A stretch of DNA of 64,000 nt. It comes from a virus. Where the stretch lies: IMG/VR virus record IMGVR_UViG_3300031787_000001, positions 124,001-188,000 of that record. One strand, written 5' to 3'. Shown in pieces: positions 1-64,000 of the stretch. A program made the translations under genes and the position numbers. Within the stretch, counting starts at the first letter, position 1, and the number at the start of each line of letters is the position of its first letter. The notes beneath the pieces are model-generated. The model made no database searches. It was given only the letters and a program-made list of their open reading frames with translations, and was not told the origin of the DNA.

Positions 1-495
1 GTCTTTTACTCTACCATCTTTTAACATGTTAGGATGATAATATCCACCCTCAAGTTCTTGTACTACTTTTTGTACAATACCATCAAAATCTGTGGGTATA
101 TTTTTAAATTTTCCCGAACTAAGTTTTTGAGATCTTGATTTTATTCTCCAATCATCTTTCTCATTTATCTTCTCAATTTCTTCTTTAAGGTATTTTTTTA
201 TTATATTTTCTAATCTTAGCTCGTTCATTTTTTTTGAATTTTTTATTTTAATTGTACCTATTGATTTTGGAAAAAACTCAGTAGTATCCACGTCATCACC
301 ATATTTGTTAATTAAAAAAATACCAGTTTTTAATTCACCAATATCCTCTATCCTATAAATTTTATTTTCTTCAACATCAACACCTTCTTTTTGTGGGTAT
401 CCCACGTATTTTTCATCACCGTTTGAATATATTGGAATTTCATATCCTTTGTATGAAATTTTATCTATTTTTTTAAATTTTGGTTTAAAGAACAT
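1..495 (-). CDS. Partial protein, possible lysozyme-like domain at the cut end
   Basis: The frame opens with ATG at 495 and runs off the left edge with 165 codons visible. The first 90 residues are a charged, beta-rich segment I do not recognise. Residues 90-107 are an amphipathic helix (MNELRLENIIKKYLKEEI). Near residue 149 there is ELEGGYYHP, which resembles the entry to muramidase-like domains in other Bacteroidota phages (a glutamate before GGYY), but the domain itself lies outside the window. An ATATTTAT motif sits 4 nt upstream of the start, as for the tagged genes nearby. Function is unproven. Confidence 0.75.
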   Translation of the reverse strand, partial: MFFKPKFKKIDKISYKGYEIPIYSNGDEKYVGYPQKEGVDVEENKIYRIEDIGELKTGIFLINKYGDDVDTTEFFPKSIGTIKIKNSKKMNELRLENIIKKYLKEEIEKINEKDDWRIKSRSQKLSSGKFKNIPTDFDGIVQKVVQELEGGYYHPNMLKDGRVKD

Positions 496-499
496 AATA

Positions 500-507
500 A
501 TAAATAT
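500..507 (-). promoter_or_regulatory. ATATTTAT candidate late signal
   Basis: ATATTTAT in the sense direction, 4 nt before the start codon at 495. Confidence 0.45.
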
Positions 508-514
508 ATAAAAA

Positions 515-560
515 AATAGAACAAAAACAAAATAGGACAAGAGTAGCGAATTCTTGTCCT
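515..560 (-). terminator. Intrinsic terminator
   Basis: Stem AGGACAAG/CTTGTCCT (534-541 with 553-560) followed on the minus strand by a T-rich run; it closes the run ending with the gene at 616. A second small stem CCGAGT/ACTCGG lies at 592-609. Confidence 0.7.
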
Positions 561-615
561 TGTCGCGGAATATAACCATCCCGGTCCTAATCCGAGTATC
601 TAAACTCGGTGTATC

Positions 616-945
616 TTACCTGTGTTTTATGAGTAACTCACCCAACACTTCTATTTTACCAACTAATTTTTGAAATTCAACTTGACCCAAACTCGGATCA
701 TCTGTTTTACATAATTTATCCAATAGTTCTTTATATTCTTTTTTGGATTTTTCAACATCAAATTTACCTTCAGATGCTTTCTTATAATAAGGTAATTTAA
801 CCACAAAATGATGATAAGTTAACATAGAAGAACCACCCTTTTCTTTTGCGGTATTCGCAATCTTTGTAGCACCTTTTAATCTTTTGCCAGAAAATTCCTC
901 AAACTGTTCTTCTTTGGATTCTTCTAATATCTCTAAAAATTTCAT
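616..945 (-). CDS. Tagged hypothetical protein (MKFLEILEE type)
   Basis: 109 aa with no recognised domain. The N-terminus MKFLEILEE is a short amphipathic helix ending in glutamate, similar in style to the N-termini by which T4 internal proteins are packaged (known family behaviour); that this one is a capsid-targeting tag is inference. The rest is lysine/glutamate-rich and likely helical, with a central hydrophobic patch (MLTYHHFVVKLPYY). It lies one base after the stop of the gene at 947 and is the last gene before the terminator at 515-560. Confidence 0.8.
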   Translation of the reverse strand: MKFLEILEESKEEQFEEFSGKRLKGATKIANTAKEKGGSSMLTYHHFVVKLPYYKKASEGKFDVEKSKKEYKELLDKLCKTDDPSLGQVEFQKLVGKIEVLGELLIKHR

Positions 946-946
946 A

Positions 947-1282
947 TTATTCTCTCCACATTGGATTTGCGATTATTAATTTATCACCTTCAACACGAGG
1001 AATCTCACCCATATCTTGATTATCGGCAAATTCTATTTGATCGGGATAAAATTTTTGACCATTAAAAACGGTATAATAAGTGTCTTCGTTGTCGTTAGAA
1101 TTGTCTTTACCCATATGACTATAACCTTGTGATCTTAATGCATCTTTAGCCGCATCCTGAGCTGTAGGTTTATTAAAAAATCTACCAAAACGACCGAAAA
1201 ACCCTTCACCTTCATTAATCAAATTATATTTTTTTCTTATTTCATTTTTTTCGGATTCTGTAATTGTAAAACGTTTTCCCAT
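947..1282 (-). CDS. Tagged hypothetical protein (FTITESE type)
   Basis: 111 aa. Residues 1-20 (MGKRFTITESEKNEIRKKYN) are almost identical to those of the gene at 8796, although the bodies differ. LINE at 21-24 fits the (L/I)xE cleavage consensus of T4-type prohead proteases. The remainder starts with a Phe/Gly/Arg-rich stretch (FFGRFGRFF) and ends in a small beta-rich segment. A packaged internal head protein is the inference; no enzymatic motif is visible. Confidence 0.82.
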   Translation of the reverse strand: MGKRFTITESEKNEIRKKYNLINEGEGFFGRFGRFFNKPTAQDAAKDALRSQGYSHMGKDNSNDNEDTYYTVFNGQKFYPDQIEFADNQDMGEIPRVEGDKLIIANPMWRE

Positions 1283-1297
1283 TATATTTCTTTTTAT

Positions 1298-1305
1298 ATA
1301 AATAT
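1298..1305 (-). promoter_or_regulatory. ATATTTAT candidate late signal
   Basis: ATATTTAT 15 nt before the start at 1282. Confidence 0.5.
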
Positions 1306-1323
1306 CTCTATTATATTTTTAAC

Positions 1324-2064
1324 TTACATCAAAGATTTTGCATGTCCTAAATCAATAACACCAAATTTTTGTGCTTGTTTTAAATAACCACCATTCACAA
1401 AATTATTTGGTGAATTTTTTATCATTCTCTTCCAACCATTATATTGAGTAGTGTAGTCCCATATTTTTTTTGTGTCACCCCATCCCTTTTTATATAACCA
1501 ACCACCAACATTACCACCAGTTCTATCAGCACCATGATGACAATGAATTAATGTATTTCCTTTATCCAACAATTCATTTACTTTATCTTGATCTTTTGTG
1601 GATGATAATTTATAAAATTTACACCCATTTTCTTCACAAACTCTTTTTTCTTCTTTTATGGATAATCCAGAACTATCTCCACCATCACCATTAAATCTTA
1701 CTACATTTTTTATTCCATATTTTAATATAACACCTTTTAGTGCATCTGCCGTAGGTTCTGCGGAACGATAATTGTTATCACCTAAAGGTATTTTATGGAA
1801 ATTTTTTATACTTTTATCGTTTATATCTTCCGAATCTGTCGAGAACGTAGGTCCAACGTATTCTTTACCATAAACCTCTTCATAGGCCTTTCTGGTCATT
1901 GGTCCCATAATACCATCAACACCATCTTTTTTAGGTCCATATTTACCGATATCTTTTTTATGGACATAAACTAATTCTTTTTGTATATCTTCTATACTTT
2001 TATCTTCAACATCGTCAGTTTCTAAAATTAATTTTAGTTGGCGTTCTGTAATTAAAATCTTCAT
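1324..2064 (-). CDS. Tagged peptidoglycan-binding / dual-specificity-type phosphatase
   Basis: 246 aa in three parts. Residues 1-15 are a tag (MKILITERQLKLILE). Residues about 24-66 look like a PG_binding_1 repeat, with the DGVDGIMGPMTRKA signature of these cell-wall-binding helices. Residues about 85-235 are a cysteine-phosphatase fold: HCHHGADRTGG holds the CX5R loop with Cys175 as nucleophile and Arg181 binding phosphate, as in dual-specificity and bacterial tyrosine phosphatases. A protein or inositol phosphatase is likely from the family; the substrate cannot be told. A wall-binding module joined to a cytosolic-type phosphatase is odd and would suit a protein delivered through the envelope. 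Confidence 0.85.
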   Translation of the reverse strand: MKILITERQLKLILETDDVEDKSIEDIQKELVYVHKKDIGKYGPKKDGVDGIMGPMTRKAYEEVYGKEYVGPTFSTDSEDINDKSIKNFHKIPLGDNNYRSAEPTADALKGVILKYGIKNVVRFNGDGGDSSGLSIKEEKRVCEENGCKFYKLSSTKDQDKVNELLDKGNTLIHCHHGADRTGGNVGGWLYKKGWGDTKKIWDYTTQYNGWKRMIKNSPNNFVNGGYLKQAQKFGVIDLGHAKSLM

Positions 2065-2071
2065 AATATAT

Positions 2072-2079
2072 ATAAATAT
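2072..2079 (-). promoter_or_regulatory. ATATTTAT candidate late signal
   Basis: ATATTTAT 7 nt before the start at 2064. Confidence 0.5.
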
Positions 2080-2081
2080 TA

Positions 2082-2603
2082 TTATAAATCTAAACCACCT
2101 TTATCTAATTTTTCAAAATTTTCTAAATCCCCAAAGTTTGGGTCTGATTTTATTTTTTCTTGTTTTGATAGTTTCATTTGATCCAATCTATGTGCATTCA
2201 TATGGTTTTTAACAATGTAATAAATAATTTCTGGATCTCCACCTTTTTCAACAATCCAATCAGAATATTTTTTTACTAATTCAGCAGACACATCTTCATG
2301 ACCATATGCAGTTGGAAAACCGGTTTTAGGGTTTATAGAATGAGTTTCATCCTTACCAATGTCATGAAACAATGCGGCTAAAATTATGTTCATGTTATTT
2401 GGGTAATTCTTAATTGCTCTTTTAACTACCATTATAACATGTTTTAACGTATTGCCTTCGGGATGATAATCAGGTCTTTGTGGTACTTTCCACAGACCAA
2501 AAAAACGATTTTTTATGTCGTCAGGTAACGAATAAATCAATTTTTTTGCATCAACATCACTTTTTATTTCTTCAAACTGTGATTCTGTTATTATAATTTT
2601 CAT
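2082..2603 (-). CDS. Tagged HD-domain phosphohydrolase
   Basis: 173 aa. Tag MKIIITESQFEEIKSD, then an HD domain: His55, the HD pair His80-Asp81 in ALFHDIGKDE, and His102 with Asp104 in GHEDVSAE. These residues bind metal in HD phosphohydrolases acting on nucleotides or RNA ends. The fold is the type found at the C-terminus of E. coli-type CCA-adding enzymes, and the gene directly follows a CCA-type nucleotidyltransferase (8-nt gap), so the two may act together on RNA 3' ends; that pairing is inference. Confidence 0.85.
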   Translation of the reverse strand: MKIIITESQFEEIKSDVDAKKLIYSLPDDIKNRFFGLWKVPQRPDYHPEGNTLKHVIMVVKRAIKNYPNNMNIILAALFHDIGKDETHSINPKTGFPTAYGHEDVSAELVKKYSDWIVEKGGDPEIIYYIVKNHMNAHRLDQMKLSKQEKIKSDPNFGDLENFEKLDKGGLDL

Positions 2604-2611
2604 ACCAATAA

Positions 2612-3790
2612 TTATATTATTTTTTTGAAATTATCTAATTCAATTTTATTTATCATATCACCCACTTCTTTACCCGGTTTTAAATTCATTTTTTTCATAA
2701 CATCATCTCCACTAACGGTTAAATTAAAATTAACAAAGGCATTTAATAACTTTTTATCAATACCCTCTAAATTACCAAAAGTCATTATTTGATCGTCAGA
2801 TAAATTTGTGTTTTTTTGTATTCTTTTTAATTGAATTACATTATCTAATGACATATTTTTTAAATTAATTAAGAAAGTAATGTCCTTTATCTCATCAACA
2901 CTATATTTTAGATTATTCAATTTTTTTCCGATTGTAGATAGATCATTGTTTTTTAATAATCTTGATATAACTAAAATCGGATCTTTAATTTCTATAAAAT
3001 CTTTTGACACAGATAAACCTCTGAATATTGAATCAAATAAATTATACTTATCAATCAATTGTAAAAAATGTATTGTTGATTTAGATGATATAATTCCCTT
3101 TATAAATTCATCTCTAATCCTTTCTCCCGATATACCATCTATACTTGAATTTCTCTGTAATGATTGATCAACATTATTATCTAAATCTGAACCGAACCTA
3201 CCAGCAAATCTAATTGCTCTAAGTATTCTTAATCTATCTTCATTAAATCTATCGTCAGGGTTACCAACAGTTCTAACAATATCGTTTTTTAAATCCTCAA
3301 CACCGCCAACTAAATCAACAACTTCACCTGTGTCAATATCATAATAAAGAGCATTTATTGTGAAATCCCTTCTTTTCGCATCTGTTTCAATATCTGTAAA
3401 TTCAACTTTATCTGGTCTTCTTTTATCTGACTCTGAATAAGATTCAGATCTAAATGTTGCTATTTCATATTCATCGTTATCTGTAAAAACATTTATAACA
3501 CCGAACGCCTTTCCCGTCGGTAATGTTTTGTAACCTGAATTATTTAATATTGTTTCAACCTCATCGGGTGTTGCATCCGTGGTCAAATCATAATCTTTTG
3601 GTGTTTTACCCAATACCGCATCTCTAACCGCACCACCAACAACAAATAATTTATAGTTATTTTTTTTGAAAATATCTTTAATTTTAATAATGTCTTCAGG
3701 TATTGATATATTGAATTTTATTCTTTCTTCAACCAATAAATCTGAATACATTATTTTATTTAATTGTGATTCAGTTATAACAATTTTCAT
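2612..3790 (-). CDS. cca: Tagged class II CCA-adding enzyme / poly(A) polymerase-type nucleotidyltransferase
   Basis: 392 aa. Tag MKIVITESQLNKIMYSD followed by LLVEE (candidate cleavage). The head domain is clear: GGAVRD at 52-57, the metal-binding pair Asp66/Asp68 in KDYDLTTDA, and RRDFTINA at 140-147, all hallmarks of class II tRNA nucleotidyltransferases. The helical neck/body follows (ERIRDEF). The enzyme adds CCA to tRNA 3' ends or A-tails to RNA; the sequence alone does not separate the two. The HD hydrolase part usual in some enzymes is encoded by the next gene. Packaging in the head is inferred from the tag. Confidence 0.9.
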   Translation of the reverse strand: MKIVITESQLNKIMYSDLLVEERIKFNISIPEDIIKIKDIFKKNNYKLFVVGGAVRDAVLGKTPKDYDLTTDATPDEVETILNNSGYKTLPTGKAFGVINVFTDNDEYEIATFRSESYSESDKRRPDKVEFTDIETDAKRRDFTINALYYDIDTGEVVDLVGGVEDLKNDIVRTVGNPDDRFNEDRLRILRAIRFAGRFGSDLDNNVDQSLQRNSSIDGISGERIRDEFIKGIISSKSTIHFLQLIDKYNLFDSIFRGLSVSKDFIEIKDPILVISRLLKNNDLSTIGKKLNNLKYSVDEIKDITFLINLKNMSLDNVIQLKRIQKNTNLSDDQIMTFGNLEGIDKKLLNAFVNFNLTVSGDDVMKKMNLKPGKEVGDMINKIELDNFKKII

Positions 3791-3795
3791 AATAT

Positions 3796-3803
3796 ATAAA
3801 TAT
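3796..3803 (-). promoter_or_regulatory. ATATTTAT candidate late signal
   Basis: ATATTTAT 5 nt before the start at 3790. Confidence 0.5.
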
Positions 3804-3827
3804 AAGAAACATTAACCCAACTATAAA

Positions 3828-3835
3828 ATATTTAT
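3828..3835 (+). promoter_or_regulatory. ATATTTAT candidate late signal
   Basis: ATATTTAT on the plus strand, 14 nt before the start at 3850; forms a divergent pair with the motif at 3796. Confidence 0.45.
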
Positions 3836-3849
3836 ATAAAAAGGGGTTT

Positions 3850-4218
3850 ATGGAAAATTTATTACCCTTGACATGGTATATTGAATCTCCAATAGATTTT
3901 GAACATAAGGAATATGTTCTATATTCTTATCTACAAAAAGTCGACCACGATTTCCATAATAAAATGTTATCTCCACACCTTTTACATTTAGAAAAATTAA
4001 TAGATGAACTATTAAATTTTGATGCGTCTTTTAACATGATCAAAAAAGATTTTGACAAAAATAGATATGTCTTTTTTGAAAATGTGAAACTGGTGGGTGA
4101 AGACGACAAACTTATTTATGAAATAAGAAATATCGTGGAATTTGCAATCCCACAAGTAGAACCACGAATTAAATTGGGTTATTCAATCTTAAAAAGGAAC
4201 AATCAAATATTATATTAA
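3850..4218 (+). CDS. Hypothetical protein, small helical
   Basis: 122 aa, unrecognised. Predicted largely helical with paired His/Leu segments (HNKMLSPHLLHLEKLIDELL). It carries no tag. It is one of only two plus-strand genes in the left module and is divergent from the CCA enzyme. Its stop codon overlaps the stop of the small minus-strand gene at 4215. Confidence 0.75.
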   Translation: MENLLPLTWYIESPIDFEHKEYVLYSYLQKVDHDFHNKMLSPHLLHLEKLIDELLNFDASFNMIKKDFDKNRYVFFENVKLVGEDDKLIYEIRNIVEFAIPQVEPRIKLGYSILKRNNQILY

Positions 4219-4313
4219 AATAACCCTCTATTCCACTGTTTAGGTGGTATCATTTTACCCATCTCACCATACTGAAATAATAAACGATTAAAGAATTTAA
4301 TAATAGTTTTCAT
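4215..4313 (-). CDS. Small hypothetical protein (32 aa)
   Basis: Opens MKTIIKFFNRLLFQYGEMGK and ends PPKQWNRGLF. Basic and amphipathic. It is convergent with the gene at 3850, sharing the stop-codon bases. Supported only by an intact frame and protein-like composition. Confidence 0.4.
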   Translation of the reverse strand: MKTIIKFFNRLLFQYGEMGKMIPPKQWNRGLF

Positions 4314-4388
4314 ACCAATAAATAGAAAACTATTATTTGAAAAGTATGACAACTTTTGCTCTAAAATATGATGGCCAAACTTATTTTT

Positions 4389-4493
4389 TTATAAAGATTT
4401 TAATACTTTATTATTTTCTTTTATTCTTTTAGATGTCTTTAAAGTAGATTTTCTACTTTTCATCGGTTTTTGTTTTTTCTTTGCTCTTGCCAT
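4389..4493 (-). CDS. Small basic protein (34 aa)
   Basis: Opens MARAKKKQKPMKSRKSTLKT; about 40% Lys/Arg with no acidic cluster, so it may bind nucleic acid. It starts 8 nt after the stop of the gene at 4502 and is probably co-transcribed. Comparable Lys-rich microproteins occur at 22271 and 32933. Confidence 0.5.
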   Translation of the reverse strand: MARAKKKQKPMKSRKSTLKTSKRIKENNKVLKSL

Positions 4494-4501
4494 GATTTTA
4501 T

Positions 4502-5272
4502 CTATTTATTTAAATCAAAATCTTTTATAAATGAATCGTGTGATTTTTCATATGATTTTAACGTTTCATCTTTCTCATTACTTGTATATTGCCAATTCCA
4601 ATATAATTTATCATTTATTTTAAAACCGTAAAATTCATGAATTTTACGTTGTAAATCAATTACATTTGTTCCATTAAAATTTTGTCCTACACATATCATT
4701 CCACCCTCAATATTTTTTAACAAATTTGATTCACCTAAACTAGCGTGTCTATTTTCCAACCATGTTAATCTTTCAATTAAATTTTGATAAAACATATTTG
4801 CGGAACCCCATCTAACCGAACTTAAAAATATAACACAATCAGATTCAAATAATTCTTTACTTATTTTCCAAAGTTCATCTGATTTATTATTTATAGACGC
4901 CCAACATCTATGATGTCCCGATGGGTTTTTTTCATCATCTTTTAGAACAGATTTTTTAACACCACATGAATTACCATCAGATCTGGACACATTACCTTCA
5001 CATGGAAATATTTTTAATTCAGAAACATCTATAAGTTTTACATTATCCAATTCATCGGCCAAATATTCTGCAAGTATCTTTGATTTAGGTATGTCAATGT
5101 TACTTTTATCCCAATTGAATCTGTTCGAACAACTCAATAATAAAACCTTTTTCTTAGTTTTTAACACCTCCACCGTATCTTTTAGTTTATCTAATCCGTT
5201 TTTTCTGACGTTTTCTTCAGATAACATCATTTTACGAATTCGATTAATTTCCTCTTTTAAAATTTTTTCCAT
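4502..5272 (-). CDS. Tagged flavodoxin-fold NAD(P)H:FMN/quinone reductase-like protein
   Basis: 256 aa. Tag MEKILKEEINRIRKMMLSEE is of the MMGL type and contains LSE. The body is a flavodoxin-like alpha/beta fold: the first strand and phosphate loop (VLLLSCSNRFNWDKS), a mid strand with SSVRWGSANMFYQNLIERL that matches the flavin-contacting SPxxWGSxSxxxKxxxER segment of NADPH-dependent FMN reductases, then GGMICVGQNFNG. Several Cys (SCGVKKS, HHRCW) are extra to the usual family. Probably a flavin-dependent oxidoreductase; substrate unknown. Confidence 0.82.
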   Translation of the reverse strand: MEKILKEEINRIRKMMLSEENVRKNGLDKLKDTVEVLKTKKKVLLLSCSNRFNWDKSNIDIPKSKILAEYLADELDNVKLIDVSELKIFPCEGNVSRSDGNSCGVKKSVLKDDEKNPSGHHRCWASINNKSDELWKISKELFESDCVIFLSSVRWGSANMFYQNLIERLTWLENRHASLGESNLLKNIEGGMICVGQNFNGTNVIDLQRKIHEFYGFKINDKLYWNWQYTSNEKDETLKSYEKSHDSFIKDFDLNK

Positions 5273-5276
5273 ATAA

Positions 5277-5284
5277 ATAAATAT
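5277..5284 (-). promoter_or_regulatory. ATATTTAT candidate late signal
   Basis: ATATTTAT 4 nt before the start at 5272. Confidence 0.45.
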
Positions 5285-5293
5285 ATCAAAATA

Positions 5294-5698
5294 ATGATAC
5301 TTATTGTTATGGTGTCTCTACTGTTGTTAGTTAAAAATAAAAAATTTTTATTGCTTAAAAGAAGTCCATCCGAGTACAAATATTCGGGATTTTGGGGATT
5401 ACCTGGTGGTTCTGTCGAAAAAAATGAAACCCCGACGGATGCTTTAATTAGAGAAATTGGAGAAGAACTTGGTATCAGTATCCCTAATTTTATATTATTG
5501 AATAAATACGATATGGGTAATAATTTAATAAATGTTTATGTTTATAATTCACCCGAATTTGATGAAAATAAAATTATATTAAATGATGAACACACCGAAT
5601 TTAAATTCTTCTCTTATTATGAAATTAATAATATGAAAGATATCATTCCAACAACAATCAATTTTGTAATTGATTATTTATCTAATCCAAACCTTTAA
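5294..5698 (+). CDS. Nudix hydrolase
   Basis: 134 aa. A complete Nudix box at about residues 39-61 (GSVEKNETPTDALIREIGEE) gives the metal-binding GX5EX7REUXEE pattern. Nudix enzymes cleave nucleoside diphosphates linked to another group, such as (d)NTPs, mRNA caps or ADP-ribose; the substrate is not evident. The protein is short, has no tag and stands alone on the plus strand, convergent with the pterin dehydratase-like gene with a 17-nt overlap. Confidence 0.9.
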   Translation: MILIVMVSLLLLVKNKKFLLLKRSPSEYKYSGFWGLPGGSVEKNETPTDALIREIGEELGISIPNFILLNKYDMGNNLINVYVYNSPEFDENKIILNDEHTEFKFFSYYEINNMKDIIPTTINFVIDYLSNPNL

Positions 5699-6092
5699 CT
5701 TCTTTATCGTACTTTTTAAATCTATTGGGATTTGACATCATTGCACTTTTTGGAAATAAACGTTTTTTACGTGTAAATGCAAAACTTCTACTACGTTCAT
5801 CGATTTCTTCTTCAGAATCCATCATCATTTCGTCCACCGCATTTGTAAATTTATAACACCTATCAGAAATTTTATTTTTATCGTGATCAAACATTGTAAC
5901 AATCACTTCATTGTATTTTACAATCATATCAGGGTGATGATTTTGTTCTTCCGCAATTTCACCTACTTTATTCACGAAATCTAACACATCTTTATAAGAA
6001 TCAAATTCAAATTTTTTACATAATTTACCTTTCACGACTTTCCAATCGGATTTAAGTTTATTCATTTGAGATTCTGTGATTATTATATTCAT
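5682..6092 (-). CDS. Tagged pterin-4a-carbinolamine dehydratase-like protein
   Basis: 136 aa. Tag MNIIITESQMNKLKSD. Residues 18-95 match the small PCD/DCoH fold: EEQNHHPDMIVKYNEVIVTM holds the paired catalytic histidines His52-His53 followed by Pro, then Asp/His at 69-71 and DRCYKFTNAVDEMM. Family members dehydrate 4a-hydroxytetrahydrobiopterin or act as dimerisation partners. The C-terminal 40 residues are Arg/Lys-rich (RSRSFAFTRKKRLFPKS) and extra to the family. Role in a phage is unknown. Confidence 0.85.
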   Translation of the reverse strand: MNIIITESQMNKLKSDWKVVKGKLCKKFEFDSYKDVLDFVNKVGEIAEEQNHHPDMIVKYNEVIVTMFDHDKNKISDRCYKFTNAVDEMMMDSEEEIDERSRSFAFTRKKRLFPKSAMMSNPNRFKKYDKEVKGLD

Positions 6093-6122
6093 TCTTTGTT
6101 TTTTTCTATTTGATTTCTCCCC

Positions 6123-6620
6123 CTACGCTTGTATATCACTGTAACTAGATTTACTCGTTATAGTTATAAATGATTTTAATCCATCAACAATATTTCCCCA
6201 AGTTAACCCCCATTCACTATCTAATTCTTTAAATAAATCTTGTTTTTTTTGTTTACTGAATAATCTATCAACCGCACAAAATTCATTTTTGTTTTTTATT
6301 TGTTTTAGTACATTGACGGTATTTGTTGGTTTTGATAAACCTTGTATTTGATTATACAGATTATTAAATAATTGAATATTTCTATTATTATTTAAGTTAA
6401 GTTGATTGTCACCCATTCTTCTACATTCGGTAAACAAATTAAGAACATCTTTTTTATATTCAATATCACCTGTTGTACCATCATCAGAGCCAGGTACATT
6501 TAATCCGGTATTTGATGGGTCAGCTAAAACATCAGCAAGACCAAGTACAGGTTGTTCTTTTATTGTTAATGATTTAATCACTTTTTTTAATTGTGATTCT
6601 GTTATTATTATTTTTTTCAT
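6123..6620 (-). CDS. Tagged hypothetical protein
   Basis: 165 aa. Tag MKKIIITESQLKKVIKSLTI followed by KEQ. No domain recognised in the body; it is Asn-rich with a possible helical bundle (LFTECRRMGDNQLNLNNN, INKNEFCAVDRLF). It follows the kinase-like gene at 6624 with a 3-nt gap, in the same transcription unit. Confidence 0.8.
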   Translation of the reverse strand: MKKIIITESQLKKVIKSLTIKEQPVLGLADVLADPSNTGLNVPGSDDGTTGDIEYKKDVLNLFTECRRMGDNQLNLNNNRNIQLFNNLYNQIQGLSKPTNTVNVLKQIKNKNEFCAVDRLFSKQKKQDLFKELDSEWGLTWGNIVDGLKSFITITSKSSYSDIQA

Positions 6621-6623
6621 ATA

Positions 6624-7271
6624 TTATCTCTTATAATAAGTGTCGTATACATCAGAAGTCAATCCGTAATCAATTAGGACTATTCTATTATTTCCAACTA
6701 ACCCATATGATGATAATCTACACAAATCACCCCAAGGTAATTCGTAATTAACCATAAAATCCATCATATTATAAACAAATTCATTTTCCCATATGTCATT
6801 ATAATTCTCTGGTTTTGATACAGTGAAACCAAAATCAACTGAAATACTATTACGATATTTTATTATGTGACAATAATTTTCAAATGTAACACCCACAATA
6901 TTTTTGAAAATTGACGGAGTCACTTTTTTGGCTAATTCCATTTCAACCCATAGGTTGTTTTCATCGTGATCAAATATTTTTGCAACAACATCATTCACAT
7001 AAGAATCATTACCAAAATCAATCTCAGTTTCATTTTGGGCAATACCCTTCTTGTTTTTGGCGAGCTTTAAGACCTTATTGTCATCGATTTTATACACTAT
7101 TCTACTACTACCCGAAGATAGTCTTTGGAGATGTTGATTACAATAATTAACTCTGGCAGAAAACGATGTTAATTTTTTAAATTCCTCAATACTCCAACTA
7201 GTTGGATAATCCTCATCCAAGTCTTTTTGTATTAGATTATTATATTGTGATTCAGTTATGATTATTTTCAT
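6624..7271 (-). CDS. Tagged protein-kinase-like protein
   Basis: 215 aa. Tag MKIIITESQYNNLI. The body has a kinase-like order of motifs: a glycine/serine loop LSSGSSRIVY (51-60), a lysine strand VLKLAK (Lys69), a glutamate helix (QNETEI, 80-84), a hinge (WVEMEL, 108-113), a catalytic-loop-like GDLCRLSSYGL (Asp182) and a metal-type VLIDYGL (Asp201). The catalytic loop lacks the usual HxD...N pattern, so it could be an atypical kinase or a pseudokinase. It sits between the zinc-finger gene and 6123. Confidence 0.72.
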   Translation of the reverse strand: MKIIITESQYNNLIQKDLDEDYPTSWSIEEFKKLTSFSARVNYCNQHLQRLSSGSSRIVYKIDDNKVLKLAKNKKGIAQNETEIDFGNDSYVNDVVAKIFDHDENNLWVEMELAKKVTPSIFKNIVGVTFENYCHIIKYRNSISVDFGFTVSKPENYNDIWENEFVYNMMDFMVNYELPWGDLCRLSSYGLVGNNRIVLIDYGLTSDVYDTYYKR

Positions 7272-7281
7272 ATTAAATTAA

Positions 7282-7869
7282 TTAAAAGTCCATACCACCC
7301 CATTCTTTAGCTCTTACATCATAATCATCTCTATCATCATAATCATCTGGTCCATCATAATCATCGTAATCTCTTTCAATTACACCTGATCCACCACAAG
7401 AACTACATCTTGATCCATCATACTGTCCTTCGCCAGTTCCATTACAATTAGAACACATATCATCACCATCTTCCTCATCATTATCGTCTTCGTCCTCATT
7501 TTTTTCATCATATAATTCAGGATTCGGAGCGAGCTCAACTTCACTTTCCATATATTCTTTCGGATATAAATCTATTCCTTCTGATTTCCAATCAATTAAA
7601 TAATATGTATCATTTGGATCATCATTTCCCAAATATTTAACCGTCAGATCGTATGAAGGTTGATCTTTTGCCGCCTCCAAATTTGGGAAAATATTCAAAA
7701 TCTTACCATAGTAACTTGGATCTTCCGATAACGATACGGGATTCATTACAATGTCTCCAACTTTAAAATTTTTATCACCAGATACATTATCTTCCTGAGA
7801 TTCATTTTCATTTAATCCCATCATTTTTTTTATACGGGAAACTTGTTCGTTTAAGTTTTGTTTTTTCAT
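7282..7869 (-). CDS. Tagged acidic protein with DnaJ-type zinc-finger repeats
   Basis: 195 aa. Tag MKKQNLNEQVSRIKKMMGLN with LNE. Residues 35-110 form a small beta domain (KVGDIVMNP..., KYLG, YYLIDWKSEG). Then an Asp/Glu-rich linker and two CxxCxGxG repeats at 139-146 and 155-162, with four cysteines as in the DnaJ central domain. The C-terminus is Asp/Tyr-rich. It probably binds one zinc and protein partners; there is no J domain, so it is not a co-chaperone of the normal kind. Confidence 0.8.
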   Translation of the reverse strand: MKKQNLNEQVSRIKKMMGLNENESQEDNVSGDKNFKVGDIVMNPVSLSEDPSYYGKILNIFPNLEAAKDQPSYDLTVKYLGNDDPNDTYYLIDWKSEGIDLYPKEYMESEVELAPNPELYDEKNEDEDDNDEEDGDDMCSNCNGTGEGQYDGSRCSSCGGSGVIERDYDDYDGPDDYDDRDDYDVRAKEWGGMDF

Positions 7870-7883
7870 CTTATTTGTTTTTA

Positions 7884-7891
7884 ATAAATAT
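7884..7891 (-). promoter_or_regulatory. ATATTTAT candidate late signal
   Basis: ATATTTAT 14 nt before the start at 7869. Confidence 0.45.
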
Positions 7892-7893
7892 TG

Positions 7894-8778
7894 TTAAGGA
7901 ATCATTATTATTGAGTAATCCCTCGTCCCTCCGTCAAATGTACCATCTTTGATTGATTTAGCACCAGGAAAATCATTTAATATTTTATCTCTTGATGGGA
8001 AGACACCTTTAGTTTTATCGTCTCTAACATTTAGTGCCAATCTTAAATAATTGATTTGTGTTTTACCTGGGCCTATTTTTAAAGAATAGTTATTTGTTTT
8101 AGTATCCAAAACAACTTGAACATTATTTAAATCAATTGAACTGCCTTTTGATTTTATTTGAATGTCTTTAATAAATTGACTTAAATCCGTACTTGTTATA
8201 TTAACACCACTATTTTGTTGTTGGTTTCCTTGTTGTGTTTGACCGCCACAATCACTTTGATAATCTCTGTGTTTCCATTGTATCCAATATTCTTCCAATC
8301 CTTCGGGTGTTTTTGTTAATTGACTAACATCCAATTCGTTATTTAATACTACATTTTCTTTTTTTCCTGATGGAATATAATTTAATATTTCACTTTTTCT
8401 TGCATTTAATTCAGGTGTATGATTCCAACCCCCAACATGGGCAAATCCCGTTCTTGCCTCACATTTATCAGAAACACCAACAAATGGAATAACAACAGTA
8501 TAGACAACATTTCCACTACCCATTCCTTTTGTTGTCATTTGTATACCTTTAAAGTCAACTTTGACATATGTTCCTGATCTATATAATTCTTTTAATTTTG
8601 CTGCAACGTATTGTGTGATCGTGTTAGAATACTTATGTGCAACATCACCCGTATTATCAAACTCAGGTCCAACGTATTTTCCCGAACAACCACCCGCACT
8701 ACATACAGGTGTTTCTGCTTGTTCAATCAATAGACCCATCATCTGTTTTATTCTATATGTTTGTTCTTGTAGGTTCAT
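7894..8778 (-). CDS. Tagged hypothetical protein
   Basis: 294 aa. Tag MNLQEQTYRIKQMMGLLIE ends in an (L/I)xE site. The body has two parts joined by a Gln-rich linker (QTQQGNQQQNSG, about residues 180-192). The first part contains Cys pairs (PVCSAGGCSG) and GFAHVGGWNHTPELNARKSE; the last part resembles a second small alpha/beta unit with the sequence TFDGGTRDYS. I recognise no family. Probable internal or virion-associated protein. Confidence 0.8.
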   Translation of the reverse strand: MNLQEQTYRIKQMMGLLIEQAETPVCSAGGCSGKYVGPEFDNTGDVAHKYSNTITQYVAAKLKELYRSGTYVKVDFKGIQMTTKGMGSGNVVYTVVIPFVGVSDKCEARTGFAHVGGWNHTPELNARKSEILNYIPSGKKENVVLNNELDVSQLTKTPEGLEEYWIQWKHRDYQSDCGGQTQQGNQQQNSGVNITSTDLSQFIKDIQIKSKGSSIDLNNVQVVLDTKTNNYSLKIGPGKTQINYLRLALNVRDDKTKGVFPSRDKILNDFPGAKSIKDGTFDGGTRDYSIIMIP

Positions 8779-8795
8779 TTTTAACTATATGAAAA

Positions 8796-9320
8796 TTACA
8801 TTTCAAGATCTTTCATATTCATTTTTTTATCAAATGATGTTTGATTTGTTGGGTTACTATCAATTGCAAATAATTCTTCAAAAAATCTTTTTCCTGGTTT
8901 AGCGATATTACCTAAATCTATAACACCGAGAGATGATTTAAAATTTTTTAAATTTGGTATCTCATCTTTTCTAGTTGAAAAAATATTTTTTATTAATGGA
9001 TGATCCACTCTATATGATGCAAAATATGCATTATTGATTGATTTCAATAATTCTAATGGTTCATGTTGTGGACTGAAAGTTATTGTGTAATCTATATTAC
9101 CATTGTTTTTAACAATGTTAATTGTATACATTGCTCCGTTATATGTTACTTGTAACTTATCTGGTGATACACTAACTTTTCCACCCCATTCTTTAATCGA
9201 TTCTAAAAATGAATCCCAGTATCTCGGAGCATTTGTGGTGGATTCCTCTTCTTTAACTAAATTGTACTGTTTTCTGATTTCATTTCTTTCAGATTCAGTA
9301 ATTGTAAAACGTTGTCCCAT
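8796..9320 (-). CDS. Tagged hypothetical protein (FTITESE type)
   Basis: 174 aa. MGQRFTITESERNEIRKQYN is a near copy of the tag at 947, followed by LVKEEE. The body has a short beta meander (VSVSPDKLQVTYNGAMYTIN) and a helical C-terminus. The segment GVIDLGNIAK recurs as GVIDLGHAK at the end of the phosphatase at 1324, which may be a shared short motif or chance. Confidence 0.82.
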   Translation of the reverse strand: MGQRFTITESERNEIRKQYNLVKEEESTTNAPRYWDSFLESIKEWGGKVSVSPDKLQVTYNGAMYTINIVKNNGNIDYTITFSPQHEPLELLKSINNAYFASYRVDHPLIKNIFSTRKDEIPNLKNFKSSLGVIDLGNIAKPGKRFFEELFAIDSNPTNQTSFDKKMNMKDLEM

Positions 9321-9337
9321 AATATTTTGTTTTTAAT

Positions 9338-9345
9338 ATAAATAT
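9338..9345 (-). promoter_or_regulatory. ATATTTAT candidate late signal
   Basis: ATATTTAT 17 nt before the start at 9320. Confidence 0.45.
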
Positions 9346-9361
9346 CTTAAAAAAATGAAAT

Positions 9362-9388
9362 AAAAAAAACCTCCCGGTTCCGGAGGTT
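9362..9388 (-). terminator. Intrinsic terminator
   Basis: AACCTCC/GGAGGTT stem with a minus-strand T run; ends the gene at 9422. Confidence 0.8.
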
Positions 9389-9421
9389 TAAAAAATAAAA
9401 TCGATTAATAATATTAATTTT

Positions 9422-9694
9422 TTAAGAATTTTCAACTTCGATCTCGGTATCTGTTCCCAAATCTTTTTCTCTGGTGATATCCATTTCCATAAGTTCATCA
9501 TACAAACTATCTGCCCAACTTTCGGATCCGGGTAATGGTTTCATATCTGAAATGTTTTCCTTAATATATTCAGATATTTCTTCATCATCCTTACCCGATA
9601 ATTCAGGATAATTGTCGGTATCAATTTCTACAGAGTCACGAACAACCATTGTTCGTTGATATTCGATTAGTCTTACATTAATTTTCTTTCCCAT
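9422..9694 (-). CDS. Small acidic hypothetical protein
   Basis: 90 aa, strongly acidic (DDEEISEYIKENISD). No tag and no recognised domain. It starts with a strand (INVRLIEYQRTMVVRDSVEI). It has its own terminator, so it is a single-gene unit. Confidence 0.75.
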   Translation of the reverse strand: MGKKINVRLIEYQRTMVVRDSVEIDTDNYPELSGKDDEEISEYIKENISDMKPLPGSESWADSLYDELMEMDITREKDLGTDTEIEVENS

Positions 9695-9742
9695 AAAATG
9701 TTTTTTGTAAAATATACAAAAAATAATTTAAATAATAAAATT

Positions 9743-10429
9743 TTACAGTTTTGGTATGTTTTGTGGTTTTTTAACAAACGTTGATGATGAGGTATTTTGT
9801 GGTTTATCTAAAACATCATTTTTAACAAGTACTTTATTTTGTTTATTTAACGCTTCTTTATTAACATCGTCGTTAATTAAATTCAATAAAGATTTTAAGT
9901 GATCTCCCTTTGTTAAAAAGGTCATAAATTTATTAAAGTTTTCACGATCATCTTTATTGACAAAATTATCACTGGCCCATTTTAAAAACCCCGATTTTCC
10001 TTGTGAAGTTAAAACGGTAATACCTGATTTATGTATTTTACTTAAAACATTTGCAATATTGGGTTTGATACCCAAAAAATTCATTGCTCTTACCGTTCTT
10101 CCTAATGAAAGTGGACTTGTTAGTAAACCAATTATTCCTTCAGTGTATTTTCCTCTTTTTAAATCTCTATATGCCATCATTGATCCATAACCTGCCGCCA
10201 GAAAACTACCGGCCAAAGGAATTTTCCAAAGTCCAAATTGTACAATTGTATCGATAATTAATGGAAATTCATCTCTTATATCGGCCAAGGCGCCTATGGG
10301 ATCATGTGATCTACCGCCAAACATTGCCGGACCACCTAACATTATATTTTGTTCACCAATAATTGATTTAACATTACCTCTTTCGGACTCCAAAAGATAA
10401 TAAAATCTATTTTTATATTGATCGTTCAT
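9743..10429 (-). CDS. Tagged protein with central hydrophobic helix
   Basis: 228 aa. The N-terminus MNDQYKNRFYYLLESE, then IIGE at about 23-26, gives two candidate (L/I)xE sites. Residues about 58-90 are hydrophobic and Gly/Ala-rich (LWKIPLAGSFLAAGYGSMMA) and could insert in or span a membrane. The C-terminus is basic and Asn-rich. No family recognised. Confidence 0.78.
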   Translation of the reverse strand: MNDQYKNRFYYLLESERGNVKSIIGEQNIMLGGPAMFGGRSHDPIGALADIRDEFPLIIDTIVQFGLWKIPLAGSFLAAGYGSMMAYRDLKRGKYTEGIIGLLTSPLSLGRTVRAMNFLGIKPNIANVLSKIHKSGITVLTSQGKSGFLKWASDNFVNKDDRENFNKFMTFLTKGDHLKSLLNLINDDVNKEALNKQNKVLVKNDVLDKPQNTSSSTFVKKPQNIPKL

Positions 10430-10435
10430 ATCATT

Positions 10436-10443
10436 ATAAATAT
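10436..10443 (-). promoter_or_regulatory. ATATTTAT candidate late signal
   Basis: ATATTTAT 6 nt before the start at 10429. Confidence 0.5.
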
Positions 10444-10445
10444 AA

Positions 10446-10473
10446 CAAAAAAACCTCCCGGCGGGAGGTTTTA
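10446..10473 (-). terminator. Intrinsic terminator
   Basis: AAACCTCCC/GGGAGGTTT stem with a T run on the minus strand; ends the gene at 10496. Confidence 0.8.
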
Positions 10474-10495
10474 AAATTTAAATCGATTAAATGTG

Positions 10496-10828
10496 TTATC
10501 TAATAAAGAAAGATAATACAGATAATCCACCGATTAATAATGGAAACCATGTTTTCTTTCCACCCATAAGTGATAGGTGTAAAGCCACCGCACCACTCAT
10601 TACAGATACGATGATTAACAAACCGTAAAGGGATGTTGCGGGGAAAATAAATAACAATACTCCGAGTAATTCTAAGATACCGATAGGTACTCTGTAGTTT
10701 TGGAGTTTCATGAATTGAAAATTCTGAACCGATTCATTTGATTTAATAATTTTGTCTGTACCACTTTTAGATAGGGTCCAAACTGCGGGGATACTAAGAA
10801 TCCAACCGATAATTGATAATACTGTCAT
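10496..10828 (-). CDS. DoxX-like four-helix membrane protein
   Basis: 110 aa with four hydrophobic segments (about 1-20, 45-65, 67-87, 92-109). The spacing, and the run KLQNYRVPIGILELLGVLLF, match the DoxX-like family of small inner-membrane proteins, common in Bacteroidota chromosomes. Function in the family is poorly defined (some link to redox or sulfur metabolism). It has its own terminator and may have been acquired from a host. Confidence 0.75.
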   Translation of the reverse strand: MTVLSIIGWILSIPAVWTLSKSGTDKIIKSNESVQNFQFMKLQNYRVPIGILELLGVLLFIFPATSLYGLLIIVSVMSGAVALHLSLMGGKKTWFPLLIGGLSVLSFFIR

Positions 10829-10873
10829 AATATATTTGTTTTATAAAGTACAATATAAACAAAATAATTGAAA

Positions 10874-10902
10874 TAAAAAAAACCCCTCACATTGGAGGGG
10901 TT
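10874..10902 (-). terminator. Intrinsic terminator
   Basis: AACCCCTC/GAGGGGTT stem with a minus-strand T run; ends the gene at 10913. Confidence 0.85.
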
Positions 10903-10912
10903 AATATTTTTT

Positions 10913-11854
10913 TTAGAAATTTATTTTAATAGGTTGACTTGATACAGTGTTTATTAATTGTGATGCCGCCTGTTGATCATTTGCAACACTTGCATTTTGT
11001 GTGTTGTAATATGTATCTCCGTTCTTGAAAACGTGTTTATTTTGTATATGTGCGTTTGCCCAATTAATTAAAAGATCATTATCTAAATTAATCATTTTTT
11101 GTCGATCCACCCCTTTATATTCTAAATAAACTAACGCCTTTACCCTATCGGTTATTTCAGGTGGTGCTTGTTGTGGTTGAGTTTGTTGAGTTTGAGTTTG
11201 TTGTGGTTTAGTTTGTTGTGTTTGTTGGCCACCCGAAGAGTTTTGACCTTTATATTTACCAAAAACCCATGCGGTGATTTTACCTCCTTCCCCATGGTAA
11301 CACCAATGTCCACACTTCCCTTTTTCATTAAAGATATCAGCGTGTCCCGATATTCCCGGCCATTTGGGGTTATTGGTTATGACAAAAATTCCTTTGTTAC
11401 CTTTTAGATATTTTTCAATATTTTCTGGAGTGTTATCTATTGAATCAATTGTAGGTTCCCCAAAAGTTCTTGTTAAATAAATTAAACTATTTTTAGCACC
11501 TGTTGTAATATCTTTACCTTTAGTGGGATACGTAATACCTTTAAACGTCCAATCTTTTTCACTTCTAAATGCACGACCACATTCTACACCCATTTTAATT
11601 AATGCCAAACATAATCTGGTTGCACATGCATTTTGGAATGTTTGTGGTGATTGTTTATATTGGTTTGGGAATATACCAGGAAAAATTTCTTCCTCATCCG
11701 CATTAGGAAAATTATTCCATAAGGCATTAAAATCCATACTTGTTACCACATTTTCAGGATTTACTGAAGCCTCGTTTAATACTTTCCTTGTTACTCCTTC
11801 GTATAGACCTCTTATTCTTGTTTTTTCTTCTTCTGTAATTATAAATTTTCCCAT
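10913..11854 (-). CDS. Tagged Tae4-like peptidoglycan amidase
   Basis: 313 aa from the ATG at 11854, chosen because the tag MGKFIITEEEKTRIRGLYEG begins there; an upstream in-frame ATG would overlap the previous gene. LNE at 26-28 is the candidate cleavage site. Residues 41-200 match type VI amidase effector 4: FNALWNNFP, TFQNACATRLCLAL with nucleophile Cys77, and GISGHADIFN with His171 and Asp173. Tae4 enzymes cut the gamma-D-Glu-mDAP bond of peptidoglycan. A Gln/Thr/Pro linker (208-235) leads to a C-terminal domain of unknown role. Likely acts on the cell wall at entry. Confidence 0.87.
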   Translation of the reverse strand: MGKFIITEEEKTRIRGLYEGVTRKVLNEASVNPENVVTSMDFNALWNNFPNADEEEIFPGIFPNQYKQSPQTFQNACATRLCLALIKMGVECGRAFRSEKDWTFKGITYPTKGKDITTGAKNSLIYLTRTFGEPTIDSIDNTPENIEKYLKGNKGIFVITNNPKWPGISGHADIFNEKGKCGHWCYHGEGGKITAWVFGKYKGQNSSGGQQTQQTKPQQTQTQQTQPQQAPPEITDRVKALVYLEYKGVDRQKMINLDNDLLINWANAHIQNKHVFKNGDTYYNTQNASVANDQQAASQLINTVSSQPIKINF

Positions 11855-11867
11855 ATTGAATTTTTTT

Positions 11868-12260
11868 TTAGGTTGGATAATTGGTTCTAATTTCACTAAA
11901 ATTATACAAAACCAATTTACCGTTTTCACATTTCCATCTACACAATTGATATTTCATTGATGCAGGAAGTAACCTTGCATTATATTTTCCTTCACTGTTA
12001 ACATAAACATCTGTTTTATATAACGTCACATCTTTACCATTATATTTTCCCGACCAACTATCAGGAACATTACGACCTCCTTTTAAAGGTGAGTAATGTC
12101 CTTTTTCAAATTGAAATCCTTTTAAACAAGATATATCATCTTTTTTAGGTACGATAGTAGGTTTTATAGTTGATGTGTCTCTACCCATATTTTGTTCACT
12201 GATCACATTTTTAATCAAGTCGATCAATTCACTTTCTGTTAATCTAACAACTTTCTTCAT
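11868..12260 (-). CDS. Tagged hypothetical protein upstream of the amidase
   Basis: 130 aa. Tag MKKVVRLTESELIDLIKNVI with ISE at about 20-22. The body is a compact, Cys-containing, beta-rich domain (SWSGKYNGKDVTLYKTDVYV, QLCRWKCENGKLVLYN). It precedes the Tae4-like gene by 13 nt in the same unit. It lacks a signal peptide, so it does not look like a Tai4 immunity protein; a co-packaged partner is possible but unproven. Confidence 0.8.
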   Translation of the reverse strand: MKKVVRLTESELIDLIKNVISEQNMGRDTSTIKPTIVPKKDDISCLKGFQFEKGHYSPLKGGRNVPDSWSGKYNGKDVTLYKTDVYVNSEGKYNARLLPASMKYQLCRWKCENGKLVLYNFSEIRTNYPT

Positions 12261-12274
12261 ATTTTATTTTCTAT

Positions 12275-12282
12275 ATAAATAT
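12275..12282 (-). promoter_or_regulatory. ATATTTAT candidate late signal
   Basis: ATATTTAT 14 nt before the start at 12260. Confidence 0.5.
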
Positions 12283-12285
12283 AAC

Positions 12286-12313
12286 AAAAAAACACTCCCG
12301 GTTCCGGAGGTTT
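12286..12313 (-). terminator. Imperfect intrinsic terminator
   Basis: Stem between CTCC and GGAG with a bulge, followed by a T run on the minus strand; overlaps the stop of the gene at 12312. Confidence 0.6.
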
Positions 12314-12554
12314 AACTTTTTCTCATCTCTCTATATTTTAGATATACACCGACAAAGAAACCCAATGATGAAGAATATTTTAAACATTCTTCCATAGTCG
12401 AACCCATCAACATAAGAATAATGAATGAGATGACAGTTGTACCGAAAACTTTCCAAAAGACACTAACCAATAAATAAAACAAACCGAATGGTAATAATAG
12501 AATAACAAAAAGAATACTGAGAATATAACCAAGTATTTTCGTTATTATTTTCAT
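12312..12554 (-). CDS. Small membrane protein
   Basis: 80 aa with two or three hydrophobic helices (ITKILGYILSILFVILLLPF at the N-terminus, then TVISFIILMLMG). Start ATG overlaps the TGA of the orphan-tag frame at 12551 (ATGA), indicating translational coupling. Could be a holin-like or envelope microprotein; nothing specific supports that. Confidence 0.7.
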   Translation of the reverse strand: MKIITKILGYILSILFVILLLPFGLFYLLVSVFWKVFGTTVISFIILMLMGSTMEECLKYSSSLGFFVGVYLKYREMRKS

Positions 12555-12622
12555 ATCATTATAAAATCATAATTTAATTTGATTATTTCTTTAATCCTTT
12601 GTATGTTTTCTTGTAGATTCAT
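12551..12622 (-). CDS. Orphan targeting-tag micro-ORF (23 aa)
   Basis: Begins MNLQENIQRIKEI, identical over 13 residues to the tag of the gene at 12625, then runs into IKLNYDFIMI and stops with no body. It begins 3 nt after the stop of 12625, and its TGA overlaps the ATG of the membrane gene at 12554. It looks like a leftover tag from recombination or loss of a body, now possibly acting as a leader peptide. Confidence 0.55.
   Translation of the reverse strand: MNLQENIQRIKEIIKLNYDFIMI
12583..12622 (-). repeat. NLQE-tag DNA repeat, copy 1
   Basis: 40-nt match to the 5' ends of the genes at 13503 and 14022 (tag-coding DNA). Confidence 0.8.
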
Positions 12623-12624
12623 TT

Positions 12625-13503
12625 TTATTTCACAATTTCTTTGAATTTATCCAAATAAACAGTTCTTTCGGAATCGACATTTATTAATTTAGTTGTTGGT
12701 GTCATATATTCGTCTTTGACTTTAATATAATATACACCATTGTCCACTACTCCGAGTTCATTCAAAAAGTAATTTATAAATTCATCATCTAAACCATTAC
12801 TTTTTAATAATCCAATCAATCCATCTTTTGTTAACTCAGTAGTTGGGTCTCCAATTGAAATATCAGGTTTTTGTTTTGTCACCTCATACTTAGTTAAATA
12901 TTGTTTCAAAACTTCTTTTGGGTCTCTTGGTTCCGTTAGTTTTCTAGTCTCAACATTTTTTAATAAAATATAAATTGGAGCGTGAAGTAAAACATTTTTA
13001 ATCTTTTCGTTTGGTATATATTGTAAAATACCATTTCCGATATCATCTATTATAATTTTTTTATGTCCACCATATTTTACTTCTTGAGCCATATACCAAT
13101 TTCTATAATCAAGTCCTTTTATTAAATCTTTATTATGTGGGTGCAAAGGGAAACCTACTGTTGTGTCTCCTCTTTTCTCTCCGAACCCTCCTTTTCTTTT
13201 TTCCGCCATTTGTTTATGAAATTCTTCACCTGATTGTGGATTAGGTCCATCACCAGAGTGGTCGTATTTGATTCTGTTTTGAATACATTGATCATCATCA
13301 CATCCAAACATATCACTATCAATTTGAACCCACTGATTGGGGTCTGTTGATTTAAAAAATGGAACCGCATTTAAAATTTTAGCAGTTTGTGATTTTCCCG
13401 CAGATGACGTTCCATCAATCAAAATGATTTCTTTTTCTTGGGTTTCTTCCGTAAGAAGTCCCATTATTTCTTTAATTCTTTGTATGTTTTCTTGTAGGTT
13501 CAT
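12625..13503 (-). CDS. Tagged P-loop kinase (zeta-toxin / phosphotransferase-like)
   Basis: 292 aa. Tag MNLQENIQRIKEIMGLLTEE with LTE. A Walker A loop GTSSAGKS (31-38) follows the first strand (IILIDG); the next strand carries QIDSDMFG, as in zeta-toxin and chloramphenicol phosphotransferase-like small-molecule kinases, where that Asp is the base. IIIDDIGN gives a Walker B-like strand. The C-terminal 80 residues are extra. Likely phosphorylates a small molecule or nucleotide; the target is unknown. Confidence 0.8.
   Translation of the reverse strand: MNLQENIQRIKEIMGLLTEETQEKEIILIDGTSSAGKSQTAKILNAVPFFKSTDPNQWVQIDSDMFGCDDDQCIQNRIKYDHSGDGPNPQSGEEFHKQMAEKRKGGFGEKRGDTTVGFPLHPHNKDLIKGLDYRNWYMAQEVKYGGHKKIIIDDIGNGILQYIPNEKIKNVLLHAPIYILLKNVETRKLTEPRDPKEVLKQYLTKYEVTKQKPDISIGDPTTELTKDGLIGLLKSNGLDDEFINYFLNELGVVDNGVYYIKVKDEYMTPTTKLINVDSERTVYLDKFKEIVK
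13460..13503 (-). repeat. NLQE-tag DNA repeat, copy 2
   Basis: 44-nt segment coding the tag of the P-loop kinase; differs from the copy at 13979 at only two or so bases. Confidence 0.85.
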
Positions 13504-14022
13504 TTAAGATTTATTAATTAACTCATTAATCAATTCATTGATTTTTTTTAAAGGTTCGTCAGTTCTTAAATCCAAATACATTTCATTTGGATTATCTTTA
13601 TTTGCATCAACAAAACCTAACTTTTTATAATACTCATGAAGTTTTGGTCCACTGAATTCGTCCCTTTTTAATGTAATGATGTTTATTTTATTTCTTTTTG
13701 AGTGTTCAAAAATATTTTTTAATAATATCAATCCAATACCTTTAATTGCATCATTTTTTCTATCTATTCTTTCTAAATAGAATTCTTTTGTTTTCCATGG
13801 AAGTTCAAGTTCGATACCCATTATTTCATCTTCACCGAAATATTTAACTTCCGCAGTTGCATCACCCAAAGAATAATATATGGTTGTCACATCACTTATT
13901 GCTCCTTTATTTACTTTTATATCTGCGGGAGTATTGTTCAATTCTTCTAATGTGGTACTTTCATTTTCTGAAATTAACCCCATCATTTCTTTAATCCTTT
14001 GTATGTTTTCTTGTAGGTTCAT
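13504..14022 (-). CDS. Tagged GNAT-family acetyltransferase
   Basis: 172 aa. Tag MNLQENIQRIKEMMGLISE. The body is a GNAT fold: GIELELPWKTKEFYLERI as central strands, IKGIGLILLKNIFEHSKRN as the acetyl-CoA pyrophosphate-loop helix (a degenerate Q/RxxGxG/A), and GPKLHEYYKKLGFV near the end, the usual YxxxGF motif. Acetylates an amine on a protein or small molecule; substrate unknown. Abuts the kinase gene without a gap. Confidence 0.85.
   Translation of the reverse strand: MNLQENIQRIKEMMGLISENESTTLEELNNTPADIKVNKGAISDVTTIYYSLGDATAEVKYFGEDEIMGIELELPWKTKEFYLERIDRKNDAIKGIGLILLKNIFEHSKRNKINIITLKRDEFSGPKLHEYYKKLGFVDANKDNPNEMYLDLRTDEPLKKINELINELINKS
13979..14022 (-). repeat. NLQE-tag DNA repeat, copy 3
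   Basis: 44-nt segment coding the tag of the acetyltransferase. Confidence 0.85.
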
Positions 14023-14066
14023 ATTACTATGTTTATTTCTTGTTCGGTAATTATAAGTTTTCTCAT
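14019..14066 (-). CDS. Orphan ITE-type tag micro-ORF (15 aa)
   Basis: MRKLIITEQEINIVI then TGA; the first ten residues are a typical tag. The TGA overlaps the ATG of the acetyltransferase (ATGA). It begins 1 nt after the stop of the nuclease gene at 14068. This is the second bodiless tag coupled to a following gene. Confidence 0.5.
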   Translation of the reverse strand: MRKLIITEQEINIVI

Positions 14067-14067
14067 A

Positions 14068-15117
14068 TTATATGTAATTATTTTCTCTCAACATAAAATG
14101 ACCTAATTCAAATGTTAAAATAGATTTAATATTTTTTTCTTCCCAGTATGGTATTCTTATTAATTGTATGTTGTTATCTTTACAATAATTTGTTTTAATT
14201 AAGTCTCTTTCTTGTAATGACTTAAATCCTTCTTCTCCACCAAAATACTCAATAGGTTCAAAATGTTGGATACCGTCATATTCTATACACACCTCAGTAC
14301 CATCATTTTTTATTACATGAGCATCAAATTTTAGTTTATCACAATATCTTTTACCACCATAACCAAAGCAACCATCGAAAGATTTTTGTTTATTTACTTT
14401 ATAACCTAATTCGTTTAATACACTTATCACCTGAGATTCGCCCTTACTTTCTTTTTTACCACATATAGGGCAACCTGTTTTTCCTTTTTTTAGGTTATGT
14501 ATGTTTATACCTTCTTGAGCAAAAACAAAAGGTGTTGTGTGTTTTGTACATATAACATCTTTAACAAATAAAGTTTTATTTTTTAAACCATCCGTCTTAT
14601 AAAAAAAATTTTCAGGTTTAAATGATAATCCTCTCTCCGCGGGAAAAGAATTAATCCAATCTCTCACATTTATTTTTACTGCAGATATAATTCTATCTTT
14701 ACCACATTTTCTACAACCGTTCCCCCTTATTTTTAAATCTTTTACATTGATGTTATTTGATATACCATGTTCCTCACCATTTTCATCTGTTTTATGACAT
14801 TTTATACCATCAATAAATCTTCTACCGTTTATTAATCTATATTTTACATTGGAAAAATCTAATTCAGGAAATTGTTTAATTAATTCTTGGGTTACCACAT
14901 CGTCATCTTTTTTTTTAGGGGAGATTCTTAACAAATATTTCGTAATATCACCCCATGTATTTGAATCGTAGTTTCTATAAATGTATGTTTTTATGCCTGA
15001 ATATTTAGGATCTTTTCTAAAATCATCCATAGACGAAAATTTAGAAACGTAATCTTTAACATCACTTAAAGTCCATATTTTTTTTTCAATTTCATATAAT
15101 ATTTCTAATAATTTCAT
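14068..15117 (-). CDS. Tagged zinc-finger / PD-(D/E)XK endonuclease
   Basis: 349 aa. N-terminus MKLLEILYEIEKK resembles the short MK-L-EIL tag. The middle holds Cys pairs in CRKCGK and CPICGKKESKGESQV, as in the repeated zinc motifs of phage and giant-virus homing-type nucleases. The C-terminal third is PD-(D/E)XK/Vsr-like: LKFDAHVIK, CIEYDGIQHFEPIEYFGG and DLIKTNYCKDNNIQLIRIPY give the acid-x-acid and the QH core. Probably a nicking or homing nuclease; as a packaged protein it could attack host or rival DNA. Confidence 0.82.
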   Translation of the reverse strand: MKLLEILYEIEKKIWTLSDVKDYVSKFSSMDDFRKDPKYSGIKTYIYRNYDSNTWGDITKYLLRISPKKKDDDVVTQELIKQFPELDFSNVKYRLINGRRFIDGIKCHKTDENGEEHGISNNINVKDLKIRGNGCRKCGKDRIISAVKINVRDWINSFPAERGLSFKPENFFYKTDGLKNKTLFVKDVICTKHTTPFVFAQEGINIHNLKKGKTGCPICGKKESKGESQVISVLNELGYKVNKQKSFDGCFGYGGKRYCDKLKFDAHVIKNDGTEVCIEYDGIQHFEPIEYFGGEEGFKSLQERDLIKTNYCKDNNIQLIRIPYWEEKNIKSILTFELGHFMLRENNYI

Positions 15118-15168
15118 ATTATCATAAATATTCTGAAAAATTTCCAGAAATTTTTTTTTTCAGTTTTA
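15113..15168 (-). repeat. 54-bp leader repeat, copy 1
   Basis: Near-identical to 16604-16658, differing by one base in a T run. It spans the start region of the gene at 15117 and holds TTCTG/CAGAA and the ATATTTAT motif at 15124-15131. Confidence 0.85.
15124..15131 (-). promoter_or_regulatory. ATATTTAT candidate late signal
   Basis: ATATTTAT 6 nt before the start at 15117, inside the leader repeat. Confidence 0.5.
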
Positions 15169-16608
15169 TCGATTAAAGTCCAATTTTAGGATTTTTAAGA
15201 ATTGATCAAGTTTATCATTAATGTTTTTTGTACCTATTTTTTCTAATTTTTGGTTTAAGTTATTTATTTTGGTATAGAGTGTTGGATTTGATAATCTTGC
15301 AAGACCTGATTTAAATTCTATAGAAGAGGTTATTTGACTTGGATTATGTTTATAGTTATTTATTTCTTTTTCATAATTTTTTATAATAATACTAACCACT
15401 GAGTTATTGTTTCTTTTTATAAAGTCTTTGATATTTTTAATGATTTCATTATTTTCTATTGGTTTTGTTACTATACCATATATAACATCCATTTTAGATA
15501 ATTCTGTTTCCATTAATTTTTGTATGTTATCATACATTGGGTCAATGATATCTTTAGGTAATTTTTTAAACACATTTATTCCGAATGTACTGATTAAGAT
15601 TGAAGTTAAAAAATCGGGGTCATATACCGATAAGAATTTTTTTAATACATCGTATCTTTTATTTATTACTGATCCCCTTATTATGAATTTAACTTCATCT
15701 AAATTATTTGAATTTGTCTTTATTAATTCTATTATTTCATCAGATGGTTTATTGAATATATTTTTATCTGATCTAATATTTTCTTTATTTGTTATTTTAC
15801 TATATTCTATCATCCATTCTCTAATAAAGTTTTTAAAGTCATTATTAAATTCACCATAAAAATGATAAGCATTTCCAAATTCACAAACACTTGATTCTAA
15901 AAATCTACTTATTGGGTCTTTTATGTTCCAGTCTCCCCTTTTTATAAGATAAAAGACTAATAGTCCATTTTGGACAGTATTAATTATTACTCGACCAGAA
16001 CCTTCACCGACATCACCAAATCCGGCTGATGGTATTCCCGTTTGTAATATATTGGTATATTGTGTTAAGTTTTCACAAGATGTTATTTTCGGTTTTGATG
16101 ACATTTCGGCAATATCATGTGAGTGTCTTGAAATTACAACATATAATTTATCCTCACCTTTATATTCTTTAGTTAGTGCACCTAAAAAATCAGTATAATT
16201 TTTTAAAAGTGTATTGTCATTATCATTTAATACTTTGGTTATTTTTATTTCTTGTCCGTTTCTTTTATTTTTTGCGGTATTTTTATTAAAATCAACAATT
16301 GAGTAACCTAATTCTTCTAAACTTGATGATATTTGATTTTTTAATTTATCATCTAATTTAATGTCTATTTTTAATTTTGGTGTATGTTTGGTTGGTGTAA
16401 TTTGTTCACCAGTTTGTAGATCATAGTATAAACGATAGACATTTTTACCAAATATTTCTGTTAATTTTTCTTCATAATCTGATTTTAATTGTTTTGATCT
16501 AATTTGTTTAGATAGGTTAAGTGAAATATATTCATTAATTAAATTAAAATTAGATAACGTATTTTTAATAATATTTTTAAGTTGCGATTCTTTAATTAAA
16601 ATTTTCAT
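15166..16608 (-). CDS. Large tagged hypothetical protein
   Basis: 480 aa. Tag MKILIKESQLKNIIKNTLSN and then LINE as cleavage candidate. The middle has YVVISRHSHDIAEMSSKP and GIPSAGFGDVGEGSGRVII, segments seen in uncharacterised phage virion-associated proteins as far as I recall, and the C-terminal half is helical with repeats of about 30 residues (VLKKFLSVYDPDFLTSILIS, then a similar unit), possibly a repeat scaffold. No enzyme family assigned. Confidence 0.8.
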   Translation of the reverse strand: MKILIKESQLKNIIKNTLSNFNLINEYISLNLSKQIRSKQLKSDYEEKLTEIFGKNVYRLYYDLQTGEQITPTKHTPKLKIDIKLDDKLKNQISSSLEELGYSIVDFNKNTAKNKRNGQEIKITKVLNDNDNTLLKNYTDFLGALTKEYKGEDKLYVVISRHSHDIAEMSSKPKITSCENLTQYTNILQTGIPSAGFGDVGEGSGRVIINTVQNGLLVFYLIKRGDWNIKDPISRFLESSVCEFGNAYHFYGEFNNDFKNFIREWMIEYSKITNKENIRSDKNIFNKPSDEIIELIKTNSNNLDEVKFIIRGSVINKRYDVLKKFLSVYDPDFLTSILISTFGINVFKKLPKDIIDPMYDNIQKLMETELSKMDVIYGIVTKPIENNEIIKNIKDFIKRNNNSVVSIIIKNYEKEINNYKHNPSQITSSIEFKSGLARLSNPTLYTKINNLNQKLEKIGTKNINDKLDQFLKILKLDFNR

Positions 16609-16658
16609 ATTATCATAAATATTCTGAAAAATTTCCAGAAATTTTTTTTTCAGTTTTA
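16604..16658 (-). repeat. 54-bp leader repeat, copy 2
   Basis: Second copy of the 15113-15168 repeat, upstream of the gene at 16608. Confidence 0.85.
16615..16622 (-). promoter_or_regulatory. ATATTTAT candidate late signal
   Basis: ATATTTAT 6 nt before the start at 16608. Confidence 0.5.
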
Positions 16659-16683
16659 CCCCTATTGATCCGATTTTCAGATT

Positions 16684-16867
16684 TTTTCCGGAAAAATTTC
16701 TGTTACGGCATTGTCCCCCCTTTCTAACCCCCCCTAAAAACCCCTATTTAAGGGGGGATACGGGAGGGGGGTGGTATAGGGGGGAGGGGTATGTAGGGAG
16801 ATAGGGGGGTCGCCAGAGAAATTTTGAATCGGGACGGGGGTGGTCGGTCTGTATCTTGGATAGGGGG
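16684..16867. other. G-tract / C-tract region
   Basis: A non-coding stretch in an otherwise AT-rich sequence. It opens with palindrome TTTTTCCGGAAAAA, then C-runs (16714-16744), then at least eight G-runs of 3-6 (16752-16866) on the plus strand, compatible with G-quadruplexes. A half palindrome element (CGCCAGAGAAATTTT, 16810-16824) lies inside. It separates the late minus module from the early region. Confidence 0.7.
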
Positions 16868-16868
16868 T

Positions 16869-16899
16869 ATAAAAAAAAGGTATCGTTTCCGATACCTTT
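16869..16899 (-). terminator. Intrinsic terminator
   Basis: AAAGGTATCG/CGATACCTTT stem followed by a long minus-strand T run; ends the gene at 16928. Confidence 0.9.
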
Positions 16900-16927
16900 G
16901 TGAACTCATTAGAGTCAATTTAAGACC

Positions 16928-17449
16928 TTATCTTTCTACAATGTAGTGAACACCACCCAAAGTAATTTCCTCAATAGAACTCAACTTAAATGATTGTACC
17001 AACACTCTCCTTTCTTGTGGTTGTCTTGAACTCTCACTCACTTTAACAAGGTAACTTTCAAACAATGTCTTTTCAACTTCGTTACCCTCAAAAATGTAAC
17101 TTACATTCGGTTTGATTTCGTCAAATCTTTCAACTTGTAAGTAGTGGGAATTGTGTTTCTCATTGAACAAAACACACTTTGAAATATGAACACCCACCTT
17201 ATTTTCCTCACTCACAAAATTACCCTCTCCACCCTCTTTTTTATCATTGGTATTCACTCTCGTTTCGTACTCATTTCCAATAAGGTAGTTACATTTGTTC
17301 ACTTTGAACACCTTATCATAATAAGGGTTATTTGTTTTGTTCATACGAACTTTTGTTTTGGAAACGATATTAACAAAGGTTGATTTATCAACATTCATTA
17401 AGATTTCCAATAATTCAGTTTGTCCGATTGTTTTTGTTTCTTTGTTCAT
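16928..17449 (-). CDS. Conserved hypothetical protein, paralogue of 23462
   Basis: 173 aa from ATG 17449; the upstream in-frame ATG at 17473 overlaps the promoter -7 box and is unlikely. It is a paralogue of the plus-strand gene at 23462 over its whole length, sharing SKTKVRMNK, NPY(Y/F)DKV, NYLIG/NYFIG, SESSRQPQE and SSIEE. The family occurs in Bacteroidota phages and elements; no function is known to me. The shared basic/beta pattern would fit nucleic-acid or protein binding but this is a guess. Confidence 0.85.
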   Translation of the reverse strand: MNKETKTIGQTELLEILMNVDKSTFVNIVSKTKVRMNKTNNPYYDKVFKVNKCNYLIGNEYETRVNTNDKKEGGEGNFVSEENKVGVHISKCVLFNEKHNSHYLQVERFDEIKPNVSYIFEGNEVEKTLFESYLVKVSESSRQPQERRVLVQSFKLSSIEEITLGGVHYIVER

Positions 17450-17472
17450 AGTTTTAATTTTTAATTGTTTCA

Positions 17473-17505
17473 CAAATATACACCCTCAAAATGTATATTT
17501 CCAAA
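17473..17505 (-). promoter_or_regulatory. Early promoter
   Basis: TTTG (17502-17505) and TATATTTG (17473-17480) on the minus strand, driving the gene at 17449. Confidence 0.85.
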
Positions 17506-17581
17506 TTTTTTTTTCCCTTTAACAAAACTTTAACATTTCGGGGGTGAAGGTTCGGGGTGACTTTTTTCGTGGCGAGAACCT

Positions 17582-17621
17582 ACAAAGATACAAAATTATT
17601 TGTTAATAAAAAGTTAAAGTT
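17582..17621 (+). repeat. 39-nt direct repeat, copy 1
   Basis: Shares a 29-nt identical core (AAATTATTTG...TTAAAGTT) plus flanking ACAAAG.TAC with 17705-17744, in the divergent intergenic region. Confidence 0.85.
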
Positions 17622-17675
17622 TTCGTTAACAAAATTTTAAGAAAAAAAATTTGGAGGTGAACCCGTGAAGGTTTG

Positions 17676-17764
17676 GATTTTCTGTGGCGTGTAGGAAAAA
17701 AACCACAAAGGTACGAAATTATTTGTTAATAAAAAGTTAAAGTTATTATGAGCCAGAGAAAAAG
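17676..17764. repeat. TGTGGC palindrome element 1
   Basis: Left arm GATTTTCTGTGGC at 17676-17688, right arm GCCAGAGAAAA at 17752-17762, with the second direct repeat between the arms. A further TTTTTTCGTGGC half lies at 17562-17573. Confidence 0.65.
17705..17744 (+). repeat. 39-nt direct repeat, copy 2
   Basis: Second copy, 123 bp downstream of copy 1. Confidence 0.85.
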
Positions 17765-17831
17765 TTTTCCGGGTGATCCGGGGTTTACCCGTAAAATTCT
17801 TTAACATAACATTAACATTCGGGTTGATTGT

Positions 17832-17857
17832 TTTGGGGTGTATAAGGTGTATATTTG
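17832..17857 (+). promoter_or_regulatory. Early promoter
   Basis: TATATTTG at 17850-17857; TTTG at 17832 gives a short spacer, TTGA at 17824 a normal one. Drives 17889. Confidence 0.75.
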
Positions 17858-17888
17858 TATATCGTTCACAAGTTAAAACTCTACTACT

Positions 17889-18263
17889 ATGTTAAAAAGA
17901 ACTCTCACACTCGGACTTCATCATTGGACTGACAATGACTTAATCCTGAACTTTTATGTTACCAAATTCGGTACTCGGTACATTCATTTGAAAACCGAAG
18001 AAGAACTCTCCAAATTCATCGGTACAACTCCTTGTTCGTTTACCAAACAACAGATGAACTTCCGTTACCTTATGGGGTGTAAATCAAATGTCCTGACTGA
18101 CTACTCCAAACTTCAAAAGTTGGTGTTTGAAATGTTTGATGAAATCTCCTTCTACGAATTTCATCAAATCGTGAAAAAGATAGTTGGACAAGATGAATAC
18201 GAAAGAAATAAATTCTTTGTGGAAAATGGATATAACCCTGAACGAATGATAATGATAAGTTAA
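17889..18263 (+). CDS. Hypothetical protein, first early gene
   Basis: 124 aa, unrecognised. Mixed alpha/beta with aromatic N-terminus (LGLHHWTDNDLILNFYVTKF) and a helical C-terminal part. It has its own promoter and terminator, and is the first plus-strand gene after the divergent switch region. Confidence 0.78.
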   Translation: MLKRTLTLGLHHWTDNDLILNFYVTKFGTRYIHLKTEEELSKFIGTTPCSFTKQQMNFRYLMGCKSNVLTDYSKLQKLVFEMFDEISFYEFHQIVKKIVGQDEYERNKFFVENGYNPERMIMIS

Positions 18264-18283
18264 TCGGGTTGGAAACTGAAACG

Positions 18284-18312
18284 AAACCTCAACAGAAATG
18301 TTGGGGTTTTTT
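18284..18312 (+). terminator. Intrinsic terminator
   Basis: CCTCAACA GAAA TGTTGGGG stem-loop and T run. Confidence 0.88.
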
Positions 18313-18324
18313 ATTTCCCACAGA

Positions 18325-18350
18325 ACTCCGTGTTCACCAGATTCGCTGGT
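18325..18350 (+). repeat. Second dispersed motif, copy 1
   Basis: Contains GTTCACCAGATTCGCTGGT (CACCAG/CTGGTG stem); also at 18934, 19721 and 21093. Confidence 0.8.
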
Positions 18351-18411
18351 GGTAAATTTCTTTGGCTTGTAGAACCAGTTAGAAGATGTGGTTGGGGACA
18401 CCGCATGCGAA

Positions 18412-18476
18412 AATATTTCTGTGGCGGTTGTCTTACATAATAGGGGTATTACAGGAGGTTACACGCCAAGGAAATT
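18412..18476. repeat. TGTGGC palindrome element 2
   Basis: Arms AATATTTCTGTGGCG and CGCCAAGGAAATT around a loop containing GTATTAC. Confidence 0.75.
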
Positions 18477-18540
18477 CCATAATCCCGGATCACCTGTCGT
18501 GTCATCGTATTACACATTCACAAAACTTTAACAAAATAAA

Positions 18541-18573
18541 TTTGGATATAAGGGTATAAATTGGTTAACTTTG
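18541..18573 (+). promoter_or_regulatory. Early promoter
   Basis: TTTG at 18541 and TAACTTTG at 18566; drives 18595. Confidence 0.8.
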
Positions 18574-18594
18574 ACGAAACAAACTTTCAAAGTT

Positions 18595-18876
18595 ATGTCT
18601 TACACAAAAGAAGAAATCAAAATGAACTTGTCAAGAAACCCTAAATGGATAGAAAGAGCGTTGGTTGTCTTACATAACCTCCAAACTACCGAAGAACAAA
18701 TCACAAACGAAACAATCAAAGAGAATGGGGTTGGTTTTAATTCATCGGATAGTCGGTATCTCTCCTATTGTGCGAAATGGATAAAGGGTGGTAATCACTT
18801 AAACGAGAAACACCTCACTAAATGTGGTCAGAAACTCCCAAAGTATTGGAAACAAATACACTCAATGATTAAGTAA
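18595..18876 (+). CDS. Hypothetical protein
   Basis: 93 aa from ATG 18595; an earlier TTG start would lie on the promoter. Helical, with RNPKWIERALVVLHNLQTTEEQ and DSRYLSYCAKWIKGGNHL, a pattern widespread in uncharacterised phage proteins. No function known. Confidence 0.78.
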   Translation: MSYTKEEIKMNLSRNPKWIERALVVLHNLQTTEEQITNETIKENGVGFNSSDSRYLSYCAKWIKGGNHLNEKHLTKCGQKLPKYWKQIHSMIK

Positions 18877-18900
18877 CTTCACACTCCACTCAAAACATTA

Positions 18901-18930
18901 AACCTCCGATAGTATCGGGGGTTTTTTGTT
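18901..18930 (+). terminator. Intrinsic terminator
   Basis: AACCTCCGAT/ATCGGGGGTT stem and T run. Confidence 0.88.
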
Positions 18931-18933
18931 AGA

Positions 18934-18959
18934 ACTCCGTGTTCACCAGATTCGCTGGT
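18934..18959 (+). repeat. Second dispersed motif, copy 2
   Basis: GTTCACCAGATTCGCTGGT again, directly after the terminator. Confidence 0.8.
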
Positions 18960-18962
18960 AGA

Positions 18963-19012
18963 TATTTTTTGTGGCGGATAGGTACAGATTAACCTACTCG
19001 CCATGGAAAATT
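18963..19012. repeat. TGTGGC palindrome element 3
   Basis: Arms TATTTTTTGTGGCG and CGCCATGGAAAATT. Confidence 0.75.
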
Positions 19013-19072
19013 ATCCTGATCGCAACAGCGGTTCACGGGGAAAATTCGTTAACAACATTTTAACAATAAAAA

Positions 19073-19105
19073 TTTGGAAATATAAGGTATAATGTCGTAT
19101 ATTTG
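19073..19105 (+). promoter_or_regulatory. Early promoter
   Basis: TTTG 19073, TATATTTG 19098. Confidence 0.88.
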
Positions 19106-19128
19106 ATAAACAATTAAAAACTACTACA

Positions 19129-19308
19129 ATGGACAAAATCACTCTCACACTCCTTCTCCTTACACTCGGACTAATGGGGTTAACAATGTTATTCTCTCAC
19201 TATATGAGGAATGACAAAATCTCAAACATTTTTCTTCGTGTTTTATTCGGTTTGACAATGATGACATTCACTCTCTTTATGATGGACATTTTTCTCTCAA
19301 ACATTTAA
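19129..19308 (+). CDS. Membrane microprotein (59 aa)
   Basis: MDKITLTLLLLTLGLMGLTM and a second hydrophobic helix (VLFGLTMMTFTLFMMDIFL): two membrane segments. Its own early promoter and a plausible start 24 nt after the -7 box support a real gene. Role unknown; co-transcribed with 19321. Confidence 0.68.
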   Translation: MDKITLTLLLLTLGLMGLTMLFSHYMRNDKISNIFLRVLFGLTMMTFTLFMMDIFLSNI

Positions 19309-19320
19309 TAACTACCAACT

Positions 19321-19659
19321 ATGACACACGAACAACTACACAACTTCGTATCGGAAAAAGGTGAAAGGGAATTTAACCCACAAGAAACCTTACAAGTATT
19401 AACCCACAACAGAACAACATATTGGTCTTGGGGTGTATCTAAACTCCTTAATATGTTTAATAAGGGGTTATGTTTGAAAGTATCAGGACATCACCACAAA
19501 GGTTGGGTAATCATCACACTCGGTTTTACAGACACTTACTCGGTGTTTTATGTATCAAACAATGGTAAAGTCAAAGATGAACAACACTTGGTCTATTTTG
19601 ACGAACTCACCGAAAGGATAGATGATAAAATCGAACGAATACCGATTTACAAACACTAA
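19321..19659 (+). CDS. Hypothetical protein
   Basis: 112 aa, unrecognised. Beta-rich centre (LCLKVSGHHHKGWVIITLGF) with a HHH stretch. Second gene of the unit begun at 19129, ended by the terminator at 19679. Confidence 0.76.
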   Translation: MTHEQLHNFVSEKGEREFNPQETLQVLTHNRTTYWSWGVSKLLNMFNKGLCLKVSGHHHKGWVIITLGFTDTYSVFYVSNNGKVKDEQHLVYFDELTERIDDKIERIPIYKH

Positions 19660-19678
19660 TCACGAAATCGTAATACAG

Positions 19679-19711
19679 AAACCCTCGACAAAAGTCGGGG
19701 GTTTTTTGTTT
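19679..19711 (+). terminator. Intrinsic terminator
   Basis: ACCCTCGAC/GTCGGGGGT stem and T run. Confidence 0.88.
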
Positions 19712-19720
19712 TTCCACAGA

Positions 19721-19745
19721 ACTCCGTGTTCACCAGATTCGCTGG
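19721..19745 (+). repeat. Second dispersed motif, copy 3
   Basis: GTTCACCAGATTCGCTGGT. Confidence 0.8.
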
Positions 19746-19750
19746 TGGTG

Positions 19751-19806
19751 AATTTATGTGGCGGATCGTATTACAGATAAAGGTGGTATTACACGCCACA
19801 TAAATT
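19751..19806. repeat. TGTGGC palindrome element 4
   Basis: Perfect 13-bp arms AATTTATGTGGCG / CGCCACATAAATT. The C-to-A change in the left arm is matched by G-to-T in the right, so pairing is kept. Loop has GATCGTATTAC. Confidence 0.88.
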
Positions 19807-19867
19807 TTTTGGTTCAGATCCAGGTTTCCACCAGTGAAACTCTTTAACAATAGATTAACAAAATAAA

Positions 19868-19899
19868 TTTGGAATATAAGGTTTAATGATGTATATTTG
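19868..19899 (+). promoter_or_regulatory. Early promoter
   Basis: TTTG 19868, TATATTTG 19892. Confidence 0.9.
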
Positions 19900-19922
19900 T
19901 TAAACAATTAAAACATACTACA

Positions 19923-20177
19923 ATGGACAAAAACAAACTAATTAACAGAATTGAAAACATTGGTTTTCTTCTCGGTTGTTTTATCGGTTTATTAACACTT
20001 ATGATGTTGGGGGCGGAACCTACTACTTGGGATGAGGATGGGTTGTACGATTATGAACACCTTTGGGATAAAGGAAATTCGGGTTGGTATGTTATGTGGA
20101 CTTGGGTTTGGTCAGTTGTTACTTTGATTGGGTTGATAGTGGTTAGGTCATTCATTAAGAAAAGTTTAACAAAATAA
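19923..20177 (+). CDS. Two-helix membrane protein
   Basis: 84 aa with helices at about 12-32 (IGFLLGCFIGLLTLMMLG) and 58-77 (WTWVWSVVTLIGLIVVRSFI), separated by an acidic, aromatic loop. Role unknown. The next promoter begins inside its stop region. Confidence 0.75.
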   Translation: MDKNKLINRIENIGFLLGCFIGLLTLMMLGAEPTTWDEDGLYDYEHLWDKGNSGWYVMWTWVWSVVTLIGLIVVRSFIKKSLTK

Positions 20178-20178
20178 A

Positions 20179-20210
20179 TTTGGTTTTACTCGGTATAAGT
20201 TGTATATTTG
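20179..20210 (+). promoter_or_regulatory. Early promoter
   Basis: TTTG 20179, TATATTTG 20203. Confidence 0.88.
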
Positions 20211-20234
20211 TATAAACAATTAAAAACAAAAATT

Positions 20235-20429
20235 ATGAAAAAGTTTTTCAGTTCTATTCTCGGTTTTCACTTGACAATTATGGTTGGGTTGGTTGTTATG
20301 TTTTACTTCAACAACTTGGAAGATAACTACCTAACAATCATTAACAACATTTTCTTGGTTATGATGTCTTTATCCGTTGTGTTATCGGTGGTCTTATGTT
20401 ACTTTGACAAACGAATTTCTAAAAGATAG
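20235..20429 (+). CDS. Two-helix membrane protein
   Basis: 64 aa from ATG 20235; upstream TTG is part of the promoter. Two hydrophobic helices (ILGFHLTIMVGLVVMFYF and IFLVMMSLSVVLSVVLCYF) and a basic end. Unknown role. Confidence 0.72.
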   Translation: MKKFFSSILGFHLTIMVGLVVMFYFNNLEDNYLTIINNIFLVMMSLSVVLSVVLCYFDKRISKR

Positions 20430-20450
20430 TTGTAGTTTTAATTGTGAACG

Positions 20451-20480
20451 AAACCACTCCGAAAGGGGTGGTTTTTTTAT
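20451..20480 (+). terminator. Intrinsic terminator
   Basis: AAACCACTCC GAAA GGGGTGGTTT and T run. Confidence 0.9.
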
Positions 20481-20528
20481 TTGTGGTATTACACAAAACT
20501 TGAATCGCGGTTCGAGCTGGGATTACAC

Positions 20529-20578
20529 CTTTTTCTGTGGCGATCCGTATTACAGAAACCCACTCGCCATAAAAAAAG
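20529..20578. repeat. TGTGGC palindrome element 5
   Basis: Arms CTTTTTCTGTGGCG and CGCCATAAAAAAAG, loop with GATCCGTATTAC. Confidence 0.8.
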
Positions 20579-20620
20579 TTTACCAGGACGACAGGTATGA
20601 ATATGGTTTTGAAAAATAAA

Positions 20621-20652
20621 TTTGGAATCAAAAAATATAAGTTGTATATTTG
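20621..20652 (+). promoter_or_regulatory. Early promoter
   Basis: TTTG 20621, TATATTTG 20645. Confidence 0.9.
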
Positions 20653-20683
20653 TGTATTATCTAACAAATTAAATTTATATCAA

Positions 20684-21025
20684 ATGAAAGAACAAAATGA
20701 ATGTAATGGAAAAATGTTTCCGAAAGGTTTTTGGTCAAAGAATGGTAAGCCCACACAAAACGCCTTAATGATGTATTTTGTGTATTTGACACATTTACCT
20801 GAAAGTTGGAAAAAGAAAGTAGTACACAAACCCTCACTCGAAAAAACACGACAATACTTTGATGTTGATTATGGTATTGAATGTATGTTAACTTGGGGGA
20901 TACAATTTGGTTGTAAAAATTCTAAAACGTCAGATGAAAGACACCACGCAATGTCTTTGGCTTATCACGACGCTTTGGGTATGATTGGTCAAGGTTACCG
21001 ATACACCGAATTGAAAATTAAGTAG
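20684..21025 (+). CDS. Hypothetical protein
   Basis: 113 aa from ATG 20684, the first ATG after the promoter. Opens MKEQNECNGKMFPKGFWSKN; central LTWGIQFGCKNSKTSDERHH and a C-terminal YHDALGMIGQGY. Unrecognised; single-gene unit. Confidence 0.76.
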   Translation: MKEQNECNGKMFPKGFWSKNGKPTQNALMMYFVYLTHLPESWKKKVVHKPSLEKTRQYFDVDYGIECMLTWGIQFGCKNSKTSDERHHAMSLAYHDALGMIGQGYRYTELKIK

Positions 21026-21050
21026 TGTTTGGTTTTAATTGTGAACGAAA

Positions 21051-21080
21051 AGTCCTCAACGAAAGTTGGGGATTTTTTTT
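21051..21080 (+). terminator. Intrinsic terminator
   Basis: AGTCCTCAAC GAAA GTTGGGGATT and T run. Confidence 0.9.
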
Positions 21081-21092
21081 GTCAAGTCACAG

Positions 21093-21119
21093 ACCTCCGT
21101 GTTCACCAGATTCGCTGGT
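21093..21119 (+). repeat. Second dispersed motif, copy 4
   Basis: GTTCACCAGATTCGCTGGT; a degenerate fifth copy is at 21801-21827. Confidence 0.78.
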
Positions 21120-21123
21120 GGAC

Positions 21124-21172
21124 ATTTTTTGTGGCTGATCCTATTAGAGAAACCGACAAGCCATAGAAATTT
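21124..21172. repeat. TGTGGC palindrome element 6
   Basis: Arms TTTTTTGTGGCT and AGCCATAGAAAT; terminal pair is T/A instead of G/C, with pairing kept. Confidence 0.78.
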
Positions 21173-21223
21173 CAGGATGGAAGGTGATCCGAATTCACCT
21201 TCACAAAATTTTAACAAAAAAAA

Positions 21224-21255
21224 TTTGGAATAAGTATGTATATGTTGTATATTTG
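21224..21255 (+). promoter_or_regulatory. Early promoter
   Basis: TTTG 21224, TATATTTG 21248. Confidence 0.9.
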
Positions 21256-21278
21256 TATAAATAATTAAAAAAAACATT

Positions 21279-21416
21279 ATGAAAAAGATTTATTCAGTTA
21301 TCGTAGTTATCGTTCTTGTATCATTAACAATGTCCTCTTGTAAAACAAGTGGGTATGGTTGTAAGGGGAAAGAAAGTTGGGGTGGATTGATGAAAAGAAT
21401 TAACAAACCTTATTAG
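21279..21416 (+). CDS. Small lipoprotein (45 aa)
   Basis: Signal peptide MKKIYSVIVVIVLVSLTMSS then Cys21: a lipobox-like end. The mature part is 25 residues (TSGYGCKGKESWGG). Small Cys/Gly-rich lipoproteins of this type are common in Bacteroidota, and this window has several. A surface or superinfection role is possible but only inferred. Confidence 0.72.
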   Translation: MKKIYSVIVVIVLVSLTMSSCKTSGYGCKGKESWGGLMKRINKPY

Positions 21417-21432
21417 TAGTATGGTTGGTTTT

Positions 21433-21462
21433 AACCCGATGTTTTTACATCGGGTTTTTTAT
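21433..21462 (+). terminator. Intrinsic terminator
   Basis: AACCCGATGT/ACATCGGGTT stem and T run. No palindrome element follows this one. Confidence 0.9.
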
Positions 21463-21480
21463 TTTTTTTAACATTTTAGA

Positions 21481-21512
21481 TTTGAAATATAATATTTATT
21501 GTTGTATATTTG
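21481..21512 (+). promoter_or_regulatory. Early promoter
   Basis: TTTG 21481, TATATTTG 21505. Confidence 0.88.
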
Positions 21513-21532
21513 TTTAACTAAACCCACTCACT

Positions 21533-21736
21533 ATGAATTTACAATTAAGAACTGAACTAATCGGAAAAAGAATTATGATGATTTTTATGGATGACCCTCA
21601 ACCTATTGAACCAAACACAATGGGTACAATTATCGGAGTTGATGGGTTAAATCAATATCAAGTCAAATGGGATAACGGAAGAAGTTTATCGGTTATACCC
21701 GAAGAAGACCAATTCGTCATTATTGACACAGAGTAG
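21533..21736 (+). CDS. DUF4314 family protein
   Basis: 67 aa. Matches the small SH3-like DUF4314 pattern: MIFMDDPQPIEPNTMGTIIG, a central VDGLNQYQVKWDNGRSLSVI and a final DQFVIID. Family members are short proteins of phages and mobile elements with unknown function. Complete by length. Confidence 0.85.
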   Translation: MNLQLRTELIGKRIMMIFMDDPQPIEPNTMGTIIGVDGLNQYQVKWDNGRSLSVIPEEDQFVIIDTE

Positions 21737-21760
21737 TCCGTTCGTTCCCTCATAAAGACA

Positions 21761-21790
21761 AACCTCAACAGAAATGTTGGGGTTTTTTGT
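21761..21790 (+). terminator. Intrinsic terminator
   Basis: AACCTCAACA GAAA TGTTGGGGTT, same sequence as the one at 18284. Confidence 0.9.
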
Positions 21791-21831
21791 TTCTCCACAG
21801 AACTCCGTGTTCACCATGCTCCCGGTATGTC

Positions 21832-21880
21832 ATTTTCTGTGGCTGATCGTATTACAGGAAGTTAGACGCCAAAGAAATTT
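21832..21880. repeat. TGTGGC palindrome element 7
   Basis: Arms ATTTTCTGTGGC and GCCAAAGAAATTT; loop GATCGTATTACAGG. Confidence 0.8.
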
Positions 21881-21941
21881 CCAACGACCCGGATCAGGAA
21901 ATCGCCTGTCGGTTATCTTCACAAAGTTTTAACAAAATAAA

Positions 21942-21973
21942 TTTGGAATATAAAGTATAATGATGTATATTTG
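21942..21973 (+). promoter_or_regulatory. Early promoter
   Basis: TTTG 21942, TATATTTG 21966. Confidence 0.9.
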
Positions 21974-21996
21974 TTAAACAATTAAAAACTACTACA

Positions 21997-22107
21997 ATGA
22001 AACAAGACAATTCTGACCAATGGATTCAAGGATTAACATTAATAATCTGTTTTATTACACTTGTTATTGTAATCTCCTTAAAGTATTATCTAACGGGTGA
22101 AATCTAA
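21997..22107 (+). CDS. Single-helix membrane microprotein (36 aa)
   Basis: MKQDNSDQWIQGLTLIICFI... one hydrophobic helix with a short charged N-terminus. Start at the expected distance from the promoter. Unknown role. Confidence 0.6.
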   Translation: MKQDNSDQWIQGLTLIICFITLVIVISLKYYLTGEI

Positions 22108-22113
22108 AATAAA

Positions 22114-22145
22114 TTTGGAATATAATAAATAATACCTTATATTTG
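22114..22145 (+). promoter_or_regulatory. Early promoter
   Basis: TTTG 22114, TATATTTG 22138; only a few nt before the ATG at 22150. Confidence 0.85.
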
Positions 22146-22149
22146 TGTT

Positions 22150-22260
22150 ATGAAACAGAAATACGAAAATAGATTTTACAAAATTTTACTTTTATTTTGG
22201 ATGATGGTATTCACCTTTGTTTACTTTCAAATAAAATATCAATTAGTTTTCCATTTCTAA
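22150..22260 (+). CDS. Single-helix membrane microprotein (36 aa)
   Basis: MKQKYENRFYKILLLFWMMV, then FTFVYFQIKY: basic N-terminus and one hydrophobic helix. The ATG is 4 nt past the -7 box, so the transcript would be nearly leaderless. Confidence 0.58.
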   Translation: MKQKYENRFYKILLLFWMMVFTFVYFQIKYQLVFHF

Positions 22261-22270
22261 AAAACGAAAT

Positions 22271-22423
22271 ATGAAAAATAATTATTTAAGTACAATTAAA
22301 AGAAAGGAACAAGTACAACAAGGAATGTACGATGGTCGTTTCCGTAGTCGTGTGGTGGTAGATAAGAAGAAGAAAGAAAGTAAAAACAAATGTCGTGTTA
22401 AACTTAAAATCAATTATGTATGA
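22271..22423 (+). CDS. Small basic protein (50 aa)
   Basis: Ends in VVVDKKKKESKNKCRVKLKI; contains MYDGRFRSRVVVDKKKK. Lys/Arg-rich, possibly nucleic-acid binding. Stop overlaps the next start (ATGA), so it is coupled to 22420. Confidence 0.68.
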   Translation: MKNNYLSTIKRKEQVQQGMYDGRFRSRVVVDKKKKESKNKCRVKLKINYV

Positions 22424-22629
22424 TACTTGAATTACATTCAGTCGGAAGTGTTATTGACACAGAAACACTATTCACATATCCAATGTTACTAAATGGTGGA
22501 TATGATAAAAATCAAAATGTCCATATTGACGATGTTGATATAGAGTGGTTTCATAGTTTGTCTGATGAAGATTTTGGAACAATAAATGAGTTAATCAATC
22601 AAAGAAACATTAAATCGGAAATAGTATGA
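22420..22629 (+). CDS. Small acidic hypothetical protein
   Basis: 69 aa. Opens MILELHSVGSVIDTETLFTY and has an acidic middle (DDVDIEWFHSLSDEDFG). Coupled by ATGA overlaps on both sides. Unknown function. Confidence 0.72.
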   Translation: MILELHSVGSVIDTETLFTYPMLLNGGYDKNQNVHIDDVDIEWFHSLSDEDFGTINELINQRNIKSEIV

Positions 22630-22754
22630 ACAGAGATAGACTAAATAAAATTGAAGAAATTGGTTTTCGTATTACAATGATATTGGTGTTTAGTGTTTTC
22701 ACTATTTGGTTGATTGGAACGATTGTCAAGTTAATAATGATATTGTCGTCATAG
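22626..22754 (+). CDS. Single-helix membrane microprotein (42 aa)
   Basis: MNRDRLNKIEEIGFRITMIL followed by a hydrophobic helix. The N-terminus resembles that of the membrane protein at 19923 (KLINRIENIGF), suggesting a shared family. ATGA overlap with 22420. Confidence 0.65.
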   Translation: MNRDRLNKIEEIGFRITMILVFSVFTIWLIGTIVKLIMILSS

Positions 22755-22780
22755 TTTAGGTTTGGTTTTAATTGTGAAGA

Positions 22781-22811
22781 AATCCCTCAACGAAAGTTGG
22801 GGGATTTTCTT
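22781..22811 (+). terminator. Intrinsic terminator
   Basis: AATCCCTCAAC GAAA GTTGGGGGATT and T run. Confidence 0.88.
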
Positions 22812-22849
22812 TTGGAGGAACTTGAGTCGTGGTTCACCGTGTCTTCAGG

Positions 22850-22902
22850 GATTTTTTGTGGCTGATCGTATTCAGGTCAACCTCACAAGCCACGGAAATT
22901 TG
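22850..22902. repeat. TGTGGC palindrome element 8
   Basis: Arms GATTTTTTGTGGCT and AGCCACGGAAATTT; loop GATCGTATTC. Confidence 0.8.
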
Positions 22903-22962
22903 GTAATCCGAATCACCTGTTTTCCTTCAGGAAATCCTTTCACAAATTTTTAACAAATTATT

Positions 22963-22994
22963 TTTGGAATAAAAATTTATATGGTGTATATTTG
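22963..22994 (+). promoter_or_regulatory. Early promoter
   Basis: TTTG 22963, TATATTTG 22987. Confidence 0.9.
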
Positions 22995-23023
22995 TTATAT
23001 CATTAACAATTAAAACAAACATT

Positions 23024-23191
23024 ATGAAAAAGTTACTTGGTCTTATCGTTATCGTGGTTTTATTTTCTTCTTGTAGTCATTATGTAAACGGAGGTGGTGG
23101 AGGTTGTGGGGTATGGTATCCTCGTAAATTTGAAAAAACAAAGGTGTTCCCTACTCGAAATCATCCAATGTATCGACACTTCGGAGGATAG
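23024..23191 (+). CDS. Small lipoprotein, paralogue of 24551
   Basis: 55 aa. Signal peptide MKKLLGLIVIVVLFSSC with lipobox LFSSC. Mature part has a Gly run then GCGVWYPRKFEK, shared with the gene at 24551 (GCGVWFPKKFER). Outer- or inner-membrane lipoprotein; role unknown. Confidence 0.75.
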   Translation: MKKLLGLIVIVVLFSSCSHYVNGGGGGCGVWYPRKFEKTKVFPTRNHPMYRHFGG

Positions 23192-23216
23192 TGTTCTAAA
23201 TAAACCTATCAATAAA

Positions 23217-23249
23217 AATCCCTGACAATAGTCGGGGATTTTTTTTTCA
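23217..23249 (+). terminator. Intrinsic terminator
   Basis: AATCCCTGAC/GTCGGGGATT and T run. Confidence 0.9.
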
Positions 23250-23286
23250 AACACAAGAAGATGTGATCCGGATCAGCTCGACCGTG

Positions 23287-23328
23287 GATTTTCTCTGGCT
23301 CAGGTCAACCTACAAGCCAAAGAAAATT
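23287..23328. repeat. TGTGGC palindrome element 9
   Basis: Arms GATTTTCTCTGGCT and AGCCAAAGAAAATT. Upstream GATGTGATCCGGATCAGCTC is shared with element 11. Confidence 0.8.
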
Positions 23329-23405
23329 AATAATCCAGATCCCGTCCCTGAAATTTTAACAAAACTTTAACACAAAATCCTTTAACAACATTTTAACAAT
23401 AAAAA

Positions 23406-23438
23406 TTTGGAAATAGGTAGTAATAAGTTGTATATTTG
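23406..23438 (+). promoter_or_regulatory. Early promoter
   Basis: TTTG 23406, TATATTTG 23431. Confidence 0.9.
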
Positions 23439-23461
23439 TATAAACAATTAAAACAAATTTT

Positions 23462-23989
23462 ATGAAACAGAAACAAAGAGTATTTGTAACAGAAAGAGAG
23501 TTGTTAATTATCTTAATGAGTATTGACAAACCTACATTCACTCACATTGTATCTAAAACCAAAGTGAGAATGAATAAAGGTGGTAATCCGTATTTTGATA
23601 AAGTTACCAAACACTCAAAAGGTAACTACTTCATCGGTGGTAGTTATGAGGATATGGTAAACACTCGTTGTGTGAAAGAGGGTATTGAACCTAATTTTGA
23701 AAGTCAAGAATGTTCAGTCGGAGAACATATTACCAAGTGTGTTCAGTATAATGAGAACTTACAGAGGTACTATCTTCAATACTTCATCTTCCCTACAAGT
23801 AACATCAAGAGTGAATTTACCTATGAGGGAGATAGTATTGAGAGAGAGTTGTTCCGTAGTTATGAGGTAAAGAGGTCGGAGAGTTCAAGACAACCACAAG
23901 AGAACAAACACAAACCACAATCGTTTATGGTATCTTCCATTGAGGAAATGACACTAAACGGAACGGAATATGTGGTGGTAGGTAGATAA
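23462..23989 (+). CDS. Conserved hypothetical protein, paralogue of 16928
   Basis: 175 aa, homologous end to end to the minus-strand gene at 16928 (see shared SKTKVRMNK, NPYFDKV, SESSRQPQE, SSIEEMTL). The two copies differ most at the N-terminus and in the middle. Both have their own promoter and terminator. No known function. Confidence 0.86.
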   Translation: MKQKQRVFVTERELLIILMSIDKPTFTHIVSKTKVRMNKGGNPYFDKVTKHSKGNYFIGGSYEDMVNTRCVKEGIEPNFESQECSVGEHITKCVQYNENLQRYYLQYFIFPTSNIKSEFTYEGDSIERELFRSYEVKRSESSRQPQENKHKPQSFMVSSIEEMTLNGTEYVVVGR

Positions 23990-24010
23990 GGTATTACACA
24001 ACCGAAATAT

Positions 24011-24038
24011 AAGGTAGTCATTTGACTACCTTTTTTTA
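24011..24038 (+). terminator. Intrinsic terminator
   Basis: AAGGTAGTCA/TGACTACCTT and T run. Confidence 0.9.
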
Positions 24039-24080
24039 TGTCCATACCTATCCACGAGTCGTAGACAGAAGACGCGTCCG

Positions 24081-24130
24081 AAAATTTCTCTGGCGGATCG
24101 GTATTCGTATTACAGGAGCCACGGAAATTT
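24081..24130. repeat. TGTGGC palindrome element 10
   Basis: Arms AAAATTTCTCTGGC and GCCACGGAAATTT; loop has GATCGGTATTCGTATTAC. Confidence 0.8.
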
Positions 24131-24194
24131 CAACATCTCAGTAGACATCTCCTCGTCATCGTTAAATTCATTATGAAAACATTAACAGAGATTT

Positions 24195-24227
24195 TTTGGA
24201 GATATAAGGTATTACATAGTATATTTG
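24195..24227 (+). promoter_or_regulatory. Early promoter
   Basis: TTTG 24195, TATATTTG 24220. Confidence 0.88.
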
Positions 24228-24250
24228 ATAAACAATTAAAAACATATACT

Positions 24251-24472
24251 ATGAACAAAGAAACAATCAAAGTGGTGGTGTGTTATTGTAACTCACTTCC
24301 CAAAGGTTTTATGACACTTCGGAATTTCTTAAACTTTACAAATCGTTCGTGGTGGGATAGTACCAAAACTATTGAGATACCAAAAGAGTATTGGGAGAAT
24401 GTCCACATTGGGAACATAGATAGGTATGTTGAAATGTATGAGAATAACCCTAAGTGGTGGAATGTTGTATAA
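24251..24472 (+). CDS. Hypothetical protein
   Basis: 73 aa from ATG 24251 (upstream in-frame ATG lies before the promoter). Aromatic-rich: LNFTNRSWWDSTKTIEIPKE and NNPKWWNVV. Unrecognised. Confidence 0.72.
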   Translation: MNKETIKVVVCYCNSLPKGFMTLRNFLNFTNRSWWDSTKTIEIPKEYWENVHIGNIDRYVEMYENNPKWWNVV

Positions 24473-24488
24473 ATTTTAACAAATTAAA

Positions 24489-24520
24489 TTTGGAATATAA
24501 ATTTATTTGTTGTATATTTG
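24489..24520 (+). promoter_or_regulatory. Early promoter
   Basis: TTTG 24489, TATATTTG 24513. Confidence 0.9.
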
Positions 24521-24550
24521 TTCTATCATTAACAATTAAAACAATACATT

Positions 24551-24745
24551 ATGAAAAAGTTACTCGGTCTTATCGTTGTGGTTATCATCTTTTCAAGTTG
24601 TGGAACAACTTATTACGGAACAAGTGGTGGGAATGGTTGTGGTGTGTGGTTTCCCAAAAAATTTGAAAGGGATAGAAGTCATCAAAGAAGAATGAATTGG
24701 ATAAACAATCCAAATTCGGGTAGGTATCGTAGTGGTGTTCATTAA
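24551..24745 (+). CDS. Small lipoprotein, paralogue of 23024
   Basis: 64 aa. MKKLLGLIVVVIIFSSC signal with lipobox; mature part TTYYGTSGGNGCGVWFPKKF. Same family as 23024, and nearly the same leader DNA, so a recent duplication. Confidence 0.76.
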   Translation: MKKLLGLIVVVIIFSSCGTTYYGTSGGNGCGVWFPKKFERDRSHQRRMNWINNPNSGRYRSGVH

Positions 24746-24785
24746 AAAAAAATTCTTATCTTCGTTAAACCTTAAATCAATTTTT

Positions 24786-24968
24786 ATGAAACAATTACTT
24801 TTTATCTTGTTCGGTATTAAACCTCAACAAAAATTCAGAGAGTTGAAATTTGAAAAGAAACAATATCCTTTAAGGGAGTTCAATCAAACTGACTTTGAAA
24901 AGTGGTGTAACGAATTTAGAGTTGGTTGTATGGATGGAAAAAGGATAGTTCATTTTGAAATTGGGTAA
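24786..24968 (+). CDS. Small hypothetical protein
   Basis: 60 aa from ATG 24786. N-terminus MKQLLFILFGIKPQQKFREL is partly hydrophobic; then QTDFEKWCNEFRVGCMDGKR. Could be membrane-anchored. A weak promoter-like TTCTTATCTTCG lies just upstream. Confidence 0.65.
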   Translation: MKQLLFILFGIKPQQKFRELKFEKKQYPLREFNQTDFEKWCNEFRVGCMDGKRIVHFEIG

Positions 24969-24988
24969 TCACTTACCTTTGATAACAA

Positions 24989-25020
24989 AGTCCTCAACGA
25001 AAGTTGGGGATTTTTTTTGT
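24989..25020 (+). terminator. Intrinsic terminator
   Basis: AGTCCTCAAC GAAA GTTGGGGATT, same as 21051. Confidence 0.9.
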
Positions 25021-25060
25021 CCAAAACCCAAGAAGATGTGATCCGGATCAGCTCCATCCG

Positions 25061-25110
25061 GGATTTTACGTGGCAGATCGGTATTCGTATTACAGAAGCC
25101 ACAAAAATTC
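25061..25110. repeat. TGTGGC palindrome element 11
   Basis: Arms GGATTTTACGTGGC and GCCACAAAAATTC; loop GATCGGTATTCGTATTAC like element 10. Confidence 0.78.
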
Positions 25111-25170
25111 CACTTCAGGACGACAGGTATGATTCTGATTTTTATTTTAACACTTTTTAACAAAAATAAA

Positions 25171-25202
25171 TTTGGAGTGGAATTGTATATGTTGTATATT
25201 CG
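25171..25202 (+). promoter_or_regulatory. Early promoter
   Basis: TTTG 25171, TATATTCG 25195 (one mismatch). Confidence 0.82.
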
Positions 25203-25231
25203 TGTATTGTTAAACAATTAAAACTAAACGT

Positions 25232-25456
25232 ATGACAAACTTACAAAGAATTGGTAATTGGTATTCAGTTACAATTAATGATACTAACTACAATGTCCTT
25301 ATTCAAAAAGATGATAATAAGGTTACTTGTGAACCTTCCTCAATTATTGTATTTGACGAAGATTTCAAAGAGGTTGACAAACCAAGTGTGTATGATGATA
25401 TGATAAGTATATTTGAAAAAGTTGACTTCAAATACGATATGATTGATGATGATTAA
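25232..25456 (+). CDS. Small acidic hypothetical protein
   Basis: 74 aa. Opens MTNLQRIGNWYSVTINDTNY; acidic end KVDFKYDMIDDD. Beta-rich N-terminal half. Unrecognised. Confidence 0.74.
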   Translation: MTNLQRIGNWYSVTINDTNYNVLIQKDDNKVTCEPSSIIVFDEDFKEVDKPSVYDDMISIFEKVDFKYDMIDDD

Positions 25457-25476
25457 CTAATCTTTAACAAAATAAA

Positions 25477-25508
25477 TTTGGAATGAAAGTTTATATCGTG
25501 TATATTTG
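25477..25508 (+). promoter_or_regulatory. Early promoter
   Basis: TTTG 25477, TATATTTG 25501. Confidence 0.9.
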
Positions 25509-25539
25509 TGTATTGTTAAACAATTAAAATTAAAAACAA

Positions 25540-25881
25540 ATGAACTTTGTAATCACACACTACGGAAAAAATGTTGATGAACTCAACGAAAAAGAAAAAG
25601 CATTATTAATGGTTGATACCCTTATGACTACTCTTTTTATGAAAAAGAAAGAAGATGGTCTTGAACCGATTGAGGATATTATGTGTAACTCTTTGAGTAA
25701 CAAAAGAAACGGAATTGTCCTTGACATTATGGGTTGGGAACAAGGGGAAACTCGTGAGGAAAAATTGGAACTCCTTGAAAGAATGGAACAGACAAAGTAT
25801 AGTTATACTAAATTCTTAAAGGATATGAGAATTAATGTTAAGAAACACGATGAAATGGAAAGAGTATCATCATTGAATTAA
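25540..25881 (+). CDS. Hypothetical helical protein
   Basis: 113 aa, mostly helical and charged (ELNEKEKALLMVDTLMTTLF, then EQGETREEKLELLERMEQTK). Unrecognised. Confidence 0.76.
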   Translation: MNFVITHYGKNVDELNEKEKALLMVDTLMTTLFMKKKEDGLEPIEDIMCNSLSNKRNGIVLDIMGWEQGETREEKLELLERMEQTKYSYTKFLKDMRINVKKHDEMERVSSLN

Positions 25882-25904
25882 TTTTGGATTATCGTTTCAT
25901 ATTT

Positions 25905-25936
25905 ACCCCCGATGTTTTTACATTGGGGGTTTTTGT
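25905..25936 (+). terminator. Intrinsic terminator
   Basis: ACCCCCGATGT/ACATTGGGGGT and T run. Confidence 0.88.
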
Positions 25937-25972
25937 TTCCCCGAACTCACCTTCACAGACAGCTCCATCGGG

Positions 25973-26014
25973 GAATTTATCTGGCGGATCGGTTTATGGA
26001 CGCCACGGAAATTT
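25973..26014. repeat. TGTGGC palindrome element 12
   Basis: Arms AATTTATCTGGCG and CGCCACGGAAATTT; short loop with GATCGG. Confidence 0.76.
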
Positions 26015-26074
26015 CTGGATGGAAGGATGCTCCTTCAGAAAATAAAATTTGTTAATAGTTTTTAACAAAATAAA

Positions 26075-26106
26075 TTTGGAATAGGGGTGTATAAGTTGTA
26101 TATTTG
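26075..26106 (+). promoter_or_regulatory. Early promoter
   Basis: TTTG 26075, TATATTTG 26099, 4 nt before the ATG at 26111. Confidence 0.88.
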
Positions 26107-26110
26107 TGTT

Positions 26111-26188
26111 ATGAAGAAACTAAAACCTTACATATTTCCGATTATATTGGTTATGTATGTTTTAATTAAAACATTCTTCAAACATTAA
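26111..26188 (+). CDS. Membrane microprotein (25 aa)
   Basis: MKKLKPYIFPIILVMYVLIK, then TFFKH: basic ends around one hydrophobic helix. Two nt before the next gene. Tiny, so support is limited to position and composition. Confidence 0.5.
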   Translation: MKKLKPYIFPIILVMYVLIKTFFKH

Positions 26189-26190
26189 TT

Positions 26191-26736
26191 ATGAAAACTT
26201 TAATTATTCACCCGAAAGACAGAACGACTGATTTTTTAAGTGTATTTTACCAAAACATACCCGATAAGGTTGTTATTAGTGGTGGGTACTCAAAAGATGA
26301 AGTTAGGGAAATGATAAAGGACTTTGATAGGGTTATTATGTGTGGACACGGAACTCCCAATGGGTTGATGTCCGTAGGTCAATTCAAAAGTAGTTGGGGG
26401 TTTATCATTGACGAAACCTTTGTTGATGTGTTGAGTGAGAAAACTGAAAATATCTTTATATGGTGTAACGCGGACAAGTTTGTTCGTAAACATAACCTCA
26501 AAGGGTTTTTCAGTGGTATGTTTATTTCCGAAGTCGGAGAAAGTGAGTATTGTGGTGTACCCTCTCCACAAGATATTGTAACGGAAAGTAATGATACATT
26601 CTCAAACATTCTCTCAAAGTATATCAATGACAATGTTTCGGTAATTCACAAAAAAGTTACAAAGGAATATGGTAAATTTTCCGAAACTAACCCGATAGGG
26701 TATTACAATAATAATAGGTTGTACCTTACACAATAG
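26191..26736 (+). CDS. Hypothetical protein with His-Gly / Cys pattern
   Basis: 181 aa. Alternating strands and helices; VIMCGHGTPNGLMSVG (His at about 53) and NIFIWCNADKFVRKH (Cys at about 92) are spaced as the His and Cys of caspase-like peptidases, where each follows a hydrophobic strand. The rest does not let me assign a family. It could be a caspase-fold protease or a degenerate relative; conserved in other phages is my impression only. Confidence 0.75.
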   Translation: MKTLIIHPKDRTTDFLSVFYQNIPDKVVISGGYSKDEVREMIKDFDRVIMCGHGTPNGLMSVGQFKSSWGFIIDETFVDVLSEKTENIFIWCNADKFVRKHNLKGFFSGMFISEVGESEYCGVPSPQDIVTESNDTFSNILSKYINDNVSVIHKKVTKEYGKFSETNPIGYYNNNRLYLTQ

Positions 26737-26756
26737 TTTTTTGTCATAAATAAAAT

Positions 26757-26790
26757 AACCCCCGATGTTTCTACATTGGGGGTTTTTGTT
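26757..26790 (+). terminator. Intrinsic terminator
   Basis: ACCCCCGATGT/ACATTGGGGGT, copy of 25905. Confidence 0.9.
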
Positions 26791-26836
26791 TTTGGGGTAT
26801 TACAACAAGATGTGTTGGGACGGTGAGCAGATCAGG

Positions 26837-26878
26837 GAATTTCTGTGGCTGATCGTATTACACTCGCCATAAAAAAAG
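26837..26878. repeat. TGTGGC palindrome element 13
   Basis: Arms GAATTTCTGTGGC and GCCATAAAAAAAG; loop GATCGTATTACACTC. Confidence 0.8.
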
Positions 26879-26910
26879 TGGAAGACCAGAGCACCAGTCT
26901 TCAGGAAAAA

Positions 26911-26942
26911 CTTGACTAATTAAAAAAAATGTATTACCTTTG
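26911..26942 (+). promoter_or_regulatory. Promoter-like site without a gene
   Basis: CTTGAC at 26911 and TATTACCTTTG ending at 26942, followed about 30 nt later by a terminator and no frame between. Confidence 0.5.
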
Positions 26943-26972
26943 TTTTGGTTTTTCACAGGATATTGGATTAAT

Positions 26973-27010
26973 AACCCCCTTATGTTTCTACATTGAGGGG
27001 TTTTTTGTTT
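26973..27010 (+). terminator. Intrinsic terminator
   Basis: AACCCCCTTATGT/ACATTGAGGGGTT with T run; closes a roughly 60-nt transcript with no coding frame. Confidence 0.85.
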
Positions 27011-27033
27011 TAACAAAGGTTTAACAATAAATA

Positions 27034-27066
27034 TTTGGAAATATAAGATTTTATTTCGTATATTTG
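27034..27066 (+). promoter_or_regulatory. Early promoter
   Basis: TTTG 27034, TATATTTG 27059. Confidence 0.9.
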
Positions 27067-27096
27067 TTCTATCAATAACAATTAAAAATTATTTTT

Positions 27097-27315
27097 ATGA
27101 AAACAAAAATTAAGAACATTGTACTCGCAGTAGTTACTTACTTTATTGGTTTATTCATTGTATCGGTGTTTTTAAGTACATTTCAAACTCCCGATAATCT
27201 TAACCTACCGACTTTTGGTTATGTGTTATTTTACCTTTATTTCTTCGGGGGAATGTATTTGGTGTATCGTATTTTCTTAAAGAAAAAGAAAGAAATTAAA
27301 CCCGAAACATTTTAA
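27097..27315 (+). CDS. Two-helix membrane protein
   Basis: 72 aa. Helices at about 5-25 (IKNIVLAVVTYFIGLFIVSV) and 43-62 (YVLFYLYFFGGMYLVYRIF), with a lysine-rich end. Unknown role. Confidence 0.74.
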   Translation: MKTKIKNIVLAVVTYFIGLFIVSVFLSTFQTPDNLNLPTFGYVLFYLYFFGGMYLVYRIFLKKKKEIKPETF

Positions 27316-27329
27316 TCAAAAAGTAACTT

Positions 27330-27358
27330 AACCCCCGATATTTCGGGGGTTTTTGTTT
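27330..27358 (+). terminator. Intrinsic terminator
   Basis: AACCCCCGA/TCGGGGGTT and T run. Confidence 0.9.
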
Positions 27359-27381
27359 TAACAAAATTTTAAGAAAATAAA

Positions 27382-27413
27382 TTTGGATTGTGTTTGTATA
27401 ATTTGTATATTTG
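27382..27413 (+). promoter_or_regulatory. Early promoter
   Basis: TTTG 27382, TATATTTG 27406. Confidence 0.88.
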
Positions 27414-27441
27414 ATTATCATTAACAATTAAATTTACAATT

Positions 27442-27729
27442 ATGAAAAAGTTATTTGTAATATCATTTGTTGTTTTTCTTTTCAGTTGTTCAGTTCAAAA
27501 AGAGTGTAATGTGAAATTTAACCTTTCAAATTTAGATATTGACTTAAAAGATAGTGTTAATATAAAAGTAGAAAGAATTGTTTATACATATCTCGGAAAT
27601 TTTGTTAGGGGTACTAATAATGTTTGGTATCGTCATCGTGGAATAGTTGATTTTAAGGTTGGTGATAGTGTTGTAGTTTTTAATGAGTTCAAAACTTTAC
27701 CTCCTTGTCCTCGTGAGTGGGGGTTTTAA
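27442..27729 (+). CDS. Lipoprotein
   Basis: 95 aa. MKKLFVISFVVFLFSC signal with lipobox LFSC; mature beta-rich domain (LKDSVNIKVERIVYTYLGNF, then GIVDFKVGDSVVVFNEF). Unrecognised, likely envelope-located. Confidence 0.77.
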   Translation: MKKLFVISFVVFLFSCSVQKECNVKFNLSNLDIDLKDSVNIKVERIVYTYLGNFVRGTNNVWYRHRGIVDFKVGDSVVVFNEFKTLPPCPREWGF

Positions 27730-27749
27730 GAAAACATTAACAAAATAAA

Positions 27750-27781
27750 TTTGGAATATAAAATTTATTGTTGTATATTTG
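27750..27781 (+). promoter_or_regulatory. Early promoter
   Basis: TTTG 27750, TATATTTG 27774. Confidence 0.9.
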
Positions 27782-27810
27782 TGTAACATTAACAATTAAA
27801 ACAAAACACA

Positions 27811-28413
27811 ATGGAAGCGATTAACACAATTACCAAAGGAAACTACAAATTAGAAATTTTTCAAGAGGATAGTCCCGAAAGTCCAAGAAGTTGGGATAAT
27901 TTGGGAACAATGATTTGTTTTCACGGAAGATACAATTTAGGGGATAAACACGACTATAATCATAGAGATTATTCGGGTTGGGAAGAACAGAAAAAAGAAA
28001 TTTCTAAACAAGAGAATGTGTGTGTTATCTTACCCTTGTATCTTTACGACCATAGTGGGATAACAATGAACACAACAGGTTTCAGTTGTGGTTGGGATAG
28101 TGGTCAGGTTGGTTGGATAGTAGTATCAAAGGAAAAAGTGAAAAGTGAATACGGAGTAAAAAGAATTACCAAAGATATTATTGAGAAAGTTACCAATGTG
28201 TTGAAAGGTGAAGTGGAAACATACGACCAATATCTTACGGGTGATGTTTACGGGTATAGAGTATCAAAGATTGAAGTGTGTGATAAGGGTTGTGAACACG
28301 ATGAAGAAGTAGATAGTTGTTGGGGTTATTATGGAGAGGAAAGTGTGGAGGCGGAAGGTAAAAGGATATTGGAGTATTACATTAAGGAAGAAGAAAAGAG
28401 TGTTTGTTCATAG
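27811..28413 (+). CDS. Conserved phage hypothetical protein
   Basis: 200 aa. Contains a block I recognise as widespread in uncharacterised phage proteins: MICFHGRYNLGD, VILPLYLYDHSGITMNT, CGWDSGQVGWIVVSKEKVK, YLTGDVYGYRV and DSCWGYYG. No function has been assigned to that family to my knowledge. Rich in conserved Trp/Tyr/Gly, so probably a globular enzyme or binding protein. Confidence 0.82.
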   Translation: MEAINTITKGNYKLEIFQEDSPESPRSWDNLGTMICFHGRYNLGDKHDYNHRDYSGWEEQKKEISKQENVCVILPLYLYDHSGITMNTTGFSCGWDSGQVGWIVVSKEKVKSEYGVKRITKDIIEKVTNVLKGEVETYDQYLTGDVYGYRVSKIEVCDKGCEHDEEVDSCWGYYGEESVEAEGKRILEYYIKEEEKSVCS

Positions 28414-28437
28414 TTTAGTTTTAGTTGTTAAAGGGAA

Positions 28438-28467
28438 AAGGGTATCAGAAATGATACCTTTTTTTAT
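28438..28467 (+). terminator. Intrinsic terminator
   Basis: AAGGGTATCA/TGATACCTTT and T run. Confidence 0.88.
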
Positions 28468-28510
28468 TGCCCGAATTTGCGCTTAAGCTCGAACCAGTGC
28501 GCAACAGCTC

Positions 28511-28556
28511 GTGATTTTCCGTGGCAGATCCGTATTACATGCCACAAAAAAATTAC
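28511..28556. repeat. TGTGGC palindrome element 14
   Basis: Arms GATTTTCCGTGGCA and TGCCACAAAAAAATT; loop GATCCGTATTAC. Preceded by CAACAGCTCGTGATTTTC, also at element 16. Confidence 0.82.
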
Positions 28557-28612
28557 CATCCTGAGTCAGCATTTTCCTTCAGAAAAACATTAACAAATTT
28601 TAACAAATTAAA

Positions 28613-28644
28613 TTTGGAATAAAACTATATTAGTTGTATATTTG
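28613..28644 (+). promoter_or_regulatory. Early promoter
   Basis: TTTG 28613, TATATTTG 28637. Confidence 0.9.
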
Positions 28645-28659
28645 TATAAATTAAATTGT

Positions 28660-28818
28660 ATGGAACAAACAATTAAAAAAGAAAAGAAAAAAAGTGAACC
28701 GAAGTATTTTACGGATGAAGATGCGAAAAATGTATTTGTTTTTCAAGAACCATATAAAACAAGTGTAAAAGGTAAACCTATTCAAAAATCAATATCATTA
28801 AAATTTCGTAAACGATGA
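28660..28818 (+). CDS. Small basic hypothetical protein (52 aa)
   Basis: Opens MEQTIKKEKKKSEPKYFTDE and ends KSISLKFRKR. Charged and probably partly disordered. TGA overlaps the next ATG (coupled to 28815). Confidence 0.66.
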   Translation: MEQTIKKEKKKSEPKYFTDEDAKNVFVFQEPYKTSVKGKPIQKSISLKFRKR

Positions 28819-29051
28819 AAAAAAATCTTACTTATTTGTTATTTAGTTTTGTTATCTTTACTACTATCGGTTGTTCAGTTAGTAGGTGTGGATATAAGAA
28901 TAAGGTATCAAAAAGACAATTAAAAGAAAGTATGAAGTATTCCGATTGGAGATATTATTATCCAACTAAATCAATTACTCAAACATATCAAAATAATCAT
29001 TACAATGTATATGATTACAATACTCAAAGAAAAACTGAAAAAGACAATTAA
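28815..29051 (+). CDS. Lipoprotein
   Basis: 78 aa. Signal MKKNLTYLLFSFVIFTTIGC with lipobox; mature part is Tyr/Asn/Lys-rich (YSDWRYYYPTKSITQTYQNN). Unknown role. Confidence 0.74.
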   Translation: MKKNLTYLLFSFVIFTTIGCSVSRCGYKNKVSKRQLKESMKYSDWRYYYPTKSITQTYQNNHYNVYDYNTQRKTEKDN

Positions 29052-29244
29052 TAATTGTTTTGTTAATGATACTGGATTGGTTGCGAAAGGTATTATCTAT
29101 CAGTACGAGGGTAAACCTTTCGCGGGTTATGTCATTTATCAAACATACAAATTCTTTTGGATTACTCAATATAAGACCATTGACCACATTGATAGTTTGG
29201 AAACATTAAAAGAAGAATATCCAAACATTAAAGTAATATATTAA
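29005..29244 (+). CDS. Small hypothetical protein
   Basis: 79 aa if it starts at 29005, or 77 from ATG 29011. The frame overlaps the lipoprotein by about 45 nt. NNCFVNDTGLVAKGIIYQYE and AGYVIYQTYKFFWITQYKTI look like a folded beta-rich protein, so it is probably real; the start is uncertain. Confidence 0.66.
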   Translation: MYMITILKEKLKKTINNCFVNDTGLVAKGIIYQYEGKPFAGYVIYQTYKFFWITQYKTIDHIDSLETLKEEYPNIKVIY

Positions 29245-29272
29245 AGATTAAGACAAGCAATCAAGTGAAAAT

Positions 29273-29305
29273 TCCCTGATGTTTCTACATCGGGGTTTTT
29301 TGTTT
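29273..29305 (+). terminator. Intrinsic terminator
   Basis: CCCTGATGT/ACATCGGGG and T run. Confidence 0.88.
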
Positions 29306-29349
29306 TATGACTGTAAATAGATTACAGTCTGGTCCAGTGCGATCAGGTT

Positions 29350-29395
29350 GATTTTCTGTGGCAAATCCGTACTATTGTTGCCACAAAATATTTTC
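29350..29395. repeat. TGTGGC palindrome element 15
   Basis: Arms GATTTTCTGTGGCAA and TTGCCACAAAATATTTTC. Confidence 0.8.
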
Positions 29396-29453
29396 CTGAT
29401 CCGGATCACCTCCTCCTTCAGTAAATTCATTAAGAAAACTTTAACATAAATTA

Positions 29454-29486
29454 TTTGGAAATATAAACAAAATAGATTTATATTTG
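29454..29486 (+). promoter_or_regulatory. Early promoter
   Basis: TTTG 29454, TATATTTG 29479. Confidence 0.88.
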
Positions 29487-29520
29487 TGTACTATCTCACT
29501 AACTATTAAACTCAAAAAAA

Positions 29521-30213
29521 ATGAAAACAAAAACAATTAAAATCCAGACAAAAAGTAAAAGAAAATCAACTTATTCAAACCACGATGGAATGTATAAGAA
29601 TAGGGCTAGAATGAAGATAGTTAATACAATTAAGGAGAGTAACTTAAAAAATAGAAGAATACTATCTTTACCGGCTGATAATTGTATTATTGAAAAACAA
29701 CTTTTTACGAATGTATCTAAACTGATTAAATTTGTTTTATGTGAAAACAATGAACAAGTGTATAAAAAATTGTTAATGAATATCGTTACTAGTAAAACTA
29801 GAATCCCACATTCAATCCTTTCTGGTTCAATCGGTGATGAAATTTACAGAAGTCGGGAGAATGATTATACTGATTTAATACTTGACTATTGTGGTCAAAT
29901 CGGAACATACCATAAAGAAATTGAACACGCAATTAAAAATAATATTGTGTGTGTCGGTGGAACAATATCTATGACATTCAATAAAAGAATTTCGGGAGAT
30001 ACTAATATGAAATTCATTGAAGAAATGGAACGACTTAACCCGAATTTTGATAAGAAAGAGGGTGAGAACAGAACAGAACCAGCCGTTATGACTTTTCTCA
30101 ATCGTGTGTGTGGTATGAATTATCAAATTGTTGAAAGGTATTCGTATAGGGATGATGGGGATGATAAAAAAAGATCACCAATGATGTTGGTTATAGTTCG
30201 TAGAGTATCTTAA
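29521..30213 (+). CDS. Putative Rossmann-like (methyltransferase-like) protein
   Basis: 230 aa. A basic N-terminus, then RRILSLPADNCIIEKQLF, IKFVLCENNEQVYKKL, DYTDLILDYCGQIGTYHKEI and IVCVGGTISMTFN: strands ending in acidic residues in the order usual for class I SAM-dependent methyltransferases (Glu after the second strand, DYCG after the fourth). No glycine-rich GxGxG loop is seen, so cofactor binding is uncertain. Substrate unknown. Confidence 0.72.
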   Translation: MKTKTIKIQTKSKRKSTYSNHDGMYKNRARMKIVNTIKESNLKNRRILSLPADNCIIEKQLFTNVSKLIKFVLCENNEQVYKKLLMNIVTSKTRIPHSILSGSIGDEIYRSRENDYTDLILDYCGQIGTYHKEIEHAIKNNIVCVGGTISMTFNKRISGDTNMKFIEEMERLNPNFDKKEGENRTEPAVMTFLNRVCGMNYQIVERYSYRDDGDDKKRSPMMLVIVRRVS

Positions 30214-30231
30214 CATTATCGTATTACATTT

Positions 30232-30262
30232 AAGGGGTATCAGAAATGATACCCTTTTTTGT
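30232..30262 (+). terminator. Intrinsic terminator
   Basis: AAGGGGTATCA/TGATACCCTTTT, a variant of 28438. Confidence 0.9.
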
Positions 30263-30303
30263 TGCTGTCATCATAGCTCGATCGCAGCGCGCAACAGCTC
30301 GTG

Positions 30304-30355
30304 ATTTTCTGTGGCAAAATCGTATGACACAAAGTGACTTGCCACATAATATTTT
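30304..30355. repeat. TGTGGC palindrome element 16
   Basis: Arms ATTTTCTGTGGCAA and TTGCCACATAATATTTT. Confidence 0.8.
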
Positions 30356-30412
30356 ACAGTATTTGGGCTGGGGTCGTGATCCGATCCTTTAACAAAAGAT
30401 TAACGTAAATTA

Positions 30413-30445
30413 TTTGGAAATAAAACTATAATAGTTGTATATTTG
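30413..30445 (+). promoter_or_regulatory. Early promoter
   Basis: TTTG 30413, TATATTTG 30438. Confidence 0.9.
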
Positions 30446-30468
30446 TGAAACAATTAAAAACAAATATT

Positions 30469-30759
30469 ATGAACCTTTATTTAGAATTTTCAATGGACTA
30501 TTCAGGGGAGTGTGAAGATTATACACTATTCCTTAACGATGAAGATAAAACCTACGATTATGATTTTGAAGATATTACCAACTACATTAAGAAGTTGGAG
30601 GATAATGTTGAAGGGTTTTTCTTATCAGAACACAGAACATCGGGAACTATTACTATCATTGATGATGTAATGACTATTGAATTTAGAACATTCAACGAAC
30701 CCGATTGGGATGAATTTGATGACCACACAATTACCACAACCCCTATTGATTTTAATTAA
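30469..30759 (+). CDS. Acidic hypothetical protein
   Basis: 96 aa from ATG 30469. Very acidic with alternating strands (MNLYLEFSMDYSGECEDYTL, TITIIDDVMTIEFRTF). Such small acidic early proteins sometimes mimic DNA, but nothing specific supports that here. Confidence 0.75.
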   Translation: MNLYLEFSMDYSGECEDYTLFLNDEDKTYDYDFEDITNYIKKLEDNVEGFFLSEHRTSGTITIIDDVMTIEFRTFNEPDWDEFDDHTITTTPIDFN

Positions 30760-30776
30760 TAGGGGATAAAAATAAA

Positions 30777-30808
30777 TTTGGTTTTTAATTAAAATAGTTT
30801 TATCTTTG
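30777..30808 (+). promoter_or_regulatory. Early promoter
   Basis: TTTG 30777, TATCTTTG 30801. Confidence 0.87.
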
Positions 30809-30834
30809 TTCTTTAATCATTAAAATTTATAATT

Positions 30835-31668
30835 ATGAAATTCGCGTCAACCGACAATCTTAATTGGACAGTTCGTCAGGAGCCTGTTCAAACCGAAAGT
30901 GGTATCGTAATTCCTGGACAACTTGCGATAGTTCGTAACGATACGAATGTTCCTTTGTCAATTATGGCTGATGGTTATCAACCGTATCAAAATCACGAAT
31001 TGGTTGAACTACTTGAAAGGGTATCAAACCAAACCGGTATGGAAATTAAAAAATCGGGGTTATTCGGGGACGGAGAGAAGGTGTTTATTCAGTTGAAGTC
31101 AAACGACCTTAAACTCGGTAATGATAGGGTTGAAGGATATTTGACAGGTATCAATTCCTTTGATGGTTCAACATCACTCGCATTCGGACCCAGTAATGTT
31201 ACTATCAGTTGTACCAACTCGTTCTTCGCCGCGTTTCGTGGTCTTAACACAAAGGTTCGTCATACAAAAAATATGGTTGTTCGTATTGACGACATTTGTA
31301 GAAGTTTAATGGGTGTAGTTGAGGAAGAAAAGAAAATGTTTGATAACATTGTGAAGTTGTCGGAAACTCGTGTCGGAACAAAAAATGTTGATGATGTATT
31401 ACGGACATTATTCAACATTGATAAAAGTGTTAATCTCAAAGATATTGAGGCGATATCAACCGTAACTCAAAATAAAATATCTCGTTTCTATGTTGATTTG
31501 AACGGAGAAATGAAGGAGAAGGGAGATAATCTTTGGGGGTTGTTTAGTGGAGTAACTAAATACACAACTCACTCAATGAGTAAGGAAGACAATACCGAAA
31601 AGAAAATGTTTGGTGTGTACGGAAATCGTGAAAGGAAAATCTTTAACGACTTGGTTGAATTGGTATAA
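30835..31668 (+). CDS. DUF932 / phage-plasmid-like protein
   Basis: 277 aa, matching DUF932 (TIGR03299-type) proteins of phages and plasmids: an N-terminal domain with VRNDTNVPLSIMADGYQPYQ, GLFGDGEKVFIQLKS, and a central SNVTISCTNSFFAAFRG. Family length is usually 250-350 aa, so it looks complete. Function is unsettled; some relatives are linked to DNA processing. Single-gene unit with promoter and strong terminator. Confidence 0.87.
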   Translation: MKFASTDNLNWTVRQEPVQTESGIVIPGQLAIVRNDTNVPLSIMADGYQPYQNHELVELLERVSNQTGMEIKKSGLFGDGEKVFIQLKSNDLKLGNDRVEGYLTGINSFDGSTSLAFGPSNVTISCTNSFFAAFRGLNTKVRHTKNMVVRIDDICRSLMGVVEEEKKMFDNIVKLSETRVGTKNVDDVLRTLFNIDKSVNLKDIEAISTVTQNKISRFYVDLNGEMKEKGDNLWGLFSGVTKYTTHSMSKEDNTEKKMFGVYGNRERKIFNDLVELV

Positions 31669-31689
31669 CCCTATAAGTGAATCGTGTAT

Positions 31690-31718
31690 AACCCCAGCAA
31701 AAAGCTGGGGTTTTTTGT
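31690..31718 (+). terminator. Intrinsic terminator
   Basis: AACCCCAGC/GCTGGGGTT and T run. Confidence 0.92.
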
Positions 31719-31756
31719 TGCTTTTCACCAGCCGATCGCAACAGCGCAACAGGTGG

Positions 31757-31808
31757 GATTTTCTGTGGCAAGAAAATTACAGGGGAAACGACTCGCCACA
31801 GAAATTTC
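31757..31808. repeat. TGTGGC palindrome element 17
   Basis: Arms GATTTTCTGTGGC and GCCACAGAAATTTC. A second GCCGGGCTA/TAGCCCAG stem follows at about 31816-31842. Confidence 0.85.
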
Positions 31809-31878
31809 AGATGACGCCGGGCTAAAAAGTTCGTAGCCCAGATCATAAAACACATTAACAAAAGATTAGCACAAATTA

Positions 31879-31911
31879 TTTGGAAATAGAACTATAATAG
31901 TTGTATATTTG
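31879..31911 (+). promoter_or_regulatory. Early promoter
   Basis: TTTG 31879, TATATTTG 31904. Confidence 0.9.
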
Positions 31912-31927
31912 TATAAATTAAAACATT

Positions 31928-32113
31928 ATGAAAAAAGTAATCACACTATTATCAGTTGTTGTCTTATTGACAAGTTGTTCAACACAATATCAAACAACAA
32001 GTTACAATTCGGAAAAAAGTTATACCTTTAAGAGAGGTGGTGTTCGGTATAAAATAACCGACACTTACACAAGAAAAGTTGAAACCGATACATTAACAAT
32101 TAAAAAGAAATAA
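31928..32113 (+). CDS. Small lipoprotein
   Basis: 61 aa. MKKVITLLSVVVLLTSC signal with lipobox LLTSC; mature part Thr/Tyr-rich (STQYQTTSYNSEKSYTFKRG). First gene of a five-gene unit to 33034. Confidence 0.77.
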   Translation: MKKVITLLSVVVLLTSCSTQYQTTSYNSEKSYTFKRGGVRYKITDTYTRKVETDTLTIKKK

Positions 32114-32114
32114 T

Positions 32115-32309
32115 ATGAAGTTTGATGTAATTTCCCCCGATGGTTTTTCAATTCATTTTTCCGACACTTATAGTAATAAGAAAGAAGCAAAAAAAGCTTT
32201 TGAGAAGTGGAAGAAGAATTACGAAAGACAAGGATATTATAGTTCGGTAAACTATGGTAGAATACCTTTGAACGAATTACACAACTACATTAAAATTGTT
32301 AAACTATGA
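32115..32309 (+). CDS. Small hypothetical protein
   Basis: 64 aa. MKFDVISPDGFSIHFSDTYS, then NKKEAKKAFEKWKKNYERQG: a beta-hairpin plus helix of a kind common in small Bacteroidota proteins. Unknown function. Its stop overlaps the SprT-like start. Confidence 0.74.
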   Translation: MKFDVISPDGFSIHFSDTYSNKKEAKKAFEKWKKNYERQGYYSSVNYGRIPLNELHNYIKIVKL

Positions 32310-32767
32310 ATTTAGACAAAGCTGAGAAACTCACACTATCTTTGATGCACAAACACAATTTACGTGGTTGGAGTTTTAAGTGGGATAATTCATTGAGGAG
32401 GTTCGGTTGTTGTAGTCAAGGTAGAAAGTATATTGGGTTGTCAAGGAAATTGGTTGAGGTAAATAATGTGGAACAAGTTAAGGACACAATACTGCACGAA
32501 ATTGCACACGCACTTGCGGGACCTGGTGTAGGACACGGGCAAAAGTGGAAAGATATTTGTGTTCAGATTGGTGCAAAACCCGAAAGATGTTATGATAGTG
32601 ACGACACAAACACACCCGAAATGAAGTATTACGCGGTATGTGGTGCTTGTGGTAGAAAACACGAAAAGGCAAGATTAAAACTAAAGCATGTTCGTAGGTC
32701 GTGTTTATGTCAAAGTGGTAAGGATTGGAACAATAGAGTTTTATTAGAATTTCAAACAAGATATTAA
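32306..32767 (+). CDS. SprT-like zinc metalloprotease
   Basis: 153 aa. HEIAHAL (about 69-75) is the HExxH zinc site, with a third ligand in GVGHGQKWK, as in SprT/Spartan-type proteases. A C-terminal zinc ribbon follows (YAVCGACGRKHEK, then RRSCLC). Relatives cleave DNA-protein cross-links or act in the host cytoplasm; phage copies are common. Starts by ATGA-type overlap with 32309. Confidence 0.88.
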   Translation: MNLDKAEKLTLSLMHKHNLRGWSFKWDNSLRRFGCCSQGRKYIGLSRKLVEVNNVEQVKDTILHEIAHALAGPGVGHGQKWKDICVQIGAKPERCYDSDDTNTPEMKYYAVCGACGRKHEKARLKLKHVRRSCLCQSGKDWNNRVLLEFQTRY

Positions 32768-32772
32768 TTCGT

Positions 32773-32973
32773 ATGACACCAGAACAACAAGTAAAAGAAA
32801 TTCAGTTGAAGGCACAATATAGTGTACTATCGGAACTATCGGAATGTTTTGGTAAAGGTAGTAGACACGAAGCGGCAGTTAAGATTAATAAAACGATGAA
32901 TGAAATTTTATACAAGTTAGAACTATTAAATTATGAGTACACACAACAGGCGAGGTCATACACGAAAGGTTAA
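32773..32973 (+). CDS. Small helical hypothetical protein
   Basis: 66 aa. TPEQQVKEIQLKAQYSVLSE and a second helix; His/Gly turn between. Overlaps the start of the basic microprotein at 32933. Unrecognised. Confidence 0.7.
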   Translation: MTPEQQVKEIQLKAQYSVLSELSECFGKGSRHEAAVKINKTMNEILYKLELLNYEYTQQARSYTKG

Positions 32974-33034
32974 AGTTAAAGGAGCCGTTAAGTGTATAAA
33001 GATTAAACCGACAAAAGTTAAAAAGAAAAAGTAA
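32933..33034 (+). CDS. Basic microprotein (33 aa)
   Basis: MSTHNRRGHTRKVKVKGAVK, then CIKIKPTKVKKKK: about half Lys/Arg/His. Overlaps the end of 32773 by 41 nt in another frame; its stop is the first base set of the terminator stem. Similar in style to 4389 and 22271. Confidence 0.6.
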   Translation: MSTHNRRGHTRKVKVKGAVKCIKIKPTKVKKKK

Positions 33035-33058
33035 CCCAGAGAAATCTGGGTTTTTTGT
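33033..33058 (+). terminator. Intrinsic terminator
   Basis: AACCCAGA GAAA TCTGGGTT and T run, overlapping the stop codon of 32933. Confidence 0.9.
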
Positions 33059-33095
33059 TGCTTTTCACCAGCTGATCGCAGCGCAAACGCAGCTC

Positions 33096-33140
33096 GGATT
33101 TTCTGTGGCAGGATCGACACACTTGCCACAGAATATTTTC
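33096..33140. repeat. TGTGGC palindrome element 18
   Basis: Arms GATTTTCTGTGGCA and TGCCACAGAATATTTTC, short loop with GATC. Confidence 0.85.
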
Positions 33141-33197
33141 CTGATCCCGGACATCTTTTTCTTCAGAAATCCTTTAACAAAAGATTAGCACAAATTA

Positions 33198-33230
33198 TTT
33201 GGAAATAGAACTATAATAGTTGTATATTTG
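33198..33230 (+). promoter_or_regulatory. Early promoter
   Basis: TTTG 33198, TATATTTG 33223; nearly identical to the one at 31879. Confidence 0.9.
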
Positions 33231-33251
33231 TCTAAACAAAAACAAATCACA

Positions 33252-33473
33252 ATGGCTATCAAAAGTAAAAACTCAAAGAAATCAAAACTTGAAATTGACT
33301 TAACTGGTCCAGATGGTAACGCCTTCGTTCTTATCGGTATCGCGGGTAACTTATCAAAACAATTAGGTTTGGATAAAAGTAAAATACAATCCGAAATGAT
33401 GAAAGGTGATTATGAAAACTTGATAAAAGTTTTTGACAAACATTTTGGAAAATTCGTAACTTTATATCGTTAA
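33252..33473 (+). CDS. Small hypothetical protein
   Basis: 73 aa from ATG 33252. Basic N-terminus (MAIKSKNSKKSKLEIDLTGP) then FVLIGIAGNLSKQLGLD and a helical end. Unrecognised. Confidence 0.74.
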   Translation: MAIKSKNSKKSKLEIDLTGPDGNAFVLIGIAGNLSKQLGLDKSKIQSEMMKGDYENLIKVFDKHFGKFVTLYR

Positions 33474-33487
33474 TAAAACTATTTCAA

Positions 33488-33814
33488 ATGAGAGTAACAA
33501 ATTTAACAGGGGCTATTGTCCTAATAAAAATACAACACAAGGTTGATGTTGTTCCTTCAAATATCAAAGGGTTTAAGTGGCATATTCCAGAAATGGATGA
33601 TGATGGTGGTGTCCATATTGAAACTGATGAAGACCTTATTAAATTATCAAATGAAATTTGTGATTTTGATAAATTGATTGATGAAGTCATTGAACAAATT
33701 AAACACGACATCAATGTAAGTGAGGATTTTACCGCAATTGACGAACTATTAAGAACGGTTCCAGTTATCAACTTAATAAATTATTTACCCGAAACAATAC
33801 AACAAGGAAAATGA
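33488..33814 (+). CDS. Hypothetical protein
   Basis: 108 aa. Beta N-terminus (MRVTNLTGAIVLIKIQHKVD), acidic helical C-terminus. Coupled by ATGA overlap to the next gene. Unrecognised. Confidence 0.74.
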   Translation: MRVTNLTGAIVLIKIQHKVDVVPSNIKGFKWHIPEMDDDGGVHIETDEDLIKLSNEICDFDKLIDEVIEQIKHDINVSEDFTAIDELLRTVPVINLINYLPETIQQGK

Positions 33815-34023
33815 GAACAATAACAATTCATATCATTGATAGAGATAGTTCACGAACTATGAGTGAAAGTATCAGGGTTGATGGTGTTAAACCGATAGAC
33901 CTTGAAAACAATATTGTTAAATTACTTTCCGATGTTCCTTTCCGTAAATACTATATGGAAACTGAAACAAGTGATGAATTAACAAAGGAAGAATTGGAAG
34001 TTATTGAAAGGATCATTAACTAA
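33811..34023 (+). CDS. Small hypothetical protein
   Basis: 70 aa. MRTITIHIIDRDSSRTMSES and an acidic helical end. Third gene of its unit; unrecognised. Confidence 0.72.
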   Translation: MRTITIHIIDRDSSRTMSESIRVDGVKPIDLENNIVKLLSDVPFRKYYMETETSDELTKEELEVIERIIN

Positions 34024-34039
34024 ATTTTAACAAAAATTA

Positions 34040-34072
34040 TTTGGAAATAGAAAGTATTACATTGTATATTTG
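34040..34072 (+). promoter_or_regulatory. Early promoter
   Basis: TTTG 34040, TATATTTG 34065. Confidence 0.9.
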
Positions 34073-34084
34073 TAAAAAAATCGT

Positions 34085-34216
34085 ATGACACTACAAGAAT
34101 TAAAAGAACAACTACAAGAAGATTTAATCTCACACTTGGAGGAATTAATCTCACAAGAAGATTTAGACATCGTTTGTAATATAGTAATCAATAATGTTAA
34201 TCAATTAAAACAATAA
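34085..34216 (+). CDS. Small acidic helical protein (43 aa)
   Basis: MTLQELKEQLQEDLISHLEE, then LISQEDLDIVCNIVINNV: leucine-rich amphipathic helix. 2 nt before the next gene. Confidence 0.6.
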   Translation: MTLQELKEQLQEDLISHLEELISQEDLDIVCNIVINNVNQLKQ

Positions 34217-34218
34217 CA

Positions 34219-34767
34219 ATGGGAGCAACAGATTTCAGAACAACAAAAAGAGGTTGGTCAATGTCCGAAGCGTATGACACCGCAGTTGAATATGCGAGAG
34301 ACGAATATGGAAACGATGGTTACAACGGAACAATATCCACAACTCGTGGGGTTATTGATAAGACCTCAATGTTTAAGTCATCAAAACTTTCTATTGATGA
34401 ATTTATTAACAAACATATTGATAGTTGTCAGAAGTGGGGTTCGGCTTGGGGAGTATGTATTGAAGAACCGACACAAAATAAATCTAAGATAAAATCTAAG
34501 GTTACAAACATTGTAAGTAAGGGAACGAAGAAATGGGAGTTGGTTTATGATGTGATTGTTCGTGGAGATAGTGTTAAGTCATTCAATAGTAAGAACGATG
34601 CGGTTAAACATGGTCGTGATTTGGTTGAGAAGAGTAAAGGAAGAGTATCAATAGAAATGAGGAAGAAACTTGTTAATGGTAACACAAGGGTTGCGGAGAT
34701 CGAATATAAAACCGATGGAAAAGAAAAAGAGGGTAAGTATGTTTTCTTCGGAATTGCAGCATGTTAA
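34219..34767 (+). CDS. Conserved phage hypothetical protein
   Basis: 182 aa. The N-terminal block (AYDTAVEYARDEYGNDGYNG, then TISTTRG) is a pattern I recall from many uncharacterised phage proteins. The middle is basic, the end beta-rich (TRVAEIEYKTDGKEKEGKYV). No function assigned. Confidence 0.78.
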   Translation: MGATDFRTTKRGWSMSEAYDTAVEYARDEYGNDGYNGTISTTRGVIDKTSMFKSSKLSIDEFINKHIDSCQKWGSAWGVCIEEPTQNKSKIKSKVTNIVSKGTKKWELVYDVIVRGDSVKSFNSKNDAVKHGRDLVEKSKGRVSIEMRKKLVNGNTRVAEIEYKTDGKEKEGKYVFFGIAAC

Positions 34768-34787
34768 CAAAACTTTAAGAAAATAAA

Positions 34788-34819
34788 TTTGGAAAACTAA
34801 TATAATAGTTATATCTTTG
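34788..34819 (+). promoter_or_regulatory. Early promoter
   Basis: TTTG 34788, TATCTTTG 34812; followed by a longer leader (about 50 nt) than usual. Confidence 0.85.
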
Positions 34820-34870
34820 TTACTCATTACTAATCTAACTCGGGGACAGGAGTTCTGAACAAATTATCTT

Positions 34871-35614
34871 ATGAATAAGTTTCATGGAAAAAAAGTAGGA
34901 GAAATCTTTGAGACAAAAGATTATTCAATTTTCAAATTCAGAGAGGACAATCGTCCAATCATTCCAAACCATGTTAAGAAGTTAGCGAAGAGAATGTCTG
35001 AACGTGGTTGGTTACCAACATCAGTTGTCACTATTAATGGAAGTGGTGATATTATTGATGGACAAAATCGTGTGACCGCAGCGATGAGTGTTGGTTGTCC
35101 GATTCGTTACAAAGTAGTGAAAGGAGCAGGAAGTGATGAAATGACGGAAATGAATACACTACAAAAGAATTGGTCTCCGTTTGACCACTTACACAAGTTC
35201 GTTGTGAAGGGTAATAAGAATTATGTTGTATTCAATAATTTCATTACCGACTATCCAATGTATAAGTACACCGAAGTCGCGATGTTTCTCAACAACTCAA
35301 TGTCAAGTGTGAAGAGAGATACTTTTGAAAGTGGTGAATATGTTGTAAAGAACGAGAAGAAAGCTCGTGAGTGGGCTAACAACATTCTTGAACTCAAACC
35401 TTACTTTGAGAAGTATTACAACAAGTCAATCTTTGTGAGGGCGATGGTGAAGATTATGTCAAATAAGAAAGACTTTGTTTTTGAAGAGTTTTTACACAAA
35501 GTAAAGTTGAGACCAATGAAGTTAGTTCCGTGTGGAACGGTGGAACAATATGTGGAAATGATTGAGGGTATCTACAACTACATGAGAAAGGATAAAGTGA
35601 ATTTAAGGTTTTGA
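34871..35614 (+). CDS. ParB/sulfiredoxin-fold protein
   Basis: 247 aa. The first 100 residues carry the ParB/Srx core: RPIIPNHVKKLAKRMSERGW, then DIIDGQNRVTAAMSVGCPIR, with the DGQNR box of this fold. In phages these proteins can be nucleases, DNA binders or nucleotide-dependent regulators. The C-terminal 140 residues are helical with no assigned family. Single-gene unit. Confidence 0.85.
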   Translation: MNKFHGKKVGEIFETKDYSIFKFREDNRPIIPNHVKKLAKRMSERGWLPTSVVTINGSGDIIDGQNRVTAAMSVGCPIRYKVVKGAGSDEMTEMNTLQKNWSPFDHLHKFVVKGNKNYVVFNNFITDYPMYKYTEVAMFLNNSMSSVKRDTFESGEYVVKNEKKAREWANNILELKPYFEKYYNKSIFVRAMVKIMSNKKDFVFEEFLHKVKLRPMKLVPCGTVEQYVEMIEGIYNYMRKDKVNLRF

Positions 35615-35637
35615 GTTAGATAGTAAGTGTGAACAAA

Positions 35638-35666
35638 GACCACTCCGAAAGGGGTGGTTTTTTTTG
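35638..35666 (+). terminator. Intrinsic terminator
   Basis: ACCACTCC GAAA GGGGTGGT and T run, same stem as 20451. Confidence 0.9.
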
Positions 35667-35703
35667 TTACGAACTCAGAATCTGCGGTCCTGAAGACGAC
35701 GGG

Positions 35704-35724
35704 GAAATTTTCTGTGGCAGGATC
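35704..35724. repeat. Half TGTGGC element (19)
   Basis: Left arm GAAATTTTCTGTGGCAGG only; no right arm before the promoter. Confidence 0.7.
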
Positions 35725-35755
35725 AAACTCTTTAACAAAACATTATGAAAATAAA

Positions 35756-35788
35756 TTTGGAAATAGAAAGTATTATATTGTATATTTG
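35756..35788 (+). promoter_or_regulatory. Early promoter
   Basis: TTTG 35756, TATATTTG 35781. Confidence 0.9.
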
Positions 35789-35800
35789 AAAAAAAACATT

Positions 35801-36211
35801 ATGATTGAAATGATTAAATCGGAATTGAAGTGGAGAGGAAAAGAAACCTACTCAATAGAAGAAATTATTGAAGTCATTGAGAAGTATAATAAAAAAGAAG
35901 AAACTCATAGAGTTGAAAGTTGTGGGTTTGTTGCCGATATGGAAACCAGACAAATAACTATTGACGATAAAAAACACAACCTACCAAAAAAAGAATTTTT
36001 GATTATTCATTACCTTATGGAAAATAAAAACAAGGTATTGAATAGAGATAAGATACTAAATAAAATTTGGGAAGATGATGTGATTGTAATAAACAGAACT
36101 ATTGATGTTCACATCAGGAGAATTAGAAATAAATTTCCAACAATTCCAATTAGAACAATTAAGGGAGTTGGATATACTTGGAGTGATAGAGAGACTTTAA
36201 CAAATGTTTAA
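35801..36211 (+). CDS. OmpR/PhoB-type winged-helix regulator without receiver
   Basis: 136 aa from ATG 35801. Residues about 45-130 are a Trans_reg_C domain: LPKKEFLIIHYLMENKNKVL, a recognition helix NRTIDVHIRRIRNKF, and the wing TIKGVGYTW. There is no response-regulator receiver; a 40-residue helical N-terminus takes its place. Likely a DNA-binding regulator of phage or host promoters. Followed at once by another early promoter. Confidence 0.87.
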   Translation: MIEMIKSELKWRGKETYSIEEIIEVIEKYNKKEETHRVESCGFVADMETRQITIDDKKHNLPKKEFLIIHYLMENKNKVLNRDKILNKIWEDDVIVINRTIDVHIRRIRNKFPTIPIRTIKGVGYTWSDRETLTNV

Positions 36212-36220
36212 CATAAATTA

Positions 36221-36253
36221 TTTGGAGGTATAATGTTTTAAGTTGTATATTTG
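36221..36253 (+). promoter_or_regulatory. Early promoter
   Basis: TTTG 36221, TATATTTG 36246. Confidence 0.9.
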
Positions 36254-36267
36254 TAAAAATTAAAATT

Positions 36268-36498
36268 ATGGTAACTTTACACGAAGAAAAATTTATGGAC
36301 TATAAAATCGGTTTAGCCGGTTCGTTCAAACAATCACTTTACGAAACCTTTTTCAAAGGAGATACGGAGAACAGAAAGAAGTTAATGTCTGTTTTTCCCG
36401 AACTTGAAGTCGCTCAAAGATACGCCTCCGAAAGTGGTTATTGGAAAGGACTTGTGGAGAGATATAATAAACAATACAACACAAACTATAACCCATAA
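36268..36498 (+). CDS. Small hypothetical protein
   Basis: 76 aa. LAGSFKQSLYETFFKGDTEN, then FPELEVAQRYASESGYWKGL: helical, aromatic. First of an eight-gene unit to 38256. Unrecognised. Confidence 0.74.
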   Translation: MVTLHEEKFMDYKIGLAGSFKQSLYETFFKGDTENRKKLMSVFPELEVAQRYASESGYWKGLVERYNKQYNTNYNP

Positions 36499-36504
36499 AA
36501 TAAT

Positions 36505-36663
36505 ATGCCAACAAGAGAACAAACAGACAAAGTTTTCACTGAATTGATAAGTTTATATGACATCGCCGATGAACTTGAAAACAATGGCGAAGAAGAAAAA
36601 TCAATCGAAATGAGAATTAAACTCAACATTATCGGACAATTTATTCAATCATTAATAAAATAA
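36505..36663 (+). CDS. Small acidic hypothetical protein (52 aa)
   Basis: MPTREQTDKVFTELISLYDI, acidic and helical. Tight spacing (6 nt and 1 nt) to its neighbours supports it. Confidence 0.64.
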   Translation: MPTREQTDKVFTELISLYDIADELENNGEEEKSIEMRIKLNIIGQFIQSLIK

Positions 36664-36664
36664 A

Positions 36665-36862
36665 ATGAAATCACAACAAGTTTTTATTGTAATGTACAAT
36701 GACCGATATGGTAACGGAGACCAGAAGAAAATAGAGGTGGTATTAAAAGATGAAAAAGATTTTAAGAAGTGGTTGAAGAACCATAACTACGATAGGGATG
36801 CAGAACCCGAAACAAAAGAAGAATTTGATTTAATTCCAGTTAACCTTTTAACTTTTGATTAA
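36665..36862 (+). CDS. Small hypothetical protein
   Basis: 65 aa. MKSQQVFIVMYNDRYGNGDQ with an acidic second half. Unrecognised. Confidence 0.72.
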   Translation: MKSQQVFIVMYNDRYGNGDQKKIEVVLKDEKDFKKWLKNHNYDRDAEPETKEEFDLIPVNLLTFD

Positions 36863-36899
36863 CGATTATTATATTATCTTTACAAATAAAAAAAATTGT

Positions 36900-37163
36900 A
36901 TGACAACACAACAATTCAACGAGAAGTACAAAGATTACTTGGAGGAAGGACACTATGGTTTAGCCATAGGTGCTGGAGAATTTGTAGAATGGTTAGATAA
37001 AAAGTTTGAGGACTTTGTTAAGAAACCCGGTTTTAGATTTACACAGATTAAAGCGAAATTCGGTTATGGTAGATTTTACGCCGAAGGTTTAACAAGTGAT
37101 GAAGTTCGTGAAGTGGAACAGAGAATTACAGATTTACATTCAGGTACAAAATTAGAATTTTAA
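36900..37163 (+). CDS. Hypothetical protein
   Basis: 87 aa from ATG 36900; an in-frame ATG at 36855 overlaps the previous gene. A weak promoter-like TATCTTTA lies at about 36875. Contains HYGLAIGAGEFVEWLDKKFE and GRFYAEGLTSDEVREVEQRI. Unrecognised. Confidence 0.74.
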   Translation: MTTQQFNEKYKDYLEEGHYGLAIGAGEFVEWLDKKFEDFVKKPGFRFTQIKAKFGYGRFYAEGLTSDEVREVEQRITDLHSGTKLEF

Positions 37164-37165
37164 TT

Positions 37166-37408
37166 ATGGCAAGAGTATCAAAATTAGCACAAAGACAAAC
37201 CTATTCAAACGGACATCAAATTTGTGTTGGATTGACTGGTGATATTGGTTATATATCTATTGAAGATAATAACCTTTATCCCGAAGGTGATAGTCGAGCA
37301 GATAGAAGGGATATGAATTTTAATAGGATAATGGTTCCCGTTATGACAAGGGAAGACCTTAAAGATTTACAGACCGCTATTGGTGAAGTATTAAAAAACT
37401 CAAAATAA
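37166..37408 (+). CDS. Hypothetical protein
   Basis: 80 aa. Beta-rich: YSNGHQICVGLTGDIGYISI, then a helical end (TREDLKDLQTAIGEVLKN). Unrecognised. Confidence 0.74.
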   Translation: MARVSKLAQRQTYSNGHQICVGLTGDIGYISIEDNNLYPEGDSRADRRDMNFNRIMVPVMTREDLKDLQTAIGEVLKNSK

Positions 37409-37692
37409 TGTCATACACAATAGATAAAATAATTCCAGTCAAATACGAATGGGATGATAAATGGACGGTAACCGCAGATCTTCGTGGACTTGAAACCTTT
37501 GAGAACTGCGAAAGTAATTATGATGTGGTTGAAAGATTAAAAGATAATAATGTCCTTTCAAGTAAAACTAGTGAGGATAGTGAATATTGTCAATTCTTTG
37601 CATATTTCAGTACAAAGAAAGCGGCAGAGAACTTTATCAAAAGATTAGGAACTTATATTGAAAAAAGAAAAAAATTAATATCATCTTTGTAA
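37408..37692 (+). CDS. Hypothetical protein
   Basis: 94 aa. Start overlaps the stop of 37166 by one base. Alpha/beta (WTVTADLRGLETFENCESNY, CQFFAYFSTKKAAENFIKRL). Unrecognised. Confidence 0.74.
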   Translation: MSYTIDKIIPVKYEWDDKWTVTADLRGLETFENCESNYDVVERLKDNNVLSSKTSEDSEYCQFFAYFSTKKAAENFIKRLGTYIEKRKKLISSL

Positions 37693-37693
37693 T

Positions 37694-37924
37694 ATGGAAA
37701 TTTTAACATTTAGAGAATGGAGTGAGAACTTTGTAAAAGTTATCTTTGATTTAGAGGGTGGAGTAGAAATCAAATCATTTAACAAAACAATTCTTAAAGT
37801 AAAAACCCCAAAGATTGTTAATGGTTTGTTAGAAGAACAAAGTAAAATGTTGTTGAAACATTACACCGATAACTTTGATAAAATACAAAGTCAGTATCAA
37901 GAATTATTAAACGAAGTTATATGA
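37694..37924 (+). CDS. Small hypothetical protein
   Basis: 76 aa, alpha/beta with a C-terminal helix (MLLKHYTDNFDKIQSQYQEL). ATGA overlap with the next gene. Confidence 0.72.
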   Translation: MEILTFREWSENFVKVIFDLEGGVEIKSFNKTILKVKTPKIVNGLLEEQSKMLLKHYTDNFDKIQSQYQELLNEVI

Positions 37925-38256
37925 CCGCACACCACATAGCAAAAGTTGTTCAAAGTCAATTCGATAAAGTAGATTTCGACGCCATCATTGATAAGTGGAA
38001 ACACATTAAAAGAGAGGATTGTGGTAGAGTATCAGATGAATGGGTTAATACAAGGATTGATGATAAACAATACTATAAGTGGATGAGGGCGTGTTCCTTA
38101 TTAGAGGAACATATTAAAAGGAACTTTGAAACCTTTGAAGAAACTGAATTGGTTTATACTTGGGCGAAAGACCTTTGTATTCAAAAGAACAATGAATTAA
38201 ATAGGTGGCGTCAGTTTGGTGCGTATCAAACATTTTCTCAATTTAGAAAGAGATAA
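37921..38256 (+). CDS. Helical hypothetical protein
   Basis: 111 aa, helical and Trp-rich (FDAIIDKWKHIKREDCGRVS, YYKWMRACSLLEEHIKRNFE). Last gene before the terminator at 38284. Unrecognised. Confidence 0.75.
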   Translation: MTAHHIAKVVQSQFDKVDFDAIIDKWKHIKREDCGRVSDEWVNTRIDDKQYYKWMRACSLLEEHIKRNFETFEETELVYTWAKDLCIQKNNELNRWRQFGAYQTFSQFRKR

Positions 38257-38283
38257 TATGAGAAACCTAATCTGTACCTTTTT

Positions 38284-38312
38284 AACCCCGACATAATGTT
38301 GGGGTTTTTTGT
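38284..38312 (+). terminator. Intrinsic terminator
   Basis: AACCCCGACAT/ATGTTGGGGTT and T run. Confidence 0.9.
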
Positions 38313-38348
38313 TGCTTGAACTTTGCTGGTCCTGTGCGCAACAGGTGA

Positions 38349-38390
38349 GATATTCTGTGGCAGACTAAACACACTCGCCACAGAAATTTC
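38349..38390. repeat. TGTGGC palindrome element 20
   Basis: Arms GATATTCTGTGGC and GCCACAGAAATTTC. Confidence 0.82.
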
Positions 38391-38461
38391 AGATGACCGG
38401 GGTCAGGACAGTTTCAGGGTAAAACTATTTATATCTGTTAAGAAAATTTTAACAAAATAAA

Positions 38462-38494
38462 TTTGGAAATACAAAGAAATAAGTTGTATATTTG
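38462..38494 (+). promoter_or_regulatory. Early promoter
   Basis: TTTG 38462, TATATTTG 38487. Confidence 0.9.
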
Positions 38495-38530
38495 TAATGT
38501 CATTTAATTATTAACTCAAAACTTTTTCAA

Positions 38531-38800
38531 ATGAAAAGTAAAGTAAAAAAACAAAAACACACCCTACTCAAAGGAGAGGGAGCAAACCAACACACTCTTT
38601 ACGGAGAGTTTAAGATTGATGAAGAAAAGTCCTTTGCAACATTGGAAGTAACAAAGGATAGTGTATTAAAACACGAACAACCTGACGGAAGTTTCTCAAA
38701 CGAACATCAAGCCTTAAAGATTGACAAAGGTAATTGGGTTATGGGAAAACAAGTTGAGTACAATCCGTTTTCTCGTTCAGTAAGTCAAGTTTGGGACTAA
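38531..38800 (+). CDS. Hypothetical protein
   Basis: 89 aa. Basic start (MKSKVKKQKHTLLKGEGANQ) then a beta-rich domain ending NPFSRSVSQVWD. Sits before the DUF6915-like gene, and the two may work together. Unrecognised. Confidence 0.75.
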   Translation: MKSKVKKQKHTLLKGEGANQHTLYGEFKIDEEKSFATLEVTKDSVLKHEQPDGSFSNEHQALKIDKGNWVMGKQVEYNPFSRSVSQVWD

Positions 38801-38826
38801 TTTATTCACACACTAAATCAACTCAA

Positions 38827-39231
38827 ATGGCAAATCCGTTAATTCATTCTAAATCCAGTGTTAAACGCTGGGGTGGAAAGGTAGAAGATTATTTACCTAT
38901 TCACGAACTTATTGATAGTCCAAAAATGACTATGAATAATAATAGTGCGAGGTTACTTACTCACAATACCTGGTTCGCATACCACATTGTTCCGAAAATC
39001 TTTGGTTACAACATTGTTAATTCTGACGGAAAGTCCGTTGATGTTGTAGATATTGCGATGTTACATATTGCAGAAGATTTCCGAATGAAGTTTGTACCGA
39101 CACCACAGGACTATCTTAAACATTTAGAAGTCCAACCCTGGATGAATAATGGAGTTAAGCCCGTTGATAATCCCGAAGCGTACGAAATTGTTAAAAACTT
39201 AAATCAAAAATTACACGATTATGCAAACTAA
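38827..39231 (+). CDS. DUF6915-like protein
   Basis: 134 aa from ATG 38827. The opening resembles DUF6915: HSKSSVKRWGGKVEDYLPIH, ELIDSPKM and LTHNTWFAYHIVPKIFG. These are small conserved phage and plasmid proteins with no known role. Overlaps 39221 by 11 nt. Confidence 0.78.
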   Translation: MANPLIHSKSSVKRWGGKVEDYLPIHELIDSPKMTMNNNSARLLTHNTWFAYHIVPKIFGYNIVNSDGKSVDVVDIAMLHIAEDFRMKFVPTPQDYLKHLEVQPWMNNGVKPVDNPEAYEIVKNLNQKLHDYAN

Positions 39232-39901
39232 TGAAGCAGTAAAACTCTGGAAGGAGTTAGGTATTACACACGCAAATATGGAGTTCAGTTGTGGTGGAGA
39301 TAGTATGAATGACTACCACTTTACTTTCTACAAGAAAAACGATAGTAAGAAAAAGAATGTCCCCGAAGAAATTGAGGTTAATAGTCCCGAATTGGAAAGT
39401 TACTTTGACAAAGAAGTGTTTGATGAAGTTGAGTTTTATGTAAACTCTGACGGACACTACATTGGGGAGCACGGAAATGTTTATATTGAATTAGATGATA
39501 GTGATGAAGATGAAGAAGAACATACTTTCATTTATTCAAAAAGTGCCAAAAGTGAGTGGTCGGAGAGAATTGAAGAAACAATGGAAATCAAATTATCAAA
39601 GAAGATGTCTAAATTTGTTTCGGAGTATGTTAGTAACATTAACGGAGAAGAAGGGAATTGTACTATCAATTTCAAAAAAGATTTCATAATGTCTGACGAA
39701 CAAGAAAAGTTGGTGGGAGAATTGGAAGAAATTGTATTACAAGAAACCGCAGACTTTGAGCCTTCCTATGATGAAGGGGAGAAAGAAGATTACTATACTT
39801 TCACAACAAATGACGGAGATGATAGAGAAGAATTAACTATCAAAGATGATAAGTTGTTGGTATCTGTTGGAACTTCGTTTATCATTTACAAAGAAGATTA
39901 A
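39221..39901 (+). CDS. Acidic protein, DUF6878-like
   Basis: 226 aa, strongly acidic. LGITHANMEFSCGGDSMNDY with a central VEFYVNSDGHYIGEHGNVYI resembles DUF6878, but the match is by memory of pattern only. C-terminal half is another acidic beta-rich domain. Unknown function. Confidence 0.74.
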   Translation: MQTNEAVKLWKELGITHANMEFSCGGDSMNDYHFTFYKKNDSKKKNVPEEIEVNSPELESYFDKEVFDEVEFYVNSDGHYIGEHGNVYIELDDSDEDEEEHTFIYSKSAKSEWSERIEETMEIKLSKKMSKFVSEYVSNINGEEGNCTINFKKDFIMSDEQEKLVGELEEIVLQETADFEPSYDEGEKEDYYTFTTNDGDDREELTIKDDKLLVSVGTSFIIYKED

Positions 39902-39929
39902 ATTATTAACAAATTAAATTAAATCAGTT

Positions 39930-40601
39930 ATGCAAATCGTTATCAATAATTTACAATTTCCGTATGACATTGGTTGTCGTATTTTGAAAGTGAAACACAA
40001 AGATTGTCCTTTCAGTCAGTTGGAAGATATTTGGGAAGATATTACCCCGATTACTTTCAAAGAGATAGCCCAATTAGAGAACTTGGAACAACGCCGTGTG
40101 GCTATGTTGAACTATGGGTTAGATAGATTGGTCAAAGAGATTAAACCCGAATTGATTGATAAGAAAACATTGAAGAAAACAACAACTTGGGTTAGTCAAG
40201 ACGGACAACTTGTTACCAAAAAATTCAATGACACTTATGAACTTTACAAAGTTAATGGGGAAGTTTTCGGTAAGGCTCGTAATTCTTGGTCAAAACCTGA
40301 TGATTGTTACTATGTAAAGTGTAAGGACACAAGTACCGACAGAGAGTATTTCATTTGGGTTGATATGAAAAGTGTGGCAAACACAAATGGTCAGGGTTGG
40401 AATTGGGATATTAAAAAGGTCAATGCAATTCAGGCAATTGCTTGGACTATTCAAACGGACATTCCCGAAGGTTGTATTGAGAAGATTGTAAGACAGGGAG
40501 ATTGTGTGTTGATTAAACCGATAGGGAAGAAAGTAAAGTCGGAAAGTACAAGACACTTAACGGAAAGTGAGTACAAAAATCTGTTGGTCGCTGAGAGTTA
40601 G
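39930..40601 (+). CDS. Hypothetical protein
   Basis: 223 aa. Beta-rich centre with aromatic residues (DDCYYVKCKDTSTDREYFIW, NTNGQGWNWDIKKVNAIQA) and a basic end. Last gene of the 38531 unit. Unrecognised. Confidence 0.76.
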   Translation: MQIVINNLQFPYDIGCRILKVKHKDCPFSQLEDIWEDITPITFKEIAQLENLEQRRVAMLNYGLDRLVKEIKPELIDKKTLKKTTTWVSQDGQLVTKKFNDTYELYKVNGEVFGKARNSWSKPDDCYYVKCKDTSTDREYFIWVDMKSVANTNGQGWNWDIKKVNAIQAIAWTIQTDIPEGCIEKIVRQGDCVLIKPIGKKVKSESTRHLTESEYKNLLVAES

Positions 40602-40619
40602 TAGTTTTTGACAAATGAA

Positions 40620-40648
40620 AGGGGGTACAATTAGTACCCCTTTTTTTA
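40620..40648 (+). terminator. Intrinsic terminator
   Basis: GGGGTAC/GTACCCC and T run. Confidence 0.9.
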
Positions 40649-40687
40649 TGCACTTTTTGTGCACTCGATCTGCATATTAACAGGTGA

Positions 40688-40729
40688 GATTTTCTGTGGC
40701 GGATCAACTATACTCGCCACAGAAAATTC
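40688..40729. repeat. TGTGGC palindrome element 21
   Basis: Nearly perfect arms GATTTTCTGTGGCG / CGCCACAGAAAATTC; the cleanest C/G version of the family. Confidence 0.9.
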
Positions 40730-40789
40730 TTGGTTCAGATCCTGAAATTTTTAGATATAATATCTTAACTAAACTTTAACGAAAATAAA

Positions 40790-40821
40790 TTTGGAATCAA
40801 AATATATAAGTTGTATATTTG
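40790..40821 (+). promoter_or_regulatory. Early promoter
   Basis: TTTG 40790, TATATTTG 40814. Confidence 0.9.
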
Positions 40822-40835
40822 TAAAAATTAAAATT

Positions 40836-41600
40836 ATGATTTACACAACTAAAGCTCAAGCAAAAAAATTAACGGGTATCGGTTACCTGGGGTCGGTTAA
40901 CTTAACTACCAAACATCAGAAGGCGTACAAGTACAATGAACTTACTTATAGTTTATACCTCGCACCCGCAAAGTCAAGTGGTTATGAGGTTTGTCCTATG
41001 AGAAGTGAAGAATGTACATTGCTATGTTTGAACGAATCGGGAATGAATAAAATGACACAGAAGGTAAAGGGTGATGTTATTAATGAATCTAGAATTAAAA
41101 AAACGAAATTATTCTTTGAACACAGGGAATTTTTTGTTAATTGGATGATAGATGAAATATACACCGCAAAGAAAAAGGCAGATAAACTCGGTCACAAGTT
41201 CAGTGTTCGTTTAAACAATACATCAGATATAACCCCCGAAAGTTTTTATGTGACATATAAAGGAGAAGTGAGAAATGTATTACAGATTTTCCCCGATGTT
41301 AAATTTTACGATTACACGAAAGTTCCGAAACGAATTGAATTGTTAAAGAAGTACAATAACTACGATTTAACATTTTCATTTAGTGGATATAACTTTCCCG
41401 ATTGTATTAGTATGTTGAATAATGATGTTAGAGTGGCGGTCGTATTTAGAAAAGAATTACCCGAAACTTTCTGGGGTCGTAAAGTTATTGACGGGGATGA
41501 ATACGATATGAGATACTACGATGAAAAAAATGTTATTGTAGGTTTGAAATATAAAAGTGTTAGAAACAAGTTAAAGGATGATTACAAGTTCGTTGTTTAG
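40836..41600 (+). CDS. Phage gene product 88-like (GP88) protein
   Basis: 254 aa from ATG 40836; upstream in-frame ATG precedes the promoter. Strong match to GP88: LAPAKSSGYEVCPMRSEECT, LCLNESGMNKM, KTKLFFEHREFFVNWMIDEI, VRLNNTSDITPE, VKFYDYTKVPKRIELL and VIDGDEYDMRYYDEKNVIVG. The conserved Cys set suggests metal binding. Function in the family is unknown. Single-gene unit. Confidence 0.9.
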   Translation: MIYTTKAQAKKLTGIGYLGSVNLTTKHQKAYKYNELTYSLYLAPAKSSGYEVCPMRSEECTLLCLNESGMNKMTQKVKGDVINESRIKKTKLFFEHREFFVNWMIDEIYTAKKKADKLGHKFSVRLNNTSDITPESFYVTYKGEVRNVLQIFPDVKFYDYTKVPKRIELLKKYNNYDLTFSFSGYNFPDCISMLNNDVRVAVVFRKELPETFWGRKVIDGDEYDMRYYDEKNVIVGLKYKSVRNKLKDDYKFVV

Positions 41601-41620
41601 TAGTTTTTGTTTTGATAGAG

Positions 41621-41650
41621 AACCCACCAGTAAAATGGTGGGTTTTTTAT
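41621..41650 (+). terminator. Intrinsic terminator
   Basis: AACCCACCA/TGGTGGGTT and T run. Confidence 0.9.
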
Positions 41651-41687
41651 TGCTGTTACCAGAGCAGATCGCAGCGCAAAGCACAGT

Positions 41688-41703
41688 GGAATTTCTGTGG
41701 CAG
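41688..41703. repeat. Half TGTGGC element (22a)
   Basis: GGAATTTCTGTGGCAG, left arm only, 94 bp before a complete element. Confidence 0.7.
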
Positions 41704-41796
41704 AATAGTTTTATTGATTATCAATGAGTTATGAAAATAGCAAAAGTTGCAAAAGTTGCAGCAACACCAGAGCAAGTTGCCAGATTCAGAGCTATG

Positions 41797-41840
41797 GATT
41801 TTCTGTGGCAGACATTTGTATTACGCCACAGAATATTTTT
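41797..41840. repeat. TGTGGC palindrome element 22b
   Basis: Arms GGATTTTCTGTGGC and GCCACAGAATATTTTT. Followed by GGGCTGGGGTCGTGATC, also found after element 16. Confidence 0.85.
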
Positions 41841-41898
41841 ACCGTGCCGGGCTGGGGTCGTGATCAAAAATATTTTTGCAAAATTTTAACAAAATATA

Positions 41899-41930
41899 TT
41901 TGGATTATAACTTTATCCGTTGTATATTTG
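41899..41930 (+). promoter_or_regulatory. Early promoter
   Basis: TTTG 41899, TATATTTG 41923. Confidence 0.9.
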
Positions 41931-41967
41931 TGATGTCATTAATTATTAAACTCTAAATTTTATTAAC

Positions 41968-42423
41968 ATGGGAACTAGATCTCTCACAACATTCATTGAA
42001 AGATGGAACGATGAAAAGACAGGTAAAAAGAAACAAGTTAAGATTGTAACAATGTATCGTCAAATGGACGGTTACCCCGAAGGACACGGACTTGACCTCG
42101 CAGATTTTTTGGCTGGTGGTACTGTTGTTAATGGTTTGCCGATAGGTGTAATTACAGGTGAAGACAAGACACTTTACTTTAATGGAATGGGTTGTTTGTC
42201 CGCACAGGTAATCGGACATTTCAAAACCAATTCTGGAGGAATTTATTTACACAGGGGAGGAATTACCAACTGTTGGGAACAGTATCGATATGAGGTTATT
42301 GTAGATGAAGACAACCCGAAAGAAATCTTACTCCGTTGTTATGATGTGTATGACCGTAAATGGATATTCGAGGGAAACCCTAAAGATTTTGTTAAAAAAT
42401 ACAAAGAAAAAGAAAAAGTATAA
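41968..42423 (+). CDS. Conserved phage hypothetical protein
   Basis: 151 aa. MGTRSLTTFIE, VTMYRQMDGYPEGHGLDLAD, FLAGGTVVNGLP, FNGMGCLSAQVIGHFKTNSG: a block I know from uncharacterised proteins of large phages. No function assigned. Confidence 0.82.
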   Translation: MGTRSLTTFIERWNDEKTGKKKQVKIVTMYRQMDGYPEGHGLDLADFLAGGTVVNGLPIGVITGEDKTLYFNGMGCLSAQVIGHFKTNSGGIYLHRGGITNCWEQYRYEVIVDEDNPKEILLRCYDVYDRKWIFEGNPKDFVKKYKEKEKV

Positions 42424-42431
42424 AAAATATT

Positions 42432-42463
42432 TTTGTATTATAATTTAAAACTCCGTATATTTG
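42432..42463 (+). promoter_or_regulatory. Early promoter
   Basis: TTTG 42432, TATATTTG 42456. Confidence 0.88.
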
Positions 42464-42496
42464 TATCACATTATCTAACAATTTAAATTTTATTTT

Positions 42497-43039
42497 ATGG
42501 GATTAGACCAGTATCTCTCCAAGAAAACTTATGTTAAAAATTGGAGCTTCCACACTAAGGAACAAAAACACACTGTCACCGTTAAGAAGGGTGGTAAGAA
42601 AAGAACCGACATTAACCCTGAAAAAATCTCCTACATTGTTGAGGAAGTAATGTATTGGAGAAAAGCAAATCAAATTCATAATTGGTTTGTACAGAATGTT
42701 CAGGATGGTGAAGATAATTGTCGGGAACATTATGTGGAGAAAGAAAAACTGAAAGAACTTGTTGACACCTGTAAGAAAGTTCGTGACAGTTTATTGAAGT
42801 CCGAAATCAAATTGGTTCAAGCTGAGGTTGGTTGGGCTAATGGTGAGAAGATGTATGACAATATCGAAGTTTACACCGACACGGAAGTCGCGGAGGAATT
42901 GTTACCACCGAGTCCAGGTTTCTTCTTTGGTTCATATGAGTTCGATAAATGGTATCTTCAGGATATTGAAAATACTATTAACGCGATCGAACCACTATTA
43001 GACAGTGACGGTGAATTTTATTACGACTCGTCTTGGTAA
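42497..43039 (+). CDS. Conserved phage hypothetical protein (MGLDxYL family)
   Basis: 180 aa. MGLDQYLSKKTYVKNW, VMYWRKANQIHNWFVQNVQD, and LLPPSPGFFFGSYEFDKWYL form a pattern widespread in phages of many hosts. No function is known to me. Full length for the family. Confidence 0.84.
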   Translation: MGLDQYLSKKTYVKNWSFHTKEQKHTVTVKKGGKKRTDINPEKISYIVEEVMYWRKANQIHNWFVQNVQDGEDNCREHYVEKEKLKELVDTCKKVRDSLLKSEIKLVQAEVGWANGEKMYDNIEVYTDTEVAEELLPPSPGFFFGSYEFDKWYLQDIENTINAIEPLLDSDGEFYYDSSW

Positions 43040-43048
43040 AAAAATATT

Positions 43049-43082
43049 GGGGATATTGTTTGGTAAAACGATATCCCCTTTA
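43049..43082 (+). terminator. Intrinsic terminator overlapping the next promoter
   Basis: GGGGATAT/ATATCCCC stem; its loop contains the TTTG (-33) of the promoter for 43114. Confidence 0.8.
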
Positions 43083-43090
43083 TATCTTTG
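43059..43090 (+). promoter_or_regulatory. Early promoter
   Basis: TTTG 43059, TATCTTTG 43083. Confidence 0.8.
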
Positions 43091-43113
43091 TATCACATTT
43101 TAAAATAAATCTT

Positions 43114-43350
43114 ATGACAAAAGAATTGTTACAAACTTGGACAACCAAAGCGAAAGAAGTATTAGAGGGACGAACTATTATATCAGTCCGTTATCTTAAT
43201 GATAAAGAAATGGAAATGATGGGTTGGTATAAACGACCTGTCGTGTTCTTCCTCGACAACGGAACATCCTGTATTCTCTCTATGGACGACGAGGGTAATG
43301 ATGGTGGTGTTTTATTCTATGGTAAAGATGGTGTATTACCTACACTTTAA
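43114..43350 (+). CDS. Conserved hypothetical protein
   Basis: 78 aa from ATG 43114. Compact beta-rich: ISVRYLNDKEMEMMGWYKRP, VVFFLDNGTSCILSMDDEGN, DGGVLFY. Seen in large phages by my recollection; unknown function. Confidence 0.78.
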   Translation: MTKELLQTWTTKAKEVLEGRTIISVRYLNDKEMEMMGWYKRPVVFFLDNGTSCILSMDDEGNDGGVLFYGKDGVLPTL

Positions 43351-43361
43351 AATAAATCTAT

Positions 43362-43577
43362 ATGAGAAGTTTTTTAGAATTAAAAACAGCAATAACAAAC
43401 GGTGTTCCATTAGTATGGAATGACCCTGACCCAATCAAAGGTACTGATTATACAATCACATACATTGAACCACTAGATGAAATTGATGATGATGAAGACC
43501 CAATGGGTTATCCAATTCTAATTCAATATGGGGGTTCAGAAGCTCAGGTTTATTTACATGAAATCATTTTAAAATAA
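43362..43577 (+). CDS. Small acidic hypothetical protein
   Basis: 71 aa. VPLVWNDPDPIKGTDYTITY and IQYGGSEAQVYLHEI suggest a small beta barrel. Unrecognised; tightly spaced with neighbours. Confidence 0.75.
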   Translation: MRSFLELKTAITNGVPLVWNDPDPIKGTDYTITYIEPLDEIDDDEDPMGYPILIQYGGSEAQVYLHEIILK

Positions 43578-43583
43578 ATCTAT

Positions 43584-43982
43584 ATGAAAAAACGAATTAA
43601 AGTTAGGTTCAATCTCGGTAGAGGTAAGAACTATCTAAAATGGAAAATCGAATATCCATCAGGTGAGGTAGAGTATCATTATCCTATCAATGTACAACTC
43701 GTAATGAAGAACTGTCAGCTTAAGAACAACAGGAATGCCGCTGAGAAGATTTATAAAAATCAATCACACAAAGTCGTTTGTGCTTGGGTACTCTGTGAGG
43801 ATATCGATGTGAAGTTCGATAAATTTAAGGCGTATGACACGATGGATCTGGATCGATTAACATACAATCCAAGAAGATTACCATATTGGGTGAAAGATGA
43901 TGGTTATCTAATGTGTATGGATGGAGTAACAGTAAATGAAATTGGAACAGTGGATTATAAATTATTCATAACTAAAAATTAA
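43584..43982 (+). CDS. Basic hypothetical protein
   Basis: 132 aa, basic. MKKRIKVRFNLGRGKNYLKW then YPSGEVEYHYP and AEKIYKNQSHKVVCAWVLCE. Possibly binds nucleic acid by charge; no family recognised. Confidence 0.76.
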   Translation: MKKRIKVRFNLGRGKNYLKWKIEYPSGEVEYHYPINVQLVMKNCQLKNNRNAAEKIYKNQSHKVVCAWVLCEDIDVKFDKFKAYDTMDLDRLTYNPRRLPYWVKDDGYLMCMDGVTVNEIGTVDYKLFITKN

Positions 43983-43986
43983 AACT

Positions 43987-44583
43987 ATGCCAAATTGGTG
44001 TTCAAACTCAATCACCATAACAGGTGATGAGGAAAAAATTAAATTCTTAAAGAATGTAATTGAGAATGGTATCCCCACTGAAAAACGACAGGAAGCGAAT
44101 GTTTTCATGACTCTCGTCGGAATTCCTCCTGACATGAATCTGTATGAATATGAACAGAAGTGGTATGGAACCAACATAGATAATTGGGGGACCAAATGGG
44201 ATGTGGCATATAATGAATCTTATTTCTCTTTTGAGGATACTGAAATAACCATGTCACCTGATACAGCTTGGTCACCACCAATTGGATTTGCTCAAAGTTT
44301 GGCAAGGAACTATGGGGTAAAGGTGGAGATGTACTATGAGGAACCAGGTTCCGACTTCTGTGGTAAAACTATAATCACTGAAGATGGTACGTTGACGGAG
44401 GAGGATTATGATTTTGTACATGGGAAATATGTCTTTGATAAAGAAGGTTTTTGGAATGAAATTATAAATAATATAGAGTTTGCAAAAGAAGATGATGTAT
44501 CTTTGGAAAACTTCATATTGGATTATGGTTATGTGAATGAAGAAGACAAAAAAGAGATTGAGAAATTATATAATGAATCATAG
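43987..44583 (+). CDS. Api92-like ferredoxin-fold protein
   Basis: 198 aa. The start MPNWCSNSITITGDEEKIKF and the segment DNWGTKWDVAYN, then FEDTEITMSPDTAWSPPIGF with EPGSDFCG are hallmarks of the Api92-like (DUF1281) phage family. Role unknown. The acidic C-terminal 50 residues are an extension. Confidence 0.88.
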   Translation: MPNWCSNSITITGDEEKIKFLKNVIENGIPTEKRQEANVFMTLVGIPPDMNLYEYEQKWYGTNIDNWGTKWDVAYNESYFSFEDTEITMSPDTAWSPPIGFAQSLARNYGVKVEMYYEEPGSDFCGKTIITEDGTLTEEDYDFVHGKYVFDKEGFWNEIINNIEFAKEDDVSLENFILDYGYVNEEDKKEIEKLYNES

Positions 44584-44628
44584 TTTTTATTTTTAACCAG
44601 CTGTTTATACAGCACAAATCAAACAAGT

Positions 44629-45108
44629 ATGGGTAGAGTTAACAAACTTACAGAGGGTGTGTTCACCAGTATCGTAGGTAATCAAACAATCATTCCTTCG
44701 TATGACAAATTCTTAAATGTTCAGGACGATTTAAAAAAACCGAGTCAGGAACTTAAGAAATTAATCACACAATACAAGAAAGAAATAACATCAAATAAAA
44801 CAATATTTGAGAAGTTAGCAAAGCTTGAGGATGTGATTATGCAGATCCGTACACGGGACAACCTGTCCAATGATATGATCAAATTGAACATTGTCCGTGA
44901 GTACATCTACGCTCGTATTCCTTTCCATCGTAACGATAAGGAATCAAACGACATCCGTGTCATCGTTGGATTAACTGAATTCAATGGTGTGGAAGTGGAC
45001 AAGATGTATGACAACAAAGAGTTTATGGACAAAGCCAAGAATAAATTGGTTGAGGCTATGAACGAGATTATTAACCAAAATTTGGAAACTGTAAATAAAA
45101 TAGATTAA
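44629..45108 (+). CDS. Helical hypothetical protein
   Basis: 159 aa, helical and charged (ELKKLITQYKKEITSNKTIF). No domain recognised. It ends 1 nt before the DNA methyltransferase gene and may be a partner. Confidence 0.77.
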   Translation: MGRVNKLTEGVFTSIVGNQTIIPSYDKFLNVQDDLKKPSQELKKLITQYKKEITSNKTIFEKLAKLEDVIMQIRTRDNLSNDMIKLNIVREYIYARIPFHRNDKESNDIRVIVGLTEFNGVEVDKMYDNKEFMDKAKNKLVEAMNEIINQNLETVNKID

Positions 45109-45109
45109 T

Positions 45110-46027
45110 ATGAAAAAGATTAACAATGTATTATCATTATGTGACGGTATCTCAATGTTCCAATACGCATTGAAAAAATCAGGAATTGAGTACAAGAATT
45201 ATTTTTCAGGTGAGATCAGTGAAACTGCTATGAGTATAGCAATGAAGAATTTCCCGAAAACAAAACAACTTGGTGATATCCGTAACATCAAAGGAAAAAA
45301 TTTACCTGAGATCGATATTATGGTTGCGGGATTTCCTTGTCAACAATTCTCAAGAGCAGGTAATGAAGATGGATTAACAGATATTCACGGAAATGTTCTC
45401 GACACATACAAGAAGTATCGTGAAGCCGATAAAAAGGGATGGATTAGAGAAGGATCTCAATCACACATTTTTTGGGAAGTATATAGGATCTTCAAAGAAG
45501 TTAAACCGAAGTATTTCATTTTTGAGAATGTTAAAATGGATCCAAAGTGGATGTACATCATATCAACATCTTTCGGTGTTAGTCCCATCTTAATAGATTC
45601 AAAATTGGTTTCCGCTCAACATCGTGAGAGATACTATTGGACAAATATTCCTGGTGCTATAATTCCAAAAGATAAAGGAATTCATCTTTCAAGTATTATT
45701 CCTGATGCGATCGGTGGACACGGTGTTAGAAACATTGATACAGGTAAGAAAACTCCTGAAGGTAAAAAAGTTTGGCGTAAGAACGCTACAACAAGAAAAG
45801 ATGGTAAGGCCAACTGTTTAACAACAAGAAAGGGTAACTGTTCCAAAGTGGAATTAAAGGACGGAACCATTAGACAAATCACCATCGAGGAAGCTGAACA
45901 ACTTCAAAATCTCCCGAAGAACTATACCAAAGTTCCTGGTGTTGCTGAAGGTAAGAGGTGGCACGCCATCGGTAATGGGTTCACCGTCAATGTATTTGTT
46001 CACCTATTAAAAGGTCTTAAAAAATAA
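45110..46027 (+). CDS. DNA (cytosine-5) methyltransferase
   Basis: 305 aa. Standard motifs in order: I (LSLCDGISMFQYAL), IV GFPCQQFSRAG with catalytic Cys, VI FIFENV, VIII QHRERYYW, and X GNGFTVNVF. A target-recognition segment lies between VIII and X (about 190-260). It makes 5-methylcytosine at an unknown site, probably to protect phage DNA from host restriction; no partner nuclease is adjacent. The motif I glycine pattern (LCDGIS) resembles the animal-type and phage stand-alone enzymes. Confidence 0.93.
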   Translation: MKKINNVLSLCDGISMFQYALKKSGIEYKNYFSGEISETAMSIAMKNFPKTKQLGDIRNIKGKNLPEIDIMVAGFPCQQFSRAGNEDGLTDIHGNVLDTYKKYREADKKGWIREGSQSHIFWEVYRIFKEVKPKYFIFENVKMDPKWMYIISTSFGVSPILIDSKLVSAQHRERYYWTNIPGAIIPKDKGIHLSSIIPDAIGGHGVRNIDTGKKTPEGKKVWRKNATTRKDGKANCLTTRKGNCSKVELKDGTIRQITIEEAEQLQNLPKNYTKVPGVAEGKRWHAIGNGFTVNVFVHLLKGLKK

Positions 46028-46029
46028 AT

Positions 46030-46060
46030 TTTGTGGAAAACATTTCACATATTATATTTG
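46030..46060 (+). promoter_or_regulatory. Early promoter
   Basis: TTTG 46030, TATATTTG 46053. Confidence 0.85.
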
Positions 46061-46078
46061 TAATCTAAATCCAAGTGT

Positions 46079-46426
46079 ATGACAAATAGCAATAGAATGT
46101 TAGTTCAGGATCTACAGAAACAACTGATCAATAAGGTTCTTTCCTTTATGGATGAGAATGATTTAAATATGGTGGAATTAAAAACCCCACTCAGGATCTT
46201 TGTTGAAGAACCATCATTTGATGATTATGTTATGGTTCCAATTGTGGCGAGGTCATTGTATGCTGATGGTTCCATCGGAGCTTATGATGAAGAAATAAAG
46301 ATCGAGAACTGTAGTATCTACGAGATCGCATACATAATGGATGTTCTCGAGAGTGGGGACTACACGGTAGATGAAGACGACTTTATCGATCCCGCTGGTG
46401 GACGAGGATTACATTCTCACATTTAA
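46079..46426 (+). CDS. Acidic hypothetical protein
   Basis: 115 aa. KTPLRIFVEEPSFDDYVMVP and IVARSLYADGSIGAYDEEIK. Acidic end with AGGRGLHSHI. Unrecognised. Confidence 0.77.
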   Translation: MTNSNRMLVQDLQKQLINKVLSFMDENDLNMVELKTPLRIFVEEPSFDDYVMVPIVARSLYADGSIGAYDEEIKIENCSIYEIAYIMDVLESGDYTVDEDDFIDPAGGRGLHSHI

Positions 46427-46451
46427 ATTTCGTAACTCAAAACTCAAGTAT

Positions 46452-47024
46452 ATGCACACTATCAATCTCGGAAAAAAAGTGGTCGTATCCGACCCTTGTT
46501 ACACCATCCCAACTTGGTGTCAAGCTGTAATCGAAAATGTAAAACCCGGCGTGTATCACACGACAGTCAGGAAACACGACGCTGGTGATTGGGGAAATCG
46601 TTGTTCAATGGTCTTTGCAATCCACGAGGAGTATGTTAACTTTGATCACCTGTTACACGGGAAATGGGAAGAACACCCAGCATCCATCGGAGTTGACTCG
46701 GGTCAATGTGGGATCTTTTCTTTTGAATCCTACAGGAATGACGAAGTTAAGTTCGATTTCGAACCATATGACTTCGGTAATGATTACCTTAGTAATAATG
46801 AGGGTGGTGACCTGTGGTATCGTCATATGTGTAAACACACATTGAGTGATCAATCTTGGGGAGTGTATGACAGTGGGATTGTTTCCAGTTCAGGATTCGG
46901 AGATGGAGCTTATCAATTGTATGTTGTTAAGAAACGAAACAAGATCGTGGCCTTCGCCATTGACTTTGGAGTTGAGGAGGGTAAGTACATCGACTTCGAT
47001 TACAGGAAGAAAGAATTAGTTTAA
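46452..47024 (+). CDS. DUF4241-like conserved protein
   Basis: 190 aa from ATG 46452; the upstream in-frame start overlaps the previous gene. VVVSDPCYTIPTWCQ, then GVDSGQCGIFSFESY and a C-terminal GAYQLYVVKKRNKIVAFAID match the DUF4241-type fold found in bacteria and phages. Function unknown. Confidence 0.8.
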   Translation: MHTINLGKKVVVSDPCYTIPTWCQAVIENVKPGVYHTTVRKHDAGDWGNRCSMVFAIHEEYVNFDHLLHGKWEEHPASIGVDSGQCGIFSFESYRNDEVKFDFEPYDFGNDYLSNNEGGDLWYRHMCKHTLSDQSWGVYDSGIVSSSGFGDGAYQLYVVKKRNKIVAFAIDFGVEEGKYIDFDYRKKELV

Positions 47025-47030
47025 GAACTT

Positions 47031-47060
47031 GGTGGTCAAATGACCACCATTTTCATTTAA
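47031..47060 (+). terminator. Intrinsic terminator
   Basis: GGTGGTCA AA TGACCACC, modest T run. Confidence 0.75.
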
Positions 47061-47090
47061 ACCCTATTATAAAAATATAAATCTAATATT

Positions 47091-47519
47091 ATGTACTCAG
47101 ATAACTTGATCAGAATCATCAGACCATCTCAGTGGATTAATTTAATCTATATCGTTCTTGGTATTGCTTTGATCCAAACTATCTTTGTTCCCCTTCTTGC
47201 TGTCATCAAGATGTTGGATGTATATTTTTGGAGATATGAATTCAGGGAGAGGACCATCATTGAAAGAAGGGGAATATTATCCGTGACAAGGAAGGAGGTT
47301 CACTTCTACAGGATTAAATCCATCAGAATCGACGAACCACTGTGGATGAGAATCTTCGGACTGTCCAAAGTATCCATAATCACCTCCGATCAATATCATC
47401 CTGAATTGGTTTTATACGCTGTATCCGACGGACATTACCTCCGTGAGTACATTAGATCTAACACCGATCAGTGGAGAAAGCTCGAAGGAGTTAAAGAATT
47501 TGACCTATATAACCTATAA
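47091..47519 (+). CDS. bPH2-type PH-domain membrane protein (YdbS-like)
   Basis: 142 aa. Hydrophobic segment at about 15-43, then a bacterial PH domain: WRYEFRERTIIERRGILSVT, RKEVHFYRIKSIRIDEPLW and FGLSKVSIITSD, as in YdbS/YdbT-like proteins. Likely anchored to the inner membrane. Role in the phage unknown; host-derived is possible. Confidence 0.82.
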   Translation: MYSDNLIRIIRPSQWINLIYIVLGIALIQTIFVPLLAVIKMLDVYFWRYEFRERTIIERRGILSVTRKEVHFYRIKSIRIDEPLWMRIFGLSKVSIITSDQYHPELVLYAVSDGHYLREYIRSNTDQWRKLEGVKEFDLYNL

Positions 47520-47522
47520 TTT

Positions 47523-47657
47523 ATGATAAGTAAGATTGCTTGGTTCTTTGATTACTACATCTTGTACTTCCTGTACAATGAGAGAAAGATCAACAGGTAC
47601 CATCGTAATATGATCAACAAGTACGGGGACAAATACAGAATACGAATCGACAGGTGA
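47523..47657 (+). CDS. Small basic protein (44 aa)
   Basis: MISKIAWFFDYYILYFLYNE, then a basic half (RKINRYHRNMINKYGDKYRI). Starts 3 nt after 47519. Amphipathic N-terminus might touch the membrane. Confidence 0.62.
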   Translation: MISKIAWFFDYYILYFLYNERKINRYHRNMINKYGDKYRIRIDR

Positions 47658-47670
47658 GATATGACCCCTC

Positions 47671-47689
47671 GATTTTCTGTGGCAAATCC
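47671..47689. repeat. Half TGTGGC element (23)
   Basis: GATTTTCTGTGGCAAATCC, left arm only. Confidence 0.65.
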
Positions 47690-47807
47690 ATATGGGAGAG
47701 GTATGCCCCGACAATAAGTTCTTTGAAATCCTTACTGGGATAAAGTTTTGTTAAAAAAAGTTACGGCAAGATTTTGTTTTCTACCATTCATTTTGTATGT
47801 TTATGAT

Positions 47808-48020
47808 ATGAAGAAAACAACAACCAAGGCTACTCGTGGAACAGGTTCCAAGACAGCCAACAAGACCCGCCGCACCACTTATGTTGCGGTAACGAACAAT
47901 GTTTACCATGACGGTACTAGTTACCGTGTACGTGTAAGTGTTGACGGTATCAAGTACAGCAAGAACTTCACTTCGAAGAAGAATGCTATTGCTTACCGCA
48001 ACCAGTTGTTGTCCGCTTAA
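47808..48020 (+). CDS. AP2 / integrase-arm-like DNA-binding protein
   Basis: 70 aa from ATG 47808. Basic N-terminus (MKKTTTKATRGTGSKTANKT) then NVYHDGTSYRVRVSVDGIKY and KNFTSKKNAIAYRNQLL: three strands and a helix as in AP2 and tyrosine-recombinase arm-binding domains. It would bind DNA by its sheet. GC-richer codons than its neighbours suggest separate origin. Confidence 0.82.
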   Translation: MKKTTTKATRGTGSKTANKTRRTTYVAVTNNVYHDGTSYRVRVSVDGIKYSKNFTSKKNAIAYRNQLLSA

Positions 48021-48090
48021 TTCGGACACAACCTCACACAGGTAAACAATCTCAGTAAGACCTTCGTGGATAAATCCTATACAGGTGTAT

Positions 48091-48110
48091 GGGACCCACG
48101 GGGTCTTTTT
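48091..48110 (+). terminator. Intrinsic terminator
   Basis: GGGACCCACGGGGTC with TTTTT. Confidence 0.75.
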
Positions 48111-48117
48111 ACATTAC

Positions 48118-48138
48118 GGACCTCCCTTCGGTCGGTCC
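48118..48138 (+). repeat. TTCGG hairpin, copy 1
   Basis: GGACC...GGTCC around TCCCTTCGGTC; second copy at 49039 has GGGCC...GGCCC. Confidence 0.8.
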
Positions 48139-48155
48139 TTCAGGAAAATGAACAT

Positions 48156-48170
48156 CAGATTTTCCGTGGC
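48156..48170. repeat. Half TGTGGC element (24)
   Basis: CAGATTTTCCGTGGC, left arm only, before the gene at 48204. Confidence 0.65.
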
Positions 48171-48197
48171 ATAACTATGCTCATTAATTAACCAAAT

Positions 48198-48205
48198 ATA
48201 TTTAT
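48198..48205 (+). promoter_or_regulatory. ATATTTAT candidate late signal
   Basis: ATATTTAT directly at the start of 48204, or 4 nt before the internal ATG at 48210. Confidence 0.4.
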
Positions 48206-49034
48206 GTGTATGACAAGACTTAAGATGTATGACATACTGAGAGAATCAGAAAAAAGGGAAGAGATAGAAAATAAACTTGATAAGTATATAAAATATGAAT
48301 TAAGTTATGAAGACCAAGACCGAACTTATGAACCCATTGTAATGATGTATAAATCAATGTCCGATGGTGATAAGGTCCATGTCACTTTTGAAAACGTACC
48401 ATTGAATATAAAATCAAATACAATTGATCCAAATATATTCAACACCGCCCTGAACAAACTAGTTGAAAAGTTAAAAGGTAGCGGGTACACAAGTGAAGAT
48501 TTTGGTGACCGTAAATTTAGAGTTATCGGTTTTCATGTTATCGTACCAAATCCAGATTATAAATATAGTATTGACTTAGGTGCACTTAGTTTTAATTTTC
48601 TTAAGTTTGATCTAACCGATTACCTATCCACTTCTCTTAACAATATCGTATACCGTCAGGAATATTCTTTTAAAGATTTATATTCAGGTGACCTACTTAA
48701 AGATGTTGGACCGTTACCAAAGGTAGATGTGGACCTAAAAAAATGGAACGATATTGAATATAAAAAGATATTAACCGCAACAAAACACCTTCTTAAAGGT
48801 AAGGTTGATGATACCACGTATGACATAAATAATTCACACGTACATATGTTTATTCAGTTGGATCGTAAACTATACAGGGAATCGGAAAACTATATTCACC
48901 CGGTTTTCAAAAGTATGTTAAAGATAAACCTAAGTAAATATTTTTATGAGGATACCGACGAATATGATAAAGTAAAAAATCACATCGAGAATAGACTTAA
49001 AAAGTTCGGTATAGACAATGTAGAGTTTAATTAA
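48204..49034 (+). CDS. Hypothetical protein, possibly tagged
   Basis: 276 aa (274 if it starts at ATG 48210). N-terminus MTRLKMYDILRESEKRE is close in style to the short tags (ILRE as (L/I)xE-like). The body is alpha/beta with FRVIGFHVIVPNPDYKYSID and a helical end. An ATATTTAT motif at the start suggests late expression, unlike the early genes before it. Unrecognised. Confidence 0.76.
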   Translation: MCMTRLKMYDILRESEKREEIENKLDKYIKYELSYEDQDRTYEPIVMMYKSMSDGDKVHVTFENVPLNIKSNTIDPNIFNTALNKLVEKLKGSGYTSEDFGDRKFRVIGFHVIVPNPDYKYSIDLGALSFNFLKFDLTDYLSTSLNNIVYRQEYSFKDLYSGDLLKDVGPLPKVDVDLKKWNDIEYKKILTATKHLLKGKVDDTTYDINNSHVHMFIQLDRKLYRESENYIHPVFKSMLKINLSKYFYEDTDEYDKVKNHIENRLKKFGIDNVEFN

Positions 49035-49038
49035 TTAC

Positions 49039-49059
49039 GGGCCTCCCTTCGGTCGGCCC
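49039..49059 (+). repeat. TTCGG hairpin, copy 2
   Basis: GGGCC...GGCCC with the same loop as 48118; compensating base change in the stem. Confidence 0.8.
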
Positions 49060-49078
49060 TTCATCCCCGAATATAGTG

Positions 49079-49114
49079 ACCCATATGTATGACAAATATA
49101 TATGGGTTTTTTTG
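49079..49114 (+). terminator. Intrinsic terminator
   Basis: ACCCATAT/ATATGGGT stem and T run. From here to 49483 I see no convincing gene; a 74-codon frame at 49211-49435 has random-looking composition. Confidence 0.85.
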
Positions 49115-49483
49115 TGACCGTTCCCCCTGAAGTCCGACCATCGTGAAACGAGGGAGGACGATAATCTATTCCACATATACATATATAAAACGTATACTGA
49201 AGACGTATAAATGTATGACGTTTATAAATTTTTCAGAAAGTGGGTCGTGATTCGGACAAGGGACAATCCTACACTATCTCCCACAAAGTTACACTTTTCC
49301 CCACTTTTCCACTCTGTCATACATAGAACCAAAAAAATGTGGGTTACAGGTATCTGTAGAAGGGAAAAAATAGGTACGACAAAAAAGGTGACAAAATGTC
49401 TGGTTTTTATAGGTTATTTTAATAGAAATTTGTAATACACTCGGTCCCCCATAAAGTGGGTGACCTCGTTTACTGGTACCCAA

Positions 49484-49882
49484 TTAGTTATGTATATAAT
49501 ACCTAAACTTATACTCAACCTTCCCCAAGAGTCCCATGGGTAGAACATTAATGAACATATAGAACCTTACCTTATAGACATTCTCTTCCAGTAACTTCTT
49601 TACGATCTGACGAGCAACTCTGTGGAACTCATATGGACCACTTAGATAAGACTCCCCCTTTAATGTGACGACCACCTCATCTGTGTGAGGGAGTGAATAA
49701 GGGTCCGTCTTAACCGTTCCTTGTATATCTAATTTACCCAATGTTTCCATTAGACTCTTCTCACATTTCCTTTCAAACTCTTCTATCTTCTCTACATACT
49801 TTTCCTGTGTATGAACTTTCTTACTGTGTCCGAGTAGAGGAAATAGTATGGAGAGGTTCAGATCTACTTCTGGTCGTTCCAT
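49484..49882 (-). CDS. Hypothetical protein
   Basis: 132 aa. Helical charged middle (QEKYVEKIEEFERKCEKSLM) and a beta C-terminus (VRFYMFINVLPMGLLGKVEY). Last gene of the minus operon that begins upstream; overlaps 49864 by 19 nt. Unrecognised. Confidence 0.76.
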   Translation of the reverse strand: MERPEVDLNLSILFPLLGHSKKVHTQEKYVEKIEEFERKCEKSLMETLGKLDIQGTVKTDPYSLPHTDEVVVTLKGESYLSGPYEFHRVARQIVKKLLEENVYKVRFYMFINVLPMGLLGKVEYKFRYYIHN

Positions 49883-50067
49883 TGTTTTAATTCTTCAATT
49901 ATATTATTATTCATCTCTGTACAGAAATCTCGTTCAAGTATATTCTTTAGTGCTTGTTCTGCATCAACACCTGTTTCACTTGTGGCCATTTCAATACACT
50001 CATCATCTGTTTTATTATGCCAAAATGTTAAGTGTTTCAATAACTGATTTCCGTCTATTTTATTCAT
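49864..50067 (-). CDS. Small hypothetical protein
   Basis: 67 aa. LLKHLTFWHNKTDDECIEMA, acidic helical. Its start overlaps the stop of 50060 (ATGAATAA). Confidence 0.72.
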   Translation of the reverse strand: MNKIDGNQLLKHLTFWHNKTDDECIEMATSETGVDAEQALKNILERDFCTEMNNNIIEELKQWNDQK

Positions 50068-50236
50068 AAACTTCTTCGATTTTAAGTATTTTACAATCTT
50101 TCACATTTACACATTCCAACATTTCTTTTTTCCATTCTTTAAGTTTTTCTAAGTTGGATGTTTCTCTATAACCCATTTTATAGTAGTCATCAAATTCATT
50201 TTTAAATAATCCAATGTATTTTTGTTCGTTATTCAT
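50060..50236 (-). CDS. Small hypothetical protein (58 aa)
   Basis: Opens MNNEQKYIGLFKNEFDDYYK and ends LKIEEVYE, the same last residues (EVYE) as the next gene upstream. ATGAATAA overlaps join it on both sides, strong support for a real gene. Confidence 0.72.
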   Translation of the reverse strand: MNNEQKYIGLFKNEFDDYYKMGYRETSNLEKLKEWKKEMLECVNVKDCKILKIEEVYE

Positions 50237-50678
50237 AAACTTCTATTGTTTTATCTTTGTATGTTACTGTAATTAGTTGAGTTGGGATGTTTATACCTTG
50301 ATTTGACTGAATGCCTTCGTATTGTTCTTGAATATACTTTTCCCATTCATGTCCATAAATTATCCTATCATTCTCAATATCATTTATACAATTAGTTTTT
50401 TCCAATTGCCATTCTTTTTCTTCCAAACTCAACTCTCTTTCTTCAATCTTTAATCTCCACTTTTCAGAGAACTCTGTGTCGGTTTTGATTTTGTTGATGA
50501 ATTCTTCTTTGGTTAAATGACGAGTTGGATGTGGAGATACCATAGAACGACCATTCAACATACACCAACCTTTACCTATATTTTGATAAAGAAGATTTGT
50601 ACGATGGTCGTGTATTGTTGCTAATGGATAGTTTTGGTAATTCTCATAAGCCTCATCAATGATCTGTTCTTTATTCAT
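50229..50678 (-). CDS. Hypothetical protein
   Basis: 149 aa. IHDHRTNLLYQNIGKGWCML and a charged coiled middle (KIEERELSLEEKEWQLEKTN). Ends DKTIEVYE. Unrecognised. Confidence 0.76.
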   Translation of the reverse strand: MNKEQIIDEAYENYQNYPLATIHDHRTNLLYQNIGKGWCMLNGRSMVSPHPTRHLTKEEFINKIKTDTEFSEKWRLKIEERELSLEEKEWQLEKTNCINDIENDRIIYGHEWEKYIQEQYEGIQSNQGINIPTQLITVTYKDKTIEVYE

Positions 50679-50684
50679 AAACTT

Positions 50685-50945
50685 CTATTGTTTTGATTTT
50701 ATTTGTTCCCTATACCATTTGGCTCCTTCTTCGAATGCTATTGAAGATACTCCATGAATTCTATTTGATTCTTTTAATATCTCCTCATCTGATATTTCTG
50801 TTTGATCCTTCTCCATTTGTTTGGCTTGTTCTTCCTTTTCAGCTAAAACCCAAGCAGGTATTTTGATAATATAGTTTTCATTATCTTTTATATCGGCAAA
50901 ATCGTATTCTTTTAATTGTTCAACCAACCATTCTACTGCTGTCAT
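50685..50945 (-). CDS. TAVEWL-family protein
   Basis: 86 aa. MTAVEWLVEQLKEYD at the start and AKQMEKDQTEISDEEI later: the family shared with 50948, 51471 and 54476. A small helical protein common in phages of Flavobacterium-like hosts as I recall; function unknown. Confidence 0.8.
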   Translation of the reverse strand: MTAVEWLVEQLKEYDFADIKDNENYIIKIPAWVLAEKEEQAKQMEKDQTEISDEEILKESNRIHGVSSIAFEEGAKWYREQIKSKQ

Positions 50946-50947
50946 AG

Positions 50948-51481
50948 TTATTTCTTTTTAAATTGTTCAATAAAATGCACTAATGTTTGTACATCTATAC
51001 AAGAATTTCCTAATTCTCCTTCTGTGTGGTTATCTTCATCAAGAATAAATTTTAACATTCTTTCTTGTTGCCATTTAACAATGTGAATAAACATTGATTT
51101 TATCCAAGTTTTTTCATGAGGATCTATTGTTTTTGCTTCCAACAATTCTAAGCTATACTTTTCAGCAGCTTCTTCAAGTTCATTTTCCATTTCTATTGCT
51201 TGTAATTTAGGAGAATTATATATCCTCATTGGTCTACCATCCTTATATCTTAATTCAGGTAAACCTTTCCCATAAGTTTCTTTATAGTATCCTTCCCCCG
51301 TACTATATTCTAATAACACATGACCATTCCTTCCGAGAAGATTACCATCATTCCAAGATTCTTTTATCTGATCCTTAAACATTTGTTTAACCTGTTCTTG
51401 TATATCTAATGGAATATCTCCCATGTTATCTTGTACTTGGTTTATTAACCATTCTACTGCTGTCATGTTTTTATTTTCCAT
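50948..51481 (-). CDS. TAVEWL-family protein, long form
   Basis: 177 aa. NMTAVEWLINQVQDNMGDIP, then QVKQMFKDQIKESWNDGNLL. Adds a beta hairpin region (VLLEYSTGEGYYKETYGKGL) and a helical end with Cys. Overlaps 51471 by 11 nt. Confidence 0.8.
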   Translation of the reverse strand: MENKNMTAVEWLINQVQDNMGDIPLDIQEQVKQMFKDQIKESWNDGNLLGRNGHVLLEYSTGEGYYKETYGKGLPELRYKDGRPMRIYNSPKLQAIEMENELEEAAEKYSLELLEAKTIDPHEKTWIKSMFIHIVKWQQERMLKFILDEDNHTEGELGNSCIDVQTLVHFIEQFKKK

Positions 51482-51680
51482 ATCCTTTATTTACTAAGTT
51501 TATACCATCTAATCTTGCAATATTTAGTTGTTTCTTCTCCATTTGTTTGGATTGTTCTTCAAGTTCATCAATCATACCTTGTGTAACTCTCACATCACCC
51601 ATTCCTATATGTGTGGTTGGATCATGTGCAAGTTGACGTAATTGATTTATAATCCACTCTACCGCCGTTTGTTGTGACAT
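51471..51680 (-). CDS. TAVEWL-family protein
   Basis: 69 aa. MSQQTAVEWIINQLRQL..., then EEQSKQMEKKQLNIA. Same family as its neighbours. Ends NKGYGK, like 54476 (NKTYGK). Confidence 0.78.
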   Translation of the reverse strand: MSQQTAVEWIINQLRQLAHDPTTHIGMGDVRVTQGMIDELEEQSKQMEKKQLNIARLDGINLVNKGYGK

Positions 51681-51940
51681 TATTTATATATTTTATCGTA
51701 ATTGATATCGTACATTTGATCGTAGAACTCGATCAGTTCTTTATACTTTTCCTTATCCTGGTAAATCTTTTCCATTAAAATATTGTTCATCTTATACCCG
51801 AATTTTAAATCTTTCAAATAAGTTTGACAATAAGAACCCTCGGAACTTTGTTCACATCTTAATGGACTACAACACCCCTCTTCACCACATCCATCACATA
51901 TAGGACAATATGGATTATGTATATCTTCTGTTGTTTTCAT
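51680..51940 (-). CDS. Cysteine-rich zinc-binding-type protein
   Basis: 86 aa. YCPICDGCGEEGCCSPLRCE: seven or more Cys in the first 40 residues, a likely zinc knuckle, then a Tyr/Lys-rich helix. Shares a base with the next gene at each end. Role unknown. Confidence 0.77.
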   Translation of the reverse strand: MKTTEDIHNPYCPICDGCGEEGCCSPLRCEQSSEGSYCQTYLKDLKFGYKMNNILMEKIYQDKEKYKELIEFYDQMYDINYDKIYK

Positions 51941-52206
51941 ATCAATTCGACTTTTTCTTTATTATACTCCATAATCTCCTCGGTTTGATCGGGTATCTCA
52001 AGGAACCTAATATGATGATGTTTACCTTCCACCTCCAAGAATTCATACCAAGGACCGGGTGCAAAGTTAATACCCGTTTCCTCCCTCATTTCCTCACCAC
52101 TGATCACATCAATAACATGATATATCGATCCTTTATGGGTATAGACTTTACCCTTGTCTTCACCCTCATCAACACATAACGAATTCTCAATACAAATCAC
52201 TCTCAT
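51937..52206 (-). CDS. Small conserved hypothetical protein
   Basis: 89 aa. MRVICIENSLCVDEGEDKGK, VYTHKGSIYHVIDV and GPWYEFLEVEGKHHHIRFLE: beta barrel-like pattern found in small phage proteins. Function unknown. Overlaps 52187 by 20 nt. Confidence 0.78.
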   Translation of the reverse strand: MRVICIENSLCVDEGEDKGKVYTHKGSIYHVIDVISGEEMREETGINFAPGPWYEFLEVEGKHHHIRFLEIPDQTEEIMEYNKEKVELI

Positions 52207-53167
52207 GTTCTTTTAATAATTTATTTGGATTAACACAATAGGATTCACTCCAATTTGGAACCGTATAATGACAATTCCATGGTAATTTTTTATGAACCTC
52301 CTTAAACTCATTACACCCAATCATTAAAGAAAAACAATAATCTATTTCATCTAAAAGATGTTGAATTGTATCAGGTGGATTACCATAAAGTTTTTCAGAT
52401 TCTTGTACATAACACTTAAACCCACCAAATCCAATGTAATCTATAAAAAAGTTAGATGTTAAAACATTGATCGGTGTGACAATATACTTCTTATGTTTAT
52501 TATAGGTAGTATAATTTATTTGAGTATCACCAATCTTTTCAATATTCCATTTTATCATTTGTTCATAGTTCACCGGTTCGTGAAAGATAAGAAGATTGGC
52601 GAACTTTCTAACATTATGTGTACATAGATAATTTGCAAAATGTATAAAAGACATTTTGTTCTTACCACAGAAAGATTTTAAATTACGTTCACTGGTGAGA
52701 ACCACCTCATTGATAAAACACATATCCTCAAAAGTGATTTCCGTCTTATATCTCATATACATTAATCTCGAATGTTTATCTTCGTTCCAATACCCATATT
52801 CTTTAATATCATAAATAATATTATCAATCTCCCTGAGTATCAATTGAACAAAGATTTTAGATAGAACATTACTGTACTTCACATGATAAAAGATACCATT
52901 CATTCCATCCAAATATTTTTCAACCTCACATGTCTTTTGGTCAAAATACATAACCGGATCATATAGAAGAAAATCTCCCCTGTTTTTGTGTACCCCTTCA
53001 GTTGGATGTAAATGTTTAAACATTGACATAGATATCTCCTCCGCGAAACTCGTTGTTAAATCCATTTTATCAACAAATTCCTTCCCATAAAAAGATTCAA
53101 TAGAATAAAATTTACCGAACTCAGGTCTCCATTCAAACCTATTTGATCTTGGAATAAATTGTGACAT
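52187..53167 (-). CDS. Hypothetical protein
   Basis: 326 aa, alpha/beta, with many Tyr, Phe and Cys (YSNVLSKIFVQLILREIDNI, INEVVLTSERNLKSFCGKNK). No motif allows assignment. Largest gene of the operon. Confidence 0.78.
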   Translation of the reverse strand: MSQFIPRSNRFEWRPEFGKFYSIESFYGKEFVDKMDLTTSFAEEISMSMFKHLHPTEGVHKNRGDFLLYDPVMYFDQKTCEVEKYLDGMNGIFYHVKYSNVLSKIFVQLILREIDNIIYDIKEYGYWNEDKHSRLMYMRYKTEITFEDMCFINEVVLTSERNLKSFCGKNKMSFIHFANYLCTHNVRKFANLLIFHEPVNYEQMIKWNIEKIGDTQINYTTYNKHKKYIVTPINVLTSNFFIDYIGFGGFKCYVQESEKLYGNPPDTIQHLLDEIDYCFSLMIGCNEFKEVHKKLPWNCHYTVPNWSESYCVNPNKLLKEHESDLY

Positions 53168-53172
53168 AACTA

Positions 53173-53421
53173 TTAATTGTTGTTTATAAATGTATCATTA
53201 CACCATATCGGTGTTTTCTCTCCAACGTAACTACCAGCAACATTATACCAAAAGTATTCTATCGCATCATCTTCCGTCATTCCCTCCTTAACCAATATAT
53301 CAATACATTTGGTGACAGAATATATAAGACGATAGGTCGATTCCTCAATACCAATTATTGCGTCATCAAACCCATCGGCTTTTAGAATGTCCTCATCAAT
53401 TGTATAATGTGATAAATCCAT
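53173..53421 (-). CDS. Small acidic hypothetical protein
   Basis: 82 aa. HYTIDEDILKADGFDDAIIG, then VKEGMTEDDAIEYFWYNVAG, a helical pattern frequent in small phage proteins. First gene of its operon. Unrecognised. Confidence 0.76.
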   Translation of the reverse strand: MDLSHYTIDEDILKADGFDDAIIGIEESTYRLIYSVTKCIDILVKEGMTEDDAIEYFWYNVAGSYVGEKTPIWCNDTFINNN

Positions 53422-53444
53422 ATCAATATTTTCAACAAATATAA

Positions 53445-53513
53445 GAGAAATAATTTTAAAACAAAAAAAATATTTATTAAAGGTCCGATATCCGCGTTTT
53501 CATCTCACTCGGA
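53445..53513 (-). terminator. Terminator-like hairpin after the tRNA-like RNA
   Basis: GGTCCGA/TCGGACC stem (53482-53488 with 53507-53513) followed on the minus strand by TTTAATAAATATTTTTTTT. Confidence 0.7.
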
Positions 53514-53537
53514 CCAACATGAGCTTCCGACGGGTTG

Positions 53538-53681
53538 TGGTCAGGACAGGATTCGAACCTGTTTTGTAATAAAGGGTCTCACGACAGTTATTTCTAACCT
53601 ACATTTCTGTAGCGTGGTTTGAGTAGTCCCTAAACTGTTCTCTTTTATATTACAATGGCGTACCAATTCCGCCACCTGACT
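53538..53681 (-). tRNA. tRNA-like RNA with a ~95-nt insert in place of a normal anticodon/variable region
   Basis: Read on the minus strand: a 7-nt acceptor arm AGTCAGG pairs with CCTGACC (one A-C end mismatch); T8-G9; a D arm GCG-GAATTGGTA-CGC typical of tRNA-Leu-like molecules; and a T arm ACAGG-TTCGAAT-CCTGT. Between D and T arms lie about 95 nt, where a leucine tRNA has about 32. They fold as a rod: TTGTAATA/TATTACAA, then ACAGTT/AACTGT, then CTACA-GAAA-TGTAG. No clear anticodon loop is visible. The 3' CCA is not encoded. It may be a tRNA with an unusual intron, or a tRNA mimic. It lies 7 nt after the gene at 53689. Confidence 0.65.
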
Positions 53682-53688
53682 ATTTTAG

Positions 53689-53844
53689 TTAATATAATTT
53701 TATTTTTTCAACTGAACAATCCAACCCATAATTTTCTTTAATTAAAGACACAAAACTATCCTTTTCTTGCTCACTAAATCTGGTGATAGTTTGACCATTC
53801 CAAGTACCACCAATAATCGTAATAATAAATTTGTATGCTGGCAT
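53689..53844 (-). CDS. Small hypothetical protein (51 aa)
   Basis: MPAYKFIITIIGGTWNGQTI, then TRFSEQEKDSFVSLIKENYG: a strand-turn-helix typical of compact phage proteins. Immediately upstream of the tRNA-like RNA. Confidence 0.66.
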   Translation of the reverse strand: MPAYKFIITIIGGTWNGQTITRFSEQEKDSFVSLIKENYGLDCSVEKIKLY

Positions 53845-53856
53845 ATTTTTTAATTT

Positions 53857-54081
53857 TTAGTAGTCTACTACAAACCATTTAATGTCAGGTCTAGTTTCAT
53901 TTAACCTTTTTTTCCATGGGTTAAGAAACTCAATGGCTTCTTTCTCATTATTAAATTTCTTTGCATGTTCCAAATTTTTCGGTCTCAAATATGGATCTTT
54001 ATGTGAGGCGTAAAAGTATTTTTCACAAAAGAAATAGTGCATGGATTTGTTTATCTCACTTTTCCCAACTATCATTTTCAT
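53857..54081 (-). CDS. Small basic hypothetical protein
   Basis: 74 aa. SMHYFFCEKYFYASHKDPYL and KWFVVDY; alpha/beta. ATGA overlap with 54078. Unrecognised. Confidence 0.72.
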   Translation of the reverse strand: MKMIVGKSEINKSMHYFFCEKYFYASHKDPYLRPKNLEHAKKFNNEKEAIEFLNPWKKRLNETRPDIKWFVVDY

Positions 54082-54326
54082 ACTCTCTTCTTTAATGTTA
54101 TGTTACCATTTACACTTAATATCACCCTACCGTCACTGAATACCGCTGGTCCCTCTCCTTCATATGCAACAATATCTTGATTAATTGTTACAGTGGGAGG
54201 TTTATTAAATGTTTTTAACCAATACCATTTATCTTTAATCCAATCTTTGATACTCATAAATAAGTTTTTATTTGGGTTTTCAGTTGTAAAATATGTTGTC
54301 CCGTCTTCTCTTTTTATTTGAAACAT
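54078..54326 (-). CDS. Small hypothetical protein
   Basis: 82 aa. MFQIKREDGTTYFTTENPNK, Trp-rich middle (IKDWIKDKWYWLKTFNKPPT) and a beta end. Unrecognised. Confidence 0.73.
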   Translation of the reverse strand: MFQIKREDGTTYFTTENPNKNLFMSIKDWIKDKWYWLKTFNKPPTVTINQDIVAYEGEGPAVFSDGRVILSVNGNITLKKRV

Positions 54327-54332
54327 TTGAGT

Positions 54333-54479
54333 TTATTTTTTTATATAAGGTTTCTTTGGTGAATACTTGTTCTGTGACATATTAAACTTTCTCATAAACA
54401 TTCCATTCAAATGTAGTCCAGGTGAACAGGATGTTATAAACATAACAAATATAATAAAAAATACTAATAACTTTCTCAT
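54333..54479 (-). CDS. Small lipoprotein (48 aa)
   Basis: MRKLLVFFIIFVMFITSC signal with lipobox, then SPGLHLNGMFMRKFNMSQNK. Start overlaps the TGA of 54476 (ATGA). Same class as the early-region lipoproteins. Confidence 0.68.
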   Translation of the reverse strand: MRKLLVFFIIFVMFITSCSPGLHLNGMFMRKFNMSQNKYSPKKPYIKK

Positions 54480-54712
54480 TTTCCATATGTTTTGTTATAG
54501 TATTTTATTGAACTTTTATCGATCATTTCGTCAGTACATCCGGCATGTTTCATATATGGTGATTCTCTTTTGTATGCCTCAATTATCTGATCCTTCTCAA
54601 TTTGTTTGGCTATTTTTTTCAATTCATATAACCTTTGGGTTGTTAATATTTTCTCTATTTTAGCATGATTAATTCTTTCAACTAACCAATCTACTGCTGT
54701 TTCCTGTGACAT
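54476..54712 (-). CDS. TAVEWL-family protein
   Basis: 78 aa. MSQETAVDWLVERINHAKIE and KKIAKQIEKDQIIEAYKRE, the fourth member of the family. Ends NKTYGK. Confidence 0.79.
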   Translation of the reverse strand: MSQETAVDWLVERINHAKIEKILTTQRLYELKKIAKQIEKDQIIEAYKRESPYMKHAGCTDEMIDKSSIKYYNKTYGK

Positions 54713-54719
54713 AAAATTT

Positions 54720-54875
54720 TTATATTTGTTTCTTAAAATATGTTAAAGGTAATTTAACATCGTTAGATTTAACATAATATGAATTGATGTTCATCCATCT
54801 TTCCTGTTTATTGTTTTCACAAATGAAATATAATTTTGAAAGTGTGTGAAACACAATGTCACCTACGATTATCAT
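54720..54875 (-). CDS. Small hypothetical protein (51 aa)
   Basis: MIIVGDIVFHTLSKLYFICE, then NNKQERWMNINSYYVKSNDV. Beta-rich; position in the operon supports it. Confidence 0.6.
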   Translation of the reverse strand: MIIVGDIVFHTLSKLYFICENNKQERWMNINSYYVKSNDVKLPLTYFKKQI

Positions 54876-54915
54876 TTTTATTTTTACTTTATGGTATTAT
54901 ACCTTTTAGTATAAA

Positions 54916-55179
54916 TTATTGTTTGGGATACGTTTTCGCATCTGAAAATGATTCTATTGAAACGAATTCGGAATGAAGATGTTCAATAATTTCTTTCATT
55001 AATTCATGATCGGGTTTACCGTCATCTTTTTCAGAAAGTTTAACCAATAAAGATATTCCCGATACAAGTATATGAGACATTTCACTAAAACTTAATTTTG
55101 GTTGAGTTGGTGGTAACTTAATAAAAACATTTGATTTACCATCTAAAATTTCAGTCTCAACAATTACACTTAAATTCAT
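54916..55179 (-). CDS. Small hypothetical protein
   Basis: 87 aa. MNLSVIVETEILDGKSNVFI and a helical acidic end. Start overlaps the HAD gene stop by one base. Unrecognised. Confidence 0.74.
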   Translation of the reverse strand: MNLSVIVETEILDGKSNVFIKLPPTQPKLSFSEMSHILVSGISLLVKLSEKDDGKPDHELMKEIIEHLHSEFVSIESFSDAKTYPKQ

Positions 55180-55700
55180 TAGTCTTCATTTTTTAAAATT
55201 TTTATTAATTTTTCTTTAATTCCACTTTGTTTAATACCTTCACTTTCTTTGGGTGTTAAAACAAAATTGTCACCAAGAAATAAACTCATATCTAAATCAT
55301 CAACACTAACCCAACTTGTGATATCATTTTTATCTTCCAACCATTTTTTTATTTCTAATGATCTAAGAAGTTCTAATGTACCTGATTGATTGATTATGGG
55401 TGTGAAGTCTATTGGTTTTTTTATTACACCCATAAGTTCATAATACTTACCAATATCTTCTAATGATCCGTGAAGTTTCCAATCTGAACTAACAACTATC
55501 TCAGCATCGGTTTCAGTTAAAACTTCATTTAAAACTTTAACTGCCTTCTTATCAAAATTATCAAATCTAAATTCAATCGGAACTTCTCTTAATGTCATAG
55601 ACATTTTCATTCTACCCCACTTCTTTTGTTTCTTATAACGAGAACCAAAATTATTTGATAGACAAATTACACCATCGTGATCCAAGAATAGAATCTTCAT
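55179..55700 (-). CDS. HAD-superfamily phosphatase (HAD_SAK-like)
   Basis: 173 aa. Motif I ILFLDHDGVICL (nucleophile in DxDG-type context, here DHDG), motif II VVSSDWKLHG, and late SWVSVDDLDM with the acidic pair. This matches HAD domains of the Swiss-army-knife RNA-repair group, which remove or move phosphates on nucleic acid ends. It could prepare RNA ends in the phage. Coupled to 55697 by overlap. Confidence 0.85.
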   Translation of the reverse strand: MKILFLDHDGVICLSNNFGSRYKKQKKWGRMKMSMTLREVPIEFRFDNFDKKAVKVLNEVLTETDAEIVVSSDWKLHGSLEDIGKYYELMGVIKKPIDFTPIINQSGTLELLRSLEIKKWLEDKNDITSWVSVDDLDMSLFLGDNFVLTPKESEGIKQSGIKEKLIKILKNED

Positions 55701-55885
55701 TTATTAAAATTAGTTTTGGATTCAAATAAATCACAAGTGTGATTTTTACTTGGTATTGATTCCAGTTTAATTTCTTTTTTTGGATTACAACATTTTAAAC
55801 CTTGCCCTACACCAACCAACCAAGCAATATACTTACAGTTATAACAAACTTTATCTTCTGATTTTATTTCATTTGTTGTTTCCAT
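55697..55885 (-). CDS. Small Cys-rich protein
   Basis: 62 aa. VCYNCKYIAWLVGVGQGLKC, then C...C: a CxxC and two later Cys suggest one zinc or iron site. Short-gene neighbours overlap on both sides. Confidence 0.75.
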   Translation of the reverse strand: METTNEIKSEDKVCYNCKYIAWLVGVGQGLKCCNPKKEIKLESIPSKNHTCDLFESKTNFNK

Positions 55886-56444
55886 TTATAACATTATTTA
55901 AATTATATTTCTCTTTAATATTATTTAACTGTGGACATTCTTTATTTACAAGAGTTTCGTCTGAATCTATCGAACCATACATATGATGACCACACTCATA
56001 TTCCCTATCCCATGCATGGAGTGAACTACCTTCTCTTTTAAGTTTGGATCCACACACACTACATATTGTCTTATCAAATACTTCAACTTTTCTTGGAATG
56101 ACACTATCAATCATTCTATTTACAATTGCTTCAGACATAGAAACATTTTCTTTTTTCAAATTTTTAAGTTCTTCCGTAGTCATTACAACAACTTCACCAT
56201 AACTTGTTATTGAATGATTTGGGTTGTTTGTATAAACATCAACAATTCCATTATCCCCATAATATTCGTCACAAAGTTCCTGAACGGAAAAACAATTGTA
56301 GTGTATATCCCAATTTATAGAACCATAGCACCTAAGTTTAGTCAAATATACAAATCCGTCAGAATATTCTCTAATCTGTCCTCTAACTTCATGAAGTTCA
56401 TCCTGCAACTTATTCATCTTATCTAGTAGATCTTGTATTTTCAT
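55869..56444 (-). CDS. Hypothetical protein with C-terminal zinc motif
   Basis: 191 aa. Coiled-coil start (KMNKLQDELHEVRGQIREYS), a middle alpha/beta part, and ICSVCGSKLKREG...YECGHHMYG near 130-155, a CxxC...CGHH likely zinc site. Possibly a ligase-like or scaffold RING-type module, but too little to say. Confidence 0.77.
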   Translation of the reverse strand: MKIQDLLDKMNKLQDELHEVRGQIREYSDGFVYLTKLRCYGSINWDIHYNCFSVQELCDEYYGDNGIVDVYTNNPNHSITSYGEVVVMTTEELKNLKKENVSMSEAIVNRMIDSVIPRKVEVFDKTICSVCGSKLKREGSSLHAWDREYECGHHMYGSIDSDETLVNKECPQLNNIKEKYNLNNVINGNNK

Positions 56445-56490
56445 TTTACACTTTTTAAAAGTTTTACTTTACATATTTTTATAAAAAAAA

Positions 56491-56697
56491 TCACCAACTT
56501 TCGTAGTCTGTTAAATTAATATCTAATTCAGGTACATCATCTCTACCTGCCAATACAATATCTCCTATTCCAGTTGGAATAAACTTAAACCAATAACCAC
56601 CACCCGCCGCACCGAACTTACCCTCATCTACTTTAGGTAAATTCTTTTTCCACTTATTATACTTTTTAATTTGTTTATCGGTAAGTTCAAATATCAT
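56491..56697 (-). CDS. Small conserved hypothetical protein
   Basis: 68 aa. MIFELTDKQIKKYNKWKKNL and FGAAGGGYWFKFIPTGIGDI. Gly-rich turn with aromatics; unrecognised family. Confidence 0.75.
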   Translation of the reverse strand: MIFELTDKQIKKYNKWKKNLPKVDEGKFGAAGGGYWFKFIPTGIGDIVLAGRDDVPELDINLTDYESW

Positions 56698-56719
56698 AGT
56701 ATATGAATTTAATATAAAA

Positions 56720-57283
56720 TCATTTATCTAATTTAACTTTTATTTTATTACAATCTTTACTTCTTAAATGTACAGACGAATCAACAGTAATTGAACTTCT
56801 GTCGGGATCCGATTTCCAAAATTCATGTCTTATTACCTGATGAATATCATAGGCGACCCTACAACTTTCATCTACATCTGGACTATATATGCCGTAACTT
56901 CCGTTATTGGGGATTTCTTCTTGGAGAAGCACATTTCTTCCTTGATTAAGAATTCTTTCTGCCTTGTCTCTTATATCGTGATATAAACCATAATCAATAG
57001 ATAATTTAATATTCTCAACATCAGTCCATTCTCTAATCTCTTCTCCATTTCCCCAACTTCCCTTTGTTTTAATATACCCATCACCAATTTCAACAACATC
57101 ACCTCTTTCTGTTCTATCACCGACTTCTAATTTCTTTTTTGGTCTGAGTTTGTCGGCCAATATTCTTTCGTATGTGGGATGTTCTTTGATTGCCCACATT
57201 TGTCCGATACCAACTCTTGAATAAAAATCAAGCGCTTTTTGTATGAGTTGTAATTGTTCGTTGGTTACAGTTAATGTTGCCAT
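56720..57283 (-). CDS. Conserved phage hypothetical protein
   Basis: 187 aa. VTNEQLQLIQKALDFYSRVG, IGQMWAIKEHPTY and the end DKAERILNQGRNVLL recur in uncharacterised proteins of large phages. No function assigned. Confidence 0.8.
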   Translation of the reverse strand: MATLTVTNEQLQLIQKALDFYSRVGIGQMWAIKEHPTYERILADKLRPKKKLEVGDRTERGDVVEIGDGYIKTKGSWGNGEEIREWTDVENIKLSIDYGLYHDIRDKAERILNQGRNVLLQEEIPNNGSYGIYSPDVDESCRVAYDIHQVIRHEFWKSDPDRSSITVDSSVHLRSKDCNKIKVKLDK

Positions 57284-57312
57284 GGTTTATTTTTTGCCTT
57301 CTGATTTTTCTT

Positions 57313-58212
57313 TTATTTTTTTATATTTTCATAATTTTTAACAAAAAAATCTATTGTTTCGTTCAATCCATCTTCTATATTAGTGAACTTAAAATCTTTT
57401 AATATTTTTTTTAGTTTTGTGTTATCAGATGGTTTTCTAAACTGACCGCTAGGTTTTGTTTTATCCCATCTTATTTCTTTTTTATATCCCATTATCTTTG
57501 TCACCAAATTTGCAACTTCTTTTATTGATATTTCTTCAGAGTTAGATAATATTATCGGTTCTGTTTTATTATATTCGTTTAATAACCTATCACATATATT
57601 GGATACATCTCTAGAAAATATGAACTCTCTTAAAGATTTACCGTCTCCCCATAATTCTAAAATTGTATCGTATTTTATAGATAAATAACATTTATGAATT
57701 ATTGCAGGTAAAACATGACCATTTTCTAAATTATAATTGTCTTTTGGTCCATAAACATTTGTTGGGATTACACAAAAATATTTTGTACCATATTGTTGAT
57801 TATATGACTTTATTTGAATATCTGACATTCTTTTTGAATACGCATATGCGTCATTTGAATGATGTGGTGGACCAAAATGTATTTTTTCCTCAATCAATGG
57901 ATATTCAATATCATCGGGGAAAACACAAGTTGACAAAAAAGCAATTAACTTTTTAACGTTAAATTCTTTTGCGTAATGAATAACATTTGTATTCATTATT
58001 ATATTTTGATAGAAAAAATCGCCTTTATGTCTCATATTAGAAAGAACTCCTCCGACTTTAGCCGCAGTATGAATAACATAATCTGGTGTATGTTTTTCGT
58101 ACATTAATTTCACTTGGTTAGAATCGGTAAGATCGAATTCTTTTCTACTTATTTTTGTTCCTTCTTTGAATTCACTGGCAATCAAACCATTTCCTGTTAT
58201 TAATTTTTTCAT
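57313..58212 (-). CDS. fcl: GDP-L-fucose synthase
   Basis: 299 aa. Short-chain-type Rossmann start (MKKLITGNGLIASEF), catalytic SxxxYxxxK in DAYAYSKRMSDIQ, and fucose-synthase features (FPDDIEYPLIEE, NVYGPKDNYNLENGHVLPA, ELWGDGKSLREFIF). It epimerises and reduces GDP-4-keto-6-deoxymannose to GDP-L-fucose with NADPH. Paired with gmd directly upstream (4-nt overlap). Suggests phage control of host surface sugar or glycosylated virions. Confidence 0.95.
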   Translation of the reverse strand: MKKLITGNGLIASEFKEGTKISRKEFDLTDSNQVKLMYEKHTPDYVIHTAAKVGGVLSNMRHKGDFFYQNIIMNTNVIHYAKEFNVKKLIAFLSTCVFPDDIEYPLIEEKIHFGPPHHSNDAYAYSKRMSDIQIKSYNQQYGTKYFCVIPTNVYGPKDNYNLENGHVLPAIIHKCYLSIKYDTILELWGDGKSLREFIFSRDVSNICDRLLNEYNKTEPIILSNSEEISIKEVANLVTKIMGYKKEIRWDKTKPSGQFRKPSDNTKLKKILKDFKFTNIEDGLNETIDFFVKNYENIKK

Positions 58213-59177
58213 TTATAATAATTTAACCAATAGTCTATCATCTCGTCGAGCATTGTTTCAAAAGTGTATTCATTATCCCATTTAGTTATATCTCTAAGTT
58301 TTGTTGAATCTCCTTTAAGGTCCTCTAATTCTTCTGGTCTAAAATATTTCTGATCTTGTTCCACATATTTCTTCCAATCTAAACCTAATTTTGAAAATAC
58401 ATATTCACATAGATCCCTAACTGAATGTGATATACCTGTTGAGCAAACAAAATCATCTGATTTATCTAATTGTAAAATCATCCACATTGCTTTAACATAA
58501 TCTTTAGCGTGGCCCCAATCTCTTGTTGCCTCTAAATTACCTAATTTTAATTTATTAGATAATCCAAGTTTTATTTTAACCGCTTCTTTACAAACTTTGT
58601 TTGTTACAAAATTGGTTCCCCTTCTTGGTGATTCGTGATTAAATAAAATCCCATTTGATATGAACATGTTATATGAGTTCCTATAATTCCTTGAAATATT
58701 ATAAGAAAAAACTTTTGCACATCCATATGGTGAAACGGGATTCATTGGTGTTGTTTCTCTTTGAAAACCATCGGAATCAATACTATTGCCGAACATCTCC
58801 GAAGAAGAGGCTTGGTATATTTTTGTGTCAGGTTTAATTAACCTAACCGCTTCAAGTAGATTTAACGTTCCTAAACCCGTGACTTGTGATGTATATATTG
58901 GTTGATCAAAAGATATTCTGACATGTGATTGTGCCGCCAAATTATATATTTCATCTGGTTGTATTTTTTGAATCACATAAATCAAAGATGATAAATCGGT
59001 CATGTCCGCATAGAATAACGTAATCTTATCGTAAATGTTATCTAATCTATACGTTTGATTTTCAGCAACAGAATTTCTTTTTAATATCCCATAAACTTTA
59101 TATTTTTTTTGAATTAAAAATTCCGATAAATAAGATCCGTCTTGCCCATTTATTCCGGTTATTAGTGCTTTCTTCAT
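58209..59177 (-). CDS. gmd: GDP-mannose 4,6-dehydratase
   Basis: 322 aa. TGINGQDGSYLSEFLI cofactor loop, the active-site Ser-Tyr-Lys in SSSEMFGNS...SPYGCAKVF, GILFNHESPRRGTNFVTNKV and NLEATRDWGHAKDYV, all typical of GMD. Makes GDP-4-keto-6-deoxy-D-mannose, the substrate of the next gene. Slightly shorter than many bacterial copies but complete. Confidence 0.96.
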   Translation of the reverse strand: MKKALITGINGQDGSYLSEFLIQKKYKVYGILKRNSVAENQTYRLDNIYDKITLFYADMTDLSSLIYVIQKIQPDEIYNLAAQSHVRISFDQPIYTSQVTGLGTLNLLEAVRLIKPDTKIYQASSSEMFGNSIDSDGFQRETTPMNPVSPYGCAKVFSYNISRNYRNSYNMFISNGILFNHESPRRGTNFVTNKVCKEAVKIKLGLSNKLKLGNLEATRDWGHAKDYVKAMWMILQLDKSDDFVCSTGISHSVRDLCEYVFSKLGLDWKKYVEQDQKYFRPEELEDLKGDSTKLRDITKWDNEYTFETMLDEMIDYWLNYYK

Positions 59178-59188
59178 TTATTTTATTT

Positions 59189-59716
59189 TTATGCTTCATT
59201 AGTTGAAATTATACCATTACTTGCTAACATTATTCTACGAATATTTGTTGGTTGTAGTTTGTATTCTGGTCTTCTTGCTTGTGATAATCTAGATTTTGCA
59301 ATTCTTGAAACACAAACTTTGTTTCCTTGATTACCACCAAGAACATGATATGCAGTTTCATCTTCTCCAACGTAGAAACCAACATGACCACCACTTTTTC
59401 TTGTGAATGTTAAGATGTCCCCTAACATAGGTGTTTGTACTCTAACACCAAACTTATTCCAATTTAAAGCCCATAGTGGACCTTCGACAACAGGTCTAGC
59501 GGCCCTGTGGATAACAATTGCAACATATAATCCACACCATGGAATTTCATCTGATTTATAGACGTTATCTAATCCAACTTCTTTTGCCCATCCCATGATG
59601 ACCGGATTGTGTTTAGGACCAACAATTTCTGTTACACCATACAATTCAACTGCCTTTAATAAATGTCTTGGTGCAGGTTCCTGTACTAACCAACGATAAG
59701 ATTTTGAAATATTCAT
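59189..59716 (-). CDS. TIGR02594-type cell-wall hydrolase (endolysin candidate)
   Basis: 175 aa. IPWCGLYVAIVIHRA (Cys nucleophile), PMLGDILTFTRKSGGHVGFY (His of the pair) and YHVLGGNQGNKVCVSRI match the NlpC/P60-like TIGR02594 family, used as endolysins and peptidoglycan hydrolases by phages. No signal peptide, so release would need a holin or other route. Confidence 0.87.
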   Translation of the reverse strand: MNISKSYRWLVQEPAPRHLLKAVELYGVTEIVGPKHNPVIMGWAKEVGLDNVYKSDEIPWCGLYVAIVIHRAARPVVEGPLWALNWNKFGVRVQTPMLGDILTFTRKSGGHVGFYVGEDETAYHVLGGNQGNKVCVSRIAKSRLSQARRPEYKLQPTNIRRIMLASNGIISTNEA

Positions 59717-59765
59717 ATTAAATGTTTTGTTTTAAAATAATGAAAAATTTCTAATTAAACAAATT

Positions 59766-60479
59766 TTAATCAACATTTGATATAATTTCCTTTATTTTTT
59801 TAAGACCCTTGTATTCTAAAATCGAATCGGACATTGAATTAATACTTTCTCTTATTATTTCTTTATGTTCCACCCATATCTGATTCAATGGTGTCATTTC
59901 AACTCTAACAAAAAATAAACTAATGTTATTACCCATACCAACTGTGGTTTGAACTTCTGTTCTAAAGTATATATCATCAATACTTTCCGGTATGGGTCTT
60001 TCGTATCTTGGGTGTTGACTTAATGAAGATAAGGATGAAAGTGTCCAAACATATCTCCTATATTTTGATCCCTCCCTTGACATTGCTGTCGTTATATTAT
60101 CACTAGACTTTCTTAATCTTTCAGATTCGGGTACTGGTTCATGAATTTGATAAAAGGATTTACCGACAATTTCATCAGGTGAGAACCCACTTGGAAAACA
60201 AAAACATATTGCAGATAATTTACCATCCTTCATAACCGCAACATCTTCCTCTAACCTAAGTCCAATATCTTTTATATTAAATGAGTTAACACCACAATAG
60301 TCACCAAGAATACGAACAACACTTTCGTCTTCTTGTTTACATAGATACTTTTCAAGTCTAAATAATTCTTTTTCTTTTTCTCTAATATAACTTTCACTAA
60401 TAACGGGACTAAAAACTTCACCATCGTACTTAACAATATCGGGACCGATGGTGTATTTTGGTTTTACCGGAAATACCAT
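59766..60479 (-). CDS. DUF3445 haem-dependent oxidative N-demethylase-like protein
   Basis: 237 aa. KYTIGPDIVKYDGEVF, LRLEEDVAVMKDGKLSAICF, CFPSGFSPDEIVGKSFYQIH, EPVP and IYFRTEVQTTVGM follow the DUF3445/HDOD order; in that family a haem-binding protein removes methyl groups from amines. The protein is shorter than typical bacterial members (often 270-300 aa). Carried by a phage it is unusual; substrate unknown, and a host origin is likely. Confidence 0.78.
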   Translation of the reverse strand: MVFPVKPKYTIGPDIVKYDGEVFSPVISESYIREKEKELFRLEKYLCKQEDESVVRILGDYCGVNSFNIKDIGLRLEEDVAVMKDGKLSAICFCFPSGFSPDEIVGKSFYQIHEPVPESERLRKSSDNITTAMSREGSKYRRYVWTLSSLSSLSQHPRYERPIPESIDDIYFRTEVQTTVGMGNNISLFFVRVEMTPLNQIWVEHKEIIRESINSMSDSILEYKGLKKIKEIISNVD

Positions 60480-60489
60480 GTAAATTATT

Positions 60490-60612
60490 TTATCTTAAAC
60501 GATTCTTACCACATTTCATTCCACCTTTCTGTGATGCTTGATATGGTGTAAGATTCCTACCACAAGAAATTAATAATGTGGTTATGAGAAGGGTTAATAA
60601 TATTTTTTTCAT
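60490..60612 (-). CDS. Small lipoprotein (40 aa)
   Basis: MKKILLTLLITTLLISC signal with lipobox, then GRNLTPYQASQKGGMKCGKN. Start overlaps the stop of 60609 (ATGA). Same class as other lipoproteins here. Confidence 0.68.
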   Translation of the reverse strand: MKKILLTLLITTLLISCGRNLTPYQASQKGGMKCGKNRLR

Positions 60613-60791
60613 TTTTTACTAATTTTTATAATTTGGATCTCTTTCACGTTGGATCCAATATTACCTGTTGCCCTGATTTTTCTTTCCGCTTCGGAACTTG
60701 AATCAGATTCCATAATTAATGTTGTTCCTTGTGATAATTTACTATTGTTCGCATAAACTAAATAGTAAGTAACTTCATAATGATTTGCCAT
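60609..60791 (-). CDS. Small hypothetical protein
   Basis: 60 aa. MANHYEVTYYLVYANNSKLS, then SSSEAERKIRATGNIGSNVK: beta-alpha. Unrecognised. Confidence 0.72.
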   Translation of the reverse strand: MANHYEVTYYLVYANNSKLSQGTTLIMESDSSSEAERKIRATGNIGSNVKEIQIIKISKK

Positions 60792-60826
60792 AATTTCTTA
60801 TTTATTTCAACAAAGATAAGGTTATT

Positions 60827-61459
60827 TTATTTAATAATCTTAAATAAATGATAATCGTATGTTTTATTTTCTATATATACAGAAATAAAATTCATTCCCC
60901 TTACTAAGAAATCATTTAAATTAATTTCATATTGTTTTTTAACCCAACATCTGTGTTTAAACAATATTCTACCGACACCATCATAAATGATTGTTATTTG
61001 ATTATCAGATAAATTACCAAAATCACTTTTTAGTATACCACCGACAAACGATACTTTGTATGTACTTGATGATCTAATTGGTTTTATCACATTAGTTTCA
61101 TTAAGAGATAGGACAACTAAACTCGTGTTAATTTCTAACCAACCCATATCTGGTCTAGTTATACAAGCTGTTTCGGCTTTAGCTCTAAATAATATGTTTA
61201 TATTAGTTGGTCGTGCAACATATACTGTTTCACATTCTAATGCTCTAACTATTATATCAATAGCAGAATCTTGATCAGCTTTTGTTCTAATTCTTGCTTC
61301 ACAATCTTGTTTGTTACACACTATAAAAGTGTGTTGTTCATTAGAATATCCTAAATAGTTTATTCTAATTACATTATTTTCAAAAAACTGACCTCCGTTT
61401 TGGGAGAAAGAAAAATTTGATATTAATAGTAATAAAAATGTAATTAAATGTGTTTTCAT
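60827..61459 (-). CDS. Exported beta-rich protein with a sorting-domain-like tail
   Basis: 210 aa. A Sec signal peptide (MKTHLITFLLLLISNFSFSQ) is clear. The mature part is beta-rich with two Cys pairs. The last 55 residues (ITIIYDGVGRILFKHR ... LNDFLVRGMNFISVYI ... FKIIK) resemble, weakly, the C-terminal sorting domains of Bacteroidota type IX secretion cargo. If real, the phage product would be exported and placed on the surface. Confirmation needs a profile search. Confidence 0.76.
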   Translation of the reverse strand: MKTHLITFLLLLISNFSFSQNGGQFFENNVIRINYLGYSNEQHTFIVCNKQDCEARIRTKADQDSAIDIIVRALECETVYVARPTNINILFRAKAETACITRPDMGWLEINTSLVVLSLNETNVIKPIRSSSTYKVSFVGGILKSDFGNLSDNQITIIYDGVGRILFKHRCWVKKQYEINLNDFLVRGMNFISVYIENKTYDYHLFKIIK

Positions 61460-61490
61460 ATTAAAGGTATATACTATATATATATCTTAA

Positions 61491-61655
61491 TTATTCATTT
61501 TCGTAAGGATCGGGTGCACAAATATACTTTCTCCACCACCTACCAAATTTCGTGTCTTCATTGTTAGCAACATATACCTCACCAACAATCAAACCAAATA
61601 AAAAAATGAATGAAATTACACATAAAATGAAAAAAATGACAAGACTTTTTAACAT
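61491..61655 (-). CDS. Single-helix membrane protein (54 aa)
   Basis: MLKSLVIFFILCVISFIFLF helix then a basic, aromatic tail (FGRWWRKYICAPDPYENE). Own start about 60 nt from the plus-strand gene at 61717. Confidence 0.63.
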   Translation of the reverse strand: MLKSLVIFFILCVISFIFLFGLIVGEVYVANNEDTKFGRWWRKYICAPDPYENE

Positions 61656-61702
61656 AAAAATAATTTTAATCCGAAGTTAATAAATATTTTCAATAAAAAA
61701 AA

Positions 61703-61710
61703 ATATTTAT
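61703..61710 (+). promoter_or_regulatory. ATATTTAT candidate late signal
   Basis: ATATTTAT 6 nt before the start at 61717, on the plus strand. Confidence 0.45.
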
Positions 61711-61716
61711 TTAGAT

Positions 61717-62541
61717 ATGAAACTATTAAAAACGGTATACGATATATTATTATTAGAATATAGTGAAAAATTAATTGGGGGTCTTGTAAATAAATTTACA
61801 GAGGAAAAACCCGATTTATCAAGTGAAATTGCTAGATTTTATATAAAAAGATTTAAAGAACTTAAGGATTCCCCAAATATTGGAGAAAAGGACATAACAA
61901 GGTATTCTTGGAATGAATTGGAAAAAGTGGTCGATAGTAACCAAAAAAGAAAAATAAAAACAGGTAAAATTGATTTAACATCAGATGACCCAAATTTAAT
62001 CTACAATAATAATGGTATTAGATTATATAAGTCAAATACATTAGAATCATGTGTAAAATATGGTGCGGGTTATAGATTTTGTATATCATCAAGAGGTTTA
62101 AAGAATCAATATCATGAATATAGGGTACATAAAGGAGGTACGATATATTTCATTTTCAACGATAATTTACCAAAAGAAATGGATGATCAAAGTAATTTTG
62201 GTGATCCGAGACATGTAATGGTTATTATTGTTTATAAAAACAAATACACAGTAACCGACGCCACAAATAGACAGGAAGAAGAATATTATAATTTAGAGGA
62301 TATGGTTAAAAAATATCCTTGGATTGGTGAGATAAAAAATTATCTTGTTGAGGTTAAACCAAAAAACTTCGACACCGAATTAATGAATTTAAAAAGAAAT
62401 TACGAAAAAGATAAAAGAGAAATCGAATCTCAGTTACAAAATGATCCGACCAACAACGAACTAATTTTTAAATTAGATGACTTAACAAAAAACTTTAGAT
62501 CTGAAGTTCAAAAATTAAGAATTGAATTTAATAAATTTTAA
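61717..62541 (+). CDS. Tagged protein (MKLLKTVYDILLLE type)
   Basis: 274 aa. Tag MKLLKTVYDILLLEYSE. The body has LESCVKYGAGYRFCISSRGL, GTIYFIFNDNLP and VMVIIVYKNKYTVTDATNR, a block that I recall from virion-associated proteins of large phages, plus a coiled-coil end (NLKRNYEKDKREIESQLQND). Shares the late ATATTTAT signal with the left module although 45 kb away. Confidence 0.8.
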   Translation: MKLLKTVYDILLLEYSEKLIGGLVNKFTEEKPDLSSEIARFYIKRFKELKDSPNIGEKDITRYSWNELEKVVDSNQKRKIKTGKIDLTSDDPNLIYNNNGIRLYKSNTLESCVKYGAGYRFCISSRGLKNQYHEYRVHKGGTIYFIFNDNLPKEMDDQSNFGDPRHVMVIIVYKNKYTVTDATNRQEEEYYNLEDMVKKYPWIGEIKNYLVEVKPKNFDTELMNLKRNYEKDKREIESQLQNDPTNNELIFKLDDLTKNFRSEVQKLRIEFNKF

Positions 62542-62987
62542 TTTTTTCTTTTCGGTGGATTAAAGTTTCTTCTTAACCATTCAATCAATGGAATTGCGTC
62601 TGTAAATGGGCCACCGAATGGTGGGTAATTTTCATTAGAATATTCCTCATAAATTTCATCCCATTTTTCATTTGATATCATATTTTCATATGATTCTCTA
62701 AGATTTGAATTTGGGTCTTCCGGATTTTCCAAAGAATCCATAAAAATAGACATATCTCTCTCAAGTAATTCTAACATACCAATTCTTTGTAATATTTTCG
62801 CCCTGTATAAAGTTTGATCACTTAAATAAATTTTAATGATGTCGAAAATAACATTGGAACCTATATCTGATTCTAAACAATAAAGTTCATCTTCTGGATG
62901 AAGTTGTATTTCATTTTTTGTTTTGTCTTTAATTGATTCGTATTTTACAAACCAATTTTGATCTTTTTTAATTAACAAACCGACCAT
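62538..62987 (-). CDS. Hypothetical protein
   Basis: 149 aa. Beta start (MVGLLIKKDQNWFVKYESI), then acidic helical region and a basic end (LRRNFNPPKRKN). 4-nt overlap with the stop of 61717. Unrecognised. Confidence 0.76.
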   Translation of the reverse strand: MVGLLIKKDQNWFVKYESIKDKTKNEIQLHPEDELYCLESDIGSNVIFDIIKIYLSDQTLYRAKILQRIGMLELLERDMSIFMDSLENPEDPNSNLRESYENMISNEKWDEIYEEYSNENYPPFGGPFTDAIPLIEWLRRNFNPPKRKN

Positions 62988-62988
62988 A

Positions 62989-63267
62989 TTATTTATATAT
63001 TTTTACCGCATACATTTGACCTCTTCTATGATAATGAGTTATTGATATGGCATATATCTCAGGTTGATCAACAATGTAAATCATATTATCAACCCTATCA
63101 TTACTTAAAATATGGTAATTTTCGTTTATTTCTTTATAGTATCCAATTTCATTATCACCCGTAATATCTAAACTATCTTTACTTAATTCCTGATAAGTTT
63201 GAATGTTATCTAAATTAGGTTTAAATATGTCTTCGGGTAAATAGGAAAACACCTCTTGTATTGTCAT
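62989..63267 (-). CDS. Small acidic hypothetical protein
   Basis: 92 aa. MTIQEVFSYLPEDIFKPNLD; beta end with RRGQMYAVKIYK. Unrecognised. Start overlaps the stop of 63264. Confidence 0.74.
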   Translation of the reverse strand: MTIQEVFSYLPEDIFKPNLDNIQTYQELSKDSLDITGDNEIGYYKEINENYHILSNDRVDNMIYIVDQPEIYAISITHYHRRGQMYAVKIYK

Positions 63268-63551
63268 ATTTTTGCTTTTTTATAAACAAGTTTTATTGTG
63301 TCACCAATTTTATAAATATCTCTTCTTGTTGTTGTAAACTTGAAATCACAATCTGTGATATACACATATTTTGGTTCGATGTCCATTACAGATACTTGTG
63401 GTAATCTATAAAACGTATCTATAATACAATTCTCCACACGGTCACCCTCTTCAATTTTTGGTGGATCAACACATCCAACAAATAATATTGCGAATATTAA
63501 AACTGCGATAAACCAAATAATAACAATGTAAGTAAATAAATTCTTTTTCAT
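63264..63551 (-). CDS. Lipoprotein or single-pass membrane protein
   Basis: 95 aa. Hydrophobic N-terminus (TYIVIIWFIAVLIFAILFVG) ending GCVDPP, a possible lipobox; then an extracytoplasmic beta-rich domain with one Cys pair. Unknown role. Confidence 0.74.
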   Translation of the reverse strand: MKKNLFTYIVIIWFIAVLIFAILFVGCVDPPKIEEGDRVENCIIDTFYRLPQVSVMDIEPKYVYITDCDFKFTTTRRDIYKIGDTIKLVYKKAKI

Positions 63552-63552
63552 T

Positions 63553-63894
63553 TTATAAAAATATTTGAGTTAAAATTATTAACAGACCCAAGAATAAACA
63601 TATATAACTTTTTAATGTTAGAGGTTCGTTAAATATTAAAACACTTAACCATGTGAAAACTATCACACCAATACCAAAACCAATAAGTCTAGATGGCCAT
63701 ATTTGTCCATCATAACCATCAATGAGATAATTGGTTGATTTTATAAAAAACCAACCTATCGGGATACTTGACAACAGGACTAACCAAAAATACTTTTTAT
63801 TCCAATCATATTTGTAGGAACATTGTAACTGTAAAAATGTTGCAACTTGCCCGAGTATCCCGTAAAATACACCAAGTATTATTTTATAATTCAT
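63553..63894 (-). CDS. Four-helix membrane protein, SMR/EamA-like
   Basis: 113 aa with four helices. The last two (IGFGIGVIVFTWLSVLIFNE, LTLKSYICLFLGLLIILTQI) and overall size resemble small multidrug-resistance or half-EamA proteins of Bacteroidota. Glu within the membrane-entry loop is not clear, so transport activity is uncertain. Confidence 0.74.
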   Translation of the reverse strand: MNYKIILGVFYGILGQVATFLQLQCSYKYDWNKKYFWLVLLSSIPIGWFFIKSTNYLIDGYDGQIWPSRLIGFGIGVIVFTWLSVLIFNEPLTLKSYICLFLGLLIILTQIFL

Positions 63895-64000
63895 TTGTTA
63901 TTTTTTCTAACTCTTGGTATGTTTTATTTGTTTCTTCTTTAAGAAAATGTAATTTAGAATGAGATAGATTTTTATATTGCGATAACATATATAAAATTGA
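63884..64000 (-). CDS. Partial small protein at the right edge
   Basis: A helical frame (MLSQYKNLSHSKLHFLKEET, then NKTYQELEKITNEL) whose first ATG is at 63988; the frame stays open to the window edge, so the true start may lie outside. Its stop overlaps the start of 63553. Confidence 0.5.
   Translation of the reverse strand, partial: SILYMLSQYKNLSHSKLHFLKEETNKTYQELEKITNEL

Follow-up and report, generated by a model that had tools for sequence, protein, structure and literature searches.

The window analysed here is a 64,000-nucleotide stretch (positions 124001–188000) of a 286,785-bp virus record (IMGVR_UViG_3300031787_000001), and its early block, at 17.5–48.2 kb, carries a dispersed, imperfect inverted repeat. 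Using consensus patterns, which miss weak copies, we counted 20 full copies between 18414 and 41836 and, from 17562 to 48170, about six unpaired halves (Table 1), in line with the original prediction of about 20 full and several half copies. Both kinds are confined to the early block. The half-site TTTCTGTGGC, with at most one mismatch, occurs 24 times in the forward and 16 times in the reverse direction in the 30.9 kb of the block, and five second-order Markov shuffles gave 0.0 matches. A stricter search for the core (TGGC...GCCA plus at least five of eight flanking pairs) returned 19 copies in the block and a single match, taken as chance, in the remaining stretches of the record. The loop had been described as often containing GTATTAC, and 10 of the 20 copies do.

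Table 1. Inverted half-site pairs, single half-sites and candidate binding-protein genes in the early block (window coordinates).
Feature	Coordinates	Strand	Loop	Remarks
Inverted half-site pair 1	18414..18476	+	39	
Inverted half-site pair 2	18964..19011	+	24	
Inverted half-site pair 3	19751..19806	+	32	Earlier example of a matched change
Inverted half-site pair 4	20530..20577	+	24	
Inverted half-site pair 5	21124..21171	+	24	
Inverted half-site pair 6	21832..21879	+	24	
Inverted half-site pair 7	22851..22900	+	26	
Inverted half-site pair 8	23288..23327	+	16	
Inverted half-site pair 9	24083..24129	+	23	
Inverted half-site pair 10	25063..25109	+	23	
Inverted half-site pair 11	25974..26013	+	16	
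Inverted half-site pair 12	26838..26877	+	16	
Inverted half-site pair 13	28514..28552	+	15	
Inverted half-site pair 14	29351..29391	+	17	
Inverted half-site pair 15	30304..30352	+	25	
Inverted half-site pair 16	31758..31806	+	25	
Inverted half-site pair 17	33098..33136	+	15	
Inverted half-site pair 18	38350..38388	+	15	
Inverted half-site pair 19	40689..40727	+	15	Arms perfect
Inverted half-site pair 20	41798..41836	+	15	
Single half-site, degenerate	17562..17573	+		Divergent region, left edge of early block
Single half-site	17677..17688	+		Divergent region
Single half-site	35707..35718	+		GGC end ~37 bp ahead of the OmpR-type regulator gene's -33 box
Single half-site, then TTGATTATCAATGAGTT	41690..41701	+		Immediately ahead of pair 20
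Single half-site	47672..47683	+		Upstream of AP2-like gene
Single half-site	48160..48170	+		Past AP2-like gene, ahead of gene 48204-49034
ParB-like protein gene	34871..35614	+		Weaker candidate; 67-84% identical in first four relatives
OmpR-type DNA-binding protein gene	35801..36211	+		Weaker candidate; Trans_reg_C found with longer frame 35654-36211
AP2/integrase-arm-like protein gene (70 aa)	47808..48020	+		Candidate binder, best lead

The copies hold a regular place relative to terminators and promoters, all of which are predicted. For 18 of the 20, a predicted terminator is found no more than 130 bp upstream, mostly at 48–63 bp, while randomly chosen positions gave a mean of 2.4 and a maximum of 9 such cases in 1,000 trials. 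The site usually stands about 73 bp ahead of the -33 box of the host-type promoter that follows. Among the 31 promoters in the early block, 15 are preceded by both palindrome and terminator, 10 by neither, four by a palindrome only and two by a terminator only (Fisher p = 0.001); thus, 10 of the 14 promoters without a detected terminator also lack the site. Where both elements were detected, terminator and promoter are mostly 144–166 bp apart, and this near-constant distance indicates that the block is a spacer of nearly constant length carrying the site. The placement that had been claimed for the repeat therefore holds for 18 of 20 copies. Its occurrence in almost every terminator-promoter gap does not, since a compact junction at 27382 has terminator and promoter without a palindrome and the promoter at 35756 has a half-site only. 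Judging from the predicted terminators and promoters alone, the spot occupied by the site would be transcribed by neither unit. The site-bearing promoters in the early block look near to the Bacteroidetes consensus, so that it is not obvious why they would require an activator.

We next asked how the two arms of a copy relate to each other, since changes in one arm had been reported to be matched in the other. Left halves were aligned to reverse-complemented right halves, and right halves were permuted among copies of the same genome. Arm agreement in the present phage (G000) was 132, compared with 133.2 +/- 4.4 after permutation (p = 0.63), and four relatives likewise showed no excess over permuted arms (p = 0.87, 0.92, 0.99, and 0.32). 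Paired changes are thus no more frequent than expected by chance in any of the five phages, the very outcome that the original prediction had named as speaking against it, and its example of a matched change, 19751/19794, is one copy only. Since the two arms of one copy match each other no more closely than arms taken from different copies, the unit is the half-site and not a stem. The symmetry comes from one half-site occurring twice in inverted orientation rather than from selected pairing inside a copy.

In G000, this oriented half-site of about 10–12 bp reads ATTTTCTGTGGC, and it occurs mostly in facing pairs spaced onto the same helix face. The gaps between halves range from 4 to 49 bp or more and cluster near 4, 14–17, 23–28, 32–35, and 44 bp. 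Their best period is 10.0–10.25 bp (63 copies, R = 0.66), with p about 0.0014 when one value per genome and length is used; because the copies of one genome are in part duplicates of each other and the phages are themselves related, this and the other p-values are optimistic and serve as guides only. A gap period of 10–10.5 bp suggests that a protein binds the DNA in its double-stranded form. An RNA hairpin transcribed by read-through, acting as an extra terminator, an RNase site or an antitermination element, could explain why some copies are perfect inverted repeats and would tolerate variable loops of 4 to 49 nt or more. We consider it very unlikely, however, in view of the lack of arm covariation, the roughly 10-bp periodicity of loop length and the unpaired single half-sites of relatives; an Rfam search also gave no match. 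The present repeats share with the promoter-early stem-loops (PeSLs) of T4-like phages the arrangement of repeated terminator and early-promoter units between small early genes, in an order that appears shuffled among relatives. Whereas PeSL stem-loops are base-paired (PMC4503421), the arms of the present inverted repeat do not covary, and the terminator hairpin is a distinct element.

No named phage was matched when the early block was searched by megablast. Strains G001–G004 are 100% identical to G000 over the early-block stretches aligned, apart from one 161-bp deletion in G003, and are thus uninformative on variation. G005, a 310-kb phage found via a GP88 homolog search, has the site TTTGTTTGGC...GCCAAACAAA in the same position, with TTTGTTTGGC in 13 copies. 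Alignment of the ParB-like protein led to G015 and G016, whose half-site is of the TTGTTTGGC type, and to G017, which has TTATGAATGGC. Alignment of a small conserved protein added about 20 more contigs, nearly all types of which have the site, with TTGTTTGGC or TTAGTTTGGC as the half-site in most. L207 has the half-site TTGTTTCGC (full site GATATTGTTTCGC...GCGAAACAATATC) and L212–L218 have GTTTACTGGG (full site GTTTACTGGG...CCCAGTAAT in L212/L215); in L219, no site was recognised by the consensus-pattern search. Altogether, the site occurs in about 15 related phage types, at comparable positions and in versions of their own, and six half-site types were seen. Between phage types, the two halves differ jointly, which is what a single protein reading both would produce.

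Orthologous early units are arranged in a different order in G000 than in G015, and several copies have spacer pieces in common beside them, such as CTCCGTGTTCACCAGATTCGCTGGTG. Both observations would fit a recombination cassette, in which the main function of the repeated promoter-terminator spacers would be to supply homology for the shuffling of gene units, as with PeSLs. Such a role leaves orientation, helical phasing and the switching of whole sites unexplained, and we regard it as improbable; shuffling may be a by-product. The earlier suggestions of a recombination or replication site and of a mobile repeat gained nothing positive in their support. An unsystematic look for insertion boundaries and target duplications revealed neither, and the junction at 27382 is free of the block.

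The half-sites of several relatives are mainly single and face the downstream gene, with forward-to-reverse ratios of 12:1 in L206, 13:0 in L209, 13:2 in L221, 21:3 in L222, and 20:2 in L223. Single forward half-sites within 75 bp of the -33 TTTG box cluster at 8–9, 18–21, and 28–31 bp upstream of it, and those closer than 35 bp all fall into these three groups. The register follows a period of 10.5 bp (R = 0.57 over 31 sites, p about 5e-5), with half-site patterns and the 75-bp limit picked post hoc; only a check on fresh stretches was fixed beforehand. When additional stretches of these five phages were read, the five sites lying no more than 75 bp from the box were all at 8, 9, 19, 28, or 29 bp, in agreement with the predicted phase (V test p = 0.003), a small hold-out for location and not for phage identity. 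A looser pattern yielded extra cases at about 8, 19–20, and 28–29 bp. For paired sites, a promoter register is clear in G000 only, where 11 of 18 pairs stand at 92–98 bp from the -7 element and some others about one turn away from that distance (84, 105, 106); it is weak in the pooled phages (p = 0.04 for the right half and 0.09 for the left half). Some half-sites of relatives are intergenic and have no recognised promoter nearby.

Phased half-sites, the joint change of both halves, and promoter orientation and register in relatives lend good support, as far as sequence comparison goes, to the earlier idea that the repeat is a DNA site for a phage protein. Helical phasing, orientation and the -33 register are the pattern expected of a protein that touches RNA polymerase from a fixed face, and we therefore lean towards a protein that activates early or middle units. 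On balance, the copies may well be operators for one phage-specific regulator of early promoters, probably such an activator. In this scheme, the regulator would bind half-sites across the early transcription units, contact RNA polymerase from a fixed helix face and most likely activate early or middle transcription. Bacterial promoters under class I activators have sites at fixed-face upstream positions one helical turn apart. The present sites share these fixed-face positions and one-turn steps but differ from class I sites in their many copies per phage and in a specificity that shifts between relatives.

A close phage counterpart is the stoperator of cluster A mycobacteriophages, of which each genome has more than 20 short sites, located in promoters and short intergenic gaps and oriented with transcription, with a phage-specific consensus (PMC6550527, PMC9283540). 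The present phages show corresponding features, namely more than about 20 dispersed copies, a phage-specific consensus and, in relatives, orientation with transcription. By analogy, the network may work like a phage operator network, and what it has in common with cluster A operators and stoperators (L5-type repressor sites) is copy number, orientation and phage-specific consensus. Unlike stoperators, the sites described here often form inverted pairs with helically phased gaps after terminators, single sites keep a register with the -33 box, and the phages that carry them are jumbo phages with Bacteroidetes-type promoters.

These likenesses raise the possibility of a stoperator-like silencer or roadblock, in which a phage protein bound to the oriented site stops read-through RNA polymerase or shuts off early units later. 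More than 20 dispersed, transcription-aligned sites with a phage-specific consensus, located after terminators in short intergenic gaps, are in keeping with such a role, and it better accounts for sites between genes lacking promoters. Half-sites without a nearby promoter thus suit a roadblock better than an activator. A roadblock does not, however, require the -33 register of 8–9, 18–21, and 28–31 bp, and in G000 half of each pair faces the opposite way. We therefore consider a silencer or roadblock, the main alternative, possible but clearly less probable than regulation of early promoters by a probable activator; the insulating role suggested earlier is likewise conceivable.

As to the protein that would read the sites, the best lead is the small AP2/integrase-arm-like protein, which measures 56–91 aa in relatives. 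Its predicted fold consists of three strands and a helix with a core pLDDT above 90, and the best structure matches of the model are integrase arm-binding and AP2 domains (3jtz, 7et4, 3rmp), all weak (E 0.5–0.7); the protein matches no Pfam family. One to three half-sites, mostly in direct orientation, precede the gene in nearly all loci compared. GP88 homologs are present in G006 and G007 (both read nearly whole) and in G008 (read in part), and in these both the site and the AP2-like gene are absent. The AP2-like proteins of L207 and L212 are 86% identical, a higher conservation than that of the other early proteins compared between the two, while the sites of these phages differ at about five positions. 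Given this conservation despite differing sites, the protein is doubtful as the sole determinant of specificity.

To our knowledge, hardly any work has addressed how jumbo phages of Bacteroidetes control their early genes. We tentatively suggest that a tiny AP2/integrase-arm-like protein could read a dedicated early-gene network throughout a family of jumbo phages that is widespread, uncultured and equipped with Bacteroidetes-type promoters, and that the operator could have been switched at all sites at once several times. With 10–20 sites per genome, near-fixed promoter geometry and a sequence specific to the phage type, the sites offer a direct handle on the regulator, and the phage types form a natural series for asking how a regulator's specificity can shift within a genome in concert with all its sites.

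Other candidate proteins fared less well. The ParB-like gene is present in all five of the first phages, which would suit a partition or chromatin site bound by its product. Partition sites of the parS/KorB type are palindromes of fixed length, and parS sites are not known to have a variable gap between halves, oriented single half-sites or a promoter register. The present sites, with gaps of 4–49, oriented single half-sites and a promoter register, are unlike parS, and the fold model of the ParB-like protein is poor; a partition site is accordingly very improbable. As a reader of the sites, the ParB-like protein is a weaker candidate, its AF2 model having a mean pLDDT of 58 and more distant carriers of ParB-like proteins, lillamy (L198) and EFP01 (L199, part of the genome), showing no such palindrome family. 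An RHH protein of the structural region (L007:3559-3795) was rejected, being 86% identical to its G005 homolog despite differing sites. Homologs of the OmpR-type protein occur, among the first four relatives (G005, G015, G016, and G017), in G005 and G015 only.

In the early block (window 17500-48200), the sense strand carries 28 copies of the word GTATTAC where 3.6 would be expected, and the opposite strand carries one. The palindrome loops hold 11 of the 28 sense-strand occurrences, and the others lie close to predicted terminators, within the gap between the predicted -33 and -7 promoter elements, or inside genes. In the four relatives that were tested, early regions show an excess of GTATTAC too.

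Several ~35-bp loops carry the near-palindrome TTGATTATCAA adjoining ACTCA/TGAGT, an arrangement kept across phages, both in the window and in related contigs. The TTGATTATCAA motif between the half-sites is possibly a nested second protein site. A spacer piece with dyad symmetry of its own, CTCCGTGTTCACCAGATTCGCTGGTG, recurs upstream of several palindrome copies (window 18310-21835), indicating that spacers were copied locally.

Three related phages are poor in GATC: the 15-kb contig of G015 (L160) has none (35 expected), and G016 and G017 are strongly depleted. This scarcity suggests pressure from a GATC-cutting host system.

Loop motifs and genes for DNA-modifying and DNA-cutting enzymes
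Feature	Sequence	Position	Strand	Location
HNH/homing-type endonuclease gene	window	14068-15117	-	near left edge
C5 cytosine methylase gene	window	45110-46027	+	within early block
TTGATTATCAA-type loop motif	window (G000)	41702-41735		
TTGATTATCAA-type loop motif	relative L173	6491-6533		
TTGATTATCAA-type loop motif, two places	relative L207	3207, 5110		
TTGATTATCAA-type loop motif	relative L210	5728		
TTGATTATCAA-type loop motif	relative L211	6357		
TTGATTATCAA-type loop motif	relative L222	4235		

Over the stretches compared, the near-identical strains other than G003 are identical. G003 lacks 161 bp (window 47988-48148), a deletion that removes the end of the AP2-like gene, whose product is a candidate binder of the half-sites.

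What the first reader, a model, noticed from the sequence alone, without database searches (positions are those of the whole stretch)
53538..53681. 144-nt tRNA-like RNA with a rod in place of the anticodon arm
Acceptor, D and T arms are clear and in register, but about 95 nt replace the anticodon/variable region, with three nested stems and a GAAA-capped tip. It is too short for a normal group I intron and too short and D-armed for tmRNA. It could be a new tRNA mimic, a decoy for tRNA-targeting host defences, or a tRNA with an undescribed intron.
Basis: partly seen in the sequence, partly recalled or inferred. Interest (0 to 1): 0.78.

Follow-up and report, generated by a model that had tools for sequence, protein, structure and literature searches.

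The report
Phage tRNA-like RNAs with swappable inserts
This stretch encodes an RNA with the body of a transfer RNA but an unrelated structured insert where the codon-reading arm should be, and it belongs to an apparently undescribed family in which related phages keep the body and exchange the insert; phage T4's species 1 RNA, of unknown function for decades, is built on a similar plan.

Summary
The element is real and lies on the MINUS strand (53681->53538). It has a tRNA-Leu-like body (acceptor, D arm, T arm, A73) and a 94-nt rod instead of the anticodon and variable arms. It is not unique. Its first 20 nt occur in at least 120 IMG/VR contigs (scan stopped at its limit). I collected 239 distinct elements in 263 loci (phages with Bacteroidota features; 1-11 copies per contig). 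Acceptor and T arms are nearly constant, while inserts are hypervariable: 22-162 nt, 164 unrelated clusters. Inserts are structured: helices against the T arm, pseudoknots, and in one sub-family covarying stems plus a covarying palindromic (kissing) loop. At one locus, between the terminase genes of related phages, the same promoter and body carry six different inserts or are absent. The same insert also occurs on bodies with other acceptors, and one insert occurs without a tRNA body in many cultured phages. T4 rnaC has a tRNA-like T arm and a rod that diverges to near-random in relatives. Intron, tmRNA, Y RNA and ordinary tRNA are disfavoured. Best reading: the body is a scaffold, the insert is the effector, probably host-directed (decoy, antitoxin-like or regulatory). 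The scaffold-plus-module design is supported by sequence comparison; expression and function are inferred.

The parts
53538..53681 (-). Whole tRNA-like RNA gene, 144 nt (nt 1 at 53681, A73-like nt 144 at 53538; CCA not encoded)
   Evidence: Rfam tRNA 26.5 bits; ARAGORN with introns; fold; relatives
53675..53681 (-). Acceptor stem, 5' strand AGTCAGG (nt 1-7)
   Evidence: pairs with 53539-53545; family consensus AGTCAGG/CCTGACT in 108 of 151 elements
53539..53545 (-). Acceptor stem, 3' strand CCTGACC (nt 137-143), followed by A73 at 53538
53657..53673 (-). D arm GGCG-GAATTGGTA-CGCC, tRNA-Leu type
   Evidence: sequence; fold; Rfam alignment
53546..53562 (-). T arm ACAGG-TTCGAAT-CCTGT
   Evidence: same T stem in 110 of 151 elements, with compensatory variants
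53563..53656 (-). Exchangeable insert ('rod'), 94 nt (nt 26-119) in place of the anticodon and variable arms
   Evidence: position between D and T stems; hypervariable across the family
53648..53655 (-). Closing helix of the insert, 5' strand UUGUAAUA (pairs with 53564-53571)
   Evidence: fold; unchanged in the sister variant L204
53564..53571 (-). Closing helix of the insert, 3' strand UAUUACAA
   Evidence: family-wide helix next to the T arm, z about 6
53599..53612 (-). Hairpin CUACA-GAAA-UGUAG
   Evidence: folds of both variants
53587..53598 (-). Hairpin GUUA-GAAA-UAAC
   Evidence: folds of both variants
53576..53585 (-). Hairpin GUC-GUGA-GAC
   Evidence: folds of both variants
2612..3790 (-). 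Phage-encoded tRNA nucleotidyltransferase (CCA-adding enzyme type), a possible partner for 3' maturation
   Evidence: PF01743 2e-40, PF12627 5e-6; the link to the RNA is inference

Best explanation
A small non-coding RNA built from two parts. (1) A tRNA-Leu-like body (acceptor, D arm, T arm and the elbow contacts; A73; a conserved U just 5' of the T stem). By inference it lets host or phage tRNA enzymes cut, tail with CCA and stabilise the RNA. (2) A structured insert in place of the anticodon and variable arms, which is the variable, functional part. Shown by sequence comparison: the body is conserved across hundreds of phage elements; the insert is under structural selection in the sub-families that can be tested; at a fixed genomic site inserts are exchanged or the whole unit is absent in closely related phages; the same insert sits on different bodies and, in one case, occurs without any tRNA body. 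Inferred: the RNA is made during infection, often as one of several per phage, and each insert binds a host factor (a defence nuclease or toxin, or a regulatory target). This would explain rapid exchange, multi-copy repertoires and dispensability. Confidence about 0.9 for 'scaffold plus exchangeable structured module'; about 0.35-0.4 for 'host-directed counter-defence or regulatory effector'.
For: Family: 20-mer of the 5' body in at least 120 viral contigs against 3 contigs with the 25-mer among 84,980 bacterial and archaeal species genomes; 239 distinct elements, 164 insert clusters, median insert 61 nt. Body: T stem ACAGG in 110 of 151 elements against 68 T-stem types in 221 ordinary tRNAs of the same loci, whose acceptors have 204 types in 240; compensatory acceptors and T stems; U just before the T stem in 96%. 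Inserts structured: helix ending about 2 nt before the T arm, z = 5.6 against shuffles and 6.3 against swapped tails; helix after the D arm, z = 2.8-3.9. Sub-family A: 13 of 23 pairs changed on both sides, 98% of cells paired, 0 of 500 shuffles; 9-nt loop with a self-complementary centre in 9 of 12 distinct loops, 0 of 5000 shuffles. Exchange: terminase site, 19 of 80 loci filled with six insert types behind the same promoter, most close relatives empty; other syntenic pairs. Portability: inserts A and B on other acceptors and with extra D-loop hairpins; insert B without tRNA body in Cellulophaga, Klebsiella, Erwinia, Proteus and T4-like phages. Own promoter: Bacteroidetes -7 box TAnnTTTG ends within 12 nt of nt 1 in 12 elements, scrambled controls 0-1. 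T4 rnaC: T arm covaries, rod diverged, RNA seen by Northern blot (PMC9697503).
Against: No transcript data exist for the window's phage or its relatives. For the window's own insert only two variants are known (identical copies plus L204/L206), so its internal structure has no covariation support. No target is known and no linked protein family was found; Ro60 in 3 of 19 phages, RtcB in none, CCA enzyme in 4 of 19. 5' body conservation is partly ascertained, since that part was the search key. T4 rnaC shares architecture, not sequence, with this family.
Confidence: 0.6

Rival explanations
1. The body is the effector: a leucine-accepting or elbow-binding tRNA decoy that occupies tRNA-targeting host factors, and the insert only removes the codon-reading function.
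For: Body is the conserved part, with tRNA-Leu-type D arm, A73 and elbow contacts; elements often sit in phage tRNA arrays; the own phage also codes a CCA-adding enzyme.
Against: Inserts show selection of their own: covariation and palindromic loops in sub-family A, helices next to the T arm across the family, one insert conserved outside any tRNA body. Type W keeps the acceptor but has no recognisable T arm. A filler would not need several different copies per phage.
Confidence: 0.17
2. A tRNA gene carrying an undescribed intron that is spliced out.
For: ARAGORN with introns allowed folds a tRNA with a 71-nt intron; insertion near the anticodon arm is where tRNA introns occur.
Against: No conserved U33 or anticodon loop in 96 inserts; the predicted anticodon AAA is arbitrary; insert lengths 22-162 nt, many too short for any self-splicing intron; no group I match in Rfam; RtcB ligase absent from 19 of 19 phages; insert ends form helices or pseudoknots.
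Confidence: 0.04
3. A ribosome-directed molecule like tmRNA: charged with leucine, carried by EF-Tu, using the insert on the ribosome.
For: tRNA-like end plus pseudoknots recall tmRNA; D arm and A73 are compatible with leucylation (general knowledge of LeuRS, which does not read the anticodon).
Against: Inserts down to 22 nt leave no room for a tag-coding frame; a D stem is present whereas tmRNA lacks one; no tmRNA call by ARAGORN or Rfam; hypervariable inserts do not suit a conserved target such as the ribosome.
Confidence: 0.06
4. DNA-level element: a recombination or insertion site, or debris of decayed tRNA genes, with no RNA function.
For: Conserved ends with a variable middle and presence/absence at one site look superficially like integron attC sites or integration targets.
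Against: Compensatory changes keep the RNA pairs in acceptor, T arm and insert; the U before the T stem is kept; promoters sit directly in front of nt 1; arrays hold ordinary tRNAs, not gene cassettes; T4 rnaC, a similar RNA, is expressed (PMC9697503).
Confidence: 0.05
5. A Ro60-associated Y RNA (YrlA-like) that mimics tRNA.
For: Y RNAs also combine a tRNA-like part with a long stem (own knowledge); TROVE genes occur in a few of these phages.
Against: TROVE found in 3 of 19 records and not in the window's own; no Y RNA family match in Rfam; here the RNA ends form the acceptor stem and the stem lies at the anticodon position.
Confidence: 0.03

Closest known systems
Phage T4 rnaC (species 1 RNA; AF158101 70908-71046) and its relatives
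   Same: Phage-encoded, next to the tRNA cluster, 139 nt, tRNA-like T arm (CCGGG-TTCGAAT-CCCGG) and pairing ends, a rod instead of an anticodon arm; body conserved but rod diverged in VPA32 and NM4.3; expressed late, function unknown (PMC9697503)
   Different: No sequence similarity to the window family in the loci compared; no D arm in the predicted fold; carries an extra stem in front of the T arm; one copy per phage as annotated
tmRNA (RF00023)
   Same: tRNA-like end, extended helix in place of the anticodon arm, pseudoknots in some members
   Different: Here a D stem is present, there is no tag reading frame, elements are mostly 70-210 nt; no tmRNA call by ARAGORN or Rfam
YrlA / bacterial Y RNA
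   Same: Small RNA mimicking a tRNA body, known from phages too (own knowledge)
   Different: No Ro60 gene in the own genome and in 16 of 19 phages; different topology
mascRNA (MALAT1-associated small RNA, RF01684)
   Same: tRNA-like RNA made by tRNA end-processing, without decoding function (own knowledge); weak sub-threshold resemblance of the second body
   Different: Eukaryotic, short, no hypervariable insert
Pseudo-ToxI of phage PhiTE (PMC3475682)
   Same: Phage-encoded pseudoknot RNA that mimics an antitoxin and counters a defence system; evolves by expansion and recombination
   Different: Tandem repeats without a tRNA body; no ToxI match found here
Engineered tRNA scaffold for recombinant RNA (e.g. 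PMC3753655)
   Same: Foreign structured RNA placed where the anticodon stem was, to gain processing and stability
   Different: Man-made; here it appears as a natural, diversified family

Membership tests
Canonical tRNA | 7-bp acceptor, D arm, T arm with TTCRA loop and elbow contacts | tested here: met
   Rfam tRNA alignment; 6 of 7 acceptor pairs in the window, 7 in the sister variant
Canonical tRNA | 5-bp anticodon stem with 7-nt loop and U33 | tested here: not met
   position profile of 96 inserts shows no U33 or loop signature
tRNA with group I or other intron | recognisable intron core, or exon halves that restore an anticodon arm | tested here: not met
   no Rfam intron match; lengths 22-162 nt; insert ends form their own helices
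tmRNA | tRNA-like domain without D stem and a tag reading frame | tested here: not met
   D stem present; ARAGORN and Rfam negative
Y RNA (YrlA) | linked to a Ro60/TROVE gene | tested here: not met
   no TROVE in G000; 3 of 19 related phages
Type III antitoxin RNA (ToxI kind) | tandem pseudoknot repeats in front of a toxin gene | tested here: not met
   single-copy inserts seen directly; no Rfam match; similarity to particular antitoxins was not tested
T4 species 1 RNA (rnaC) | homologous sequence | tested here: not met
   blastn of rnaC against all loci: full-length hit only in T4-like mogra
T4 species 1 RNA (rnaC) | same architecture: tRNA-like T arm and ends with a variable rod | tested here: met
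Leucine-accepting RNA | charged by LeuRS | not testable with these tools
   only D arm and A73 are compatible

The most novel reading that the evidence does not exclude
A widespread class of phage RNAs in which a tRNA-like scaffold displays exchangeable RNA modules, some forming dimers by kissing loops, used as a fast-evolving, multi-copy arsenal against host defences or for host take-over; T4 species 1 RNA would be the classical example, which would explain its long-unknown function.
Probability: 0.35. Interest if true: 0.93.

Novelty: categorically new. Interest (0 to 1): 0.86.

Why it matters
It describes what appears to be an unrecognised class of phage non-coding RNA, present in hundreds of metagenomic phages and missed because tRNA finders discard it or mislabel it as tRNA. 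It gives a natural counterpart of the engineered tRNA scaffold and shows RNA modules being swapped at a fixed site. It also offers a testable frame for T4 species 1 RNA (rnaC), whose function is still unknown (PMC9697503, PMC3014915): exchange the rod and look for a host- or defence-dependent phenotype. If the inserts are counter-defence decoys, their diversity would map host RNA- or protein-based defences. Caveat: papers in subscription journals and preprints could not be searched.

Tried and rejected
Intron reading: ARAGORN's AAA anticodon and 71-nt intron rejected after the family profile. Nested stem ACAGTT/AACTGT in the rod: broken in the sister variant. Cassette/attC reading: arrays contain ordinary tRNAs, not cassettes. 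Y RNA link: TROVE in only 3 of 19. Splicing or repair link: RtcB absent. Sigma-70 promoter and terminator scans at the window copy were no better than shuffles. Named-phage searches: the window element and a terminase-site unit gave no real hit in GenBank phages; insert A hits MW202828; insert B led to free copies. A first consensus query with N's found nothing, which the later element-by-element searches showed to be too insensitive. Cultured relative FpV9 has no space between its terminase genes. A recalled similarity of TTAAGTGCAGCTAGAAAT next to insert B in phage KP13-26 to ToxI rests on memory; the papers read did not print the sequence and Rfam gave no match, so it is not used. Resemblance of insert B (GAAAGACCC) to 23S rRNA was noted from memory and not pursued. 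My generic pseudoknot statistic is significant but modest (mean z 0.65); only 14 of 97 are clear H-type pseudoknots.

Full report
WHAT IS THERE. The 144-nt feature is real and lies on the minus strand. Rfam's tRNA model covers it end to end with 26.5 bits (cut-off 29). Standard tRNA finding misses it; with introns allowed ARAGORN reports a tRNA with a 71-nt intron. Read 5'->3' it is AGTCAGG-TG-GCGGAATTGGTACGCC (acceptor, D arm), 94 nt of other sequence, ACAGG-TTCGAAT-CCTGT (T arm), CCTGACC and A. CCA is not encoded. The fold is better than 197 of 200 shuffles (z -2.4). The insert is closed by UUGUAAUA/UAUUACAA and is predicted to hold side-by-side GNRA hairpins. The only sister variant (L204/L206) keeps these and breaks the alternative nested stem. 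The window copy has an A.C mismatch at the end of the acceptor; the sister has A-U.

WHERE IT LIES. The window is part of a 286,785-base virus record with 23 ordinary tRNAs at about 81.7-89.0 kb and a second, 202-nt relative at 84.3 kb that also carries a hairpin inserted in the D loop. The phage codes a CCA-adding enzyme at window 2612-3790.

A LARGE FAMILY. A 20-mer from acceptor and D arm hits at least 120 IMG/VR contigs (the scan stopped at its limit); the longer 25-mer hits only 3 contigs, all in metagenome-assembled genomes, among 84,980 bacterial and archaeal species genomes. After further scans I hold 239 distinct elements from 263 loci; by shared 8-mers their inserts fall into 164 clusters, 22-162 nt, median 61. 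One contig (L077) has 11 pattern matches, another 9, most 1-3; the reversed-pattern control gives none. Some matches in such arrays are ordinary tRNAs. Elements stand alone or among ordinary tRNAs.

THE BODY IS CONSERVED, AS RNA. 108 of 151 elements have acceptor AGTCAGG/CCTGACT and 110 have T stem ACAGG/CCTGT. The 5' half was the search key, but the T stem was not. In ordinary tRNAs of the same loci there are 68 T-stem types in 221 and 204 acceptor types in 240. Departures are often compensatory (T stems GCAGG/CCTGC, GTAGG/CCTAC, GATGG/CCATC; acceptors AACAGAG/CTCTGTT, AGTAGAG/CTCTATT, AGTGCAG/CTGCACT). The base before the T stem is U in 96%, as expected for a 15-48 elbow pair. There is no U33 or anticodon-loop signature.

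THE INSERTS ARE STRUCTURED. In 97 non-redundant inserts, a helix whose 3' strand ends within 4 nt of the T arm (most often 2 nt) is far stronger than in shuffles (z 5.6) or after exchanging tails between members (z 6.3); the helix following the D arm gives z 2.8 and 3.9. Some form H-type pseudoknots (14 of 97). Sub-family A, aligned over 18 sequences, has 13 of 23 pairs changed on both sides, 98.1% of cells paired and 0 of 500 shuffles as good. Its hairpin has a 9-nt loop arranged 2+6+1 whose central hexamer is self-complementary in 9 of 12 distinct loops (CTGCAG, TGTACA, CTCGAG, TAGCTA, AGTACT ...; shuffle mean 1.6, 0 of 5000): the signature of a homodimeric kissing loop, with the geometry I recall for the HIV-1 DIS loop.

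INSERTS ARE EXCHANGED AT FIXED SITES. Syntenic pairs share flanks at 77-90% identity but have unrelated inserts. The clearest case is the terminase locus: of 80 loci with a small-terminase relative, 19 carry an element starting at the same distance after the gene, behind the same promoter-like GTATCTTTG, with six different insert types; in most close relatives the site is empty and the two terminase genes overlap. A second, shorter tRNA-like body (GGCTATG.../...CATGGCC) often follows, itself with alternative middles combined freely with the first.

INSERTS ARE PORTABLE. Inserts A and B occur on bodies with different acceptors and with extra D-loop hairpins. Insert B occurs without any tRNA body, mostly unannotated, in Cellulophaga phages and, as a roughly 100-nt RNA often among tRNA genes, in Klebsiella RaK2 and KP13-26, Erwinia Hena1, Proteus PM135, T4-like mogra and others, 65 records in all. 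Its helices covary there (GTGTAC/GTACAC, GTCTAC/GTAGAC, GTAGGT/ACCTAC; by inspection). It is not in Rfam.

TRANSCRIPTION AND HOSTS. The Bacteroidetes -7 box TAnnTTTG ends within 12 nt upstream of nt 1 in 12 elements, with 7 elsewhere in the 80 nt examined and 0-1 near nt 1 for scrambled motifs, so those RNAs probably start at or near nt 1. The terminase of that group is nearest to that of Flavobacterium phages (51% identity). The window copy has no such box directly in front.

LINK TO T4. T4 rnaC (species 1 RNA) ends in a tRNA-like T arm and short pairing ends and has a rod in place of the anticodon arm. In relatives the T arm covaries (CCGGG/CCCGG, CCTGG/CCAGG, CCAGG/CCTGG) and the 3' body is 81-96% identical, while rods of VPA32 and NM4.3 are 62-68% identical to the others against 57-59% for shuffled sequence, i.e. 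near random; T4 and Moon share a rod (85%). Sequence similarity to the window family was not found. RNAC and RNAD are late RNAs of unknown function, confirmed by Northern blot (PMC9697503).

MECHANISM. Shown: scaffold plus exchangeable structured module. Inferred from general knowledge of tRNA processing: the body recruits RNase P, 3' processing and CCA addition and gives stability. Inferred from exchange, multi-copy repertoires and dispensability: the insert is an effector facing the host, most plausibly a decoy or antitoxin-like binder of a defence protein, less likely an antisense regulator. PhiTE's pseudo-ToxI (PMC3475682) shows that a phage pseudoknot RNA can work that way.

LIMITS. No expression data for this family; no target; one sister variant only for the window's own insert; the literature search covers open-licence PMC papers only.

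Noticed in passing
window 2612-3790 (-): tRNA nucleotidyltransferase (CCA-adding enzyme type); homologues in 3 other element-bearing phages
   Followed up: partly
window 10913-11929 (-): Protein with a Tae4 amidase domain (PF14113, E 2e-12), possibly a lysis or peptidoglycan enzyme
   Followed up: no
window 59766-60479 (-): Haem-dependent oxidative N-demethylase-like protein (PF11927, E 3e-23), unusual in a phage
   Followed up: no
window 57313-59177 (-): Two adjacent ORFs that look like nucleotide-sugar epimerase/dehydratase genes of the GDP-fucose pathway (by eye)
   Followed up: no
window 53482-53515 (-): Inverted repeat GGTCCGA...TCGGACC with a 20-nt loop followed by a T-rich run, about 22 nt after the RNA: possible terminator
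   Followed up: partly
L137 about 6285-6486 (genome 84,285-84,486): Second relative in the same phage, with an extra long hairpin inserted in the D loop and its own different insert
   Followed up: partly
L366 1425-1565, L365 1460-1580, L338 590-735, L370 1187-1290: Insert B as a free-standing conserved pseudoknot RNA in many cultured phages, often in tRNA arrays, unannotated and not in Rfam
   Followed up: partly
L366 about 1440-1465: TTAAGTGCAGCTAGAAAT beside insert B resembles, from memory only, the ToxI antitoxin repeat
   Followed up: partly
L257 2930-3020, L125: Type W elements keep the acceptor AGTCAGG/CCTGACT but lack a T arm and share GTCCTTCAAACGGxAAGTGCGCATA
   Followed up: no
L340 523-700 (MW202828.1): GenBank phage with insert A on acceptor AGTGCAG/CTGCACT followed by a second tRNA-like without anticodon arm and a terminator-like hairpin
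   Followed up: partly
L172, L173 (records G006, G005): TROVE/Ro60 genes in a few element-bearing phages
   Followed up: no
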